Below, in pieces: positions 1 to 64,000 of a stretch of DNA of 64,000 bases (positions are counted from its first letter, which is position 1; the number at the start of each line of letters is the position of its first letter). This stretch comes from Neovahlkampfia damariscottae. Its lineage: Eukaryota; Heterolobosea; Selenaionea; Neovahlkampfiida; Neovahlkampfiidae. The stretch spans positions 166,847-230,846 of the forward strand of contig JABLTG010000010.1 in NCBI GenBank assembly GCA_016618085.1, in the 5' to 3' direction. The notes beneath the pieces were generated by a model that had not been told where the DNA came from, did not search any database, and was given only the letters and a program-made list of their open reading frames with translations. The translations under genes were made by a program, and so were the position numbers.

Positions 1-524
1 CGTGGATACGCAATCAGAACACAAGAAGATGTAAAAGCTTGTAAAAAAAAAAAAAAAAAAAATTGTTAAAATTATTCCTTTTAGTGCAAAAAGCAAACGT
101 TGAGAGAACAATTGCTCGTTTCAATGTTTTAAGAAATTTAGGAAAAGAAGTTGAAATGTTTGATTATCACGAAATTCTTTTTTCAGCAGCAAAAAACAGA
201 GATCCAACACAAGTAAAGTTTTGGTATGAACTTTTGAAAAAGGATAATATGGATCCAAATCTTGAAACTTTTGGTATTGTATTAGGTTCATGTTGTATCG
301 AAGGAAACACAGTTAGAGGTATTTTCTTCATGTCTGAATTAGCTCATTATTTTGATACTGTTCCAGCTAAATTCTTAGAAACTATGAGTTTCATGTTAAA
401 AGAAGATTCATCTCCAAAAGAAGCGCAACTTTTCGCTGATTTAGCAAAAGCTGGAAAACCTGTTGCTTCAAAAGTTGTCCAAGAAACAATTAAAACTGTT
501 CTAAAAAACCCAAAATATGAATAA
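1..524 (+). CDS. PPR-like helical repeat protein (3' part only)
   Basis: The gene is cut by the left window edge. Exon 1..40 and exon 85..524 are joined by a 44-nt intron (41..84; starts GTAAAA, ends TTTTAG); splicing gives a continuous reading ...VKALQKANVERTI.... The visible 160 or so residues form paired helices with about 35-residue spacing, including segments such as FDYHEILFSAAKN and LETFGIVLGSCC followed by GNTVRGIFFMSEL, which is the look of pentatricopeptide (PPR) repeats. PPR proteins usually bind organellar RNA; whether this one is imported cannot be judged because the N-terminus is missing. It ends in TAA. Alternative: another TPR-like alpha-solenoid. The family call rests on pattern only. 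Confidence 0.6.
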
Positions 525-664
525 ATTTAAATTTATTTTTCTTTATCCTAAAAACCAATAAATATTCGAACGGAATCAGTTTTTGATTTCATTGGTTTTC
601 AAAAAGTTTGAAACGAAATTGAAGTTTAACTGTACTGCTCGGAAAAAAAGGAAAATAAAAAAAA

Positions 665-3600
665 ATGGAAAAAGAAAATAAAGAAAACACTGAAAAAACG
701 TACAAAACATTCCTCTTTTCTAATAGAAATTAAAACAGATCTCCATCAAAGAGAAAAAGAATTTCTTCAGATTCATCAGAAAATGAATCACCAATTGTAA
801 AAAAGTGAATATTTAATTTAAATTTTAATTCTTTTGCAAGAAATAAAAGAAATTCTTCAAATGTAAATGAACCATCTTTATTGGACGAACAAGAACAAAT
901 CGAAGTTGAAGAAGAAATTCAGTTGGAAGAAGGGTAAAGAAAAAAAATTTTTTTTTTTTAATTCCAATAGGATGACTGAAACTCAAAACTTTATGTATGG
1001 TTTTACTACCAATTTAAGCAAAGAAAAAGAAGAAGAAATTCTCACCATTTTAAAAGGAAATGATGAAGGAAAACAATTTGAAGCCATTTCTGAATTATGT
1101 AATTTTTTTTCAATGGCAGATCCTGATACAATATCTACTGTAAGATATAGAGAGTATACGCCTTTATTACTTCAAATTTTAGCTGATGGTTATAACTTTG
1201 AATTAATGTTGCTCGCAACAAGAGCTTTGACTAATGTTTGTTATTTTTTAGAATTAATCATTTAGATGATCGACTCTTGTCCTCCTACGTCTTCTCAAAT
1301 TGTCTCAAATCAAGGTGTTTCAATCTTAATTGTAAAACTTCTCAATATTGAATTTATAGACCTAGCTGAACAATGTATTCAATGTTTATATTTCCTATCA
1401 GAAACCCACGGAATCGTTTTGTTAAAACAAGGTGTTTTATCCGCTAGTTTAATGTTTTTTGATTTCTTTGGTATTCATGTACAAAAGAACGTATTAAAAA
1501 TGGCTGTAAATTTATGTAAAAGAATACCACATGACGGATTTGATCTTTTTCAAACTGTTTTACCAAATTTAACAAATTTATTATCATACCAAGATGAAAC
1601 AAGTAAATACCAAATTTTTAACATTTTTAGTATCACAAAACGCTTGTAAATGTTTTTTAAAAGCTGCTTTGAATATACAAAATGATGAGAAAAAAATTTT
1701 ATTGATGGCTTCTGAAGGACTTGTTGATCAACTTTTTCAACTTGCAAAAAAAAAACCGTATGAAAATTTAATTTTTTTTTAATTTTTTTTTAGTACTTTG
1801 AATGAAGATATAGTTTATATTTGGACTATTTTAGCAAGAGGTTCAAATAAATTGGTGACTTCTTTATTAGAAAATGGAATAATAGATGTTATTGATAAAT
1901 TCTTCAATCATGAAGACCAAAAGAATTCAAAACTCAAACAAAAGTTCCCAATAGCAGAAATGGTTTCTTTTATCAAGGATATGAATCCAAGAACAAATGT
2001 TTTTACTTCTAACATGTCTTTGGAATCAAGAAAGTTTTTATTTCAATCATTAGTTGAACCTGAATTACCTGAAGATATTATTGATTCAAAATCGAAAAAA
2101 ACATTCAATACAAGAGAGGAAATACTCAAAGATAACAAAGTGATTTATTTAGAATACGTAAAAGTTATTTTACCATTGATCATCAAAACTTATACATCAA
2201 ATATGAACCAATCTGTGAAATTAAATTGCTTAACAATTATAGGTACAATAATTTATTATTGTTCAGAAGAAATGTTAAAAGAGATCTTAATGGTAATTTT
2301 AAATTTCTTTTTTCTTACCTTTGCAACAGGATATTCCAATTTCCAGTTTTTTGACAAGACTTCTTGGTTCAAATGATTTGATTTTTATTTCAACAGGTAT
2401 TCAAATTTCAGAAATTTTGATTCAAAAACTTCCTGATATTTTCAGTATCTATTTTGTTAGGGAAGGTGTTACAAATGAAATTAAAAAAATTTGTGGAGAT
2501 GAAAAAGGAGAAATTACACTTTTGGATGAAATGAAAAAGAAAACAAAAATTGCATTTGATGTTGCTATTGAAAATTACAGAATATCATTACAAGAAACTA
2601 AAGATGAAAAAATGGATGAAGAAAAAATCACAACTGAAAATTCTGAGGATTCACAAAAAGAAACAAAAAAAACATTAGATTTACTCAATCATATTACAAA
2701 AGGAATAAAAAATTTAAACAAACCTGAAAAAGAGAAAAAAGGTCAATTTCAAAAACCATTTGTAGAGGCACCAGAAATTCCATTTTCAAGTCGAATTGCA
2801 GAAAGTAGAGATAGTTTTAAAAATCCTGAATTATTAGAATTTGTTGTATCATCAGCTCAACAATTCAGAAATAAAAATCTTCTTAAAAATGATTTTGAAA
2901 GTAACATTTGTAAATCATTAAGAGAAGTTGGTGAAGAATTATTAGAATTAATGGAACAACCAAATGAAGATGATGAAACTGAATTATTAAACAAAATAGC
3001 TGCAATTTTAATATCTGATGAAGGTATCAGTACATTTGAATTTTTAGATTCTGGAATCATCAAAGTCTTGTCAATCTATTTACAAGATAAATCAAAACTA
3101 CATTTATTTTTGAATATTTTTGATAAAGAAGCACAAATTCAACATTCAATTTCATCACCAATGCCATTATTTGATAAATCAGCATATAGTATTCAAGATG
3201 GATCACCATTACCAGGAACTGAATCACCATCAATTGTTGGATCACCTGCATCAACAAGTAGTATTTTTAATCATCAAGTTACTGGATCACCTTCATCATA
3301 TTCAGCATCACCTTTTCGATCATCTTCATTGAAATCATCACCTTTCAAATCAAAAAGAGAAAATACTTACTTAATTGAATTTGTCAAAAAAATACAAAAT
3401 TGTTTAACACAATCAGAAAATTTACCTTTGATCATCAAAGAAACTAATTCTTTATTTTTTGGATTGACAAGTGTTTTAGGAATCGTTTCAAAAGAATTTA
3501 GAATTCAAATTCAAAGTTTAGATAATAAGGATATGATTTTTAAAGATGTTGAAGTTTCACCTTTGGAAAGAATCAAAATTATTTCAGAAATGATCCCAGA

Positions 3601-5404
3601 ACTTGAAAATAGTATCAATAAAGAAGTCTCAGTAAATTTAAGAGATGATCCAAGTTTTGGTGGATTTACAATTGAAGAGGATGAAGAAGATGAACAAATT
3701 TCCATCACTGAAATAAAATTAGAAGATGAAATGAAACAAGAAGAAGAACAAGAAGAATATTATTACTTGAAAAAGATAGTTAAAAAAGAACAAGTTATTG
3801 AAGATGAATATACATTCTATTTGAATGGAAAACCATTAAATCCAAACATGAACATATTCAATTCCATTTACTCCTATGGAAATAAAGGTGAAACTTTTGC
3901 TCCAAGACATCCATCAAATTTGAACCTTTGGGATAACACTTATACATTGACTTATGAAAAAACAAAGAAAGAAATTCCAAAAACAACTGGTTTGACAATT
4001 AATGAAGAGACTTTGAATTGTTTAAATTTATTAAAACTCATATTTGATTCATCAAAAAAAATTGAAAAGAAACATTTCAGAAATGAAAAAATATCAGCTA
4101 AACTTACAAGACAAATTAATGATCCTTTAATGTTGTTTACAAATACTTTACCAAAATGGTGTTTCAGTTTAACAAAATCACATTCTTTCATCTTTCCTTA
4201 TTCACTTCGAAAAAATCTTTTTGATTTAACATCTCTTGGTGTTGCAAGAAGTTTAAAAATTATGGAAGAAAAAATTGACAAAGGAAAAATCATTCACATT
4301 GAAAGAAAGAAACTTAAAGTTGAAAGAGAAAAAATCTTCCAATTTGCAAATGAAATCTTCAACAAATATGGATTATCAAGATGCATTTTAGAATACCAAT
4401 ATAAAGATGAAGTTGGTGTTGGATTAGGTCCAACCATTGAATTCTATTCATTAGTCTCAAAAGAATTCAAAAAATCAAAATTGAATATTTGGATAAATGA
4501 TAATGATGATGAATATGTCTCTAATTCATTTGGTTTATTCCCAAAAATCATTGATTTCAAAAATGAAAAAGAATTATTGTTCAATGAAAATGTATTCAAA
4601 TTTATGGGATTATTTGTTGCCAGAGGTATTTTTGATTTCAAATTATTAGATTTACCATTTTCCAATGAATTTTTGAAATTAGTTTTCAAAAACAAAGAAT
4701 TAGTATTTGATGATTTGAAATTCATTTATCCTTCCATTTATGAAATGATTAGAAAATTAAAACGAGATGAATTAACAGAAGAACAAATTGAAAATTTATA
4801 TTTAACATTTACTGTTCCTGGTTATGATAAAATTGAATTAAAAAAAAATGGAAATGAAATTGAGGTGAACAAATCAAATGTCACAGAATATATTGACCTT
4901 GTATTAGAATTTCTATTAAAAAATGGAATTTCTAAACAAATCAAATCATTCAAATTTGGATTTCAAAAATTAATCAATTTACAAAATTTGAATTCATTTT
5001 CCATATTAGAATTGAATAAATTAATTAATGGAGAACAGCAAGTATTAAACGAAAATATTTTATTGAGTTATACTAAATGTGATTTTGGTTATACCAATTC
5101 ATCAAAAGTTATCAAAAATTTATTTCAAGTTTTATCTGAATTTGATTTGGATTCACAAAGATTATTCCTTCAATTCGTCACTGGATCATCACAATTACCT
5201 GTTGGTGGATTAGCATACTTAAAACCAAAATTAACCATTGTAAGAAAACTACCAGAAACAAATCAATTACCTGATGATTTATTACCAAGTTGTATGACAT
5301 GTACAAATTATTTAAAATTACCTGAATACACAACAAAAGATATTTTGAAAAAACAATTAATCAAAGCAATCACAGAAGGACAAGGATCATTTCATTTATC
5401 ATAA
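665..5404 (+). CDS. HECT-type E3 ubiquitin ligase, TRIP12/UPL3-like
   Basis: Eight exons: 665..699, 739..804, 841..933, 971..1235, 1266..1602, 1631..1757, 1794..2292, 2330..5404 (introns 28-39 nt), 1498 residues. An acidic/basic N-terminus with a KRKR cluster (likely nuclear signal) precedes armadillo-like helices (about residues 90-480) that follow TRIP12/UPL3 closely (ELCNFFSMADPDTIS, RALTNMIDSCPP, LPDIFSIYFVREGV). A low-complexity Ser/Pro region lies in the middle. The C-terminal 370 residues are a HECT domain; the catalytic cysteine is in MTCTNYLKLP, about residue 1465, and the protein ends in the family-typical GQGSFHLS. It transfers ubiquitin from an E2 through this cysteine to substrates; TRIP12/UPL3 proteins act in N-degron/ubiquitin-fusion degradation and DNA-damage control. 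All catalytic features are intact. Promoter ATTGG lies about 70 nt upstream. Confidence 0.93.
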
Positions 5405-5426
5405 AATAAATTTTTAATTTGTTTTG

Positions 5427-5807
5427 TCAAAATGGTTGCAAAATAGTTTTTTCCAATTTTTCACTGATTTGTGTTACTATTGGATAATTGAATTTTTCAT
5501 TGATTTGGATTTCCAATGCAGCAATGTTGTATAATAGATAAGAAGGAATTTCGTTTTGTATTTTTGTTTCTAAAGTTTCTTTTGGTATGTCAAAGATGAT
5601 TCTATTGTTTTTGTTTGTGAATGATTTAGTTTCGTTTATCAATTCTGTTTTTTGTTTTTTGAACGCATAGTCTGCAACAAAAAAAATTTTAAAATTAATT
5701 TCTTCAATTTTCTCTTCTTCTTTTTCAAAATTTATTTCAAAGTTAATAGATTCATATAAATCACTTGGATTTATAGAGTTCAAAATAAATTTAGTTATTT
5801 GAAACAT
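5427..5807 (-). CDS. small protein of unknown function (126 aa)
   Basis: Single-exon frame, read from the first in-frame ATG at 5807. The frame stays open upstream, but only as far as a TTG, so ATG is preferred. The protein mixes a hydrophobic N-terminal helix (MFQITKFILNSI), an acidic middle (FEKEEEKIEE) and a C-terminal half with IPSYLLYNIAALEIQ. No cysteine clusters, signal peptide or motif that I recognise. It is arranged head to head with the next gene (start 5911) over a shared CCAAT box at 5843-5847, and tail to tail with the HECT gene (22 nt between stops). A real gene is likely from promoter and coding composition; the function is unknown. Confidence 0.5.
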   Translation of the reverse strand: MFQITKFILNSINPSDLYESINFEINFEKEEEKIEEINFKIFFVADYAFKKQKTELINETKSFTNKNNRIIFDIPKETLETKIQNEIPSYLLYNIAALEIQINEKFNYPIVTQISEKLEKTILQPF

Positions 5808-5842
5808 CAAGAGTGTTAAATTTATTTTCTTTTGACAATTGT

Positions 5843-5850
5843 CCAATCAT
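5843..5850. promoter_or_regulatory. CCAAT box shared by two divergent genes
   Basis: CCAATCAT lies 36-64 nt from the starts of the minus gene (5807) and the plus gene (5911). It is the same pentamer found beside nearly all starts in the window. The bidirectional role is inferred from position. Confidence 0.5.
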
Positions 5851-5910
5851 CTCACTTTTTGTTTTTCTTCAAGACAAAAACAAAAGACAGCTTTTTTTTT
5901 TTTTTTATTT

Positions 5911-6159
5911 ATGTCAGAATACATAATGTCAAATACCTTCAATAGAATTCAAAATTTAATAAATCAAATTCAACAACGACCTGCAAATCGAAAAACAAAT
6001 TTTTCACACAATGAAGAAATAAATAGCAGTCAAAAACTGAGAATGCTGACATATCAAAAGTTAAAAGATGATTACTATATAGATTCTGATGGAGATATTG
6101 CTACAGAATTTTTTGAAGCAACCCCAGAAGGTTCTTTCAAAAAAATATTTCCAAAATAA
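5911..6159 (+). CDS. small protein of unknown function (82 aa)
   Basis: Starts at ATG 5911 (MSEYIMSNTF; the second in-frame ATG, 15 nt on, is also possible) after a long T-run, and ends in TAA at 6159. The sequence is hydrophilic with an N-terminal amphipathic stretch (FNRIQNLINQIQQ) and a C-terminal acidic patch (IDSDGDIATEFFEATPEG). No domain recognised. It shares the promoter region 5808-5910 with the divergent gene on the other strand. Its composition (few Phe/Asn runs, normal Glu/Lys use) fits coding sequence, but the small size keeps the call modest. Confidence 0.45.
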   Translation: MSEYIMSNTFNRIQNLINQIQQRPANRKTNFSHNEEINSSQKLRMLTYQKLKDDYYIDSDGDIATEFFEATPEGSFKKIFPK

Positions 6160-6330
6160 ACAGAAATTCAGGTGGCGCACAATTGATCATCACTGAAAAA
6201 TAAAATTTATGTAAAAAAAAAACATAATAGAAGGCTTTAATTGTCAATATTACAATAATTGAATATAGTTGGCAATTTGTAATTTTAAAATAATAATTCA
6301 ACATTTTATTTACAATTCATTGAAAGAAGA

Positions 6331-7029
6331 TTATTCTAATCTTTTTAAATATTGCATCATATCTCTATTTTCCATAATTTTCTTGTCAACATCATTTTTC
6401 AATCCAACATGAAACATACATCTGCCTAATTCTTTGGAAGTGATAGATATGGATTGATTATTTGGAAATATTTTTTTGAACCAAGGATATACAGATCTAC
6501 TAACTTTAAGCATAGTATTTTCATTTGTTTTTGGTTCAACAGGAAAAATATAACCAGGTCTATAGATATGAAGATGTTCAAATTCCAAAGATAATAAATG
6601 ATTCTCTGCCATACCTTTGAATCTTGCAAATGGCATAAAAGATTTTTCTTTCAAGTCTGAACCTTGTCCAGAAAGAAAATTGAAGCTAGTTTTTTGACTG
6701 TTGTGACGGACAATATCAGCAAATGAAATTGCATAGTCCACTGTGATTTCTTTAAGTTGTTCAGCTGATACATCACTAGTGTAGACACCAAGGCAGAAAT
6801 AAGCAATATCTTGGTTTTCAAAGACATCTTCAATTGGGTGGAAGTTCTTAAAGTTGTGATGAATTACTTCAGTGAGCTTTGGATGTTTGATCCCGACAGA
6901 TCGTCTTGTGATAGATGTAATATGTTTTATATCAGGGTTTATCAAAGCGTTGTTAAGTACAATGTTTCCAACCATTCCAGTTGATCCAGTGATGACCACA
7001 TTCTTTGCTTTTGAAGTTAATTTTTGCAT
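6331..7029 (-). CDS. NAD(P)-binding Rossmann protein, TIP30/HTATIP2-like
   Basis: Single exon, 232 residues. The N-terminal glycine motif GSTGMVG (residues 15-21) after a beta strand (NVVITG) binds the nucleotide; SITRR (about residues 39-43) sits where this family senses NADP phosphate. Later segments DIAYFCLG, NFLSGQGSD and the YRPGYIFP loop match atypical short-chain dehydrogenases of the HTATIP2 (TIP30/CC3) group, which run 220-260 residues. The canonical YxxxK pair is replaced by FARFKGMAE, as is usual in this group, so it may be a redox-sensing or NAD-binding regulator rather than a classical dehydrogenase. Start ATG 7029 lies 11 nt from an ATTGGTTAA/TTAACCAAT box (7041-7049). Confidence 0.8.
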   Translation of the reverse strand: MQKLTSKAKNVVITGSTGMVGNIVLNNALINPDIKHITSITRRSVGIKHPKLTEVIHHNFKNFHPIEDVFENQDIAYFCLGVYTSDVSAEQLKEITVDYAISFADIVRHNSQKTSFNFLSGQGSDLKEKSFMPFARFKGMAENHLLSLEFEHLHIYRPGYIFPVEPKTNENTMLKVSRSVYPWFKKIFPNNQSISITSKELGRCMFHVGLKNDVDKKIMENRDMMQYLKRLE

Positions 7030-7040
7030 TTTGTTGTTTG

Positions 7041-7049
7041 ATTGGTTAA
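7041..7049. promoter_or_regulatory. CCAAT-type start-proximal box
   Basis: ATTGGTTAA on the plus strand (TTAACCAAT on the gene's strand), 11 nt before ATG 7029 of the TIP30-like gene. Matches the window-wide motif. Confidence 0.5.
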
Positions 7050-7232
7050 TTTGTTAACCATATTGGGAACAGAATTGAAATAGGAATTTCGGGTTTCCTT
7101 TATTATGCGATAGAGTCGAAGTCTATAGGCTCGATATCTCTTTTCTGCTTGGAAAAACTTTTCATTTTTCAAAATGAAGGTAATTGGACAAAAAAACCAC
7201 CAGAAACCCTTCTAACAAATTTTCATTTTTTT

Positions 7233-7856
7233 TCAATATTTTGTGATGGTAATACTTTCATCATTGATAATTCTATAGCATCTATCAGGTGAGTAGAATT
7301 TTCTGTCAGTTGCAGGAAGACCACATTCTTTTTCTTTGTATGAAATGAATTCAGCTGTTTTTCTTGTAGTGTGCCAAAATATCTTTCTTGAACCCCAAGC
7401 TCTTCCATCAACACATGTTTCATTAAAATAAATCATTGAACCAGCCAATGGAATTTTACAATCTCTTTCTTTGTAGAGATTATAAATAAAACCAGATGGA
7501 CCAAGTCTTGGTTTTCCTACAAATGTTTCTACTGATAATCTTCCATTACTTAATGTTCTGCATCCAATCTTTGTTGCAAATCCAGATTTACATTTTGAAC
7601 ACTTTTTGTTGCAATTGAATTTGGTAATTGCATGAGTTGAATTTCTTGTGATAATCGAATAATCACCTGAGTGAGAATTGAGTATGCACTTTTTCAATTC
7701 TGTCTTTTTGAATTTTAAGTAATTTTTTTTTTAGAATACTGTTGGTACTGCTAATGGTGGTTTTGTTCCACATTTTGGATCATTATGTGTTATTTCATAA
7801 AAATATTCTGCTTTTATCATGAAACAAAAAACTAAAATAAAAACAACAAGTTTCAT
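7233..7856 (-). CDS. secreted cysteine-rich protein
   Basis: Two exons on the minus strand, 7740..7856 and 7233..7703, with a 36-nt intron (7704..7739); 195 residues. The first 16-18 residues (MKLVVFILVFCFMIKAEY) are a clear signal peptide. The mature part holds about 11 cysteines, including NCNKKCSKCK, GCRTL, RDCKIP, ETCVDG, KECGLP and DRCYRI, suggesting a disulphide-stabilised extracellular or lysosomal protein. No known domain recognised. The reading across the splice is ...AVPT|TELKKC.... A CCAATT box lies about 30 nt upstream. It neighbours a secreted peptidase gene downstream in coordinate, which suggests nothing beyond shared extracellular destination. Confidence 0.6.
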
Positions 7857-8018
7857 TGTAGAAAAAATGTCAAAGAAACTTTTAATTGGTTCTTCTGAAG
7901 AACCATAATTAAAAATTTTTTGGAAAAAAAAATTAATTTGAAAGTATATCAAGCTGTCAAAAGTCGACTGAAATATTGAAACTTTAAAAATTCATCAACA
8001 TAGAAAAATAAGAAATTT

Positions 8019-9759
8019 TTATAATTTCGCTAAATGTTCAAGAGTTTTAGCAGCGAGTGCATAACTTTTTGGGACACTGGAAATTAAAATTGTTTCATCA
8101 GGTGAATGTGGTCCTTGAATTTCACTTCCAATTGAAATCATTTGCATCTTTGGGAATTTAGATCCAACTATTAAAAAATAAAAAAAAAAAAATAAAAAAC
8201 ATACTGACACCAGTTTCTAAACCGGCATGAATTGCAGCAACTCTAACATCTTTATCAAATAATTCTTTATAAGCTTTTTGAGCAAGTTTCAAAAGTTTTG
8301 CATCAAGGTCTGGTTTCCAACCTTAAAAAAAAAGAAAATGTTAAATTATTTTTTTTTCAAACCTGGATAAGCTCCTTCTGTTTTTGTAACACCACCAGCT
8401 AAATCAATGAGATTTGTAACTGTTGTAACTGTATTGTTTTGAGCTGATTCAACTGAACTTCTAATTGAAGTCGCAATATTAATTTTTCCATCTTTAACTT
8501 TGATTACTGCAAGATTTAAACTTGTTTCAACTAAATCTGGTAAATCTGGACTCATTTGAACAACACCTGTTGGGTATACTTGTAAAACGTTTTTGAGTTT
8601 AACTGCATCTTGTTGTGAAAAAACAGTAGTTGCTTTGTCATCAAGTCTTTCAATTTTGTATGACATTGAAGGTTCAGGAGTTTTATATTCTGCTTTAATA
8701 TCTTTCATAATCTTTTCAATTCTTTCTTTAAGTCTAATTTCCATTCTTGGATCCATAGAGATGACAAGAATTGCTTCTCTTGGGATTGCATTTGATTTTG
8801 AACCTGAATCAATTGATACAACTCTAAACCATTCATTTTGATTTCCTTTTGTGATATAACTCCAAACTCTTGCCAAAATTTTAATAGCATTTGCTCTATT
8901 GTGAATATAAATTTTTGAATTTTTTTTTCAAACCTGTTTTTGTTTATATCAACACCAGAATGACCACCAAGCATATTTTCAACTTTAATTGAATATTTTT
9001 TATGGAAAGATGGAGCTTGTTCATATTTTGGAGTTAAAGTTGAAACAACATCAACACCTCCAGCTGAACCAATTGTAATTTCACCTTCAATTACTGAATC
9101 AATATTGATCAAGAAATTTCCTGATAAGAAATCAGGTTTAAGAGCAAAAGCACCAACTAAACCAATTTCTTCTCCAACTGTGAAAAGAAGTTCTAATGGA
9201 CCATGTGTAACTTTTGGATCAATAGCCAAGAGTAATGCATGAGACATTCCTGATAATTTAATTAAAAAAAAACTTTTTTTTTACCTAATCCATCATCAGC
9301 ACCAAGTGTAGTCTTATTTGCTACAATCCATTTCTTTGAAGCGTCTCTTAAAAGTTGAATTGGATCTTTATCAAAATCATGATCTGAACCGGAGTTTTTT
9401 TCACAAACCATATCCATGTGTGTTTGAATAACAACAATTGGTTTTGATTCATAACCTCTAGTTGCTGGTACTTTGAGTACAATATTACCTGCTTCATCTA
9501 CTTTGTATGGAAAATTGAATTTTTTTGCATAATCAATAACAACTTTTTCTCTAACTGCTCTTTCTTTATTTGAACATCTTGGAATACAAGAAATTTGATA
9601 AAAATAATCCTATAAAGAAAATTATCGTTAAAAAGATAAAAGACTCACCCATAACTGTTTTGGTTCTAATCCTTCAATTGCTCCGCGACTAGCTGAACAT
9701 TTTCTGGAGGAAATTAATCCGATGCAAAACAACAAACACACAAAAAGTAAAAATCTCAT
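8019..9759 (-). CDS. secreted aminoacyl-histidine dipeptidase, M20 (PepD-like)
   Basis: Six exons on the minus strand: 9649..9759, 9285..9609, 8934..9249, 8363..8895, 8205..8321, 8019..8167 (introns 35-41 nt); 516 residues. An N-terminal signal peptide (RFLLFVCLLFCIGLI) precedes an M20 di-zinc peptidase fold. Metal ligands are visible: H101 and D103 in THMDM, D142 in GADDGLG, E172-E173 in GEEIG, D in INIDSV and the late H in QGPHSPDE. Length and motifs match the Xaa-His dipeptidase (PepD/PepT-like) group, bacterial in distribution but known in some protists. It should cleave dipeptides in a food vacuole or outside the cell. Its ATG (9759) sits only 3 nt from a CCAAT pentamer (9763-9767); the signal peptide argues that this ATG is right. 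Confidence 0.88.
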
Positions 9760-9767
9760 TGTCCAAT
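9760..9767. promoter_or_regulatory. CCAAT box abutting the dipeptidase ATG
   Basis: TGTCCAAT on the plus strand reads ATTGGACA on the gene strand and directly abuts its ATG (9759). The motif must lie at or downstream of the transcription start if this ATG is used. Confidence 0.45.
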
Positions 9768-9801
9768 GAAAAATATTGGAATGCTCCAATAAAAAATTTA
9801 T

Positions 9802-10426
9802 TTAAAAATCATTTTCGAACATTTTTGATCCTTCAGGTGTATCAAATTTTTGTTTATTATATTTTGCATTTTTCTTTTTGTTATAAGGTGTGATCACGTT
9901 TTCTGAAGCAGTGAAATAAATCAATTGACCTAATTTTTTTGAATTTAGAATTGAATAATTATTTTACCAATTGGCATTCCTGCATAAACTCTAACTTTTT
10001 TGATCACTGAAATTTCTAATGTCCAAGTTCCTTGAAATCCAATATCACCTTTACCAGCTGTTGCATGAATGGAAATTCCAAGACGTCCTGTTGATGATTT
10101 TCCTTCTAAAAAAGGTACGCATTTGTGTGTTTCTGTGTATTCTAAAATTTTAAAGAAATTTGTTAAATTTTTTTTTCCTAACCTTGTGTACAACCAAGAT
10201 AAAGTTCACCAGGTTGAAGAACATATCCTTCTGTTGGTATTTCAAAATATTTTACAGGATTTGACTTTTTAGCATCAATCGTTTCGTCTTCATAAACTCC
10301 AAGAACTTTTGAAAGACAAACATCATACGAATTTGTTCCAAGTCTTTCTCTGTTGAAAGGTTCAATGATTATTGTTTTATCTTCTACGCCTTTAAGAATT
10401 TCAGCATCTGTTAAAATCGAAGTCAT
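9802..10426 (-). CDS. dcd: dCTP deaminase (bacterial/archaeal Dcd type)
   Basis: Three exons on the minus strand: 10183..10426, 9968..10141, 9802..9929 (introns 41 and 38 nt); 181 residues, normal for the family. N-terminal SILTDAEI and the core FLEGKSSTGRLGISIHATA match Dcd, with the arginine of RLGI and the catalytic glutamate E124 in TWTLEI. The enzyme deaminates dCTP to dUTP (or dUMP in bifunctional forms) in thymidylate supply. Eukaryotes mostly use dCMP deaminase, so this is an unusual gene. Its two spliceosomal introns show that it is nuclear and established. The ATG at 10426 matches the family's N-terminus; the frame extends upstream but without similarity. CCAAT lies about 45 nt upstream (10470-10474). 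Confidence 0.88.
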
Positions 10427-10769
10427 GGTGATGTTGTTGGTAAAAAAACCGCCAAAAAAATCTATTAGCTCATTGGTTGAAGTAGACAAATGAAAACCGT
10501 TTTTTTTTTTGTTTGTGAAGTTTGCAAAAGTTGCTGATAACGTGGACCCAAAATAGAGCTTTCTTTGGCTAAAGATGTTCAAAAGAATATTCTGCTATTT
10601 TGCTACTTTCAAAAAAAAAAAATGAAGCAAAAAGAGAAATTTAGATCTTTCCAATCCACTGAACGATCTGGGATCAAAAATCTACCAATCCTTTGAATTT
10701 CTAAATATAGAAATAGATCATCAATTTCTATATAAGGGACTGCAGATGATTTAGATCTATTGTTTCAAA
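10427..10769. promoter_or_regulatory. divergent intergenic region, 343 nt
   Basis: Lies between the dCTP deaminase start (minus) and a secreted-protein start (plus). It holds ATTGGTTGA at 10470, further CCAAT pentamers near 10652 and 10683, and a TATA-like tatataaggg near 10730, about 40 nt before ATG 10770. No coding frame or RNA gene seen. Confidence 0.4.
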
Positions 10770-11234
10770 ATGAGATTTTTGGAGTTATTAATCTTGTTTT
10801 CGATATTATTTGCAGTGATCAGTCAACAAAGAGGGTTTGAAGAAGAAGGAGGACTTGGGGACGAAAATGAAAGAAGATATGTAGAAGATCAAACAGGAGA
10901 TGAAGAAGATGATGAATCATATGGATCAACAGAAAAAAGTACTGGAAATGTCTATGGAAAACATGAAAAAAAAGGAAAATACTCCAGATGCAAAGTTTCA
11001 AAAATTCGGTCGAAGAGGCGTGGATGGAGGTACTGTAAAAATGGAAAAAAATATAAATACATCAAATTTTGCTCCGGTCGATGTCGCCATGGATCAAGAT
11101 GTAAAGCAAGGAAGTATCGTACAAGGTGCATTTACAAGAGAAGGAGAAGAAAAGGGAAAAATACTGTAGTCGTTTATCGAAGAATCAAAGAACCTGTTGG
11201 TTGTGTATGTAGACAAAAATGCAAGCCTTGTTAA
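10770..11234 (+). CDS. small secreted protein: acidic propeptide plus basic Cys-rich domain
   Basis: Single exon, 154 residues. Signal peptide residues 1-19 (LLILFSILFAVIS). Residues 24-62 are strongly acidic (EEEGG, DEEDDES). From about residue 66 the sequence is strongly basic with 10 cysteines, spaced C..C..C-x3-C-x5-C, then C, then C-V-C-x3-C-x2-C at the end. The charge opposition resembles secreted peptides whose acidic prosegment masks a cationic mature domain, and the closing CVCRQKCKPC resembles the end of some cystine-knot proteins. A role as secreted antimicrobial, matrix or signalling protein is possible; none is shown. No direct family match recognised. Confidence 0.6.
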   Translation: MRFLELLILFSILFAVISQQRGFEEEGGLGDENERRYVEDQTGDEEDDESYGSTEKSTGNVYGKHEKKGKYSRCKVSKIRSKRRGWRYCKNGKKYKYIKFCSGRCRHGSRCKARKYRTRCIYKRRRRKGKNTVVVYRRIKEPVGCVCRQKCKPC

Positions 11235-11340
11235 TAAAATCTGATTTTCATCTCAAGAAGTGTGTTTTCCATGTGATACTAAAATCAAAGGGAATAAACA
11301 GTATTCTGATAACAGTTTATTAAAATCAAAAGATCATTCA

Positions 11341-14300
11341 TTATTCCTCTTTTTCTTTTAAGTTTGAAAAGATATAATAAAAAAATAATCCAAACAAAAA
11401 CAATGAAAATGCAGTCACTAGTGATATCAAATTTGAATTTAAGTAAAGCTCTTGATGAAAAAATCTTCCAAAAATATTCATTAAATATCTTCCGACCACA
11501 AAAAACACCATGGATTCCATTGATTTGCTAAATAATTGACTATATCCAAGCAATGCAATAAAAGCATATATTATAGATTGAAAAGCCCAACTGATGTAAT
11601 TTTGATCATTAAAATATACAACACTTGAAAATAATATGAACATTATCCCTAATAGTTTTTTTGATCTCCAACAATCCGTCATCCAGTTAACTGAGCAGCA
11701 AAGCAACATCAATTTTATTGTATCTTTAGATAGAGAATGTAGATTTGTGAACACGTTTTTTGCCATCGGATAAATACTAATAATATCTGAATAACGAGAT
11801 GATTCAAATGGAATGTTTGGGAAAACATATTCCAACATGGTATCCACTCCATTGGTTAGTATTCCAAATGATAATCCTAGAAATAAATGTTTCAGCGTTG
11901 ATTTTTGTGTTTTATAATTGGTGGATAAAAAACTGAAATACAATCCAAACAATCCACTGGACAAAATTATGTTCAAAAGTTGTGTTGCAATAATTTGAAT
12001 TAATTGATGTTTAAAAGGTTCAGTTTCTGAGAAATTGAATATGATTTCAAAATATGAGTTCAACTGATTAATACAGCTGAAAACAGTATGAGTTGTAAAA
12101 ATGATAAAAAATGGAACTTTGAATTTCTTGAAATTGAAGAAATACAATGGAACAATGATCATTCCATAGAAATAAGTCGAGTATATTTGTGAACATAGAC
12201 CTGAGAATATTTTGAAAAATTGTTTTTTTTTTCTTTGAGATCTCTTCCAAGTTTCTGAAATGTGAATATAATCAATGAAATCAACAATTTTATCACCTGA
12301 AATTTGGACATATTTTCGAACAGAATTATTCTGTAAAAATGATATATTAGTACCAAAGGTGAATTCCCAATCAATTCTATTTGGTAATTTGGTTGATGAA
12401 ACTGAAATTTGATTCATGTTTGAAATATCAATATTTTGTTGTATGATTTGTTGAGCTTCTTCTTTTGACATACTTTTCATTGAAATTTCTTCGGGTATAT
12501 AATGAGTTTCTCTTTGTATACTTCCATCCCTGTTGATATAAACAATGAAATTCTGTGCTCTTTCGACTACATCTTCAGATTCAAAATTTGAGAATTTGAC
12601 TGCCACAGAAGGATGACTCAAATTTGGAATGCTATAAAGTTTTGAATAATTCTTCAATCCATATTTTTCAATGATGTAATTGTCACCATTTCCAACTTCG
12701 TTTTCTACTGACATTGATATGAAATAATTTGAAAAATTCAATTGTTTTTGTTGGTATCTTTCAATAGCAATTTTCACTATTTTTTCGGAATCAATAACGA
12801 AGTTTGGTATTAATTTTTGATTTGTTGTGTTGAAGAGGTAAAATAATGAAATTCCAACTGCTATCCAAGCAAAGTGAAGAATTGAAAAATTCACTGTTTT
12901 CGAACTTTGTTTTGGAAATCCCTGAGATGATTCTGAATTCATTTCCATCGAAAAATTCTTTAATTCATCAATTATAACGACCTTTTCTTTCAATATGTTC
13001 ATGAACAAATGAAATAATAATGGTGAAGCTGCTGCAATAAATATGAAAATTTTTTGAATTTGGTATTCTGATACCATAATTGGAATTGAAAACCAGAATA
13101 AATCGTAAAGAAAATGAACATAAATAGGTGCTATCAACCCATATTTCAAAAATAAAAGTCCAAAAATCATTGATGGAATGATTAATTCGACCAATCTGGC
13201 GTATGCAGGTTTTGAAGGGTAATTGGCATGGGCAGCACTAAAAATTAAAGTCTGCACTATTAACCCCAAAAAGATGATTTTATGTTTATGATTTTGGTAT
13301 TTTTTTGCAAAAATATTGAAAAATGAAATCGGAATTGCTCTAAATAAAACTGTAAAAAAATGTTAAAACTCCTTGATGTTAAAAATTACATTCTTCTGAT
13401 ATTGCTGCCTCCAGAGATGATACAATTGATGAATAAGCAGGTAAATAATGTGAAAGTGCATTTTTATCTTCATTCATCGAAGAAGGTGTCCACCAATGAA
13501 AGTAATTAGTTCCGATCATATACAGCAGTATGGAATGTGAAAAAAACAAAATTAAGCAGAAGATTGAGACAAAAAACTCTTCAATATACAAATGAGATCT
13601 GATTGTTTCCGTAAATTTCCACAATTGAAAATGATTTTCAAATGATTTCCTGAATAAACTTTCTGCAACGACAAACAGCAAGAAATAATAACCTACATTT
13701 TGAAAAAATGATAATATGTGTGAAATTAATTCTTGTAAAATAAATATACTCACATCCAATTCGGTTTTATATCTCATCCATATTAAAGGCCATGTATTTA
13801 AAGATTGCAAAAATATCAAAAAACTGAATAGAGATGCATACCAAAATGAATTGAAAAAGGTGAAACTTTTTCGATTCAAAATGAATAAAACACTACCCAA
13901 CATCATAGAAATATAATACAATCCAATTATAAAATAATAAGCAATGGATGAAATCATCTCATTATCAGAATGTAATTCTGCGTATTTCAAAGAGAAGGAT
14001 TCAGGAATTTCAACATAATTGATAAGATTAGTAAAATTGACACCCTTTAAAACCATTTTGATCCTATAACTTGAATCATGATCAATAGAGACATTTCTCA
14101 TTGAATAAACAAATTCATGATCTATTCTGCCATTATTTTGTTCTTCTTCACTATGTTCTATCAATTCATGAGTTTCATTCAACGATATATTCCAAGGACT
14201 TTGTTTTAATAAATCTTCTAAAAATGAAATTCCTTCTTTTTTGTTCATATTTTTCTTGTTAAAAAAATAGTCTTCAGATAAAACCTTCACATTGTTAAAT

Positions 14301-14682
14301 GAAAAAATATTACTTGCTCAAAACCATATAGTTCTCCTTTTGAAGTGAAAATAAAATAAATCTCGCAGATTTCTTGTTCTTTAAAACTTCTACTGATCCA
14401 TTGAAATGGAAAATAAGGTTTTTCTAAAATTGAGATCAACTTTTTGTATCCAAATTTGAAGTCAACATAATGAATAAAATTGGAATCCATTCTAAAACTT
14501 GCAGCTATGCTTGAAGAATTTGAACAAGAAAATTTTTTTGTTAACTCTTTTGTTTGTGAAATGACATCTTCTCTTTGCATTGTTATTTTTGAGTGTATTA
14601 TTGGAAAAGCTTTTTCATAATTTTTTTTTATAAAAAGAAAACAAAAAATCATCACAACAACAAAGATAAGTTGTTTCTTCAT
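11341..14682 (-). CDS. large CPBP-family (CAAX protease/Rce1-like) membrane protein
   Basis: Three exons on the minus strand: 14314..14682, 13390..14284, 11341..13349 (introns 29 and 40 nt); 1090 residues. The signature EEFLFR at about residue 420 (its Phe codon is made across the second splice), AAHANYP about 45 residues later and HFLYDLFW further on are the E-E-x3-R, F/A-x2-H and H-x3-D/N motifs of CPBP intramembrane proteases. A signal anchor starts the protein; a luminal or extracellular N-terminal part precedes it, and a second half with a further eight or so membrane segments follows a soluble insertion. CPBP enzymes cleave prenylated CAAX proteins or act in peptide maturation. At 1090 residues it is far larger than usual (about 250-350). 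A CCAAT box lies 9 nt before the ATG. Confidence 0.82.
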
Positions 14683-14689
14683 GTTTTAT

Positions 14690-14936
14690 TCGACCAATCA
14701 AAAAGCAAAACGGATTAATATTAATGATTGTGTTAAAAATAACACAATTTCCTTCAATCAATGAGTTATTGTTTAATTTATTATTATTAAAATTATTACA
14801 GGATGTGAACTCGTTTTTCTTCTGCAAAACTTGGCCATTTGGATCATATATTGAAAAATTATACAATAAAATGAAGAAAAAACATTTTATTCAGCTATTT
14901 TGCATTCAACTTTGCCAACATTATGTTCAAATGTGA
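14690..14936 (+). pseudogene. decayed copy of the 5' end of the C2/propeller gene
   Basis: The plus strand resembles 16141-16260, the promoter and first exon of the C2/propeller gene. Both copies share a run around TTCTTCATGTTT..., then GACCAATCAAA, then the same reading around LKITQFPSIN versus VKVTELPSIN. After about 60 nt of similar exon the resemblance fades, and the reading frame carries on with no C2 consensus into the 3' end of the neighbouring beta-helix gene. The copy's CCAAT box now serves the divergent CPBP gene. I read it as a fragment of an old duplication; it could instead be a chance survivor of promoter duplication. Confidence 0.35.
14691..14700. promoter_or_regulatory. CCAAT-type start-proximal box
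   Basis: CGACCAATCA on the plus strand, 9 nt from ATG 14682 of the CPBP gene, as ATTGGTC on that gene's strand. One of the closest spacings in the window. Confidence 0.5.
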
Positions 14937-15870
14937 CATCTTTCAATGAAATATGACTTGATGAATCACATTTGAAAATGTAATTTGATTTGTTTCCCAT
15001 AATTTTACTTTTTCTATATTCCACAGAAGCTCCTATCATTTCAACAATAGGTTTATTTGATTTATTCCCAATCACATTCATATTATTTGCAATCATTTTT
15101 CCTTTGTTGAAAGTAATTGAATCCTTGTTGTTGTAAAAAGTTGAATTCGAAATAATTCCATTGGTACTATCAAAATGTATTCCATTTCCTTGTACAAATA
15201 CATTTGAAATGGAAAGATCAGAAATTTGGTTAAATTTCATCGGTTGAAGCCCATCAAAAATGAAAATTTTGTTCATTTTTACGTGTTTGAAGAAACCAGT
15301 TTGTGGACCTGATGAATTTCTGAAATATACCGAATTCATGAATAATTTAGATTTAGAGTATATTTCTGGGTATATTGATGTAAGTCCATGATAATTTTCT
15401 ATTTCAACGTTTGAAATGTGAACAAAAGAATTTTTTTCAAGTTGTAATTCCATCGCTCCAACCTCACAATTGCCACATCTAAGGAGACAGTTGATAGCAG
15501 TGAAATTTGAAAGACTTCTTGTCCAAAACGCATGTGTTTTTCCAGAATCTATAACTACGTTTTTAACCAAAAAGCTTCTGGTGCGGAATCCTGTCATCAC
15601 AAATCTACCTTTTATAAGAGGTCTGGATTCTCCTGATATTCCTTCAACAATCATAGTTTTTTCATAAAAATTATTTTTTAATTCATATGTTCCTTCTTTT
15701 AACATGATTGTGTCACCATGAACCATCGCACTGTAAGCTTTATCAAAGGTTTTGAAAGGACTTTCTTTTCTTCCATATCCAGTGTCATCATTTCCATTTC
15801 TTTCAGAAACATACCAAAGATTTGAACATACCGCAACTGCAATGAATGAGAGTAATACAATTCCTTTCAT
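14887..15870 (-). CDS. secreted right-handed beta-helix protein
   Basis: Single exon, 327 residues from ATG 15870 (MKGIVLLSFIAVAVCS is a signal peptide; the frame is open 12 codons further upstream, but that would bury it). The remainder looks like a pectate-lyase-type parallel beta-helix: N-terminal YVSERNGNDDTGYGRKESPF and FDKAYSAMVHGDTI are the usual opening of the 'DUF1565/periplasmic copper-binding-like' beta-helices, followed by short repeats rich in I/V-x-N-x (NVVIDSG, NVEIENY, NVFVQGNG, STFYNN, NVIGNKS). Many NxS/T sequons fit secretion. Catalytic residues of a lyase are not evident, so adhesion or carbohydrate binding is as likely as catalysis. A CCAAT box lies about 33 nt upstream. 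Confidence 0.7.
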   Translation of the reverse strand: MKGIVLLSFIAVAVCSNLWYVSERNGNDDTGYGRKESPFKTFDKAYSAMVHGDTIMLKEGTYELKNNFYEKTMIVEGISGESRPLIKGRFVMTGFRTRSFLVKNVVIDSGKTHAFWTRSLSNFTAINCLLRCGNCEVGAMELQLEKNSFVHISNVEIENYHGLTSIYPEIYSKSKLFMNSVYFRNSSGPQTGFFKHVKMNKIFIFDGLQPMKFNQISDLSISNVFVQGNGIHFDSTNGIISNSTFYNNKDSITFNKGKMIANNMNVIGNKSNKPIVEMIGASVEYRKSKIMGNKSNYIFKCDSSSHISLKDVTFEHNVGKVECKIAE

Positions 15871-16182
15871 GTTTTCAATACTTTTCTGATTTGAATAGTT
15901 AACCAATCAAACAAAGTTTATAAATTGATTTATCCAATTGAAAGGCTTCTAATTTCTTCATCCCCACAATTGAATCAAAAATGAAAAAATAGGTGATTTT
16001 TCTTTAGGACAGTTGATGATGTAAAATTTATTTTTCCTTTTTTTGGGTTTATAGTAATAATAATTATATCTAATAATAAAATAATTATTTTTTGCTTACA
16101 TTACAATGTGAGCAATAATTCATGTTCATGATCCAAATTCTTCATGTTTATTTGACCAATCAAATTGGAAAAAAAAACCAAC
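15871..16182. promoter_or_regulatory. divergent intergenic region, 312 nt
   Basis: Separates the beta-helix gene (minus) from the C2/propeller gene (plus). CCAAT boxes at 15899-15907 and 16152-16162 lie close to the two starts. The middle is A+T-rich (poly-A/T and ATAATAATTAT runs near 16055-16095) with no reading frame or structured RNA that I can see. Confidence 0.4.
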
Positions 16183-19100
16183 ATGGAAAACTTGTATCAA
16201 ATCGATGTGGTAAAAGTAACAGAATTACCTTCAATCAATGGAGTATGTGATACATATTGTAAAATTTCAGGTTTGAAAACTTTTGCTTCTGATTTTCTCA
16301 AAAGTTGGTTTGGAATTTAAAAAAACAAAAATTATCAAAAAATCTTTAAACCCAAAATTTAAAGAAGAATTTGATTTTAAAATTAATAAATCAGAAAAGA
16401 AAATCAATTTTCAAATTTTTAAGTAAAAGAACAAAAACTAAAATTTTAGTGAAAAATCTGATGAATTACTAGATGAAACATCAATTTTACTTGAAGATTT
16501 ATTTGAAGGATTTTCGACGTATACACTTTATGGTGATAATGCATCCAAATTTCATATTGAAATTGTGAAACCATTTCAAATTCCTGAGGAATCTATCACA
16601 TCTTTGAAGAAAATAGAAATAGCATATCAATCAATACCTATTGGAAGTTTAATCGATAAAGGTTCTTTGGATATAATTTATGATCCTAATTACTTAAATA
16701 CATCCGTTTTTTGTAACAAAGATGGTGAGTTAATATACTATTTCAATGCAAATGGAATGTGGGAAAATTATTCATTGGGGAAATGCTCAGGTGATATTTC
16801 GGTTGTAAAGCATAAACATGATATTTTTCTCTTTTTTGTAGATCAAAATAATCATTTAAATTTCCAAAAAAAAACTCAAGGAAGTTGGATTTCACACAAG
16901 AAGAGTTTTGAAAAATACAGAGTCAAAGAAAGAATTTCTGCAATTTTTGAAATTCAAAGAGATCACCCAGCAGTATTTTTCAAAGATGATAATGGGATTA
17001 TTCATTATGCTTATTATGAATCTGAATGGAAAGTTGACAACAAATCATTCCAAAATTATCCTTGTATCGGAGATTTATCTGCTGTTTATGAAGAAAATAG
17101 AAATCATGCTGGGTTGTTTTATCATGGTGAAAATAATAAAATCCATCATTGGTACGTTGAAAAAAAGAAATGGATTCATGATACCACATCATTTTCAAAA
17201 ACAAATATAGGAGGTTGTATTTCAGCAATTTATAATTCCAGTAGATCCCATTCAGAAATATTTGTTGTATCTGAATACAGTACAGTTATATACTACTCAC
17301 ATAATGTCAATTGGAAAATAGAAGATAATTTATTTGATCAAGAAGTTTATGGAGATTTACAAGCCTGCTATAATCCAATATCTGGTTCACCAGAAGTGAT
17401 ATATACATCAAAATTAGGAGGTTTAGAACATTACAGTTTTGATATTGAAAATAAATGGAAATCTGTTTCACATTTTGAAAGTAAACCATTTTCACCAATT
17501 GGAATCACTTTTTCTGATCACAGAAAATCAATTGAATTTTTTTATATGTCATATGATCATAGTGGACATTACTACTATAATAGTGGTTTGCATTACATTC
17601 ACGAAACAAATTCTTTTTCAGATGGGTTAAGCCAATTAAATTCAACCAGTAAAACTCAAGTACAACAACGACGAAAGATGAAAATTAAAATCCAAATCAA
17701 TTGTGCATATAATCTTCCAAAATCTACAGATGGATCAGAACCTGATTCTGCCTGTGAAATATCTGGTAAACAAAACTAAAAAATAATTTTTTTCTTCAAC
17801 AGTTGAAGGACAAACTGACACAACAAAATCCATTTCATCGGATTTAAATCCTGTTTGGAATGAAACCTTTCAATTTGAAATCAAGAATTTATCATCTCCT
17901 CTTTATTTAACAGTTTTTGAGTAAGTCATAAATTTTATTTTTTTACAAAGCAGTTCAAAATTGATTTCAAAAGATATTGGCTCAATTACAGTAAATCTTG
18001 AAGAACTGGATGAAGGTTTAAATAAACTCCTTCTTCAATTACCAGATCAAGGAACATTAAGTGCAGACATCAAAACAGAAGGATTTGGAAAAGTCACTGA
18101 AAAACCAATCACATCTAATAACAATCAACCAAAATTTATACAACAAAAACATTATTCTGGTAAAATTGAACACAATAAAGATGATTATTCAGGAGTCATT
18201 GAAGAAACTGAAAAGAAACAAAAAGAATATCAAAGTTCATCAAAGATATTACCATTTCTCTTCAGTCATGGATCAGTTGATATTGTTTATGAACCATCAA
18301 GAAGTCATATTGCTATTGTTTCAAATGTTAAAGGAAAATTAACTTATTATTTCTATGGTGAAGATAATTCCATTGTTAAAGATAATATTAGTTTACCTGA
18401 ATGTAAAGGTGATATTTCAGTTGTTTGGGAGAAACAAAGAGATCATATTGGTATTTTCTATGAAGGAAAAAATGGATTCTTATCCTATAGTTATTGGAAT
18501 AATGAAAAATGGAATCATTCAAATGAAAACGCATTCATGGAAAGTGGAAAAATTGGTGGTAGAATTTGTGCTGTTTATGAACCACAAAGAAATCATCCAG
18601 CTTGTTTTTTTGTTGGTGATGATGGATCCATTCATTATTGGTATGTGAGAGATGGAATTTGGAAACATGATTGCAAGAGTTTTGAAGTGAAATGTCATGG
18701 AGATTTATCAGTAGTTTATGAAAAACATAAAAACCATTCAGCAATCTTTTATGAAGGACCTGATAATCAATTGGTTTATTACTACGTTGATAAAGTTTGG
18801 AAATATGAAAAAAAAATATTCGAACATCATAAAGTTGGAGGAGCAATTTCTGCATTGTACAATGAAAAAAGGAAACATTCTGAGGTTTATTATTCAGGTA
18901 GAAATGCCAAATTGAATTATTGGTACAATTTAAATGGTGTTTGGACGGTGGATAATTTTTCATTCAAAGAACCTGTTTTAGGTGATTTGAAGGCTATTTA
19001 TAATCCAAGTACAGAAAGTAGTGAAGTTGTTTATTCAACTGTTTCAGGTGTTAACCATTATTTTATTGCTTTGAATGAGTGGAAATCAATGTTGCATGCT

Positions 19101-19247
19101 TCTTCAAATTCAAAAGGTACCATTTCAGTTTGTTATTCTCCAATAAGAAGGACAGTTGAATTTTATTATCTTTCTTCTTCACATATTGGACATTATCACT
19201 TTTTTAATGGTTATAACTATCAACATGATGACAAAACGTATAATTAA
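16183..19247 (+). CDS. C2 domain / beta-propeller tandem protein
   Basis: Five exons: 16183..16270, 16305..16422, 16450..17765, 17803..17920, 17951..19247 (introns 27-37 nt); 978 residues. The protein is an internal duplication. Unit 1 has a C2 domain (about residues 1-130, with the C2 hallmark SLNPKFKEEFDF) and a propeller (about 150-475). Unit 2 has a second C2 domain (about 480-610, DLNPVWNETFQF) and a second propeller (about 640-978). Each propeller has blades of about 45 residues with the consensus G-x-I-S-A-V-Y-E-x-x-R-x-H-x-A and FY-x-G-x-x-N-x-I-x-Y-W-Y. C2 domains bind phospholipid, often with calcium; the blades resemble fucose-lectin/sialidase-type propellers. There is no signal peptide, so a cytosolic membrane-docking role is inferred. 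Confidence 0.78.
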
Positions 19248-19255
19248 GATCAAAT

Positions 19256-21714
19256 TTATTTTTGAATTTCATCTTTTTTCAATATTTCATTTTCTTTTGT
19301 TAATTTTTCATTCACTATTTTTAAATCTGAAACTTCATTTTCCAAGAATGAAATTCTTTGTTTCAATATTGATATTTCATTTTTATTATCAATATTATCT
19401 TTTGTTAAATTCCAAGGACTTACAGGTGAAGGTGTTGTATGTAAATCTTTGTTCATTTTATTCATTTTTTGAATAGTTTGTCTGACAGTTCTGAATTTTG
19501 ATTCATTTCTACCATTCCAATTTGGAGCTTCAGGTGTTAGAAATAAATGAAATGCTTGATCAAATGATGTTGATAAAATCCATTCATGAGAACATTTTGG
19601 TACTTTTTTCAATTCTTTTTTTGATAATTTTGTATCTATTACTTTATCATGACATTCAGTACAAAATGTCACAAAACAATTTTTACAAATGTATCTTTCT
19701 TTACTTACTAAGTAAAATGATTTAGAAAATTTGAAATATCAAACAGTAAATTGCACAGACTCTACAATTTTTAATGTATTTATTACCCCAACGTGCTTTC
19801 AAAATTGCTTGATTTTGTGATAAATTTGAGAATTTATAATCGTCCAATAAATCACATTTATACAATTCAGAGCAAACTGAATAGTTCCAATTAATACCAC
19901 CATGAATGTACATGTGATTTTTATAAACAACAGAAACATGTCCCATACGTTTTAAAGGGTAATCACCTTTCAATTTAATCTCTTTCCAAACTAATAAATC
20001 TAAATCAAGTTCATAAAACATGTCATGTGAAAATTTGATTTTATTTCCACCTCTATTAATACCTCCAAAAACAATTAATTTATTTTTATACAAGCATGCA
20101 GTATGATCCCATCTAGATGTTGGTAAATCACCTTTTGAATCTAATGATTCCCATTTCTTCTCTTCAAAATCATAACACCAAAGATAATCATCTTTTTCAA
20201 TTGCATCATCATCATATTGTCCTCCAAATACAAACATAAAACTTTTATAGACTATTGCAGTATGTCCATATCTTGGTGTTGGTCTGTCAATTTGATCTAA
20301 AAGTAATAATTTTTCATCAGTAAAGTTATATTGATAAAAATGATCAAAAACTTGTAAAGTCATTTCTTTATGAAATCCACCAAATATGTACATTGAATCT
20401 TCATAAACAACTACACTTGGTGATGCAATACTATGTGAAAAATGTTTTTTAATCATTCTCCAAGAGTTCTTTTCAAAATCATATTGATATATATCTGATA
20501 AGTATCTATCAGAACAACCACCAACAATATACATTGAATTATTATAATAAACAGATTTATGCCACGATCTTCCATGTGGATTTTGTTTATAATTTGAAAA
20601 TGATTTTGAATTCAAATTCTTCCAATCAATAGCTTCAAAATTGAATTCATAAATATTATTTGTATCAGATTCATAATATCCACCAAAGATAATCATTGAT
20701 GATTCATGTAAAATACAAGAATGAGAATATACATTTTTAGGAACATAACCAGCAATGAATGATAATTTTTTCTTTTCTAAATCTGTTAATAATTGATGAA
20801 TATCATATGCACTAGGTCTATCCTTTTCTTTAACTGATAATAATAATAATGTTAATGTTATCAAATGTGATGAATATTCTTTCTCCATTTCTTTTCTCAG
20901 TTCTAAATTTAAATTTTTGTTCTTTACAATATCAACATGAAATAATCTTGTTTTTTTGGTCATTAAATAATACAATATAGCTCCTAATGAAAATATATCA
21001 ACTTTTACTCCATATTTTGTATCTGAAAAAATCTCCGGTGCCATAAAATACTATTGTGTGAAAATTTTTTTTTTTAATTTTTACAGGTGTTCCGCATATT
21101 GTTTTCATGATAGACATTGAAGACATCTTTTTTGATAAACCAAAATCACCAATGATTAAACTTAATTCACCATTTTCATCTTCTGAAATTAATAAATTTT
21201 CAGGTTTTAAATCACGATGAGCTATGTTTGATTTATGTAATGCTTGTAATCCTTCTGTTATATTCTTTGCAAATTTTAAAATAACCTTTTTTCTTTCAGT
21301 TTTTTTTTTTTAATTTTTACATCTTCTGCAAGTCCACCTTCAATGGATTCCATAAAGGCCCATAAATCACCTCTAGGATAATAAGGCATTATTATATTAA
21401 CAGTTAAGTCTTCTGATATTTCATTTTGATTCAAGAATAAATCATAATATTCAGTCAAATTTGGGTCATGAACATTTTGCAAAACTTGGACTTCTAAATA
21501 GATTTTATTTAGATTTTGATTTCTTTTACCTTGTATGGCTTTGTTTGCATCTTCTAATTTATCAAAGTGTATGATTTTTAACGCAAATTTTATATTTTCA
21601 TTCGTTTTTTTAGATACAAGATATACAGACCCTTGTCCACCTTTTTAAAAGTTTAGTTTATGATGTGATCTTTAAACCTTTGCCAATTTTTTTTATGACG
21701 TTGTATTTTTCCAT
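19256..21714 (-). CDS. protein kinase with kelch propeller and zinc finger
   Basis: Six exons on the minus strand: 21678..21714, 21530..21640, 21321..21493, 21085..21285, 19745..21050, 19256..19707 (introns 34-37 nt); 759 residues. The kinase domain (1 to about 260) is complete: GKGGQGSVY loop, K34 in ALKII, H130-R131-D132 in HRDLKPEN, D154-F155-G156, and APE. It looks closest to NEK/calcium-CaM-like Ser/Thr kinases. Six kelch repeats follow (about 270-600; MIIFGG, MYIVGG, MYIFGG, MFVFGG, LIVFGG, MYIHGG). Then a Cys zinc finger (NCRVCAIYL, YICKNC, FCTECH), whose coding is completed by the last splice, and a C-terminal coiled coil. All catalytic residues are present, so it should be active. 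The promoter ATTGGTCAAAT lies 10 nt upstream. Confidence 0.85.
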
Positions 21715-21724
21715 GAAACAAATT

Positions 21725-21735
21725 ATTGGTCAAAT
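21725..21735. promoter_or_regulatory. CCAAT-type box between divergent genes
   Basis: ATTGGTCAAAT, 10 nt upstream of the kinase-kelch ATG (21714, minus) and about 180 nt upstream of the TFIIB-like gene (21917, plus). The 202-nt interval holds no other evident feature. Confidence 0.5.
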
Positions 21736-21916
21736 CAATTCCACCCTTCAAGCTTTTTTTGTTTTGCAAAAAGTGAAAAAACATGAAACTTCAATTACTT
21801 CAATTTAACATAGTAAATGGAACAAAAAAATGAATAGAAGAAAATATGACTTTATAAAGTGTTTTTGGATGAACAAATAAGGATAAATAGGAGAATTTTC
21901 TTTTCAAACTTCAAAA

Positions 21917-22516
21917 ATGAAAACAAACTTCGAAATATCACAGAATCATGCTAATGAGATTATTGAAACTATTTGTCAAAGATTAAAAATCAAATCAGAA
22001 AAGAAAATCAAAGAAATCTATCATCAACTTTATGTTAAAACAGTTTCACCAAGATGTAAATTGACTTGGATAGCTGCTTCTATTTATGCAGGTTGCAGAA
22101 TGGATGATGAATTGATAACTTATCGACAAATATCAAATGAAACAGGAAGCTCAAGACATTCTGTTTTAAAGAAATTTCTTCAAATTAACAAAAGACTCAA
22201 TTTGAATTTGAAGAGAATTACTGATGAACAATTGGTTCATAAATTTTGTGATGAACTTGGTTTTTCAATTGAAGTAAAAGAATTATCCATTGAAACATGT
22301 TCAAGATTCAGAAAATTAGAAACTGGTAAACACCAACAGAGCATTGTCGTTGGTAGTATACTGTGTTCATGTGATAAGTTAGGGGTCCAATGGAATTTTG
22401 TTGAAGTGCTGTCAAAAATAGGTTCAATTTCAAGAGAAGCGATTAAGAGTTCAATAGCAATTATAATTTCATCTGGAATATTAGAGAATGATGGAGACAA
22501 TGAAATAAATTCTTAG
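21917..22516 (+). CDS. TFIIB-like protein lacking the zinc ribbon
   Basis: Single exon, 199 residues, ending in TAG. Two cyclin-like folds are visible: residues 10-95 (KLTWIAASIYAGCRMDDELITYRQIS followed by a helix-turn-helix-like GSSRHSVLKKF) and 105-195 (HQQSIVVGSILCSC and GSISREAIKSSIAII). These are the repeat signatures of TFIIB/BRF family proteins. TFIIB normally starts with a zinc ribbon and B-finger of about 100 residues, and neither is present here nor upstream in any frame. It could bind TBP-DNA without recruiting polymerase, acting as a specialised or competing factor. Given the unusual CCAAT-type promoters in this genome, a paralogue set of basal factors would make sense, but that is speculation. 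Confidence 0.8.
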   Translation: MKTNFEISQNHANEIIETICQRLKIKSEKKIKEIYHQLYVKTVSPRCKLTWIAASIYAGCRMDDELITYRQISNETGSSRHSVLKKFLQINKRLNLNLKRITDEQLVHKFCDELGFSIEVKELSIETCSRFRKLETGKHQQSIVVGSILCSCDKLGVQWNFVEVLSKIGSISREAIKSSIAIIISSGILENDGDNEINS

Positions 22517-22527
22517 GTTCATTTTTA

Positions 22528-22536
22528 TTGACCAAT
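22528..22536. promoter_or_regulatory. CCAAT-type box
   Basis: TTGACCAAT, 45 nt upstream of ATG 22582 of the AIG1-like GTPase and only 11 nt after the TFIIB-like stop codon. Confidence 0.4.
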
Positions 22537-22581
22537 TGCGTTGTTTTTCCTTAATTTAGAAATTTTTCTGTTGATCAAACA

Positions 22582-23337
22582 ATGAGTGAAATAAAACTTG
22601 ATAATCACTTTGCTTTAACTGCTATTGGAAAAGTTTGCTCAGGAAAATCTACTTTCTTGAACACTTGTATTGGAACAGATTTTTTTAAAACTGGTATTTC
22701 AACTGAAAAACAATCCATCACTGAAAAAACTCACATTAAAGAAAATCACTGGTTCAATGATACAAAAGAACCTCTTGTAACATGTATTGATACTCCAGGA
22801 TTATTAGATGAAGAAAAAGTTACAAAATTAGGTGGAAAAAATTATCTTGCTGAAAACATACACACTTTAATCAGGGAAGCAGCAATAGGTTTAAACTGTT
22901 TTGTATTAACTTTCAATATTCAAAACATCCACTTTGATAATCAAACACAAGGAATTTTAGATTTACTTGAAAGAATTTTTGGAGAAGGATTTTGGAAACA
23001 TGTCTTGATTGTATTCACTTTTTGTGATGAAGATAAAAAACAAGAATGGGAAAAAGTTCAAAAAAAAATCAATGAAGATTTTGTCAAAGAAATTAAATCT
23101 AAATTTCATTTTTTAAAGAATGATCTTGAAATTTGTTACTCTGGAAAGGATAAAGATGGTAAAATTAACTTAAAATCAATTCAAGAAAAAATTTTAAAAT
23201 TTGATAAATTTGATTGTTCTTTCACAAAAGAAGTTAGAAAATTGGAAATGGAAAAAAGTGAAAAAGAAGTTGATAAATTCATTGATGAATCAATTGTGAA
23301 ATCAATTTTTGATATGACATCATGCAAACTTTTATAA
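22582..23337 (+). CDS. AIG1/GIMAP-like GTPase
   Basis: Single exon, 251 residues. P-loop GKVCSGKS at residues 16-23, switch I-like region around GISTEKQSIT, and DTPG at residues 70-73, followed by AIG1-typical sections (IREAAIGLNCFVLTFNI, FGEGFWKHVLIVFTFCDE). The TFCD sequence takes the place of the usual G4 motif (T/N-KxD or RKDD). Length matches AIG1 domains with a short Lys/Glu-rich C-terminal helix. AIG1/IMAP GTPases form membrane-associated oligomers in plant and animal immunity; in protists they are often expanded families of unknown role. No membrane anchor seen; it ends in CKLL, which is a possible geranylgeranyl CAAX box (C-K-L-L). Confidence 0.8.
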   Translation: MSEIKLDNHFALTAIGKVCSGKSTFLNTCIGTDFFKTGISTEKQSITEKTHIKENHWFNDTKEPLVTCIDTPGLLDEEKVTKLGGKNYLAENIHTLIREAAIGLNCFVLTFNIQNIHFDNQTQGILDLLERIFGEGFWKHVLIVFTFCDEDKKQEWEKVQKKINEDFVKEIKSKFHFLKNDLEICYSGKDKDGKINLKSIQEKILKFDKFDCSFTKEVRKLEMEKSEKEVDKFIDESIVKSIFDMTSCKLL

Positions 23338-23387
23338 AAAAGTTTTTTTTTTTCTATTTTTTTTCTTTTAACTTCGGAGAAATACTC

Positions 23388-23396
23388 ATTGGTTAA
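23388..23396. promoter_or_regulatory. CCAAT-type start-proximal box
   Basis: ATTGGTTAA, 13 nt before ATG 23410 of the aminotransferase. The same ATTGGTTAATTTATC string recurs at 43136 before the ankyrin gene. Confidence 0.5.
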
Positions 23397-23409
23397 TTTA
23401 TCGGAGGAA

Positions 23410-24666
23410 ATGTTGTCAAAGAGAAGTGAAGAATTTAAAAACTATGAAATGCATTACCTTGGTATTTGGTTTCAAAAATGCGCAAACAATATATACAGTG
23501 AAAAAAATCCAGAGTAACTGAAAAAAAATGAAAACTCAACTTCAAAAAGTGGTTTCATAAATTTATCCATTGCTGAAAATATTTTATCAACAAAAAAATT
23601 GTTTTCAAAGATTAATATTGAAGGAGATAAAATTCCTCAAGAAATTTCAAAATATGGTGATTTTACTGGAGGCACAGAATTCAAACAAATTCTTGCAAAT
23701 TTTTTGGAAAAAACTTTTTTTGAAAGAAAAATGAAAGAAAATAATATGCTCATAACAGATGGATGTGGACCTACAATTGATATGTTATCTTATTTATTAT
23801 TGGATGTGGATGATGTAGTTTTAATTCCTCAACCATTTTATTCTGCCTTAAATGTTGATTTTGAAAGATCAAAAGCAAAAGTAATTGGTGTTGATTACGA
23901 AAATAGTTTATCATCTTTTAATGAAGCATATCAAAAATATGGAAAAAAAATCAAACTTGTTTTTATTGTCAATCCAATCAATCCAACTGGACAAATTTAT
24001 ACAAAAGAAGAATTAGAAGGAATTTTTAAATGGTGTGATGAAAAAGATATTCATGTTGTTTCTGATGAAATTTATGCAAATTCTGTTTTTGAAAAAAAAA
24101 ATTTTACTTCCAGTTCTCATTTCTATGGAAAAATTAGTGAAAAATTTGATTCAATGCTACATATTCTTTGGGGTGTTTCTAAAGATTTTGGTATTTCAGG
24201 ATTCAGAATGGCTTGTTTATACACTGAAAATCAAGAATTAATCAGAAATTCAATTCCAATATTTTTATGTTATTGTTCTTCTTCAATGGTTCGTTATGCT
24301 CTTAAAAATGTTTTTCAAGATGAAAAATTTGCATTGGAATATGTTGAATCAAATAGAAAAAAACTTCATGATCAATATTTAGTTTTAGAAAAATTTCTAA
24401 TTAAAAACAAAATTGAATTCATTCAATCAAAAGCTGCATTTTTTGTTTGGATAAATTTGACAAAATACATCAAAGATCAAGATGAAGAAACATTTTGGGA
24501 AGAACTTTTAATGGAAACAAGAGTTAATATCTGCTGTGGAAAATATTTTTATCCACAGTTTACAGCAACAAAACCAGGATGGTTTCGTATTTGTTTTCCA
24601 TGTGTTGAACAAAATGTGTTGGAAATTGCTTTGGATAGATTAGAAAAATTCTTCAATAAACACTAA
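23410..24666 (+). CDS. PLP-dependent aminotransferase, ACC-synthase-like (class I/II)
   Basis: Two exons, 23410..23513 and 23550..24666 (36-nt intron); 406 residues. The junction rebuilds the family's N-terminal NPDGFINLSIAEN. Other landmarks: NPINPTG (about residues 176-182), SDEIYA with the PLP-pyridine Asp at about 207, and the Schiff-base lysine in SKDFGISGFR (K about 246), with the phosphate-binding Arg in GFRMA. The SKDFG..GFR arrangement is that of 1-aminocyclopropane-1-carboxylate synthase-like proteins (ACCS), which in non-plants usually do not make ACC but act as aminotransferases or lyases. Cytosolic, with no targeting sequence. Ends 18 nt before the giant receptor's stop codon on the other strand. 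Confidence 0.85.
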
Positions 24667-24684
24667 AAATTTCAAAGAAAACTT

Positions 24685-27600
24685 TTATTGCTCTGTTGGA
24701 TCAAGACCCAAATCAATCATAATTTCATTCAATTCTTGAGTTTCATCTTTTTCTTCATTTGGTTTTTCTTCAGGAATTGGATTGCTCTCTTTTCTCTCTC
24801 TGAGAGCAAGAAGTGATGCTGTGCTGTTTGTTTTATCATTTGATTCTGTACCGACAAGGGATGTTGAACTATCATTTTTTCCAAAATTACCCAGAAGTGC
24901 AGAAGAACTATTATTCTTTTCATTCGTTTCAACAAATGAAGAAGTGCTTCCGAACATATCTCTTGTTCCAGATTTTCTGATTGATTGTCTTGTGGATCCT
25001 CTCGAACTTTTTCTTATTGTGACAGTATTAGAGAATTTTCTTTTAGTTTCTTCCATCTCTTGTCTCTTGATTTCATCAACAGGAACTACTGTTTCATCAA
25101 ATTTCCTGAAGGAACTGATGATTTTAGCTCTGCTACTTGATTTTTGTTTCAATTTTTTCTTTTCTTCAGATGCAAGTTGAGTTGATAACTTATCAAAATC
25201 AATACCACCACTGCCTCCTTGAGAATCAATGAATGCTGATTTTCTTTGAGCAAATTGATCTTTTCTTTTTGTCATTTCCAGTTGAATGAGTTCTTTTTCC
25301 ATTTCTTTAGTCATTTTATTATCTTTTGTATATTTTTTCATTTTCTTTTGAAATTCTGGATCATCTTTCTTCAATTGTTTCATAAATTCATCTAACTCCT
25401 TTTCTTCTTCAGTTTTCTTTTTAAATTTCTTGACAATTTTAGTTGAAACATTTGTTCCTTTTCTCTTTACCAAGAAAAGTTTTCTGCTTATTCTTTTCCA
25501 AGAAAGAAGTTCTGCAAAAACATCATTCATTGTTGAGAAATTTTCTTCTGGAGTTTCAGTATCTGTCATGAAATTCATTGGTTTATATTCATAATCAACA
25601 TCCCAAGGGACAACTTTGACTGTAAATAAATCATCATTTTCATCTTTTTCATGTAAAGCAACAATCAATTTTCTTGTTTCTTCTTCGTGTTCTTGATTTT
25701 TGATAATTTTACGTAATTTATCTTTCAATTTTTTTTTATCATTTTTTCTTCTTGTGTTTGCATCCCATAAAATCATGCTGACAACAATTACAGTTGAACC
25801 AACGATAACAAAGAATGCTAAGTATTCAGCAAGATCTTTTGTTCCATCTGGAAATGAATCAACAAAAAATAAGAAACCAAAAAACAGAGTTCCCATTGTG
25901 ACAATGATAACAAAATAATCCATGACATTATGAAATTTTCTTTTGAAAGGAACAAAATTGGTGTGTAATAAAAATCCCATGTACAACAAGAAAATACCAG
26001 CAACAATAACCAACATTTCATCCAAGAAAATATAGAGAACTGATAAAATTGTCTTTCTCATAGTAATGACAGCTTCCCAAAAGAATAATTTGTTTCTGAA
26101 ACGTGATAACATGAATTTGTTTCTTTCTCTGAAATTGGTTTGTAAACTCCATTTGGAATAGTTAAAGTAAATTAAAATGAAATAAATTGCAGCTCCACCA
26201 CCAAAAACTAAATACCAAACAACTGTTAGTGGCATCATTGTAAACCAAGTACCATCATAATAACAACGAATATCTGGTGAACTATTCAAAGTATATTGAC
26301 CATCAGGTTGTTTGGTACAAACAAATACTTCAGAAGCAGTAGTCATAATAAAAATAAATGAAAAACTTAAGAAAGCAAAGAAGGCATTGATAATCCTATT
26401 AAGAATTTTGACTAATTCTCTGCCAGATGATCTTTCAGTTACTGTCCAAATCATGAAATTTCCTATAGAACCAAGAATATTCCTAAGAATAGTCAATAGT
26501 TTTATAATTATTGTCTTTTTTTTTCTATTTGGTTCATCATCTTCGTCATCGTCATTGTCTTTGATTGGTTTGATGTATTTAACTTTAATTTTGATTAAAC
26601 TGAGTCCATATGAAATACCAGTAGCTAAAATGGATCTAACAATTAACATTGTGTATAAAATACCAAAACTTGTTAAAAAATATATTGGCATCATCATTTG
26701 CAATACCCATAAAGAAACATAACTCATATTTGGGAAAATACAATTTGGACTAAGAAAATCAGTATTGAAATTTGTTGCAGAAGATGCTGTTAAAGTTCCT
26801 CCGATTAATGATGGCCATTGAATATCGAATCTAGCAAACATAGACAATACTTGCCAAAATGAAAACGCGATAGCAATGGAAGCAATATGATGAACTTTAG
26901 CCGATGAAAGAATAAATAAGAATCCTGTTATCAGTGCCATAGCTCCAGCAATACCTAAAAGACGCAACCAAACAATCCATTGTTCTCCACATTCTGAGCA
27001 TTTTCCTCTGAACTTGTACCATGAATTGAGACATTGTCCACAACGAACCCCTTGATATCCAGATGTACAATTTTCTGGATTATGTCCACCACATGAAACA
27101 GTTGGTGTGCATGCATAGAAGTTGAAATAATTTGTTTTTGAATTCCAATAACCTGGTAAAGCTAACGGTTGTGTTGTATTTACACCACAATAAGCTCCTT
27201 CAGGACAAGCAACACATTTTTTATTCGCACCAGCATGTTCAGTAAATTCATGATTTAAGAAGAATCCCTTTTCACAAAGGCAATCATCAAATGATGATGC
27301 TCCTTCAATAATACTTGATGTATTTGCTGGACAACTTAAACATGAAGTAGCTCCTGAGAAACTGTTGTAAGTTCCTTTTTTACAAGCAATACATGAATAT
27401 AATCCAGATGATGGTTTGAAGGTTCCAGGAGGACATAAAGTACATGGTGTTTTATAATTATCTGCTGTGTAACCTTCAGAACATGTTTGAAATTCAAATT
27501 TTGTGCGATTCAAAGAATGCCAATCAATCTTGTTGTAAGATATTTCGAACGTAACTTTTTGAGCGGGATGTGAAGGAGCAGTACAAATAAGTTGTTTTTG

Positions 27601-30600
27601 ATTTTTCCATTCACAAGGAGAAGGACAAAGAAGATTACCAAATCTACAATAAATCTCAGGTGCAAATATTGGTATCGTTTCAGTAATATTTAAACCTAAA
27701 ATTGTATATTGAGTATTTCCATATGATGGTCCAGAAGATGGTTGAATTGCTAATAGAGTTGGTTCTTCATAAAATAATATGGTTAAAATGTTTGAATTTT
27801 GTTCTCCTTGAGCGTTTTTCAAATTAACTTTAATTTTGTTTCTTCCTGTCATTATTGATTGAGGAACTTGACAAAATATTGTTGAATTTGACTCTTTGTA
27901 ATAAGGTTTTGTTTCAAAAATTTCTGATCCATTAATCGTATTGAATTCATCATAAAATGAAATTTTATCAGCATATTGAAAGTCTAATCCAAATATTGTC
28001 AATTCAAAATCTTTTTTTGTTGTGAATATTGGAGAAATTCCAGTAAAAACTGCTTGTGGAAATGAGTTAACATAAACATATGAAGTGTATTTATAATCAT
28101 ATCCACCATTGAAACTAACACCTAATTGCATAGTGAATGGGAATAAAACATCATAAGGAATATTCAATTCTGACATCAAAGGTGATACAAATTTGATAGT
28201 TTTTGTTGGATTCACTGCATCAAATTCTATTTTCGAAAGTGTGCTTAAATCATATGAAACAAATTCATTTTTCAAAATAATTTTTAAATCACCAGTTGGA
28301 TCAAAATTATCACCAGAGATAGCAGATGAAATATTTCTGGTAGCAAAAAAGTTATCAAGACCATCTTGCTCTGTTGGAGCAACTTTTGTGACAGTGTATT
28401 CCTGAAGAACTTTAGTGTAAGTGTTCACTGGATGATAATTTAATCCTCCATTAAATGAAATTTCAACTACAGCAGCAGTAGATCCAATTGATGGAGGGAT
28501 CACACTTGCTTCAAATGTAGTTAAAGTTCCCTGAACTTCAATGAATTGCTGTACAGTTGCGAATATAGTTCGCACAAAAGAGAACTTGAATATTGCTGCT
28601 TTGAATGATGCAAATTTTCCAGTAACTTTAATTGCATTTTGACTACCAGATAACAAATTTGTTGCAGGTTGAACAGAAATAGTTCCTACTTCAGAAAAGT
28701 CGTAAAATTTAACTTCGTTAGTGTCAAGAAAAACAGTAGTTCTTCTGCTGTTAATTTTGTTAACAACTTTTATCAATAATTTGTAAGTTCCTGTGATTGA
28801 TGGTACTGAACTTGTATTGCAAATTGAGAACATATCATTGCAAGAAAGTCCAACAGATGATTGGTTTGATATCAAGCTGAATTGTAACGTTTCTACAGTT
28901 TCATTGTATGATAATTCTTTTGCTGGAAACCCAGAGAATGAAATCCCATTTGTGAGAACTCCAATTGATACCAATTCAGGAGATACTATAATTTTTCCTG
29001 ATTTAATAACCTTGAATTTCATTGAAGTTTGAAAATAATAAAACCCACCATCAAATGTTAATTTAAAAGATAAACTTCGAGGAAATACTACATCCACATC
29101 ATAAAATGGTTCAACATATGTGACTAAATGAGTTGAATTGACATACAATGCTTTTGATATTTTCTTAATTGATTCGTCATAAATTTCAACATATATTTCA
29201 GGTGAATTGAAGAATCCATTTCCAATTACATAAACTTGTGTTGATTTTGAATGAGATAGATCGGTTGTTGATACAGATGAGATTGATATTTTACTGTCAT
29301 CATAAATTGTCAAAGAAGCATTTGTTGTTTGATAATTTGTTTCATCCAAACTTAAGGTAATATCAGATGTACCAATGGTGCTGAATTGAGGAATAACACA
29401 TTCCAATGAAGTAGAAGAAAGTAAATTGCAGGATGTAATTTGACTAATTCCTCCTGATACTGATTTCATTTGAATTAAGGATCCAAGGGTTTTGATATCA
29501 GTAACAGTCGTCAATAAAACTTTGTTTGATTGTGCATTTACTCTGATAAAGCTGGAAGGAGCAACATATTTCACTTTAATTTGTGGATAAAAAGTGATGT
29601 ACGGCACCAATGAGAAGGCTTTTACATTGTTCATTCTTAAATCAAGTTTGATTTTTTTTGGTTTTGAAAAATCGGAAAATAAATGTTCAATTGAAACCAT
29701 GTCACATGTAGGTGAATTAATTCTCGAAGAATCTGAAGTACAATTGAGTAAAGTTAACGAATCAGCTTGTTGTAACCCAAGAGAGAATTGATAATTTTTG
29801 TAAATTGAAGTTGGAAATATTTCTGACATGTACATATTGAATTGATAACCTCCACTGGCAGGACCATATTTTGGACTGAAATCAAAGAAATTTATGTCAG
29901 GATTTGAAGCCATAACTTGAATTTGTGCAGGAACATTTGTGAGTTCCACATCTCCAATTTCAGATGTAAATACAAGTTTCAATTGAATGTTCTCATTTGG
30001 TTTGAATTTTGAAGTTGACAGTGAACATCCAAAATGTTTTGCAACTGCAATATCACTTTGATATTCATTAATTCCAATGTTGAAATCAGCATCATTTAAA
30101 GAATATACAGTGCTTTGAGTGAAGTTGCATTTGAACTTGAATCTTTTTGAATTTAAGTTGTTCAAAACATTTGAAATAACACGTGAGCTGCGATATTGAT
30201 TTTCATAATATGATAATGCATAAGGCTTTAAATGTTGGAGTGTCATGTTTGTATAGTATGTTAAATAATCCACTTCAATATCATCTGAACCAACTTGGGA
30301 TGTTTTGTGATAAACTTTCAAAGTGAAATTTAAATGACTCGGTAATTGAAGAATTGTATTTAAATTACTTTGTGAAAGTGAACATGAAGGAAAAATTCCT
30401 GAATAGTCACAACTGACATTTGATTTTGTAGCCATATCAATATTTGGAATCATTGATAATTGATAGTTGAATATATTTTGTGGTATAGCAAAATTCAACC
30501 GAGCATTTTGAATCTTGTTCAATGCTTTAACAGAATTCCAAGTGACTGGTTCCCGGATGAACAAATAACTTTCATGATTTGATGTCAATTTAAAAGATAC

Positions 30601-33600
30601 AGCAGAACTTGCGTTCATCCAAAGTGTGATATTCAAAACTTCTACAATATTTGCAAAAGAACGCTTTTCAACATTGCAAGTGAATATATTTCTAGATTCT
30701 GGTTTCAATTGAGCCTTTGAAAGTGTCGCAGTATCACCATTTGATTCTGATTTACAAAAAACTTCTCTTGATAAAATTAAATCTTCTTTCAATTCCAACG
30801 TGACAGAAGTTGTTAAAAATCCATTTCCATTGATTTTATGTCCTTGAGCAAATGGATAAACTGAAAGAGTTTTAATTTCATTTAAAAAGTAAAATTCTGT
30901 GTTATTATTTTGATTTTTAGAATACTTCAAAGGTTTGTTTGTTAAAGGTGATTTGATTCTAATATTAACATAATCCGAAAATGGATAGATTAAAGATGTA
31001 GTAATCGAACAGTCAAAGCTTTTCCCATTTAGACTCGCTGATACAACAGTTCCATTGAATTCACATTGATATTGAGCCTTTGCACCATAAATGTCAGCAA
31101 TACTGACATCTGTTAAAAGTGAAATTTGACGTGTTTTTGAAACTGATGCAAAAGGTGAAACAGAAACAGCATTGATATAATCAATGAATAAAACATCAAC
31201 TTCATTGCTTGAGATCAAAATTTCTTCACGATAAGCTGAAGAATCTTTGTACCATAATGTGAGGACGTCTGTTGATCTGATAGTTGAACTTACTTCGCAA
31301 ATGTATTCAGTTGGTTTTGTGATATCATAATACGTTTTCACATAACTTGTTCCTAATTTACATTGAACACGAGGTTTTTGATCTGTTAATAAATTAACAT
31401 CAATTTGAAGCACAACAGTCATATTTGTCAAAGTGTTCAGGTATGCAATATTGTTGGAATTTGATTCAAAAACTATTGGTGATTTTTTCAAAACAGTGAA
31501 TTTTTTGATTTGCGAAATTAAAAACATTGATCTAAATTCTATACTCTTTAAATTTCTATAATACAATTGAATATCATATGTTCCTGATTCTTCAAGTCCA
31601 ACCAATGGAGTCAATGAAGTTGTAATGTTTATAGTATTTTGCACTGCTCCCAAATTAATATCTTTACGTTCATTTGCAGCAGGTGCGAATACTAAAAACA
31701 ATGAACCCTCTTTGATCGAAACTTCTTTGTTCATGACAAAATTAAATGGAATAGTTGTGTCAACAATTGAAATTACTTGAGGATGATATGATAATATTTC
31801 ACGAGCTTCATAGAATATCCATGGAACAGATAAGTTAACCGTGATAGCAGGATTTGTGAAAGTCATTGCGTATGAGTTGAATATTGGAACTTCAGATGTT
31901 GAAACAGCAGGTGAAGTACAATATAAAGATGAAACTTTTTTTACACAATCAAATACATACTTATCTTTGATAGAATCAAGTTGAAATGTCACATTTGAAA
32001 CAACACGATTGTATTCCAATATGATGACTGACTGATTTCCAGTTGGGTACCCATAAGAAGGTGTGAAATAATCAGAGCTGATAACTTTAAAAGTTTCGTC
32101 GATGGTAGTCAACTTTCTTTCAATTCCTTTTGCTTTCATCCAAATACTGATATAAAACGTTTCTTCCAATTCCGAAAGAACATCACAAGTAAACACTCCG
32201 TTTGTACTAGATGTTGCATTTGCTACTGTAGCATATCTGGAACTATTAACACCATATTTGCAGTTGAATTCAGTTCCAACACCATAATCAAATCCTGTGG
32301 ATGGAAATGCTGTACGAATGGTCAATGATGTGGTACGATTCAAGATAACAGCAACAGGAGAAAGACCAGTAATTAATGATGGTGTAGCAAAAATAACTTC
32401 TAATGAATTGTTTGATAATTGAAATTGGTAATTGTCTTGCTTATACCATAAAGTTAAATCTTTTCTTCCACCAACTGTTGTTCGAAGAATTGTATCAAAA
32501 ACATGAGTATTCCCATACAATGCCGTGAGATTAGTTGAAATTCCATAACCAGAAGAATCAGAGAGTTTCACTTGAATATATTCTGTCAAATGTGATGGAA
32601 TCATTGTGCTGATGTTCACTTGAAATAGTGCAAATGTTGAGGTATAAAAGAATTGAACTTGTGATGATTTTGAAAACGATATATCAGCTGCTTTTAAGAA
32701 ATACACAATCTCATTGGATTCATTCTTTGTAATAAATATTTCTTTGTTTGCAGATAATGAAGGGGCTTTGAAAAATGATTTCAATTGTATTTGAGTTGAT
32801 TTGTGATCATTGAATACGACTGTACATTTCATAGAAGCAAAATCAACAACTGTAGCTAATTGTGAAGAATTTGTTCCATATCTGCAATAAAACTCTGGAC
32901 TTTGTGGTAATGATGATTGTAATGCATTTGCATCAAAAGTTGAAGTCAAATTGACATCCGTTCCAAACAAAGCAGCCAAAGGGAATAAATTTGATATTTC
33001 ATGATTTTCATATAAAATTAATCCTTGAGAAACAACAACAATATCAATAAAAGGACCATTCAAATTGTATTGTAATCTAAAATTCGAAGAAAATATATCT
33101 GCTGATTTCAAAGGAACTGAATTCTTCATACAAGAAATTACTCCGCCTCCATCAACCGTGCATGAAAAAATTTCACCATCAGTGGAAATCACTCGATAAG
33201 TATAAGATCTGTATTTCAAAGGAACAACAAATGATCCAGAATTTTTCTTTTCAATAGCAAGTGATGTCGAATCTGGGAATGTAGCAAATTCTGGAACAAA
33301 TTTGAGACTCACCATTTGAATTGTTGAATCTGATGTTGATATAATTCCTCCTAAACCATTGACAGAACTATCATTGATGAAGAACGAAACTCCAACAACT
33401 TCATCTATTCCACGTGAATTAAAGGAGCAAGTAAAAATATTTTCGTTTGAAGCATCTTTTGTAATTGGAATGTCTTCTGAAAATACTCTACAAAAGTATG
33501 AATAACTTGGATGAAGTTTTTTAGTGACATTGAATGTTGCAGTGAATTTTGAACTTGAATGAGTTTTACTATCTCCAACAAATGGTAATTCTGAGTTAAA

Positions 33601-36600
33601 AGTGATATTGTCTTTGAAATAATTTGCTGAAACAGAGAAAATTGAAGTTTCATTGAAATATGAAGAAAAAACTTCCATTTGATAATCTAGTTTCATTGGT
33701 GTATGAGTCAAAGATAAATCTGAAATATAGCATTTTGGTTTTGTCGATTTGAATTCACATTGAATATATTTTGTCGGATTTGAATTTGAAAATTCAGGGA
33801 TCAATTTTACTCTATAAGAATCATAACTTACTTTCTGTTCAAGATTTGGATCTGAAAAATTCAATGAATAGTTTTGAAACAATAATTCTGGAATAATTGT
33901 CAAAGGTGTTTCAAATTGAATTGGTTCTTTGAAGTATACATAACTTAAATTATTTCTCGAAAGAATGAAATTCAAATTAGTTTCTTCTGTTGAAGCATTC
34001 ATATAAAGATCAAAAACAACATTCTCTGCATTTGTGTTCAAATTTGTAACTTCCATAAAACAAGAAACTTGAGATGAATTCCCAGAAACATATGAAGCTT
34101 TTGAATACCGAATTATTCCATTATGATTATATTTACAAAATAATCCAGAATCAGTGAACAAATTAGAAGCTGTGTGAATTTTGATAGTTGAATTTTTTGA
34201 TGTTATTTCATTGCTAAATCTATCAACAAATGGATAGAGAACTGTAGTTGTGACCAAATTCATAAATATAAATTGAATTGTATTTACACTTGCCAAAACA
34301 TAATCGTTTGAAGGTGTATAAACAGCCCAAATTGCAATATTGATTTTTTTTCCTGATGAAGCAAAAATATTTGATTTGATCAAATTTCCAGTGAAAGAAG
34401 CTTCAAAATCTGTTGAATCATATCTCACAACAAATTTAACTTTTCCAAAATAATCAACAGATTTGTAATCGTTCCATAAAGTGATTGTTGAATTTGTTAC
34501 TAAAGCAGCAACAGGATCAATTTTTGAAACTGAAAATTGTTTCAAAAATCCAAAAAACAAAGTGTTCGTGTTCAATGTAAGAATAGTATCAGCTGGAGTA
34601 GTTACAGTTGGAGTTGCTGAATAAGTAGTTCCTGAAGTAACTGTTATTGCAACAGCATCATTATTCCCAAAGAAAACTGAATAATCATCGATTGTGCCAG
34701 TTTTAGATTCTTGAATTGGGAATGAAATTGTTGTCAAAGCAGTGTTGCAACCAACTATATTTCTTCTAATCTCTATTCCTTTGAATGTCACAACAACATC
34801 TTCACAATTTGATTTCATTTCTCCAAAAGAAATTAATGATTGACTATTGATCAAATATTTCAAGTAAAAGTTGGTAGAGATAGTGAAAGTAAATGAATAT
34901 TTGAGATTGTGTTGATTCAAGAAAGTATTGTGGATATCTTTCACTTTGTAAGCTCCCAAATTTTTGAATTTCAATCCAAGCGCTGCGTAACCTGCATTTG
35001 TTGAAAATATAGAGCTGTTGTAAATGGTTGTGCTTGGAGCAGAAGTTAGAACAGTTGTACCATTAAAACTACCAAAAACTCTTTCTTTCAAGTGTTCAGG
35101 GATTAACGTTGTATCTAATTTCATCAATGCTTGATATTGAGTGTCTGTATTTCCAAATTGTTTGCTTGATGCATCAAATGAAATAGTTCCAATTTTCAAG
35201 AAATATAATGAAATGATATTTGATGATAATTTTGATCTAAATCCAAATGTATCACGATACCAAAATGTTAAATTTCTGTGAACTTCTGAAGTGATATTAC
35301 ATTGAAATTCGTTTGATGAAAATTGAATCGCTTTGTATTGACTTCCATCTTCCAATTGACATTCAATTGAATCAACAAGTTCTGAAGGAATATTGTTAAC
35401 ATATGAAAAAGGAAATGCATTCAATCCATTCAATGATATAATTGATCCAGATGGGTAAATCTTGTTTGGTTGGAAGATATAAAACTCAAATGGTTTTTCA
35501 TTCAAGATCATTTTAAAGCTTCCAACAACTGCATAAACATTCATTGTTAATGTTTCAGTATTTGAAGATTGGATATTTTGACAACTAATTGTTGTTGAAT
35601 TAATTGCTACTGCAGTATAATTTGTGGTTTGTGAAAGACAAAAATAGTTCACATCTTCAGTTGAAGATAAAGTTGAAGAATTGAAAGTTATCAATACATT
35701 TGTATTTATACCTGATAAAGCTGCAGTAGGATAAATTTGTGAAATTGAATTCTTTTTGTAAAATACTGTTTGTATCGTTGAAATAACAACAAATCCATCA
35801 TTGAATGACAAAGGAATAACCAAAATATCTCCTGGATAAGTCACCAAGTCAGATTTTGTGCAACTTTGGATATTTCCAGATAAAAATGTGCATGGAATAT
35901 CAATTGAATACAAAGTATTGTTCAATTTATATGAAACAGATGGTTTCCCAGGTAACAAATTTCCTGTTGAATCAGTAATAGCAATACTTCCAGCATAAGA
36001 ATGATAAATTTCAGGGGTTGTGAGTTTCGGATCAACTAACCAATATGATGCTGAATTTATCGAAATATTATGAGTTTGAGTTGATTCATATAAAATAATC
36101 TTCTTTTCACCAGTATTAGGAGCATTTAGTGGAATTGTACAATAAATTTCTGTTCCTGAAGTAGAAACGGGTATTGAGGTTACAAAAATTCCTTCATTGA
36201 AAATACCGCATTTTACATTTTGAAAAGGTAATTTTCTATAACGTGTGATATTTTGGTCACAAGTCAACACTATAGTTTGTGATTTCCCAGTGTTATCTGA
36301 ATATATTAAATGTCTATCAGATGATAAAATGTTTGTATAAGGTAAATTTACAATCATCATATCTGTTGAAATTCTTTCACTCAAAGTTGAATTGTATTTC
36401 CATGAAAGTGTTAAATATTGGTCAATATCAGATAAGTATTGGTTTCTTGGACATGAAACAAATGATTCAAAAATTGAAGCTGAATCTTTTGCAAATTCTT
36501 TTGAAACTGATCCATCTAATTTAGTTGAGACACAATGCACTTCAGCATCATCTAAAATGTTCTTACATTCCGAAAGTACTGAAGTTGAATAATTCAAACG

Positions 36601-39600
36601 AAGGCTAGTTTCATGAGGCAACATAATATAATTATTCAAATTTAATTGAAGTTTTTTGCAAGCATTTGAATCCAATTGATCACACCAATAAGATTTCTGG
36701 TGGTTCTTTGTTGACACACCAAATTGTTTAGTCAACCAAGTTGATGGATAAACTCCACAACCACTATTTCCTTCCATTGATATCATTTGAAAATTTGAAA
36801 AATAAGTTGACAAAACTTCATAATGTGTTCCTGAATTTGAAATTTGATTGTAACTAAGATTTAAACTTTTGATAGTCGATGGAAGAATAGAATCCAAAAC
36901 TGTTGAACACCTGAGTTTGTTTGTTGATAAATCAAGTGTAATTAAAGCAGTGAAATTGAGCATGTTTGGTATTTCTCCAGAAAATCCTTCATTGCTAAAA
37001 GATAGTTCTGTAATTCTAAATTCACTGTCGCATGAAACTTTGCTTGATCCAAAACCTTTGTTACAATAGCAAGATGGACCTGCATCAATACAAATTTTCA
37101 AATCTGTCATGTTCGTTTTACAGCCTTCTGATGAGTTGCATACTTTCTCAACAAATTGAAAAAGATCAGAAAATTGACAATTGTTTCCAAAATATGATGG
37201 TTGACAAACACAACTGTCTGGAGCGGTACAATTTCCAACTCCTGAACAAACTTGACTTGTTGAAGAATCTATTCCAAAGCAAATATTATTTTGGCATTCA
37301 TTTCCAGCATACCCTGCATTACATGAACAGTTATTTGGTGAAACACAAGATCCTCGAATAATACTTGTACATGATGAACTAATGTTTGATGATTTTCCAT
37401 AACAAATTGGGAATTGACAATCATTTCCATCATATTCAGAAGAGCAGTTACAAACATTTGGTGAAATACAAGATCCATGAGATGAACAAACGGAACTGAA
37501 GCTGTTTGAGATTCCATTACAAATTGTGAATTGACAATCAGCTCCATCATAAAACTGGTCACAAGTACAATTATTTGGTGATAGGCAAGATCCTCTAGAA
37601 TTACAAACAGATGTGTTGGTTGAATTAATTCCCTTACAAGATGCAAATTCACAATTTATACCAGACCAAAATGTATCACATTGACAAACTTCAGGACTTG
37701 TACAATTACCATTTCCAGAACAAACAGATTCACTCAATCCACTAATTCCTTGACAAACAGGAGAATTACAATCATTTCCTGACCATTGAGAAGTACAATT
37801 GCAAGTATTTGGACCAGTGCAAGAACCTTGTGGATAGCTGCAATTATTTGTCGGTTCACAATGAAATGTGCTACAATTTGTATTTTTCCATCCAATTAAG
37901 CAGGAGCAATTATTAGCACCAACACAGAACCCATTTGAATTACAATCAGCCACACCTACACAGGCACTTTCTTCGCATTGAGCTCCTGAATAACCAGCAG
38001 ATACACAAGTACATGTATCAGGAGCAGAACAAATACCTCTTTTGTTTGTACAAACAGTTGGATTTGTTGAAACAATTCCATAGCAAACAGGAAGGGAACA
38101 ATTTGATCCTGAATATTGTGAACTGCAAGAACAATTATTTGGCCCTTCACAACTTCCATGTCCTGAACAAGAGTTTCTATCTGCGCATGTGAAAGTTTCA
38201 CAATTGTTTCCAGTCCATCCACTTTGGCAAACACAATTGTCAGGGGCTGTACAAGAACCATGAGAACTGCATACTGTTGAATCATTTGATGATATTAAAT
38301 TACAAATATTAAATTCACAATTTGCTCCAATGTATCCTGAATTACAAAAACATTGTTCTTTTCCAATACAACTTCCAAGTGCGCTACATACTGAAGATTG
38401 ATTTGATAGCTGTCCATTGCAAGTATAGATATTACATTGATTTCCAAAATAGCCAGAATTACATTCACAATTGTTTGGTGAAGTACAAGTACCATTTCCA
38501 GAACAAACTGAATTAGTTTCTGTGGATCCCACACCAAAACAAACAGGATGTTGACAATTGTTTCCAGTATATTCACTGTTGCAAGTACAAGTATCAGGAC
38601 CAATACAACTTCCTTGACTACTGCAGACAGAAGTATCATTTGCAAGTTTTCCAAAACAAACTGGAACTTCACATTCATTTCCAACAAAATTAGATGCACA
38701 TGAGCATAATTCATGGGAAATACACGTTCCATTAGATCCAGAGCAAGCAATAGGATCTGTTTTTCCATAGCACATTGGTGTTTGACATTCATTTCCTGTG
38801 TAACCAGCATTACAAACACAGCGATCAGGATTTTGGCAATATCCGTGACCACTACAAACAGAAGCATTATTAGCAAGTGTTCCAAAACAAATAGGAAATT
38901 GGCATTCATTTCCACCAATTCCTGATACACATAAGCATGTATCTGAAGAGGTACATGTTCCATTGACACCTGAACAAGCAAGAGGATCTATTTTCCCATG
39001 ACAGATTGGAGTTTGACATTCATTTCCAGTATATCCAGAAGAACATGCGCAGTTGTCAACATTTGAGCAAACACCATTTCCACTACAAACTGAAGCATTG
39101 TTTGAAGCGATGCCATAGCATAATATAAGTTGACATTCGTCTCCAGTGTGCCCAGTTTTACAAGAGCAAGTATTTGGCTGTGTGCATGTACCATTTTCAG
39201 AAGAACAAGAAGTTGGTTCAACTTTACCATAACAAATTGGAGTTTCACAATTGTTTCCTTGATATCCTGAATTGCAGCTACAACTATCTACAGATGTGCA
39301 ACTACCATGAGATGAACAAACATTAGCATCATTTCCAGCAATACCAAAACATCTTGGATATTGACAATTGTTTCCAGCATAATCAGATCCACAAGAACAA
39401 GTATCAATTCCAGTACATGTTCCATTTCCGCTGCAAACTGCAGCATTATCACCAGATATTCCATTACAAACAAAATATTGACATTCGTTTCCAGTATATC
39501 CTGTGTTACAACTGCAAGTATTAGGTCCAGTACAGGTGCCGTGTGAAGAACAAACAGTACCCACTGTTCTTTCTGTACCAAAGCAACTCCAAGTTTGGCA

Positions 39601-41246
39601 GTATTTTCCAGAATATCCAGTTTCACAATTACAATTATCCAGTTTCATTTCTGTAAACGGAAATATGGTGTAAACTTGATTTGTTGAACAAGATCCATGG
39701 TCATTACAATATCCTTTGAATCCTTCAAAATTTACAACCTCAAACTTTACTGTTGTGTCAGTGTCTTTTGAATGATGTGTTAATCCTCCATAAAATGGCT
39801 CAGATAATACAATATTTTGTTCACCAATTTTTGTGTAAGTTCCTCCACTTGTGGATTTATACCAACAAGAAATAGTGTTTCCTTCTTTAATCAATTTAGC
39901 ATAATGTTTATCGTTTCCAGTTAAATAAGCTGTGTCTAACTGTACAAGACGTTCATTTATTGATGTTGTTTGACGAGTTGGTCTGTAGAAAAAATTAACA
40001 GGTTTTTTTCTTGGAATTTGACAAATAGCAGTGACTGGATAAATATCAAAAGAGTTTGAAACATCTTCTCTTAATCCAATTCCACCAGCAGCTTTATCAT
40101 CACCTGTTAATTCAGTAATTTCAACAGTGATTGTTCCATTTCCGCTGAGTTTTTTATAACTGAAAAGAAAAGCGTCATTGTCCAGTTCTTTGTCATAAGT
40201 TTCTTTCATATTAGATTCCAAAAGCACACTTGTTGAATCAACCGTAAATTTAGGACGAAAACCATTCAAATTATTTTCATCACCAAAAGATGCAATGATA
40301 CTTTTCCTCCATTTATTATCACCGCACTCATTCCAAGCATCTTTTGTTTAAAAAGAATAAAAAAAAAAAAAAAAAATACCAATGTTTGCACAACCTCCTC
40401 CTCCGTATTTGTATTCTTGAGCGGAAGAACAACCTGTTTGAAAGCCTTTGAACCTCAAATCTGTTACATACCCAAGATCATTGTTGTCTTCTGGATCAAA
40501 AGCTATTCCATAATATAAACTCTATAAAAAGTTATGCTTTTTTTTTCAAACTGTTGGCAAACTTATTGTGTATGAATAAAGTAAAGTCCATGTTTCTCTG
40601 TCGTCTGATTGGTATGCTGAAAAAATATCACCACTTCGAGTGAACCTACAAAAAAAAATGTTAGTCTCTTTTTTTTTTACTTGATATATCCATGATAAAT
40701 ACCATCCAAAGATGGATAATTAATTGGTGTTACAGTTGGATTTGTAGCTACAGTTTGACGGTATAAAAATTTATGTGGTTCTGTTATCGTTGGTTTTGCA
40801 TATTTAATTTCATTTTTAAGTGCCATGGCAACCATTTCTGAATCAGAGGCTAACGTTTTGCGAACCTTATTTTCAAAATTTAAAAAAAAACAAAAACTAC
40901 CATCACAGCCAAATAAACATGTTGACTTTTATCTGTCGAAGAAAAAGCGTTGTTTGTAGTTCTACCTACTCGAACAGTTACTTCTCCGTCACCTGTTAAT
41001 TGCTGAATGTTTAGTTTGATATTTTTTAATTACCCAGTTCACGTAACAGATAGAATCATCTACTTTATTTCCAAGGTATCTATTTCCATCCTTATCAGAT
41101 CCTTGTATAGTTATAACGTTTCCACTTTCTGATTTCGAACATCCAGTAACACTACCCATTGTAGATATAACTGAGTTCATGTTATCCAGTGTATACGTTG
41201 TCTTCATTACAGTCAATAGTATGAAGAAGAAAATAAAAACCTTCAT
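24685..41246 (-). CDS. giant EGF/LRR/TIG cell-surface receptor, multi-pass membrane protein
   Basis: Six exons on the minus strand: 41034..41246, 40901..41002, 40681..40865, 40552..40645, 40380..40521, then one exon of 15,656 nt, 24685..40340; 5463 residues. Order: signal peptide (MKVFIFFFILLTVMKTTYT), a lectin/LamG-like N-terminal region, about 22 teneurin/tenascin-type EGF repeats (about residues 460-1310; C-S-G-x-G-x-C-T and C-x-C-x-x-G-Y-x-G-x-x-C), a short leucine-rich stretch (about 1310-1490), about 3000 residues of beta-rich repeats including TIG/IPT-like units near the end (PSSGPSYGNTQYTILG), a Cys-rich GCC2/GCC3-like part (about 4530-4700; CPPGTFKPSSG), some eight membrane helices (about 4700-5120) of the TRP-like type found in protist surface proteins (FWEAVITMRKTIL), and a charged coiled-coil tail. 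A surface adhesion or sensory role is inferred. Confidence 0.85.
37150..39690 (-). repeat. array of about 22 EGF-like repeats inside the giant receptor gene
   Basis: A coding repeat with a period of about 115-120 nt (39 residues), with consensus C-Y/F-G-x(5-8)-V-C-S-G-x-G-x-C-T-x-P-x-x-C-x-C-x-x-G-Y-x-G-x-x-C-Q. Copies differ in sequence but keep six cysteines. One pair class (YGKxDPxACSG..NGTC, three or four copies) alternates with the VCSG/VCSS class, which suggests duplication of two-repeat blocks. Long open frames on the opposite strand and in another frame here are artefacts of the repeat composition. Confidence 0.85.
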
Positions 41247-41447
41247 GTCAGATTGAAAAAAAGTGGTTTAAAAAAGTAAGAATCACCCTATTGGTTGAAT
41301 ATTAATCCAATCAGAGTGTTGACAGATGTAGAAAGAGAAAGTTTTTTGTGTATTTTTCTGATAAATATGGAAAAATTATGTTCTTAATTATTCATGCAAA
41401 AATAGGTTTTTATTGGTCAAATTGAAAAACGTTTTTCTCTGTCTTTG
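41247..41447. promoter_or_regulatory. divergent promoter region: receptor and mitochondrial carrier
   Basis: Contains ATTGGTTGA (41290-41298) and CCAATCA (41307-41313) nearer the receptor start, and ATTGGTCAA (41412-41420), 27 nt before the carrier ATG at 41448. No other feature seen. Confidence 0.5.
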
Positions 41448-42789
41448 ATGGACGAAAAAAAAATTAAAAAAATATTTGATGAATTGGACTTGGATAAAAC
41501 AGGAAGAATATCCAGATCAGAATTTAAAGAATTCATGATTAAAGAAATAAAACATTCAACCTTGGCTGACTTTGAAAAGAAATCAAACACTTTATTCAAC
41601 TCTGCAGATTTAAACCACAACAACTTCATAGAATTTGAAGAATTCTATAATATCATGCTAAACGCAAAATTAGTCAAAGATCAATTCAACAAGCATGATG
41701 TTTATGAAAACTGGGAAAAGTTCAGTTTAAAACCACAAGTACATCCTCTCATATATCAAAAGAATGATGATAAGGCATATCAAATTATGCTTTCAAATAT
41801 TACAGGAACTTTAATCACAAGGTTAACAAAATCAAAATTAAATTCCAAAATAGAACCTGTATGTCTCCTCTTGAAAGAATCAAAATTTTAAATCAAGTGG
41901 AAACATTTCTTGGAAAAGAGATGAATAAAAACATACCAAATTATTCAAAAAGTATTTCTCATGCAGTAAAAGTTATCATTGAAAAAGAAGGTTTGTTGAA
42001 AAAAAAAATTAAAACTTTATTAGGTTATAGAGGTTTATTTAAAGGAAATTTTACCAATATTTTAAGAGTATTTCCTCAAGTCTGTACCAGATTTTACACT
42101 TTTTATGTGACCAATAGATTTGTTAAAAAAAACATTACTCAAAACAATTTGGCTTCAAGTTTAATATCAGGATCTGTCAGCTCTATAGCTGCATTAGTTT
42201 CTACTTATCCATTAGAAGTTCTCAGAACTAGATTAGCTGTACAAATAGATCCAGAGAATCAAAAATACAAATCATTAAAAGATGCCATTCATAAAATACG
42301 TATAAATGAAGGATACTCTTCTTTTTTTCGAGGTTTTAATACATCCTTATCAGTAAGAAAAAAAAAATTAAGAATTTTTTCGAGGGTATTTTATGCCATA
42401 CAACTTTCAATTTCACAATTTATGAAATATGTCAGCTTTTATTTGAAAGATTTCAACAATATCCTTTGAATATTTATGAAAAGATTTTCTGTGGTATTTT
42501 CTCTGGAACCATGTCGTTATTAATTACACGTAAGATTTTTTTTTTTTATGAATTTTTTTTTTTACAAGATCCTTTTGATTTAATTAGAAGAAGATTGATG
42601 ATTCAAGGAATGTATAAAAAAGAGAATTATTACAAGAATGGAATAGATGCTTTAAAGAATATTATTCAAAGAGAAGGTGTTTTTGGTTTGTATTCTGGTT
42701 TAAATCCAAGTTTAGCTAAAGTTATACCATCTTTAACAATATCTTTTTTGATTTATGAAATATCAAAAATTTTCGTTGGTAATTTTTAA
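41448..42789 (+). CDS. EF-hand mitochondrial carrier (SCaMC/APC-like)
   Basis: Five exons: 41448..41821, 41854..41990, 42024..42352, 42385..42529, 42569..42789 (introns 32-39 nt); 401 residues. Two EF-hands: loop D14-E25 (DLDKTGRISRSE) and loop D54-E65 (DLNHNNFIEFEE). Three carrier repeats follow, each with the P-x-[DE]-x-x-[RK] signature: SPLERIKI, YPLEVLRTRL and HPFDLIRRRL; the first and third only appear after splicing (ITRTCMSPLER, LITHPFDL). GYRGLFKGN, SSFFRGFN and GLYSGLNP are the matrix-helix motifs. Calcium-activated ATP-Mg/phosphate carriers have this layout but usually three or four EF-hands; this one has two. It would exchange adenine nucleotides with phosphate across the inner membrane of a mitochondrion or related organelle under cytosolic calcium control. 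Confidence 0.9.
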
Positions 42790-43179
42790 TTTATTTTATA
42801 TTTTCTTCAGAGGAGCAATTTGATCAGGAATATTAATTAATTCAAATTAATTCAAAAGAAAATAAAACTAAAAAAGAATTGAATCAGAGATCTTGACATT
42901 TTTGTTGGGGAGTATACTTGAAAAACATGATTTATTTTTTTCATTAACATAAAAAAATTTATTTATTTTTTGCTTTTCAGTTAATGTTTTTTTTACTTTA
43001 AGATTTTGTTTTTTCCAGAATAGGTGAAAGAGAATGTTTAAAATATCATCTTTTTAATATAACATTTCCTCATGTTTTCATTCTTTTTTTTCGACCTTTG
43101 GACATTTGTATTACCAAAAACCAACAAAAGAGATGATTGGTTAATTTATCCGTTTTCAACAAACCACAACAAGTCAACA
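42790..43179. promoter_or_regulatory. intergenic region, 390 nt
   Basis: Lies between the carrier stop and the ankyrin gene start, both plus strand. It contains a short direct repeat TTAATTCAAA (near 42836 and 42846), long A/T runs and, at 43136-43144, ATTGGTTAA, the likely promoter element of the ankyrin gene. A reading frame opens from 43072 but runs through the promoter element, so I do not count it as coding. Confidence 0.4.
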
Positions 43180-45135
43180 ATGAAAAACAGCATTGAAGAA
43201 AACGCAAGATCTTCTTTGAATTCTGTCAAAAATAAAGAGTCAAAACCAAAGAAAAGGAGACAGAGTATATTACAAGCTTTTTCAAGTGTCACAAATAATT
43301 TGAATTTTGTTAGTCGTAGAGATGAGGCCTTTGATGAAACACCACCTTTAAGACCAGTCCTTAGAAAAGGTTCAAATATACAAACACCAACACTCAAAAA
43401 TTCACCATCTGATTTGCGACCAGCCTCGAGGTCATCTTCAGAGAATGATATCAAGTCAACAAAACTAACTAGAGCAAAATCACAACGTTTTAGGAGCCCA
43501 CAAACACCAACGAATAATCACAAGATGCAAGATTTTATATATATTGAAGAAGAAGAAGAAGTTGATATTGAAGAAGTTCAAAAGAAACAAGAAGAAGAGG
43601 AAGAAGCTAAAATCCGTTCAAAAGCGAAGCTGTTATTAAAAGAATTAAAGGAAAAAGGACAAGTTGAAGACGAATCAAAAAAACAAGTCATCTCCGAAAT
43701 TTTACTCAAACGTTTATCCTCAAATCAAGATTTAAGAAAATCAAATTTTGTTAAAAGAAAAACAGGAGGAGAATATAAAAAAGATGATTTAAAACTCGCA
43801 TTTTTAGAAATCCAGGATGGGATATCAAAAGAACAAGAAAGAATAGAACAAGAACTTGAAAGACAAAAACAAGAAAAAAGTGAACAAGATGAAATTGTAT
43901 CAATAGAAAAAATCAAACAACAACAAGAACCAACACCATTAAAATCAAAAGCCAAAAGTGAAGAAAATTTATCTTGCAAAACAGAAAGTGTTATTTCAAG
44001 CTCTTTAAATACTTTTGAATCACCACAATTGATAGGAATGACAAAATCAAATGTTTCAGATTCACTTAGTAGTCTTGGTAAAGATGCTTTTTCACCAAGG
44101 AGTGATGACTCAAAAGGTTCAAATCATTCAGAATCTTCAGGAGAAAAAAGAAAATTAACAACACAAGAAAAAATTTTTATTGCTTGTTATACTGATGATT
44201 ATAGTACTTTGTTAAGTTTATTCGAAGAGAATCCTCATTTTGATGTAAATAAATTACAAAATAAAACAACATTACTACATGCAGCTGCTTCAAATAATTG
44301 TGCGGATATTATTGAATTATTGATAGAAAAAGGTGCTGATATTAATATTTTGGACTATTTAGATAGAACTCCATTACATGTTGCTGCTTCAAATGGAAAC
44401 TATGAAGCTTCTATTACATTATTAGGAAAAGGTGGCTCAAAAGTTAATTTAAGAGATTGTTATGGATTTTCACCTTTATTTTTGGCAATTAAAAATCATT
44501 ATTTTTCAATAGCTGAAGATTTAATTCTATTCAATGGTGATGTGAATTTTAAAAAACAAGATGGTTCTACCATTTTACATGATTGTTTAGTCACCAATAA
44601 CATCAAATCTTTAAAATTTTTGCTTGGTTTAGATCTAAAGAATTTAATACATAATCCAAAAGATTCAAATGGTGAAACACCAATTTTAAAAGCTGTACAT
44701 GCTGATAACTTTCAAATTGTAAAATATTACCTATCAAAGTGTCAAAATGATATCAAGTTACTTGCTCAAAATTCAATTGGTCAAAATGTTTTTCATGCAT
44801 CTGCGAAGAAGAATTCATACAAAACTTTGATGCATATTTTATCAATTGATCCCTCTGTAACAACATTAATTAATCAACAAGATCTTACTAAAAGAAAAAG
44901 TGCACCAATTCATTTGGCAATTCAATCTTCATCAGATGAAGTTTTCAAAATTTTATTAGCAAATAATTGTGATATTAATATAAAAGATGGTAGAGGAAAT
45001 ACACCTTTACACATAGCATATCAAACTCAAAATTATAAATTCGGAAATATTTTGATAAAAATGGGAGCAAATGAAAATGTAAAAAATCATGATGGAATGA
45101 CACCCAAAAAGTTGAAAAGAATATCAGAAAAATAA
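43180..45135 (+). CDS. ankyrin-repeat protein with coiled-coil N-terminal half
   Basis: Single exon, 651 residues from ATG 43180 (MKNSIEENARSS), chosen because the open upstream extension contains the ATTGGTTAA box. Residues 1-300 are low-complexity and charged: basic RR-QSI motifs, Ser-rich patches of the kind phosphorylated by kinases, and a Glu/Lys coiled coil (about 125-240). From about residue 315 to 645 run about nine ankyrin repeats (TTLLHAAASNNCADIIELL, RTPLHVAASNGN, GNTPLHIAYQTQ). No enzymatic domain or membrane segment. It probably serves as a cytoplasmic scaffold; partners cannot be read from sequence. Confidence 0.82.
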   Translation: MKNSIEENARSSLNSVKNKESKPKKRRQSILQAFSSVTNNLNFVSRRDEAFDETPPLRPVLRKGSNIQTPTLKNSPSDLRPASRSSSENDIKSTKLTRAKSQRFRSPQTPTNNHKMQDFIYIEEEEEVDIEEVQKKQEEEEEAKIRSKAKLLLKELKEKGQVEDESKKQVISEILLKRLSSNQDLRKSNFVKRKTGGEYKKDDLKLAFLEIQDGISKEQERIEQELERQKQEKSEQDEIVSIEKIKQQQEPTPLKSKAKSEENLSCKTESVISSSLNTFESPQLIGMTKSNVSDSLSSLGKDAFSPRSDDSKGSNHSESSGEKRKLTTQEKIFIACYTDDYSTLLSLFEENPHFDVNKLQNKTTLLHAAASNNCADIIELLIEKGADINILDYLDRTPLHVAASNGNYEASITLLGKGGSKVNLRDCYGFSPLFLAIKNHYFSIAEDLILFNGDVNFKKQDGSTILHDCLVTNNIKSLKFLLGLDLKNLIHNPKDSNGETPILKAVHADNFQIVKYYLSKCQNDIKLLAQNSIGQNVFHASAKKNSYKTLMHILSIDPSVTTLINQQDLTKRKSAPIHLAIQSSSDEVFKILLANNCDINIKDGRGNTPLHIAYQTQNYKFGNILIKMGANENVKNHDGMTPKKLKRISEK

Positions 45136-45141
45136 AAATAT

Positions 45142-48100
45142 TTATTTATCCAACAAAGAAATTGTTACAAGATTATAAGGATGATTTAATTTTAATGGAT
45201 TTCTTTTATCTGAAGTCTAGAATAGATTTAAAAAACAAATTGAAACTTACATTGTTGACAGGTGATATTGCAATAATCATACCAATAACAGATGCAAAAC
45301 TATCATTTTTTTGTTTTTGTTTTATTGCTTGAATTGAATCTTGATCCAAGTAATAATTTGGTGAATCTAAATTGAAACATTCCCAAGTATCTTTTGATCT
45401 ATCTTTTTTGAAGAAAATTACTTTATCACCATATTCAAAATTAGAAACTGATATTGTATTTTGTTGTTTAATTTTTTTTGAAAGTTTGAACATGTGTTTG
45501 TAAATACCTTCTAATGATTGATATTTAATGGTTAATTGACCTAAAACATTTCTGGTTTGTGTTACATTATTCAAAGGAGATAATATTCTCATAAAAGTAT
45601 CAAGAATATTTTTGGTATTTTGAATTTGATTTCCGAGTCCTTCAATAGTTTGATAATTCTCATTGGATGTTGAAATGACTTGAATAAGTTGTGAATTTTT
45701 TGAATCTAATTTTTCTAAAACTTGTTTTGATTCATTAAATGATTTTTCAATTTTAACATAATTTTCATTTAATTTTGCAATTTCTTGAGTTTTGGCTGAA
45801 ATAATTGAAGTTGCATTATTAACAATTGAAGAAAGTTGTTTGATTTTATTTTCTTGATCTTGGTTTGAATTTGTTGAACCAGATTTCAATTTCAAATCTT
45901 TTGATAATTTTTCATTCTTAATTTCTAATTCACTAATTTTTTGTTTCAAAAGTGATGATTCTTCTTGATTTGAGAGATTGATACTTTTAATTTGATTTTC
46001 AAAGTTCTCTTTTGATTTTGACATTTCAATTTGTGATTGTTTTCTTTCATTTTCCAAAATAAATTTCAAATCAGTTGCATTCTTTGAAGCTTTTGATAAC
46101 TCTTCAATTGTTCTTGTTAAACTTTTTTCTTTATTTAATGATTCTTCAAAATCAAGTTTCATTTGTTGATTTTTTGAATTTAATTCATTATATGTTTTTT
46201 TGAATGTGTTCAATTGATCAACAAGTTTACCATTTTCAAATTTAATGGTTTCAAAAGATGACATTAAATCTTTATCTTTTTTCATCAATTTTGAATAATT
46301 CTCTCTCAAATTTTGAACTTCATATTTCAATGAGTTCAATTCCTTTTCATTGGTTTGATCTTTTTTTATCAAGTTATTCAATTGAAATGTATTTTTTTCT
46401 AAATCTTTTACAACAACATCTTTTGATACTTTTGTTTGTGTTAATGTTTTAGAAAGGTTTGAATTTTGTGTCTTCAAAAGATTCAATTCATTTGTAAGTT
46501 TCTTATTTTTTGAAATTTGAACTTCTTGATTTTTTTGAATACTTTGTAGAGAAAGGGATAAAGTTTTGTTTTCTGTTGTTAAACTTTGAATTTGTTCATT
46601 CGCTTTTCTTTCTTTCTCTTTTGTTTCACTTAAAATTTTCATCGATTTTTCAAAATCTTGTTGAGATTGTTTTTGACGTTCTGTCAATTGATAAGTATCT
46701 TTTTGCATTTGTTCTTGTGCCCATTTAATTTCTTCTTCTTTTTTTGCTTTATATTCTTCAATCTCTTTTTCTTGAATTCCCATTGTTTCTTTCAATTGAT
46801 TATTTTCTGTTGTCAATTCACTAATTTTTTGATTTGATTCTTTTTCTTGTTTCAATATTTTATCATTTAATTCTTCAATTTTCTTCTTTAATTTTTCATT
46901 TTCTTCATTCAATTCAGATTTCTTTTCATCAGAAATTATTTTAACATTTTGTTGTTTTGAATCACTAGTAGTGACATTTCCAGAACTTTGAATTGCTTTT
47001 GTTTTTTCTTCTGTTTCTCTAACGAGCATTGATAAACTTTCTAACATTGAAGATTCACTCAAATTTCTCATAATCAAACTTTCAGTTCCAAAATAAGATT
47101 TAGACAATAATTTTGAAATGTCTCCATATTTCTCAACTTTATCATCTGGAGATGAATTTGAATCAATATTTTGTTCATTTAATTGTTCATTTAAATTTGG
47201 TAAATTTTCATCAAACCCAATAACTTGAACAGAAAACAATGGAGCATTTTCATCCAAACCAACTTTTAAATCATTTGGAATCAATCCATCAACAGTTTCA
47301 TTATATTTCTTTCTGTTATTATTTTCTTCTTCAGATACTAATCTTAATACTTCATTCATTGATTTAATATCTTTCATCAATGTTTCTTTGAATAATGTCC
47401 TTCTTGAAATTTCATTCAAAGTTGTTTCATAAGATTCAGGTAGAAAATGAATAAGTTTCAAAGAACCAATTTGTTCTTTAAGATTACTTTCAGACATATT
47501 TTGATATACTCTCATTTTATCATTTAATGTTGAAATTTTAGCTCTTGTTTCTAAAGTCTTCTTCATGATATCTACAAAAGATTTGTTGAATTTCACATTT
47601 AATTCTTGACAATTCCATAATTCTTTTCTCAACAAGTTATCATTTTCTTCATACTTTTTGAATGGATTCATATTTTTCAATTGATTAATTAAACTTGAAA
47701 GTTGACTTGAATTTGAATTTCCAACCTTTTTGATTTCATCAACAATATAATTTTGATCTTTGAAAATCATTTTTTGTGAATCAAGTAAATTTTGTGAATT
47801 TTCAAGAAAAGGTTCAAAGGGATCTTCTACATCTATAATTGAAGATGATTCAATGGTACTTGATCTAATATCTTTTTCAAGAGAATCTGTTTGTTCATAC
47901 CAAGTGTTTAATTGTCTTTGTAGAGCAGCTATAAAACTGTTTTAAAAAAAAAAATTGTGTTGTTACGAATAAATCTTTTACATTGAACAAATTCTTCAGT
48001 TGGGTTAATATCTTTAACCATATCAATCAAATATTTCTTGTTTTCTGTTGACAAACATTTGATGATTGGTGTTTCTTTTAATAATTTTGTATCTTTTTGA

Positions 48101-48641
48101 ATGTCAAAAAGACTCATGAATTCATTATAGCTCACAATTTCAGCTCGAAAATTTTCAAGTGAGTTTTTATATTCTGAAAATAGACTTTGTAAATTTGTCA
48201 CTAAAATTGAAAGTCCATCTTTTTTGACTGTTTGATAGTACTGACAAATTGTTGCATCTAAAAATTTAACTTGAGCCTCTTCTTGTATTTGTTGTGAAAC
48301 TTTGATTTGATTTTCTATTTGATCAGGTTCAAGTATATTGGAATCAATAGAAAATAGATCTAAAAAGTGAGTTTTGTTTTTTTTTCTTTACCTTGAAAAG
48401 TTTGTGGTTGGGAGTTTTCTTTTTGTTTTTCTCTAAAATCATGTGAATAGACATAAAATGTATTTGTAGTTTGAGAAAAATTTGTTGAATTATCCACTTC
48501 TTTACCATCAGGAAGTAAAAGAATTATATTTTGAATTGGTACGCTTTTATTCTTTGATATGAATTGTTTTAGTTCATTTGAGTTTTGAGCAACGACATCT
48601 TTATCTTCACCAAACTGAGAAAAAAAAACTTTCCTTTTCAT
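45142..48641 (-). CDS. autophagy scaffold ATG11/FIP200-like
   Basis: Four exons on the minus strand: 48392..48641, 47967..48359, 45251..47928, 45142..45216 (introns 32, 38, 34 nt); 1131 residues. The second intron could instead start at 47982 (53 nt, also in frame); I prefer the 38-nt form because it fits the size norm. The N-terminal 70 residues look ubiquitin-like (RKVFFSQFGED, IILLLPDGKEV), then helical regions, a long coiled coil (about 510-960) and a C-terminal 'claw' (about 1020-1131): ISVSNFEYGDKVIFF, NLDSPNYYLDQDSI, SVIGMIIAISPVN. This order is that of ATG11/FIP200 (RB1CC1), the scaffold of the ATG1/ULK1 complex that recruits selective-autophagy receptors. The start lies 72 nt from the next gene's stop. 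Confidence 0.78.
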
Positions 48642-48712
48642 CTCTATCACTGAAGTTGAAGTTTGAAATCAGAAATTGATTTTATTGGAGGAAAAAAATT
48701 ATTAATAGAATT

Positions 48713-49908
48713 TTATTTTTTTGGTATGGAAGATAAAGAATTCAATAAACCTAAAACATTGGTTGGAACTTCACTAACATTTTCATTTGTTGTACCATTT
48801 GTTGTTGTTGTCACTGATTTATTTTCAGGTTCCTTCAAAGTTGTCAACAAATTCAACAATATATTTTGTAATTCCGGAGTTTGTTGAGATTGTGATTGAA
48901 TTTGAGGTTGTTGAGGCTGATAATAATCATTCTGATTTGATTCATTAATTAAAGGTTGATTGATATATTGATCATTTGAGAAAATTGGTTGTTGTTGAAA
49001 ATGTTGTTGTTGAGGTTGATAATAATCATTTTGAGGAGGATAGTCATAAGGTTTTTGATATTGAGAATAATTAGATTGTGGAAAACGATTCATTTGAGAA
49101 GACAAAAGTTGTGCATAATCTTTCTCATTCTTTAAAATAAAATTGATTGCGTCATTCACACTGACGTCTGCAATTCCAGGACTCACACCATCAGGTTTAG
49201 TTGCTCGAAAAGAAATTGTTCCATTTTCCTCGTTTTTTCTGTTGATATACTAATTTGGAAAATTTAAAACAATTTAAAATGATCTTACCATTGTATATCT
49301 ATCTCCATAGGTAACTGAGTCGTCAATTGTTTTTTGGAAGACTGTGCTATTAACAAAACGAACGTCTACATTGATACCAGCAGACGAGAAATTTGAATGG
49401 ATGTGGTTGGCATAATTTCTTAAAGCTGTGTGAATAACAAGTAATGGAATAACACCGACAGGTTCTAGATTAGTAGATGGACGATTTTGTGGATAATCAG
49501 AAATTGGTTTTTTATAAACACGCTCTTCAGGATAAAAATTGGAAGGACGGTCTCTTTTGAATCGATCTCTTGGAGGACTTCTACTTCTTCTTCTTCCTTC
49601 TTTATGTTTTCCACCTTTGGCTAAGCCTAAATCTATTTTTTTGTTTCCAATTTGTCTTGCTTGTTCTCCTTTGATTGCATCTTGAGCATCTTCTGGTGTT
49701 TTGTATTGAACAAAGGCAAATCCTCTGAAGAAAGAAAGGTAAGAAAAAAAGTTTCTTTTTACTTGTGAATATGAACTTCTTCTGCTAATTCTCCGTAAGG
49801 TGCGAAGATCTTGGCAAGTTCGTCTTTGTCTGTTGAAGAATAATCTAAATTACCCACAAAAACACGACAGTTTTCAGGATATGTATTTTTTCTTGTTGAA
49901 AGGCTCAT
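48713..49908 (-). CDS. RRM protein with NCOA5-like anticodon-binding-type domain
   Basis: Three exons on the minus strand: 49763..49908, 49289..49724, 48713..49249 (introns 38 and 39 nt); 372 residues. RRM at about 10-80: RNP2 CRVFVGNLDY and RNP1 KGFAFVQY, the latter joined by splicing. An Arg/Ser-rich linker (RRRSRSPPRDR) suggests nuclear speckle or splicing function. The central PVGVIPLLVIHTALRNYA ... GINVDVRFVNSTV ... YTMYINRKNEENGTISFRA resembles the class II tRNA-synthetase anticodon-binding fold that NCOA5 carries. The C-terminal third is Gln/Tyr/Asn-rich and prion-like (YYQPQQQ repeats). It would bind RNA in the nucleus; the coactivator role of NCOA5 should not be transferred. Confidence 0.75.
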
Positions 49909-50119
49909 TCTGTTCTCTAACGATTTTTGTTTGGGTTTGAAGAAGAGAAAAAAACGATTGGTGGAATTTTCAACTAAATGACCAATCAAAATATAAGGGT
50001 GATTGAACTTCGATTTTGGTCATTTTCTGAACATTTCTTTAATTTTATCGTTTTTCATTTCCAACAAAAAGTTAGAAACTTTTTTGTCCAATCATCATAC
50101 TTTTTGAAACCAAAACATC
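49909..50119. promoter_or_regulatory. bidirectional promoter with three CCAAT boxes
   Basis: Between two divergent starts (49908 minus, 50120 plus): ATTGGTGG at 49957, TGACCAATCA at 49979-49988 and TGTCCAATCATC at 50085-50096. The last lies 23 nt before the plus-strand ATG. Confidence 0.5.
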
Positions 50120-52330
50120 ATGAGTGACGAAGAAAGAATGGACGATGTTGCTATTGATACCACAAGTAATATTCCAGAGCAACAAGAAGAATACCCAAAT
50201 GAAGAACCACCAATGTATGATGGTCCTGCAGCAAAAAAAGAAACAGGAAGTATTCTCCCAATGATTTTTTCAAATGTTGACAGATCCAAGTAACTAATAT
50301 TAATTTTTTAATTTTTTTCAAAGGCGTTATAAAATTATGCTTGATGTTGTTCCTTCTTATGTCATTATTATTTATTTAATTGTAGTTTTGATTTTTCTCA
50401 TGGCAGTTGCTGGTGTTGGTTTATTCCTTGTGCCTACAGCTGAAAAATACCAATCTAGAGTTGTTCCTTACAATGACAATGTTTTTGTAAGCTCCTTTTT
50501 TTTTTATTAACACAAATAGTTGAACCAAGAACCTGTAGTTTTTGAATTTGAAAATGTAAACCCGTTCAATTTGGAAGCTGTAATTTCTTTTTACTTCAAT
50601 TTCAATGCAACCAATCAAGGTTTTTTTTTTTTTTTAACAACTTTTTCAAAGGTGATATTGATGTTGAGAAAGATGATTTTGAATTAGGAGTTATTTTAGA
50701 AGGAGCTAATTTAAGAAGTGGAGCACCTACAGCTGATGTTAAACAAGGTACTCCTGGTGGTGATTGGGTAAAACTATTTTTAATATAACTTTTTCTAGAC
50801 CACTCTTACTGCACCAAATACGGTTTTCAAAAGATATTTAGAATGTCGTTCTGTTAGATATACTTATTACTTTACAGTCCCAGGAACTAATGGAGACGTT
50901 TTAAAACTCTTTTCCGGTTGTGGAAAAATTGATTTATTCCATTTAGCTGCTTTGAGATATTCAAATTACAGAGTAACATTAACTATGAGAAATGCTCAAG
51001 ATTTATATAACAGAGGATTAATTAAAGGTGATATGATTGCAGATGTAAGTGGAAAAACATGTATTTTTTTAACTTTAAAAGCTTCAATTAACTAATGAAC
51101 ACTATACATATTTTGAAATTGCTCTTAGAACACTCTTTGGACTCAGTTCAATTATTTTCTTGTTTTACTTTTTATTTTTTGTTATCAGACTTCAACAATG
51201 GAAAAAATGGCATACAACACAAAAATGGTTACCAGTATTTTTATTTTTACAAATTTTTTATCATGATCCAATTTTTTCACTTCAAGCTGTTGTTGGTGGT
51301 GAAGCATGGTCGATTTATCATGCAACTGGTGCTTTAGCATTCATTTATTCATTTTTATTATTTTTAATTATTTTCATTCATGGACTTTTTGTAGTAAGTT
51401 ATTTCTTAGAAACTTCTGACTTTTCATAATCAGCCACCAAAAGAAAGATACTTTTGGAAATTTTATTTTTTCAAAATTCTTTTAGTTGTTGTTTCATACC
51501 TTACAACATTAGCTTTATTTTTATGGAGTGCTTTTCAAAATGTTGGAAATCCAACTGTTGTTCAATTAAGTGATGGAGTTAATGGATATGGTTATTTAGA
51601 AATTGTTGTTCTTTGTTTAGTTTTGACTTATATTGCTTATGTTACGTATTATGTTGTTCGTGCTATTTCACACTTTACAAGTTTTCGTAGAAAGTACTCA
51701 ATCAGATTTATGGTCATTGGAGCTTTTTCATTCTTTGCTTGTTTCTCTATGCTCGGAGTTACAGTTATTCAAAATAGAACAAGATATACAACAGAAGGTG
51801 CTACATTTTTAATTTCACATGCTATTATTTATGTTTATTTTGGTTCATTAGCTCACTTTTTTACACCTTCAGGAATTATTCAACCAGACACTGTTCATGT
51901 TTCTTCTGAAAAAAATGAAAAACAAGAAAGCGATGAAAAAGAACAAGAAAATGGTGAAAATCCATTTGATGATGAACACTTTCAAAAAGAAGTTCAACCA
52001 GAAGAAGAAACTCAAACTCCAGCTCCAGATACTTTTGTTGCTCAACCTGAAGCAGTTTTAGAAATGGAACTTCCAAGAGGTCAAGAAACCGAATTAGCTG
52101 AAGTTGATTTTGGAAGTGAAAAACAAATTGAAACAATTCCAACAAACCAAAATCAAGAAACAAGTTTAGATTCTGCTTTTGAAAATCAAAATTTTGGTTT
52201 TGATGAAGATCCAAATTCATTTCCAAATTTTGAAAATAATACAGCAATTGGAGATGTTAAAAATGAAGAAACAAATAACTCAATGAAAATTGCTGAAGTC
52301 AATGATGCTTTCTCTCAAGAATTTGAATAA
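50120..52330 (+). CDS. GOST-family (TMEM181/Wntless-like) seven-pass membrane protein
   Basis: Seven exons: 50120..50289, 50324..50486, 50520..50619, 50652..50767, 50799..51044, 51082..51393, 51434..52330 (introns 31-40 nt); 667 residues. Residues 1-55 are acidic and cytoplasmic, then one membrane helix (VIIYLIVVLIFLMAVAGVG), a luminal beta-rich domain (about 85-290), seven helices (about 300-545) and an acidic 110-residue tail rich in Glu/Gln. The second helix of the seven contains FLQIFYHDPIF, the position of the NDP-type motif of TMEM181/Wntless-like proteins, and PPKERYFWKFYFFK follows as in TMEM181. These proteins (GOST: Golgi-dynamics domain seven-transmembrane) traffic cargo in the Golgi-plasma membrane route; no ligand can be read. 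Confidence 0.8.
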
Positions 52331-52352
52331 AAATTTTAATCTTTTTTATAAA

Positions 52353-52520
52353 ATGATTCAGAACACTTGTTATTGTACACAAGCAGGAATTAGGAGTACC
52401 TGCCTGATAATCATTGATCATACTGGGGCGGCAACCCGAAGTTGTCATCATTCTTTGATTGAATAAAATTCTCAACCATAAAACAGGTTCGAATTTTAAA
52501 AAAAGTATTTTGGTACAAAA
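52353..52520 (+). ncRNA. possible structured non-coding RNA
   Basis: In the 340-nt gap 52331-52670 a segment has much higher G+C than its surroundings. ATGATTCAG (52353-52361) can pair with CTGATAATCAT (52404-52414, 2-nt bulge) and encloses two hairpins: CTTGT/ACAAG (52366-52383) and CAGG/CCTG (52384-52402). A GGG-CGGCAA-CCC hairpin follows at 52426-52437, and ATTTTGG near 52507 resembles an Sm-protein site. Four CCAAT boxes lie downstream (52532-52613). I could not match it to U1-U6, U3, SRP, RNase P or tRNA, so the class is open and the strand is a guess. Confidence 0.3.
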
Positions 52521-52531
52521 TCATCTTGATG

Positions 52532-52613
52532 ATTGGTCTTCAATTCTCCTTGGAGTTAAAGCTCCTTGATTGGCTGTTTTTATCCAATCAACGAGTTTTC
52601 TGTTTAGACCAAT
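52532..52613. promoter_or_regulatory. cluster of four CCAAT boxes before the pirin gene
   Basis: ATTGGTC (52532), ATTGGCT (52569), CCAATCA (52584) and GACCAAT (52607) in 82 nt, with CTCCTTGGAG and GGAG...CTCC hairpins between. The last box lies 57 nt before ATG 52671. The density exceeds that of any other promoter here. Confidence 0.45.
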
Positions 52614-52670
52614 AATTGATAAATTTCGGAGAATTTAAAATGACCAAACAAAACAAAAAACAAAAAACAT

Positions 52671-53408
52671 ATGCAATACCAACTCAGAAAATCAGACGAG
52701 AGAGGCCACGCTGACCATGGATGGCTTAAAACATACCACACATTCTCCTTTGCTTTCTATTATGACCCAAGTTTTGAAGAATTTGGTTGTTTGAGAGTAA
52801 TCAATGAAGACAGAGTCACAGCAGGCAAAGGATTTGGTGCTCATTCACATCGTTCATATAATATTTTCAGTTATATTGTGGAAGGAGAATTAACCCATCA
52901 AGATTCAATGGGCAACAAAGAAACGATAAAACCAGGAGCTGTTCAGTTCACCTGTGCTGGTACAGGTATAACACATAGTGAATATAATTTTCATAAATCA
53001 AAAGTTTGTCATTTCATACAAATTTGGGTGAAGCCAAACAAAGATGGATTGAAACCTTATTATAAGACAATGGAATACACAGACCAACAAAAACAAGGAA
53101 AATTATGTGAAATTGTAACATCAGATGAAAAATCAACAGATTCAATCTTCATGCATGCCAATGCAAGAGTTTATTCAACTCTTTTAAATAAAAATGAAAA
53201 AGTTGAACATAAAGTCGAAAAAGGAAGAAAAGTTTATGTACATTTAATTCAAAGAGATAACTCAAGTATTTCAATTGATACAGATGTTGTTTTGAAAGCT
53301 GGAGATGGAATTTTTATCACACCAAAAAATGATGAAACATTTTTAACACTTCAAGGAGAGAGTGATTCAAGAAATGAAGTTTTATTATTTGATGTACTTG
53401 ATGAATAA
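52671..53408 (+). CDS. pirin-like bicupin, bacterial YhhW type
   Basis: Single exon, 245 residues. The start ERGHADHGWLKTYHTFSFA and LRVINEDRV follow bacterial YhhW/pirin closely. Metal ligands: H58 and H60 in GAHSHR, H102 and E104 in GITHSEYN, the classic two-His-His-Glu set of the N-terminal cupin. Pirins bind iron; the bacterial form opens flavonols such as quercetin, while eukaryotic pirin is a redox-sensitive nuclear cofactor. The high similarity to the bacterial branch and absence of introns are compatible with a transfer from bacteria. An upstream ATG at 52640 is in another frame. No targeting peptide, so cytosolic or nuclear. Confidence 0.88.
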   Translation: MQYQLRKSDERGHADHGWLKTYHTFSFAFYYDPSFEEFGCLRVINEDRVTAGKGFGAHSHRSYNIFSYIVEGELTHQDSMGNKETIKPGAVQFTCAGTGITHSEYNFHKSKVCHFIQIWVKPNKDGLKPYYKTMEYTDQQKQGKLCEIVTSDEKSTDSIFMHANARVYSTLLNKNEKVEHKVEKGRKVYVHLIQRDNSSISIDTDVVLKAGDGIFITPKNDETFLTLQGESDSRNEVLLFDVLDE

Positions 53409-53475
53409 ACATTTTTAATTCAAGTTTTTTTTTGAGTTCATTAAGACTCCTGCTTAATATTTCCAATAAACCTTG

Positions 53476-53486
53476 ATTGGTCAAAG
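53476..53486. promoter_or_regulatory. CCAAT-type start-proximal box
   Basis: ATTGGTCAAAG, 8 nt before ATG 53495. Clear example of the ATTGGTCAA form; the intergenic gap after the pirin stop is only 86 nt. Confidence 0.55.
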
Positions 53487-53494
53487 AAAGAAAA

Positions 53495-56400
53495 ATGGAA
53501 GAAGAGGAAGAGTCTTTTGATGAGAAATTCTTTGACCAATGTGTAAATACTTGGTCTAACGAAAACAAAAAAGTAAAAAAGAAAAAGAATAGAACTCCAA
53601 AGACGAACATACTAGAGACTTTTACTAAAGAAAATGAAAAAATACTTGCACCAAAAAAAGAAGAACAAGAAGATGAAATGAAAAAAGAAAAAGAAACTAA
53701 ACAAGAAATTATGCAGGAAAAAAAAATTACAAATAAAGAATGGTTGGAATTGAACAAAGAAGTTTTTGATAAAGAACAACTTTTAAAGGATTATGAATCA
53801 TTCATTGAAAGTAAAGAAGAAGAATTATTGAAACAAATAATATCATTTACAAATCCTGAATTATCAAAAAAACTTTTCAATCAAGTAAGTTTTTTTTTTT
53901 CAAAATTTAAATCTAGATTAGTAATGTTAATTTTTCATGTTTTTTCAAAAAACTTTTTTCTATTCAGTTTCATAATCAATTGTCTCATAATTTTGTTTCA
54001 AATTCTGAAAATGAAGATAGTTTTAAGGTTGAAGATGAAAAAGAAATTCTTAAAAATGGAAGACGAGTATATCCAAGACATTTATTGATTGATAATTTCC
54101 ATGAAGGAGAAAGTTTTTATACACGGCAGTTACAAGATACAATGATTGGATTTGAAATAAATTCACCTGTTAAAATAGTATCAAAGTTGAAAGAAAAAGA
54201 AAAAATATTCTCGTACTTTGGAATTGAAGTAAGAAAAAAAAATTCAATGACATTTAAAAAGATGTCACAAGAAGGTTGGATTCGTTTCAGAAACTTCTTA
54301 CGAAATTTAATCAAAGAAAAAAATGATCAAAAAATTTTGAAATTTCTGTATGGTGTATTAGGATACGGAGAGACTTTACTCCTGGACTCTTTTCAACAAA
54401 ATTCAATAAAACTAAACAAATTTGAGAAAAGACACCTCAAAGATTTGAGAGAATTCATAAATGAAATTGGAAATCAATTTGAACATATTGAACCAATTCA
54501 CAAAAGAATAACATTGATTGAAGACGAGAAAAAAGAAAAAAACCAGAAAGATATAATTATTACTCCGAAAACAATCAGGGAGAAACCAAAAAATGAAACA
54601 CCAAAAAATTTGAGATCTTGGGAAAAAGTCATTTCAACTGAAACATCATTCAATGAAGAGTTACTTGATGATAAGATTTTTACATCATCAAAAGACACCT
54701 CATCAAAGAGTATTGATACATCAACTAAAAATACAACGGATTGGAAAGGTTATTTACAAAAGGATCCGAAATTGATTGAGAGAAACTCTTTAGTTCCCTA
54801 TTTGAAAAAAGATGAACCAATCAACTCTCTTGAAGTCAAGAAAATTTTTCAAAAATCAAATCCAAGCCAAGTGAAAAGTACAATGAATTTTGAGTTAGAA
54901 ATAGGCAAAAAACTAAATTCCGAAAAAAATGAAGAAATGAAAAAATTATACCAATATCTTTTATTTCAAACAAAATTAGCAACAAAACAATCATTGGAAA
55001 GTAATTTATTGGAAACAATGTTCGAAGAGAATGAAATTGAAGATAAAAAACCTTCACAAAAAGATCAAATTGATATGTTCTCAAATATTTCAAAGTCAAT
55101 TGAAACAGATGCAAAATTGAATACAAGAATCAGTTATACAAACGAACAAGAAAGAAAAAAATTTTCTTTTGAAAAACATCCATTAAGAGAATCATTACAA
55201 CAAGAAGATTCAAAAGAAATCAAACAATGGGATCACAATACTTTTCAATTAAAAAAAGATTATTCAAAAGGAGAATTAATGGAGTTTTCATTGGGCATGA
55301 ATCCAGATGATATTGAAAAGGAATTGAAATCAGAAACTAAATTAGAATGCTTAAAAATTTTAAAAGAATTGAATATTGCAATTCAAAAAGGTGACGATGA
55401 ACTTGAAGAATTCACAGAAAACAATAAAATATCAGAAACAAGAAATTCTATCCTTCAAAGAGTTGTTGAATTAAAAAAAGAAAGAAATGAAAAAAGAATT
55501 GATTCAATAACCAGGGAAACAATAAAAAAACTTGAAATTGAACAAACTATCAAAGAAACAAAAGGAGAAATTGACAATGAAAGAAAAAAACAAATTGAAA
55601 ATTTGAAAATGGAATACTTCAAAGACAAAGATGAAATTTATGAAGTAAATCCAATGGAACAAGCTAGATTGGAACAACTTAACATTTCAATAAAGAAAAA
55701 TAAAAATGATGACTTTCAGCAATTGGACCAATTACTTGATCAGATGAATAGAGAATTAAAAAGAGAATTATTTTCTTCAGATATGAATATAAAAATACCA
55801 AATGAAACAAAAGATTTAATTTCAAAATATTCTCAAATGAGGAATCAATATGCTCAAATGGAAAGGTCCAATCGTTCATTGAGGCATTGGAATTCATTGA
55901 CTGTTAAAGAAAAACAAAAATTTGAACAAGAATTTCGAAAGAGTTTTGATTCAAGTTATAAAGATATTGTGAAGAGTATTAAGAATAAGATGGAAGGGTA
56001 AATGGAAATTTATTTTCTTATTGTTAATAGTGCTCAATTTGCTGAAACATTGACTTTCATTTCATTGGCTATTGAAAATCAAAAAGAGAAAGATACTGAA
56101 ATCATGGAATCACTCAAACTGTCATTCAAAGAAGAAGAAGAAGAAATTATCCAAGTTACAAATGATTTTTATCTTGAAATTGAAAAACGTTACAAAATTA
56201 AAGAAAAATCAAGATTATCTAATTTTGGAGAATTGGAAAAAGAAATTTACAAAATGAGAAATGAAAAAATTGAAATTGATGATGTTTTTAAAGATTATTC
56301 AATAATTCCAAGACATTTCAATTTTAATCAAATCAAATTTTTATCAAAAGAATTAACAGAAGATGAATTAGTTTCTTTGATTCAACTTCAAACTTCAATT

Positions 56401-57382
56401 CAACAAAAAAAAATTTTGGAAAGAAAAAAATTAGTGAAGAATGAAAAATTAGATAAAGAAGATATTGATCCTTTGATATCAATGTTTAAATTGAAATCTT
56501 TTCAATATTTAACATTTGAACAAAAATTATTCTACAAGAATAAATTCCAAGAAATTTACAATAAAAAAATGGAAAATTGGAAACAGGGGGTTAATAAGAA
56601 ACAATTATTGACAATATCACCGAATATTTTGAAAAAACATTTTCAAACAATGAAGAATTTGCCAAAGATAAAAAATGAAAAAAATGAAAATTTCACACCT
56701 AATTGGTCATTAAATGAATGGAAAAAATATCTAAATAATGAAAGAAATATTAATAATTCACTTCATAAATCATTATTTCCTGAAAAACCTTGGGATGGAG
56801 ATTTTCACACATTGCAAGTATTCCATTTTTTCTATTTTTAATTTTTAGATGTTGTATCTCTCTTTACAACTAGAAAGAAGTCATTTACCACAATACACAA
56901 GATCTGCATTGGAAATAAACGATGGCGAAGGATTTCTTCTCAGATCATTTTGGAGAGGAGTTTTTATGATGCCAGAATCTTTGTCAAACTTCATTTATGT
57001 TAGACCAAAACCTGAAGTGAAATTGATCAAAAAACAAGTTGAAGATGCAAAAGTTAAGAAGAAAAAAGAAAAAATTGATGCACCAAAAGTTGAACCACCA
57101 CCAAAAATATTCGTTCCACCTCCAAAGAGAATGGATTCTGGCAAACAGATTCCACCTCCAGCTGCTGCTCCTATAAAACCGATTGAAATCCCACCAATGC
57201 CAAAGATTCAAATTCCAGATGAAATAACTCCTCGTGCTCAAAGTAGAAGTCAAACACAAGCTCCAACGGCACCACCTAGAATACCTGATCGTACAAGAAG
57301 AACACACACAGGAGTAGATTATGAATCTGATCTTTGGAAAGCCTTGCAGAAAAGATTGTTTGGTAACTCTAATATTAATTGA
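53495..57382 (+). CDS. large charged protein of unknown function, with a 9-nt microexon
   Basis: Exons 53495..53884, 53917..53925 (9 nt), 53968..55997, 56031..56817, 56849..57382 (introns 31-42 nt); 1249 residues. The microexon is my preferred reading; leaving the second T-rich block in, or skipping the 9 nt, would also keep frame. The protein is Glu/Lys-rich with long predicted coiled coils. More conserved-looking spots are GRRVYPRHLLIDNFHEGESF, a helical domain near residues 210-300 (WIRFRNFLRNLI, GVLGYGETLLLDSF) and a C-terminal domain (LERSHLPQYTRSALEIND, FWRGVFMMPESLSNFIYVRP), followed by a Pro-rich tail. No signal peptide, membrane helix or known domain recognised; an organellar or cytoskeletal scaffold is a guess. 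Confidence 0.65.
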
Positions 57383-57467
57383 TCATGGAACAAAATTGTA
57401 AAAAAAATAAAAAAATTGATTACATAAAAGAAAATTGTTTTCATTTTTACCTTCAACAAGAGAAATG

Positions 57468-57476
57468 ATTGGCTAA
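57468..57476. promoter_or_regulatory. CCAAT-type start-proximal box
   Basis: ATTGGCTAA, 5 nt before ATG 57482 (7 nt from the ATTGGCT core). It supports 57482 as the start of the OGFr/PARG-like gene although the next splice is unclear. Confidence 0.5.
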
Positions 57477-57481
57477 ACAAC

Positions 57482-59807
57482 ATGTTGGAAGAATTTTTTG
57501 CAGCATTCAGTTCTGATCCAACAAAACTTTCCATTCCTTTGGAAATAATGGAAAAAATAAAAGAGTATCAAAACAAAAGACTAAATCAAAAACAGTAATA
57601 AGTCAGAATTCACTGTTGAAAATATACACATCCAGATTGAAAAATACATCAACAAAAAGTAATAAAAAAAAAAAGGACTCAACCCTTCTTTAATTTAAGA
57701 TTAAGAATTGGTTTTGATGACAAAATTAATTTTTTATCAAACTTCATTATTTCTTATGACAATTTAAAGAATTTGGAAAATTGGTTTTTTTTTATAGACA
57801 TTGAATTGAACATGGATTCAATATTTAATGATTTAATTTATTCAAAAATTTCTTTTGAAGTTCAAGAACAGATAGAGTGTGAAAAAAATGAAAAAATAAT
57901 TCAAAGAGTAAAAGAGATTATTGAAGAAATAAAAAAATCAAAAGAAGAAATATTTAAGATACCTTTATCTATGTTAACTGTTACTATACCTGAAGATGAT
58001 ATTGAACATATCAATAACGTTTTATTTTATCAAGGAAAATTGAAAGCTCAACCAATAGATAAATTAGGTCTAACAATTGATGAAATTCATGAAAATTGGT
58101 TTGGTGATTATGAAAAATTGGAAGAGAACCATGATTATATCCAATGGTTATTTCCTAATCGTGAGGGAGGAATGAATTTAGATGCACAACCATTAAGTAA
58201 ACATGAAGCTCAATTGTTTAAAGAATCTGATGATATGAAACAAAAAGTTGTAAAGTCATATGAAATGATGTAAAATTATGTTAGTACTCAACTTTTAATG
58301 AAGGCTTGATTTTTATGGAATGAAACTTGATGATGAATCAACAGGAAAAATTTCGAGAAATGAAAAAAATTATAAGGAAAGATATGATTTTTTGGACAAA
58401 TCTGAACACAATTATTTAAGAATATCAAGAATTTTAAGATTTCTTGGAATCATACAATTGGAGAATTTCAAAATTGAATTTTTGAGATTTTTGATCACAG
58501 AAACCCTATCAAATTTATTAATCACAAATTGTGTACCAAGTTTGATTCAATATTGGTTACCGACCGTAATTCATGAAGAAGACCTTGAAGACCTTGAAAC
58601 TTTGATTTTCCAAAAAACCAAAAGAAAAGTAGACAGAAAACAATTTTTTGTTGAAGAAAAAAGTTGGTCATTTAATTTCCAAAAAAAAAAAGAAACTCCT
58701 GAGATGATCAAACAAAGAAATGAAATGAAAAGAAAAAACGCAAAAGAAAAAGCAAATGAAATGAAAAAGAAAAAAAAGATTGAAAATATTTTGAAATCAA
58801 ATGAAAAATTTAAAAAATCATATGAAGAATCCTTGATATGTAGAAAAGAATTTAATTCTCAAGAATTATTAATCAATCACCCACCTATCTTCTACTCAAA
58901 GAACAAACAATTTCTATTCAATTTAGTTTCGGAAAGTAAATTTGAAGGTATTTTAGATTTCTCTAGATACAAGGAAATGAAATTCCCTGAAAAATTGGAA
59001 TTCAACCAAATTGATGTCCGATATATCTCTGATTTTTATAATTACAACAATTTGACATCAAATGATAATGAAATGAATTGGTGGGTTAATTTTGCAGATG
59101 AATATTTATTCTGTGGATATTCACTTGAATTATTTGCTCAAGATGAAATTATGGTTGCAGAACATCCAATTTTATCATGTTTAAAGGAATCTTTGGATTA
59201 TTTGAGTTACAAAAATGTAAGATATTCACCATATACAAGTCAAACAAAGAATCAAAAATTTGCAACACCGATTTTAATTCAAAATGTTGAAAGAAAACTT
59301 GAATTTAATACGAGTCCAACTGAAGATAACAAGAATGGAATATATGGAAATCACTTCAAAAACTCTAGTTTTGAACAAATCAAAAAAGTAACAACAATAA
59401 TTGAACCATCTACATATTCGAATATTGTTTCAATAGAAGCACCTAGACCATCAAAAGGGATCTACACAAAACAACAAATTACATATGCGCTTGGGGCTTC
59501 TTATACTGGATTCTACAGCGCCAAATTAGAAACTTATATACTTGGAAAGGAATCAATTGTAATTCACACTGGAGATTGGGGAACAGGAGCATTTGGTGGA
59601 AATAAAATACTAATGTATGTAATTCAAATTTTATCAGCTCAATTGGTTGGTATCAATTATTTAGTTTTTCATTCAAAATCTTCATTGGACAATCTTGAAA
59701 ATGCCAAAAAAATTGTTGAACAATTGAAATACAATTCTACAATCGACGAATTAGTAGAAAATTTAGAAAAGATGAAATTTGAATGGGGTGAATCAGATGG
59801 AAACTAA
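57482..59807 (+). CDS. OGFr domain fused to a PARG-like domain
   Basis: First exon 57482..57595 (MLEEFFAAFSSDP...), then an unresolved stretch 57596..57800 with one or two introns, a clear exon to 58269, a 34-nt intron (58270..58303) and a last exon 58304..59807. One in-frame option removes 57596..57675. The spliced middle reads as an opioid-growth-factor-receptor (OGFr) domain: NNVLFYQGKLKAQPID, IHENWFGDYEKLEENHDYIQWLFPN, MNLDAQPL, SYEMMLDFYG, HNYLRISRILRFLG. The C-terminal 270 residues resemble poly(ADP-ribose) glycohydrolase: WWVNFADEY, AQDEIMVAEHP (where PARG has QEE; the second, catalytic Glu is kept) and HTGDWGTGAFGGN (PARG: TGNWGCGAFGGD). The PARG GGG loop is replaced by FCGYSLEL. Possible role: ADP-ribose removal or binding. 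Confidence 0.75.
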
Positions 59808-59825
59808 TATTAAAATAACTTAATT

Positions 59826-61304
59826 TTATTTCATTTCATACCCATATTCTTCTTTCCAAATTTCTTTGATTTTTTTGTGACCTTCTTGATCAATTTTTTC
59901 AGGCCATGGTTTATGTTCGATGAAATAACCAATTTTTTCTTTACAAAAAGAAATATAATTCAATGGTAAAGCCATATGAGAATGCCAAAATAGATCAATA
60001 GAATAACTTGGATGATACATTTTTTCTGATGATTGTTCGATTGGATATTTTGCAATCAAACCCATGAATTTTTCGTATTCGTTAACAGTTCCTTCTATAG
60101 ATGTATGAAATTCATATTTTGCTTGTTCATAATTTTTGATCCATTTTCTATCTCTCTGTAAATCATCCAATGAAATGGAAAAGGGATTTTTCCAATTTGG
60201 ATCCATTTTTTCATTCATATTTTTATCTTTCAATCCAACAATAGTGTCTTTCTTCACCTCTCTGGTTGAATCTATTTCGGAATACTTTGGCATCACATCA
60301 TCAATTAATCCATATTCAGTTTTATAGGTTTGCTTCCAAAGTTTTGATGTTTGATCTGCAGCATCATGATACAAATAAAAAGTTTTTTCAGTGAACATTG
60401 TTGTTTCTCTATCAATAATATTTCCATATATTTTCATACAATCTTTTTGATAAATCAATGGTCTTAATAAATGACTAATCCAAACTAATTCAATATCAAA
60501 AGTTGGGATTAATAGAATATTAGGATATTTTGATTTCAAATTCATAAACTTTTCATATCTAATCAAAGATAAAGCCAAAAAGTCAGTGGATTTTCCTTCA
60601 TGTTGTGAAAATTGAAATTCAAGTTCCAAAATATGTTTGACTGTTTGTTCGATCTTTGTTTTGTCCATAATTGATATTTTAACTGTTGAAATTTTTGGTT
60701 GTATGAACTCACTTATTGGTGCAATTGGAGGATCATATTGAAACATGTGATATCCAATTCCACATGGTGGTGGTGGCATTGGTGGTGGTAAACTACGTTT
60801 GTAATCATCCAAGAATTTTCTTTCTTGTACTTTTCTTTTATTTGATAATAAGTAGCATTCAAGCCATGATTTATCTTTCAATGGTATCAATTGAGTTTCT
60901 TCCAAAAAAAGATTCTTCCAATAAAAATCATTTTCAATAATTTTTTTTAAATCTTTTGAAATTAAACGAGCATCTAATTTTTCTACAAGTGATAAATATT
61001 CAACCACTCCTTCCCATAAATCCAATGGGAAATTGTTACAAATTTCGTGGACAGTTTTTCTATCATAATATATAAAAGTGCTAAATGGATTTGGTTTGAT
61101 ATTTTGGTCATAAATATTTGGAGAATCTTTTGGTTTTAGATTTCTGTATGGTTGTGGTGGTGATGGAATTTTCACTTTTGGTTGTGAGAGGTTGTTTTTA
61201 GTATCTGTCATAATTGTTTCAGTTTTAGTGACTTTGTTTTTGTTTTTTTTGTGGATCACTACTTCATCAACATCTTCTTTTTTTATTTTGCTTCCAAATA
61301 CCAT
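59826..61304 (-). CDS. F-box protein with DUF1399 (GRDP-like) repeats
   Basis: Single exon, 492 residues. Residues about 88-140 form an F-box-like region (NFPLDLWEGVVEYLSLVEKLDARLIS, then DFYWKNLFLE), which would link the protein to SKP1-cullin ligases. A short Pro-rich loop (SLPPPMPPPPCG) follows. From about 215 to the end are two units of the DUF1399/glycine-rich-domain-protein fold: LIRYEKFMNLKSKYP with IPTFDIELVWISHLLRPLIYQKDC, and NEYEKFMGLIAKYP with HPSYSIDLFWHSHMALPLNY, each closed by a W-x-x-E/T-Y-G-like motif. GRDP proteins act in plant stress and development. The gene ends 16 nt from the OGFr/PARG-like stop. CCAATCAAA ends directly at the ATG. Confidence 0.78.
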   Translation of the reverse strand: MVFGSKIKKEDVDEVVIHKKNKNKVTKTETIMTDTKNNLSQPKVKIPSPPQPYRNLKPKDSPNIYDQNIKPNPFSTFIYYDRKTVHEICNNFPLDLWEGVVEYLSLVEKLDARLISKDLKKIIENDFYWKNLFLEETQLIPLKDKSWLECYLLSNKRKVQERKFLDDYKRSLPPPMPPPPCGIGYHMFQYDPPIAPISEFIQPKISTVKISIMDKTKIEQTVKHILELEFQFSQHEGKSTDFLALSLIRYEKFMNLKSKYPNILLIPTFDIELVWISHLLRPLIYQKDCMKIYGNIIDRETTMFTEKTFYLYHDAADQTSKLWKQTYKTEYGLIDDVMPKYSEIDSTREVKKDTIVGLKDKNMNEKMDPNWKNPFSISLDDLQRDRKWIKNYEQAKYEFHTSIEGTVNEYEKFMGLIAKYPIEQSSEKMYHPSYSIDLFWHSHMALPLNYISFCKEKIGYFIEHKPWPEKIDQEGHKKIKEIWKEEYGYEMK

Positions 61305-61308
61305 TTTG

Positions 61309-61316
61309 ATTGGATG
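61309..61316. promoter_or_regulatory. CCAAT box 4 nt from an ATG
   Basis: ATTGGATG on the plus strand; on the gene strand CCAAT then TCAAA runs straight into ATG 61304. A second pentamer (GGCCAATT) lies at 61322-61329. The remaining intergenic sequence to 61496 shows nothing further. Confidence 0.5.
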
Positions 61317-61496
61317 TTAGTTGGCCAATTTTGAATAGAAAAACCTGTTGAAAAAATTGAACCACTAAAACTTGATGCAATATCACCTGGAGAAACTATT
61401 CAATTGCCTTTTGTAAATAGAAAAAAAGAAATAGTTTATTTATTTTTATTGAGAAATCGACAAAACTGGAATTTTTGATGAAAAGATTTATAGTGA

Positions 61497-62130
61497 TCAT
61501 AATTTTTCGATTGAATATTGAAGAGCAATTATTTCATCTTCCAAATCCATTGATTCAATCTCAAGTGAATAAGTTCCTGCTCCAGGTGGAGGGGTTGGAC
61601 AATAAGAGGTTCTTCTTGGAATTACTTTGATATATTTCTGTGTTATAGATTTGTATATTGTATTTTTGAGAGTATCCATGAGATCATTGCAAATACAATG
61701 TCTTGTATCATCAGGACAAAGCGATCTATTTTGAAGAAAATTTAAGTATCAAAAAAAACTCCTACTTCAAATAATTCTCTTGCTCTTCTGTAGCCATGAA
61801 TTCATACCTCAATATTTTACAATTGATGTCACATTCATAAGTACATCCCATTGACAACATTTTCTTTTCTGCTTTGAAAGGTGTAGCGATCATTTTTGGG
61901 TTTGGAATTACTAATTTTGAATTTTTTCTATTTTTTTTTGATCGAAGTGAATTTAAAACCTAAAGTGGTTGAGCCCTTTGATGTTTTTCTGGAAACAGCT
62001 GGTTGTGATAACTCGACTGTTAAAGATTTGCATGTTCCTAATCAGGACTAGTTCCATCCGTTTGGCGAGAAGGTGTGGAAAAAACTGTGAGCAACAAAAC
62101 CAAGCAAATCACTGCAAAAAGTCGAATCAT
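61497..62130 (-). CDS. small secreted cysteine-containing protein (four exons)
   Basis: Model on the minus strand: 62049..62130, 61960..62016, 61766..61910, 61497..61725 (introns 32, 49, 40 nt); 170 residues. It starts 6 nt after a CCAAT box and codes for a strong signal peptide (MIRLFAVICLVLLLTVFS). After a short Ser/Thr linker comes a Cys cluster (MGCTYECDINCK, LCPDDTRHCICND), then a helix and an acidic C-terminus. All four exons join in frame. The 49-nt intron is the longest in the window; if it is not removed, the first two exons alone would encode a 56-residue peptide and a separate 118-residue protein would start at 61893. No family recognised. Confidence 0.45.
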
Positions 62131-62136
62131 CGTTTG

Positions 62137-62159
62137 ATTGGTAAGTGATTGACCAATCA
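62137..62159. promoter_or_regulatory. paired inverted CCAAT boxes
   Basis: ATTGGTAAG (62137) and TTGACCAATCA (62149) face each other over 6 nt, 6 nt before ATG 62130 of the small secreted protein. The interval 62160-62300 has no evident further feature. Confidence 0.45.
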
Positions 62160-62300
62160 GGTTATTGTATCTTTCCTCATCCAATGCCTGATCACACTCT
62201 CAAATACATTGAATAATAATAATTGATCCTAAAATCCATGAATAATATATATCTAGAAGAATAAAATGGTCTGTCAAAATGTATGAACATTTAATAATTT

Positions 62301-63437
62301 TTAGAAACATTTTCTGTGGACCATACATGGACCCAATTCATCATATTCTTCTTTTGAAATACACATTTGCTGAAATGTTGAAAGTGAAGCAAACATTGAT
62401 CCTCCAATCCATGATGAATATTCTCTTTCAGTTGGAGCAATAACTTTAATTTTCGTTGATGGTGCCAATTCCACAATTTCCTTTTCCAATCTTTCCGAAA
62501 TACCTTTAAACATAGTATTTCCACCGGATAATACAATATTAAATAGATCACCTCTAATTTCCGAATCACATTTTTTTATTGAGTTTAATATGCTTTCATG
62601 GATACCATCACAATTCAACCCCAAAAGATTTGGTTGAAACAAAGCTTCTGGACATCTAAACCTTTCATTTTCAATGGTTATAGGACCTTCATCTTTATAC
62701 TTAATGAAATACCCATCTGGAAGTTTGAATTGTTGTTCAAAATCTTTCGTTTCTTTCATCATTTCTCTATCAAAATCAAGAGCAACATAACATACACTGT
62801 GTTTAATATTTGGTGTGATATCATATCCACCATTTGTTCCAGAAAATTTGACACAAAATCCTCTTTCAACTAACATTTTCAACAAGTATTCATTTAACTC
62901 TCTTCCGCCAAAATTCGTCCTTTCAATCGCATGTTGTACAGCATGTCCTTCATAAATTGGAACTGAATGTGTTACGATACCTGAATCTAAAACAACACCT
63001 GTTGAAATACCCACAGAAAATAATGAAAGAGCTGATTGAGCGCCAAGATACAGAGCAGGTGTCAAAAATGTTTCAAACATCATTTGGGTTGTAGTTTCTC
63101 TATTTTTTGTTGGATTAAGAGATGATTCTGTCAATAGAACAGGATATTCTTCTGGAGTTGCTTTTAATACATTTTTGAAAGAATAAAACCACAATTTTTC
63201 CATGTCATCCCAGTTATGAATTGTACCATGTTCAATTGGAAAATTTAAAGTCAGTAACCCTCTTTTGGTAATTGCTTCCTCACCAATATAAGCATCTCTG
63301 TCACACATTTCACTGAGGTTCCGTTTTGGTCTTCCGACAATTGTTTTAAAAACATTTTTAGGTTTAGTATCTCCAGCAAAACCAACTTTGGTGGAATCAG
63401 AACCATTGTCTAATACTAAAACTCTTGCTTCACTCAT
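62301..63437 (-). CDS. divergent actin / actin-related protein
   Basis: Single exon, 378 residues from ATG 63437 (the frame is open 31 codons upstream, past the promoter box, so that part is excluded). Actin landmarks are all present: phosphate-1 [45 protein letters not shown], phosphate-2 [17 protein letters not shown], adenosine motif [20 protein letters not shown] and C-terminal [16 protein letters not shown]. There are no ARP-type insertions, so it is an actin paralogue rather than ARP2/3. Differences from conventional actin are many (IVTHSVP for [19 protein letters not shown] for TEAPLNPKANRE), suggesting a fast-evolving or specialised actin. It is probably able to bind ATP. Promoter ATTGGCAG lies 25-32 nt upstream. 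Confidence 0.9.
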
Positions 63438-63613
63438 CTCTATTTTTGTGTGAAAAAACTGATTGGCAGTGAGAAGTCTATTTTTAATTTCAATCAAAAA
63501 GAGGTATTGTTCAATAAGACTCTTGGACAATTCATCATGTTATTATAATAAACTTCAGTTTTCAACTTGAAGTGTGGTGTTTTAGATAAACAAGTCGTGC
63601 TTTCAAATTTAAT

Positions 63614-63731
63614 ATCACTTGTTGGACAACAAGGAGTGTTATTCACAACAAGTATGTAATTAGGCAACAAGTGATGTTTTTAAACAATAGATGCTGTTAC
63701 TCACAACAAGTGATTTATTTCACAAAAAGTT
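63614..63731. repeat. degenerate CAACAAGTGAT short repeats
   Basis: Copies: ATCACTTGTTGG (63614, inverted), ACAACAAGG (63626), TTCACAACAAGTATG (about 63643), GGCAACAAGTGATG (63663), CTCACAACAAGTGATTT (about 63700) and TCACAAAAAGTTG (about 63720). Spacing is irregular (18-40 nt). They may be protein-binding sites between two divergent genes. Confidence 0.5.
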
Positions 63732-63824
63732 GCTCGTCTTGAAAAACATTGAGAATATTTCTAAAAAAAATTACTCAATTTGCCATTGCCTTTCACAAAG
63801 AAAATGAGTAATATAATCGGACAG

Positions 63825-63843
63825 TTGGTCAATTCTTGACCAA
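63825..63843. promoter_or_regulatory. perfect palindrome TTGGTCAA-TTC-TTGACCAA
   Basis: Two copies of the promoter element in inverted orientation with a 3-nt spacer, about 95 nt before ATG 63938. It extends weakly (CAG...CTG, 63822-63853). Interpreted as a strong or dimer-binding promoter site. Confidence 0.55.
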
Positions 63844-63937
63844 TGAAAAAACTGCTTTACTTTTCCCTCTACACTCCAAATTGAACAACCAACATCTAAA
63901 AAAAAAATTACATAAGTTTTCAGAGAAAAGATATTTA

Positions 63938-64000
63938 ATGGAGCGTTTTTTGGAATATAACAAAAAAACTCAAAATCTAGAATGGACTTTGGATGTGAAT
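63938..64000 (+). CDS. start of a gene running off the window
   Basis: ATG 63938 opens a frame that stays open for 21 codons to the window end (MERFLEYNKKTQNLEWTLDV...). It lies downstream of the palindromic CCAAT element in the expected orientation. Too short to identify. Confidence 0.45.
   Translation, partial: MERFLEYNKKTQNLEWTLDVN

Follow-up and report, generated by a model that had tools for sequence, protein, structure and literature searches.

We investigated if the CCAAT pentamers that crowd the start codons of this 64,000-nucleotide stretch of DNA (the window) constitute a near-universal promoter element, and if so, whether they themselves set the position at which transcription begins. 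The window forms the final 64 kb of a contig of 231 kb, from a genome of 20.4 Mb (307 contigs); its genes use the standard code and carry very short introns. The original prediction had listed nine gaps between a CCAAT box, in either orientation, and the ATG that it precedes. All nine boxes were found within 40 nt of their ATG, and eight of the gaps are as given (3, 4, 6, 9, 11, 11, 10 and 14 nt), but the gap at 23410 is 17 nt rather than 10–14 nt. These boxes and further examples from the window are as follows, the strand being that of the gene served:

9763–9767, minus strand: box reading ATTGG on the gene strand, 3 nt from the ATG at 9759 (minus).
61309–61313, minus strand: CCAAT, 4 nt from the ATG at 61304 (minus) of a gene for a GRDP-like protein.
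62137–62141, minus strand: CCAAT, 6 nt from the ATG at 62130 (minus); a second box lies 22 nt from this ATG.
57468–57472, plus strand: ATTGG, 9 nt from the ATG at 57482 (plus).
7041–7045, minus strand: CCAAT (AACCAATCAA), 11 nt from the ATG at 7029 (minus).
14694–14698, minus strand: box reading ATTGG on the gene strand, 11 nt from the ATG at 14682 (minus).
21725–21729, minus strand: TTGACCAAT, 10 nt from the ATG at 21714 (minus) of a gene for a kinase-kelch protein.
23388–23392, plus strand: ATTGG, 17 nt from the ATG at 23410 (plus) of an aminotransferase gene.
53476–53480, plus strand: core of TTGATTGGTCAA, 14 nt from the ATG at 53495 (plus).
5843–5847, no strand assigned: single box of a predicted divergent pair, between the starts at 5807 (minus) and 5911 (plus).
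16156–16160, plus strand: core of TTGACCAATCAA, 5' of the ATG at 16183 (plus); a second box, in opposite orientation, lies at 16164–16168.
50088–50092, plus strand: CCAAT, 5' of the ATG at 50120 (plus).
52609–52613, plus strand: CCAAT, 5' of the ATG at 52671 (plus) of a pirin gene.

The gene at 9759 (minus), which by eye we take to resemble a secreted dipeptidase, had no match in the family search.

Boxes were counted relative to genes predicted by a home-made, motif-blind gene finder that was trained on these data. The sample of 224 kb (28% G+C) comprised the window and 16 further 10-kb stretches (L001 and L015–L029), in which the finder, with a minimum intron of 28 nt, placed 141 gene models covering ~84% of bases as coding sequence and 247 introns with a median length of 36 nt. 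Its errors included merged genes (at 9759 and at 62130, the latter fused with its neighbour), a later in-frame ATG (14580) taken as the start of the gene at 14682, and at least one large gene that was split up. Removal of models that started <100 nt from the end of a stretch, lacked a start, or held <240 nt of coding sequence left 117 starts; one stretch (L029) provided no usable start. Two stretches were excluded from the orientation, confident intergenic-class, tandem-half and ATG-depletion counts, and from parts of the start, word, box-pair and spacing counts: L016, because it looks like one large kinase/ATPase/cyclase gene split by the finder, and L027, because it resembles a mobile element. 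Raw open reading frame starts were tried as gene starts and set aside in favor of the gene finder, as their signal was diluted (~40% boxed among frames of ≥150 codons); we think that exon-internal ATGs were being counted as starts.

Across the 224 kb, 77 of the 117 predicted starts had a box in either orientation within 75 nt, compared to 23.4 ± 4.2 in shuffled sequence, in line with the predicted enrichment of CCAAT near starts. In the window alone this was true of 20/23 starts (shuffles 4.1 ± 1.8; maximum 12 over 1000 shuffles), and the two strands of the window together held 253 CCAATs (100 dinucleotide shuffles: 189 ± 12, maximum 228). Outside the window, 57/94 starts were boxed within 75 nt, or 52/79 without L016 (3/8 boxed) and L027 (2/7 boxed). 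The proposal that a box stands near almost every ATG is thus upheld for the window, and for the promoter-bearing intergenic regions described below, but not for every predicted ATG. As controls, 18/117 genes had a box in their first ~75 coding nt, and 35/125 had one in the 75 nt downstream of the stop, a stretch that may include the promoter of the next gene. An independent set of genes, picked by protein family alone, consisted of NF-YA, SNF5, TBP and eight histone-fold loci (those of the 12 matches listed that came with a locus); all 11 were boxed within 100 nt (shuffles 3.1 ± 1.5) and 9/11 within 75 nt. These counts confirm that the association of CCAAT with starts is real.

As a proxy for the transcription start we used the depletion of upstream ATGs, which are disfavored in leaders by scanning ribosomes. 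In 81 boxed genes, an ATG occurred at 3/1377 positions 3–20 nt before the start, 7/810 positions at 20–30 nt, 8/810 at 30–40 nt, and 136/8910 beyond 40 nt, the rate near the start being 0.14 of the distant rate. Of five control words made of these three letters, four remained close to their distant rates (TGA 0.89, AGT 0.84, TAG 0.82, GTA 0.75), but GAT also fell, to 0.44. Out-of-frame ATGs, which should be less biased by the finder's choice of start, were likewise depleted (5/1458 within 30 nt versus 46/3240 at 31–90 nt; p = 0.0006). Judging from this depleted zone, leaders are probably ~20–40 nt long. The depletion was absent from the 21 boxless genes (8/378; p = 0.0015 versus boxed genes), which suggests that many of their starts are mispredicted.

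A box was present in the intergenic region of 90/99 genes, the nearest one lying 0–446 nt from the ATG with a median of 33.5 nt (≤35 nt in 49 of the 90 genes, ≤75 nt in 71), and the predicted proximity, so close that only a short leader fits, is thereby supported. Taken together with leaders of 20–40 nt, this median would put the box typically at about the inferred transcription start. Such rough coincidence speaks for CCAAT as a core element from which initiation is placed at a defined distance, as do a pooled box profile that peaks 20–40 nt upstream, an excess of tandem-region boxes in the ATG-proximal half (43 versus 19; p = 0.003), and a mild excess of forward over reverse orientation among the nearest boxes (49 versus 28; p = 0.022) in 77 genes chosen to have a box 7–85 nt from the ATG, whose median of 31 nt is thus bounded. 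Core promoter elements typically show an orientation bias, as stated in an excerpt of a study of Phytophthora infestans (PMC3599244). Against positioning, the gaps range from 0 to 446 nt, and the sharp peak of the pooled profile was lost once upstream space was controlled: in 69 genes whose upstream space measures ≥125 nt, the boxes that begin 15–49 nt upstream number 33 and those that begin 85–119 nt upstream number 28 (p = 0.61), although many of these regions are divergent and their distal boxes may serve the neighboring gene. Moreover, a positioning element should carry the ATG-depleted zone along with it, and in these small numbers the zone was not visibly shifted with box position. At 3–15, 15–30, 30–45 and 45–60 nt, ATG counts were 0/288, 3/360, 6/360 and 9/360 in 24 genes with a box <20 nt away, and 1/384, 3/480, 8/480 and 7/480 in 32 genes with a box ≥35 nt away. 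By this sequence proxy we did not find the fixed box-to-start spacing of a positioning core element. With spacing this loose, orientation mixed, and the depleted zone alike for close and far boxes, the claim that CCAAT itself positions initiation is not sustained, and we consider it unlikely.

We then classified intergenic regions by the orientation of their flanking genes. The confident set, which drops regions of <20 nt or adjoining models with <240 coding nt, comprised 23 of 31 divergent, 39 of 58 tandem, and 17 of 30 convergent regions. Every divergent region was boxed (23/23; shuffles 10.8 ± 2.3), as were 34/39 tandem regions (shuffles 15.3 ± 2.6), while convergent regions showed little or no enrichment (5/17; shuffles 3.7 ± 1.5). 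Unfiltered counts were similar in kind (divergent 30/31, tandem 44/58, and convergent 7/30, with shuffles of 15.0 ± 2.5, 21.2 ± 2.8, and 5.0 ± 1.7, respectively). Pooling the promoter-bearing classes, 57/62 regions were boxed (74/89 unfiltered), in agreement with a near-universal promoter element as first proposed. These computations show that the box is confined to promoter-bearing intergenic regions and is not a feature of intergenic DNA generally.

Tandem gaps in this genome have a median of 132 nt, and so widespread a box could also reflect a general-regulatory-factor role, where the protein on the site would serve chiefly to prevent read-through or ectopic initiation rather than to activate transcription. 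In yeast, Reb1 and Abf1 act in this way between crowded genes. Mouse NF-Y, according to one report, preserves the nucleosome-depleted region and represses ectopic initiation (PMC6624317). Read-through should, however, matter in convergent regions too, and these are barely enriched, making such a role a rather improbable main function.

CCAAT was the strongest upstream word, with the top words of 5, 6, 7 and 8 letters all belonging to the same motif; most runner-up words did so as well, and a few rare others scored (e.g., GCGCC, 4 genes). Promoter CCAATs are preceded by T, T/C, G/A, A and followed by C/A/G, A, A, a preference not seen around CCAATs in coding sequence. In 23.6 kb of intergenic DNA there are 29 copies of the extended site ACCAATCA, against 2.5 expected from genic DNA, while variants with any single change in the CCAAT core occur 0–4 times (expected 0–4.9), which is background. 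Some change is tolerated in its flanking letters, as in the NF-Y consensus. This consensus is RRCCAATSR, and the promoter motif fits it. Genome-wide, the 12-mer TTGATTGGTCAA has 170 copies on one strand and 156 on the other, and its reversed letters have 0 and 1; of the first eight loci in the list for this 12-mer, one is inside a gene model and the other seven are intergenic, 13–217 nt 5' of a predicted start. We also considered AACGGTTTT as a second general promoter element and rejected it (2 copies in 224 kb, 2.7 expected). No joined double site turned up in a whole-genome search, no preferred spacing was evident by eye among 42 box pairs, and no clear switch in base composition was seen at the box. 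TATAAA was not enriched (11/102 upstream regions; shuffles 8.2 ± 2.7), with TATATA (6 versus 1.9 ± 1.3) and TTTATA (14 versus 8.2 ± 2.4) slightly raised, so the reported scarcity of TATA-like boxes is broadly borne out.

The genome encodes the full NF-Y heterotrimer: NF-YA (L002; 79.9 bits), NF-YB (L034; 143 bits), and NF-YC (L031; 157 bits), each scored against a solved NF-Y chain. Binding of this NF-YA to CCAAT is not certain, since it carries GPNGRF where three aligned solved relatives carry GEGGRF, GSGGRF, and GPGGRF. TBP (L004) matches the solved TBP 9fso with 330 bits over 189 residues, so an obviously degenerate TBP does not account for the missing TATAAA enrichment. Three boxes are present in the region upstream of the TBP gene itself.

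Homeodomain sites are similar to the extended CCAAT site, and another DNA-binding protein, such as a TALE-type homeodomain factor reading TGATTG, might use the box instead, a notion to which the symmetric flanks of TTGATTGGTCAA lend some weight. We find this very unlikely, given that none of the five CCAAT bases tolerates change, that the tolerated flanks fit NF-Y, and that conserved NF-Y genes are present. An RNA element in the 5' leader is more improbable still: boxes 3–10 nt from the ATG would be transcribed if leaders are ~20–40 nt long, but both strands are used and one box can serve a divergent pair. Chance or base composition is hardly credible in the face of the shuffle, convergent, coding, and genome-wide reversed-letter controls.

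We therefore favor, as the probable explanation, NF-Y sites that serve as a near-universal, orientation-tolerant promoter-proximal element, opening the promoter without fixing the start site. The CCAAT strings would be sites for NF-Y, the CCAAT-binding factor, in a very compact, TATA-poor protist genome, where bound NF-Y would most likely keep the short intergenic region free of nucleosomes. TBP and polymerase II could then assemble on the A+T-rich flank of the cleared region, and the exact transcription start, which our proxy puts ~20–40 nt before the ATG, would be set by something else.

A second NF-YA match in the genome (L003, minus strand) points to a possible direct link to chromatin. 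This match differs from an ordinary NF-YA: its gene model starts with MVKRKEYQYESRHIHATRRARGPGGKF, which matches the A2 part of NF-YA, and covers only profile positions 32–56 of 56, the predicted protein beginning there. In NF-YA, the A1 helix binds NF-YB/NF-YC and A2 reads CCAAT. No A1 helix precedes A2 in this model, which accordingly falls short of a full NF-YA. Downstream of A2 are a Pfam SNF5 domain (111.3 bits), which also matches SMARCB1 and SFH1 chains, and a GATA zinc finger (46.3 bits), and this gene is the sole SNF5 match in the genome among the matches listed. According to this prediction, an NF-YA-type, CCAAT-reading segment opens the single SNF5 gene identified. The join between A2 and SNF5 hangs on a predicted 29-nt intron (GTAA...AAG), which is short for this genome (5/247 predicted introns are ≤29 nt) and has a common acceptor (AAG, 92/247); in the spliced frame, the pieces on either side both receive coding scores (14.4 and 2.7 nats). 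The A2 start is preceded by a box at 28 nt, and the alternative SNF5 start has no box within 200 nt. Alternatively, a small A2-only gene may stand immediately before SNF5. If the fused model is correct, CCAAT might be a default promoter mark read both by NF-Y and, through the NF-YA-derived A2 on its only SNF5 subunit, by SWI/SNF; a five-letter word would then recruit the remodeller at almost all promoters of this lineage, with local sequence deciding where transcription starts. We offer this extension tentatively and regard it as doubtful.

The box shares with the NF-Y box of animals and fungi its core consensus, its use in both orientations, and a fully encoded heterotrimer. It differs in being present in 57/62 promoter-bearing regions and in its distance from the ATG. 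According to earlier reports, ~30% of eukaryotic promoters carry the NF-Y box, at 60–100 bp upstream of the start (PMC13221647), and in mouse cells its median distance is 94 bp (PMC6624317). A start 20–40 nt before the ATG by our proxy, with a median box distance of 33.5 nt, would not fit a box 60–100 nt upstream of the start. Among protists, the excerpted study of Phytophthora infestans describes a CCAAT near the start codon, equal in its orientations and with a T-rich 5' flank, which lies upstream of an initiator (median 83 nt) as one among several promoter motifs (PMC3599244). Nearness to the start codon, use of both orientations and the T-rich 5' flank are shared with our box, which by its median sits closer than the 83 nt of Phytophthora or the 94 bp of mouse; unlike in Phytophthora, no second strong word was found here by word enrichment, a measure that is not position-specific. 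In Entamoeba invadens, NF-Y is reported to bind CCAAT, and CCAAT is tied to encystation and is unenriched anywhere in the 500 nt before the start codon (PMC6581852). The genome analyzed here shares with this protist an encoded NF-Y and differs from it in its CCAAT enrichment upstream of starts. In filamentous fungi, an excerpt reports, NF-Y recruits SWI/SNF and RSC through contacts with other subunits (PMC13221647), so a link between NF-Y and remodellers is common to both, whereas here the SNF5 gene itself is predicted to bear an NF-YA-type segment. A literature search covering titles and abstract openings, with subscription journals mostly outside its reach, returned neither a near-universal CCAAT promoter nor an SNF5 protein with an NF-YA segment.

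Eukaryotes usually mix several promoter classes. The near-universal NF-Y-type promoter box of this compact, TATA-poor genome is real, although the earlier positioning claim went too far. With one factor's site at practically every promoter and with very short leaders, such a genome would provide a clean natural test of whether NF-Y acts through nucleosome clearance or through placement of the initiation complex. The NF-YA-type SNF5, if confirmed, would unite sequence reading and remodelling in a single molecule.

Gene models across the 224-kb sample (the window with L001 and L015-L029, other stretches of the genome) describe a very compact genome, about 84% coding, with a median intron of 36 nt; the tandem gap between genes has a median of 132 nt. 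A quarter of the window is taken by one gene, whose predicted product carries EGF-like repeats recognized by eye.

Window 24685-41180, minus strand: predicted membrane protein of 5,410 residues

On inspection, L016 (G000:C1:50001-60000) appears to hold a single large kinase/ATPase/cyclase gene, split into pieces by our gene finder. Most of the 'starts' there that lack a CCAAT box, in either orientation, within 75 nt upstream are probably false.

The stretch L027 (G000:C7:20001-30000) appears to contain a virus-like or Maverick-like mobile element. One of its proteins has a Pfam rve integrase domain (33.7 bits), and by eye a long one shows a helicase-like P-loop. In L027, 2 of the 7 starts are boxed; to the eye, several starts are preceded not by the box but by short strings resembling TATA and by a word similar to TTACGGAACCAAATTTCTGG.

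The CCAAT-reading A2 part of NF-YA was also predicted at the start of another gene's product, which is predicted to end in a GATA zinc finger; a predicted 29-nt intron makes the join in the gene model.

L003 (G000:C221:246647-249739) 461-1581, minus strand: predicted SNF5/SMARCB1 gene

This was the only such gene found, genome match counts being lower bounds. In the NF-YA gene itself (L002), alignment to solved relatives placed GPNGRF where these have GxGGRF. Upstream of its ATG lies AACGGTTTTTT, as it does ahead of the ATG in three histone genes (L035-L037) that we take to be H2B-like; AACGGTTTT occurs only twice in the whole 224 kb sampled.
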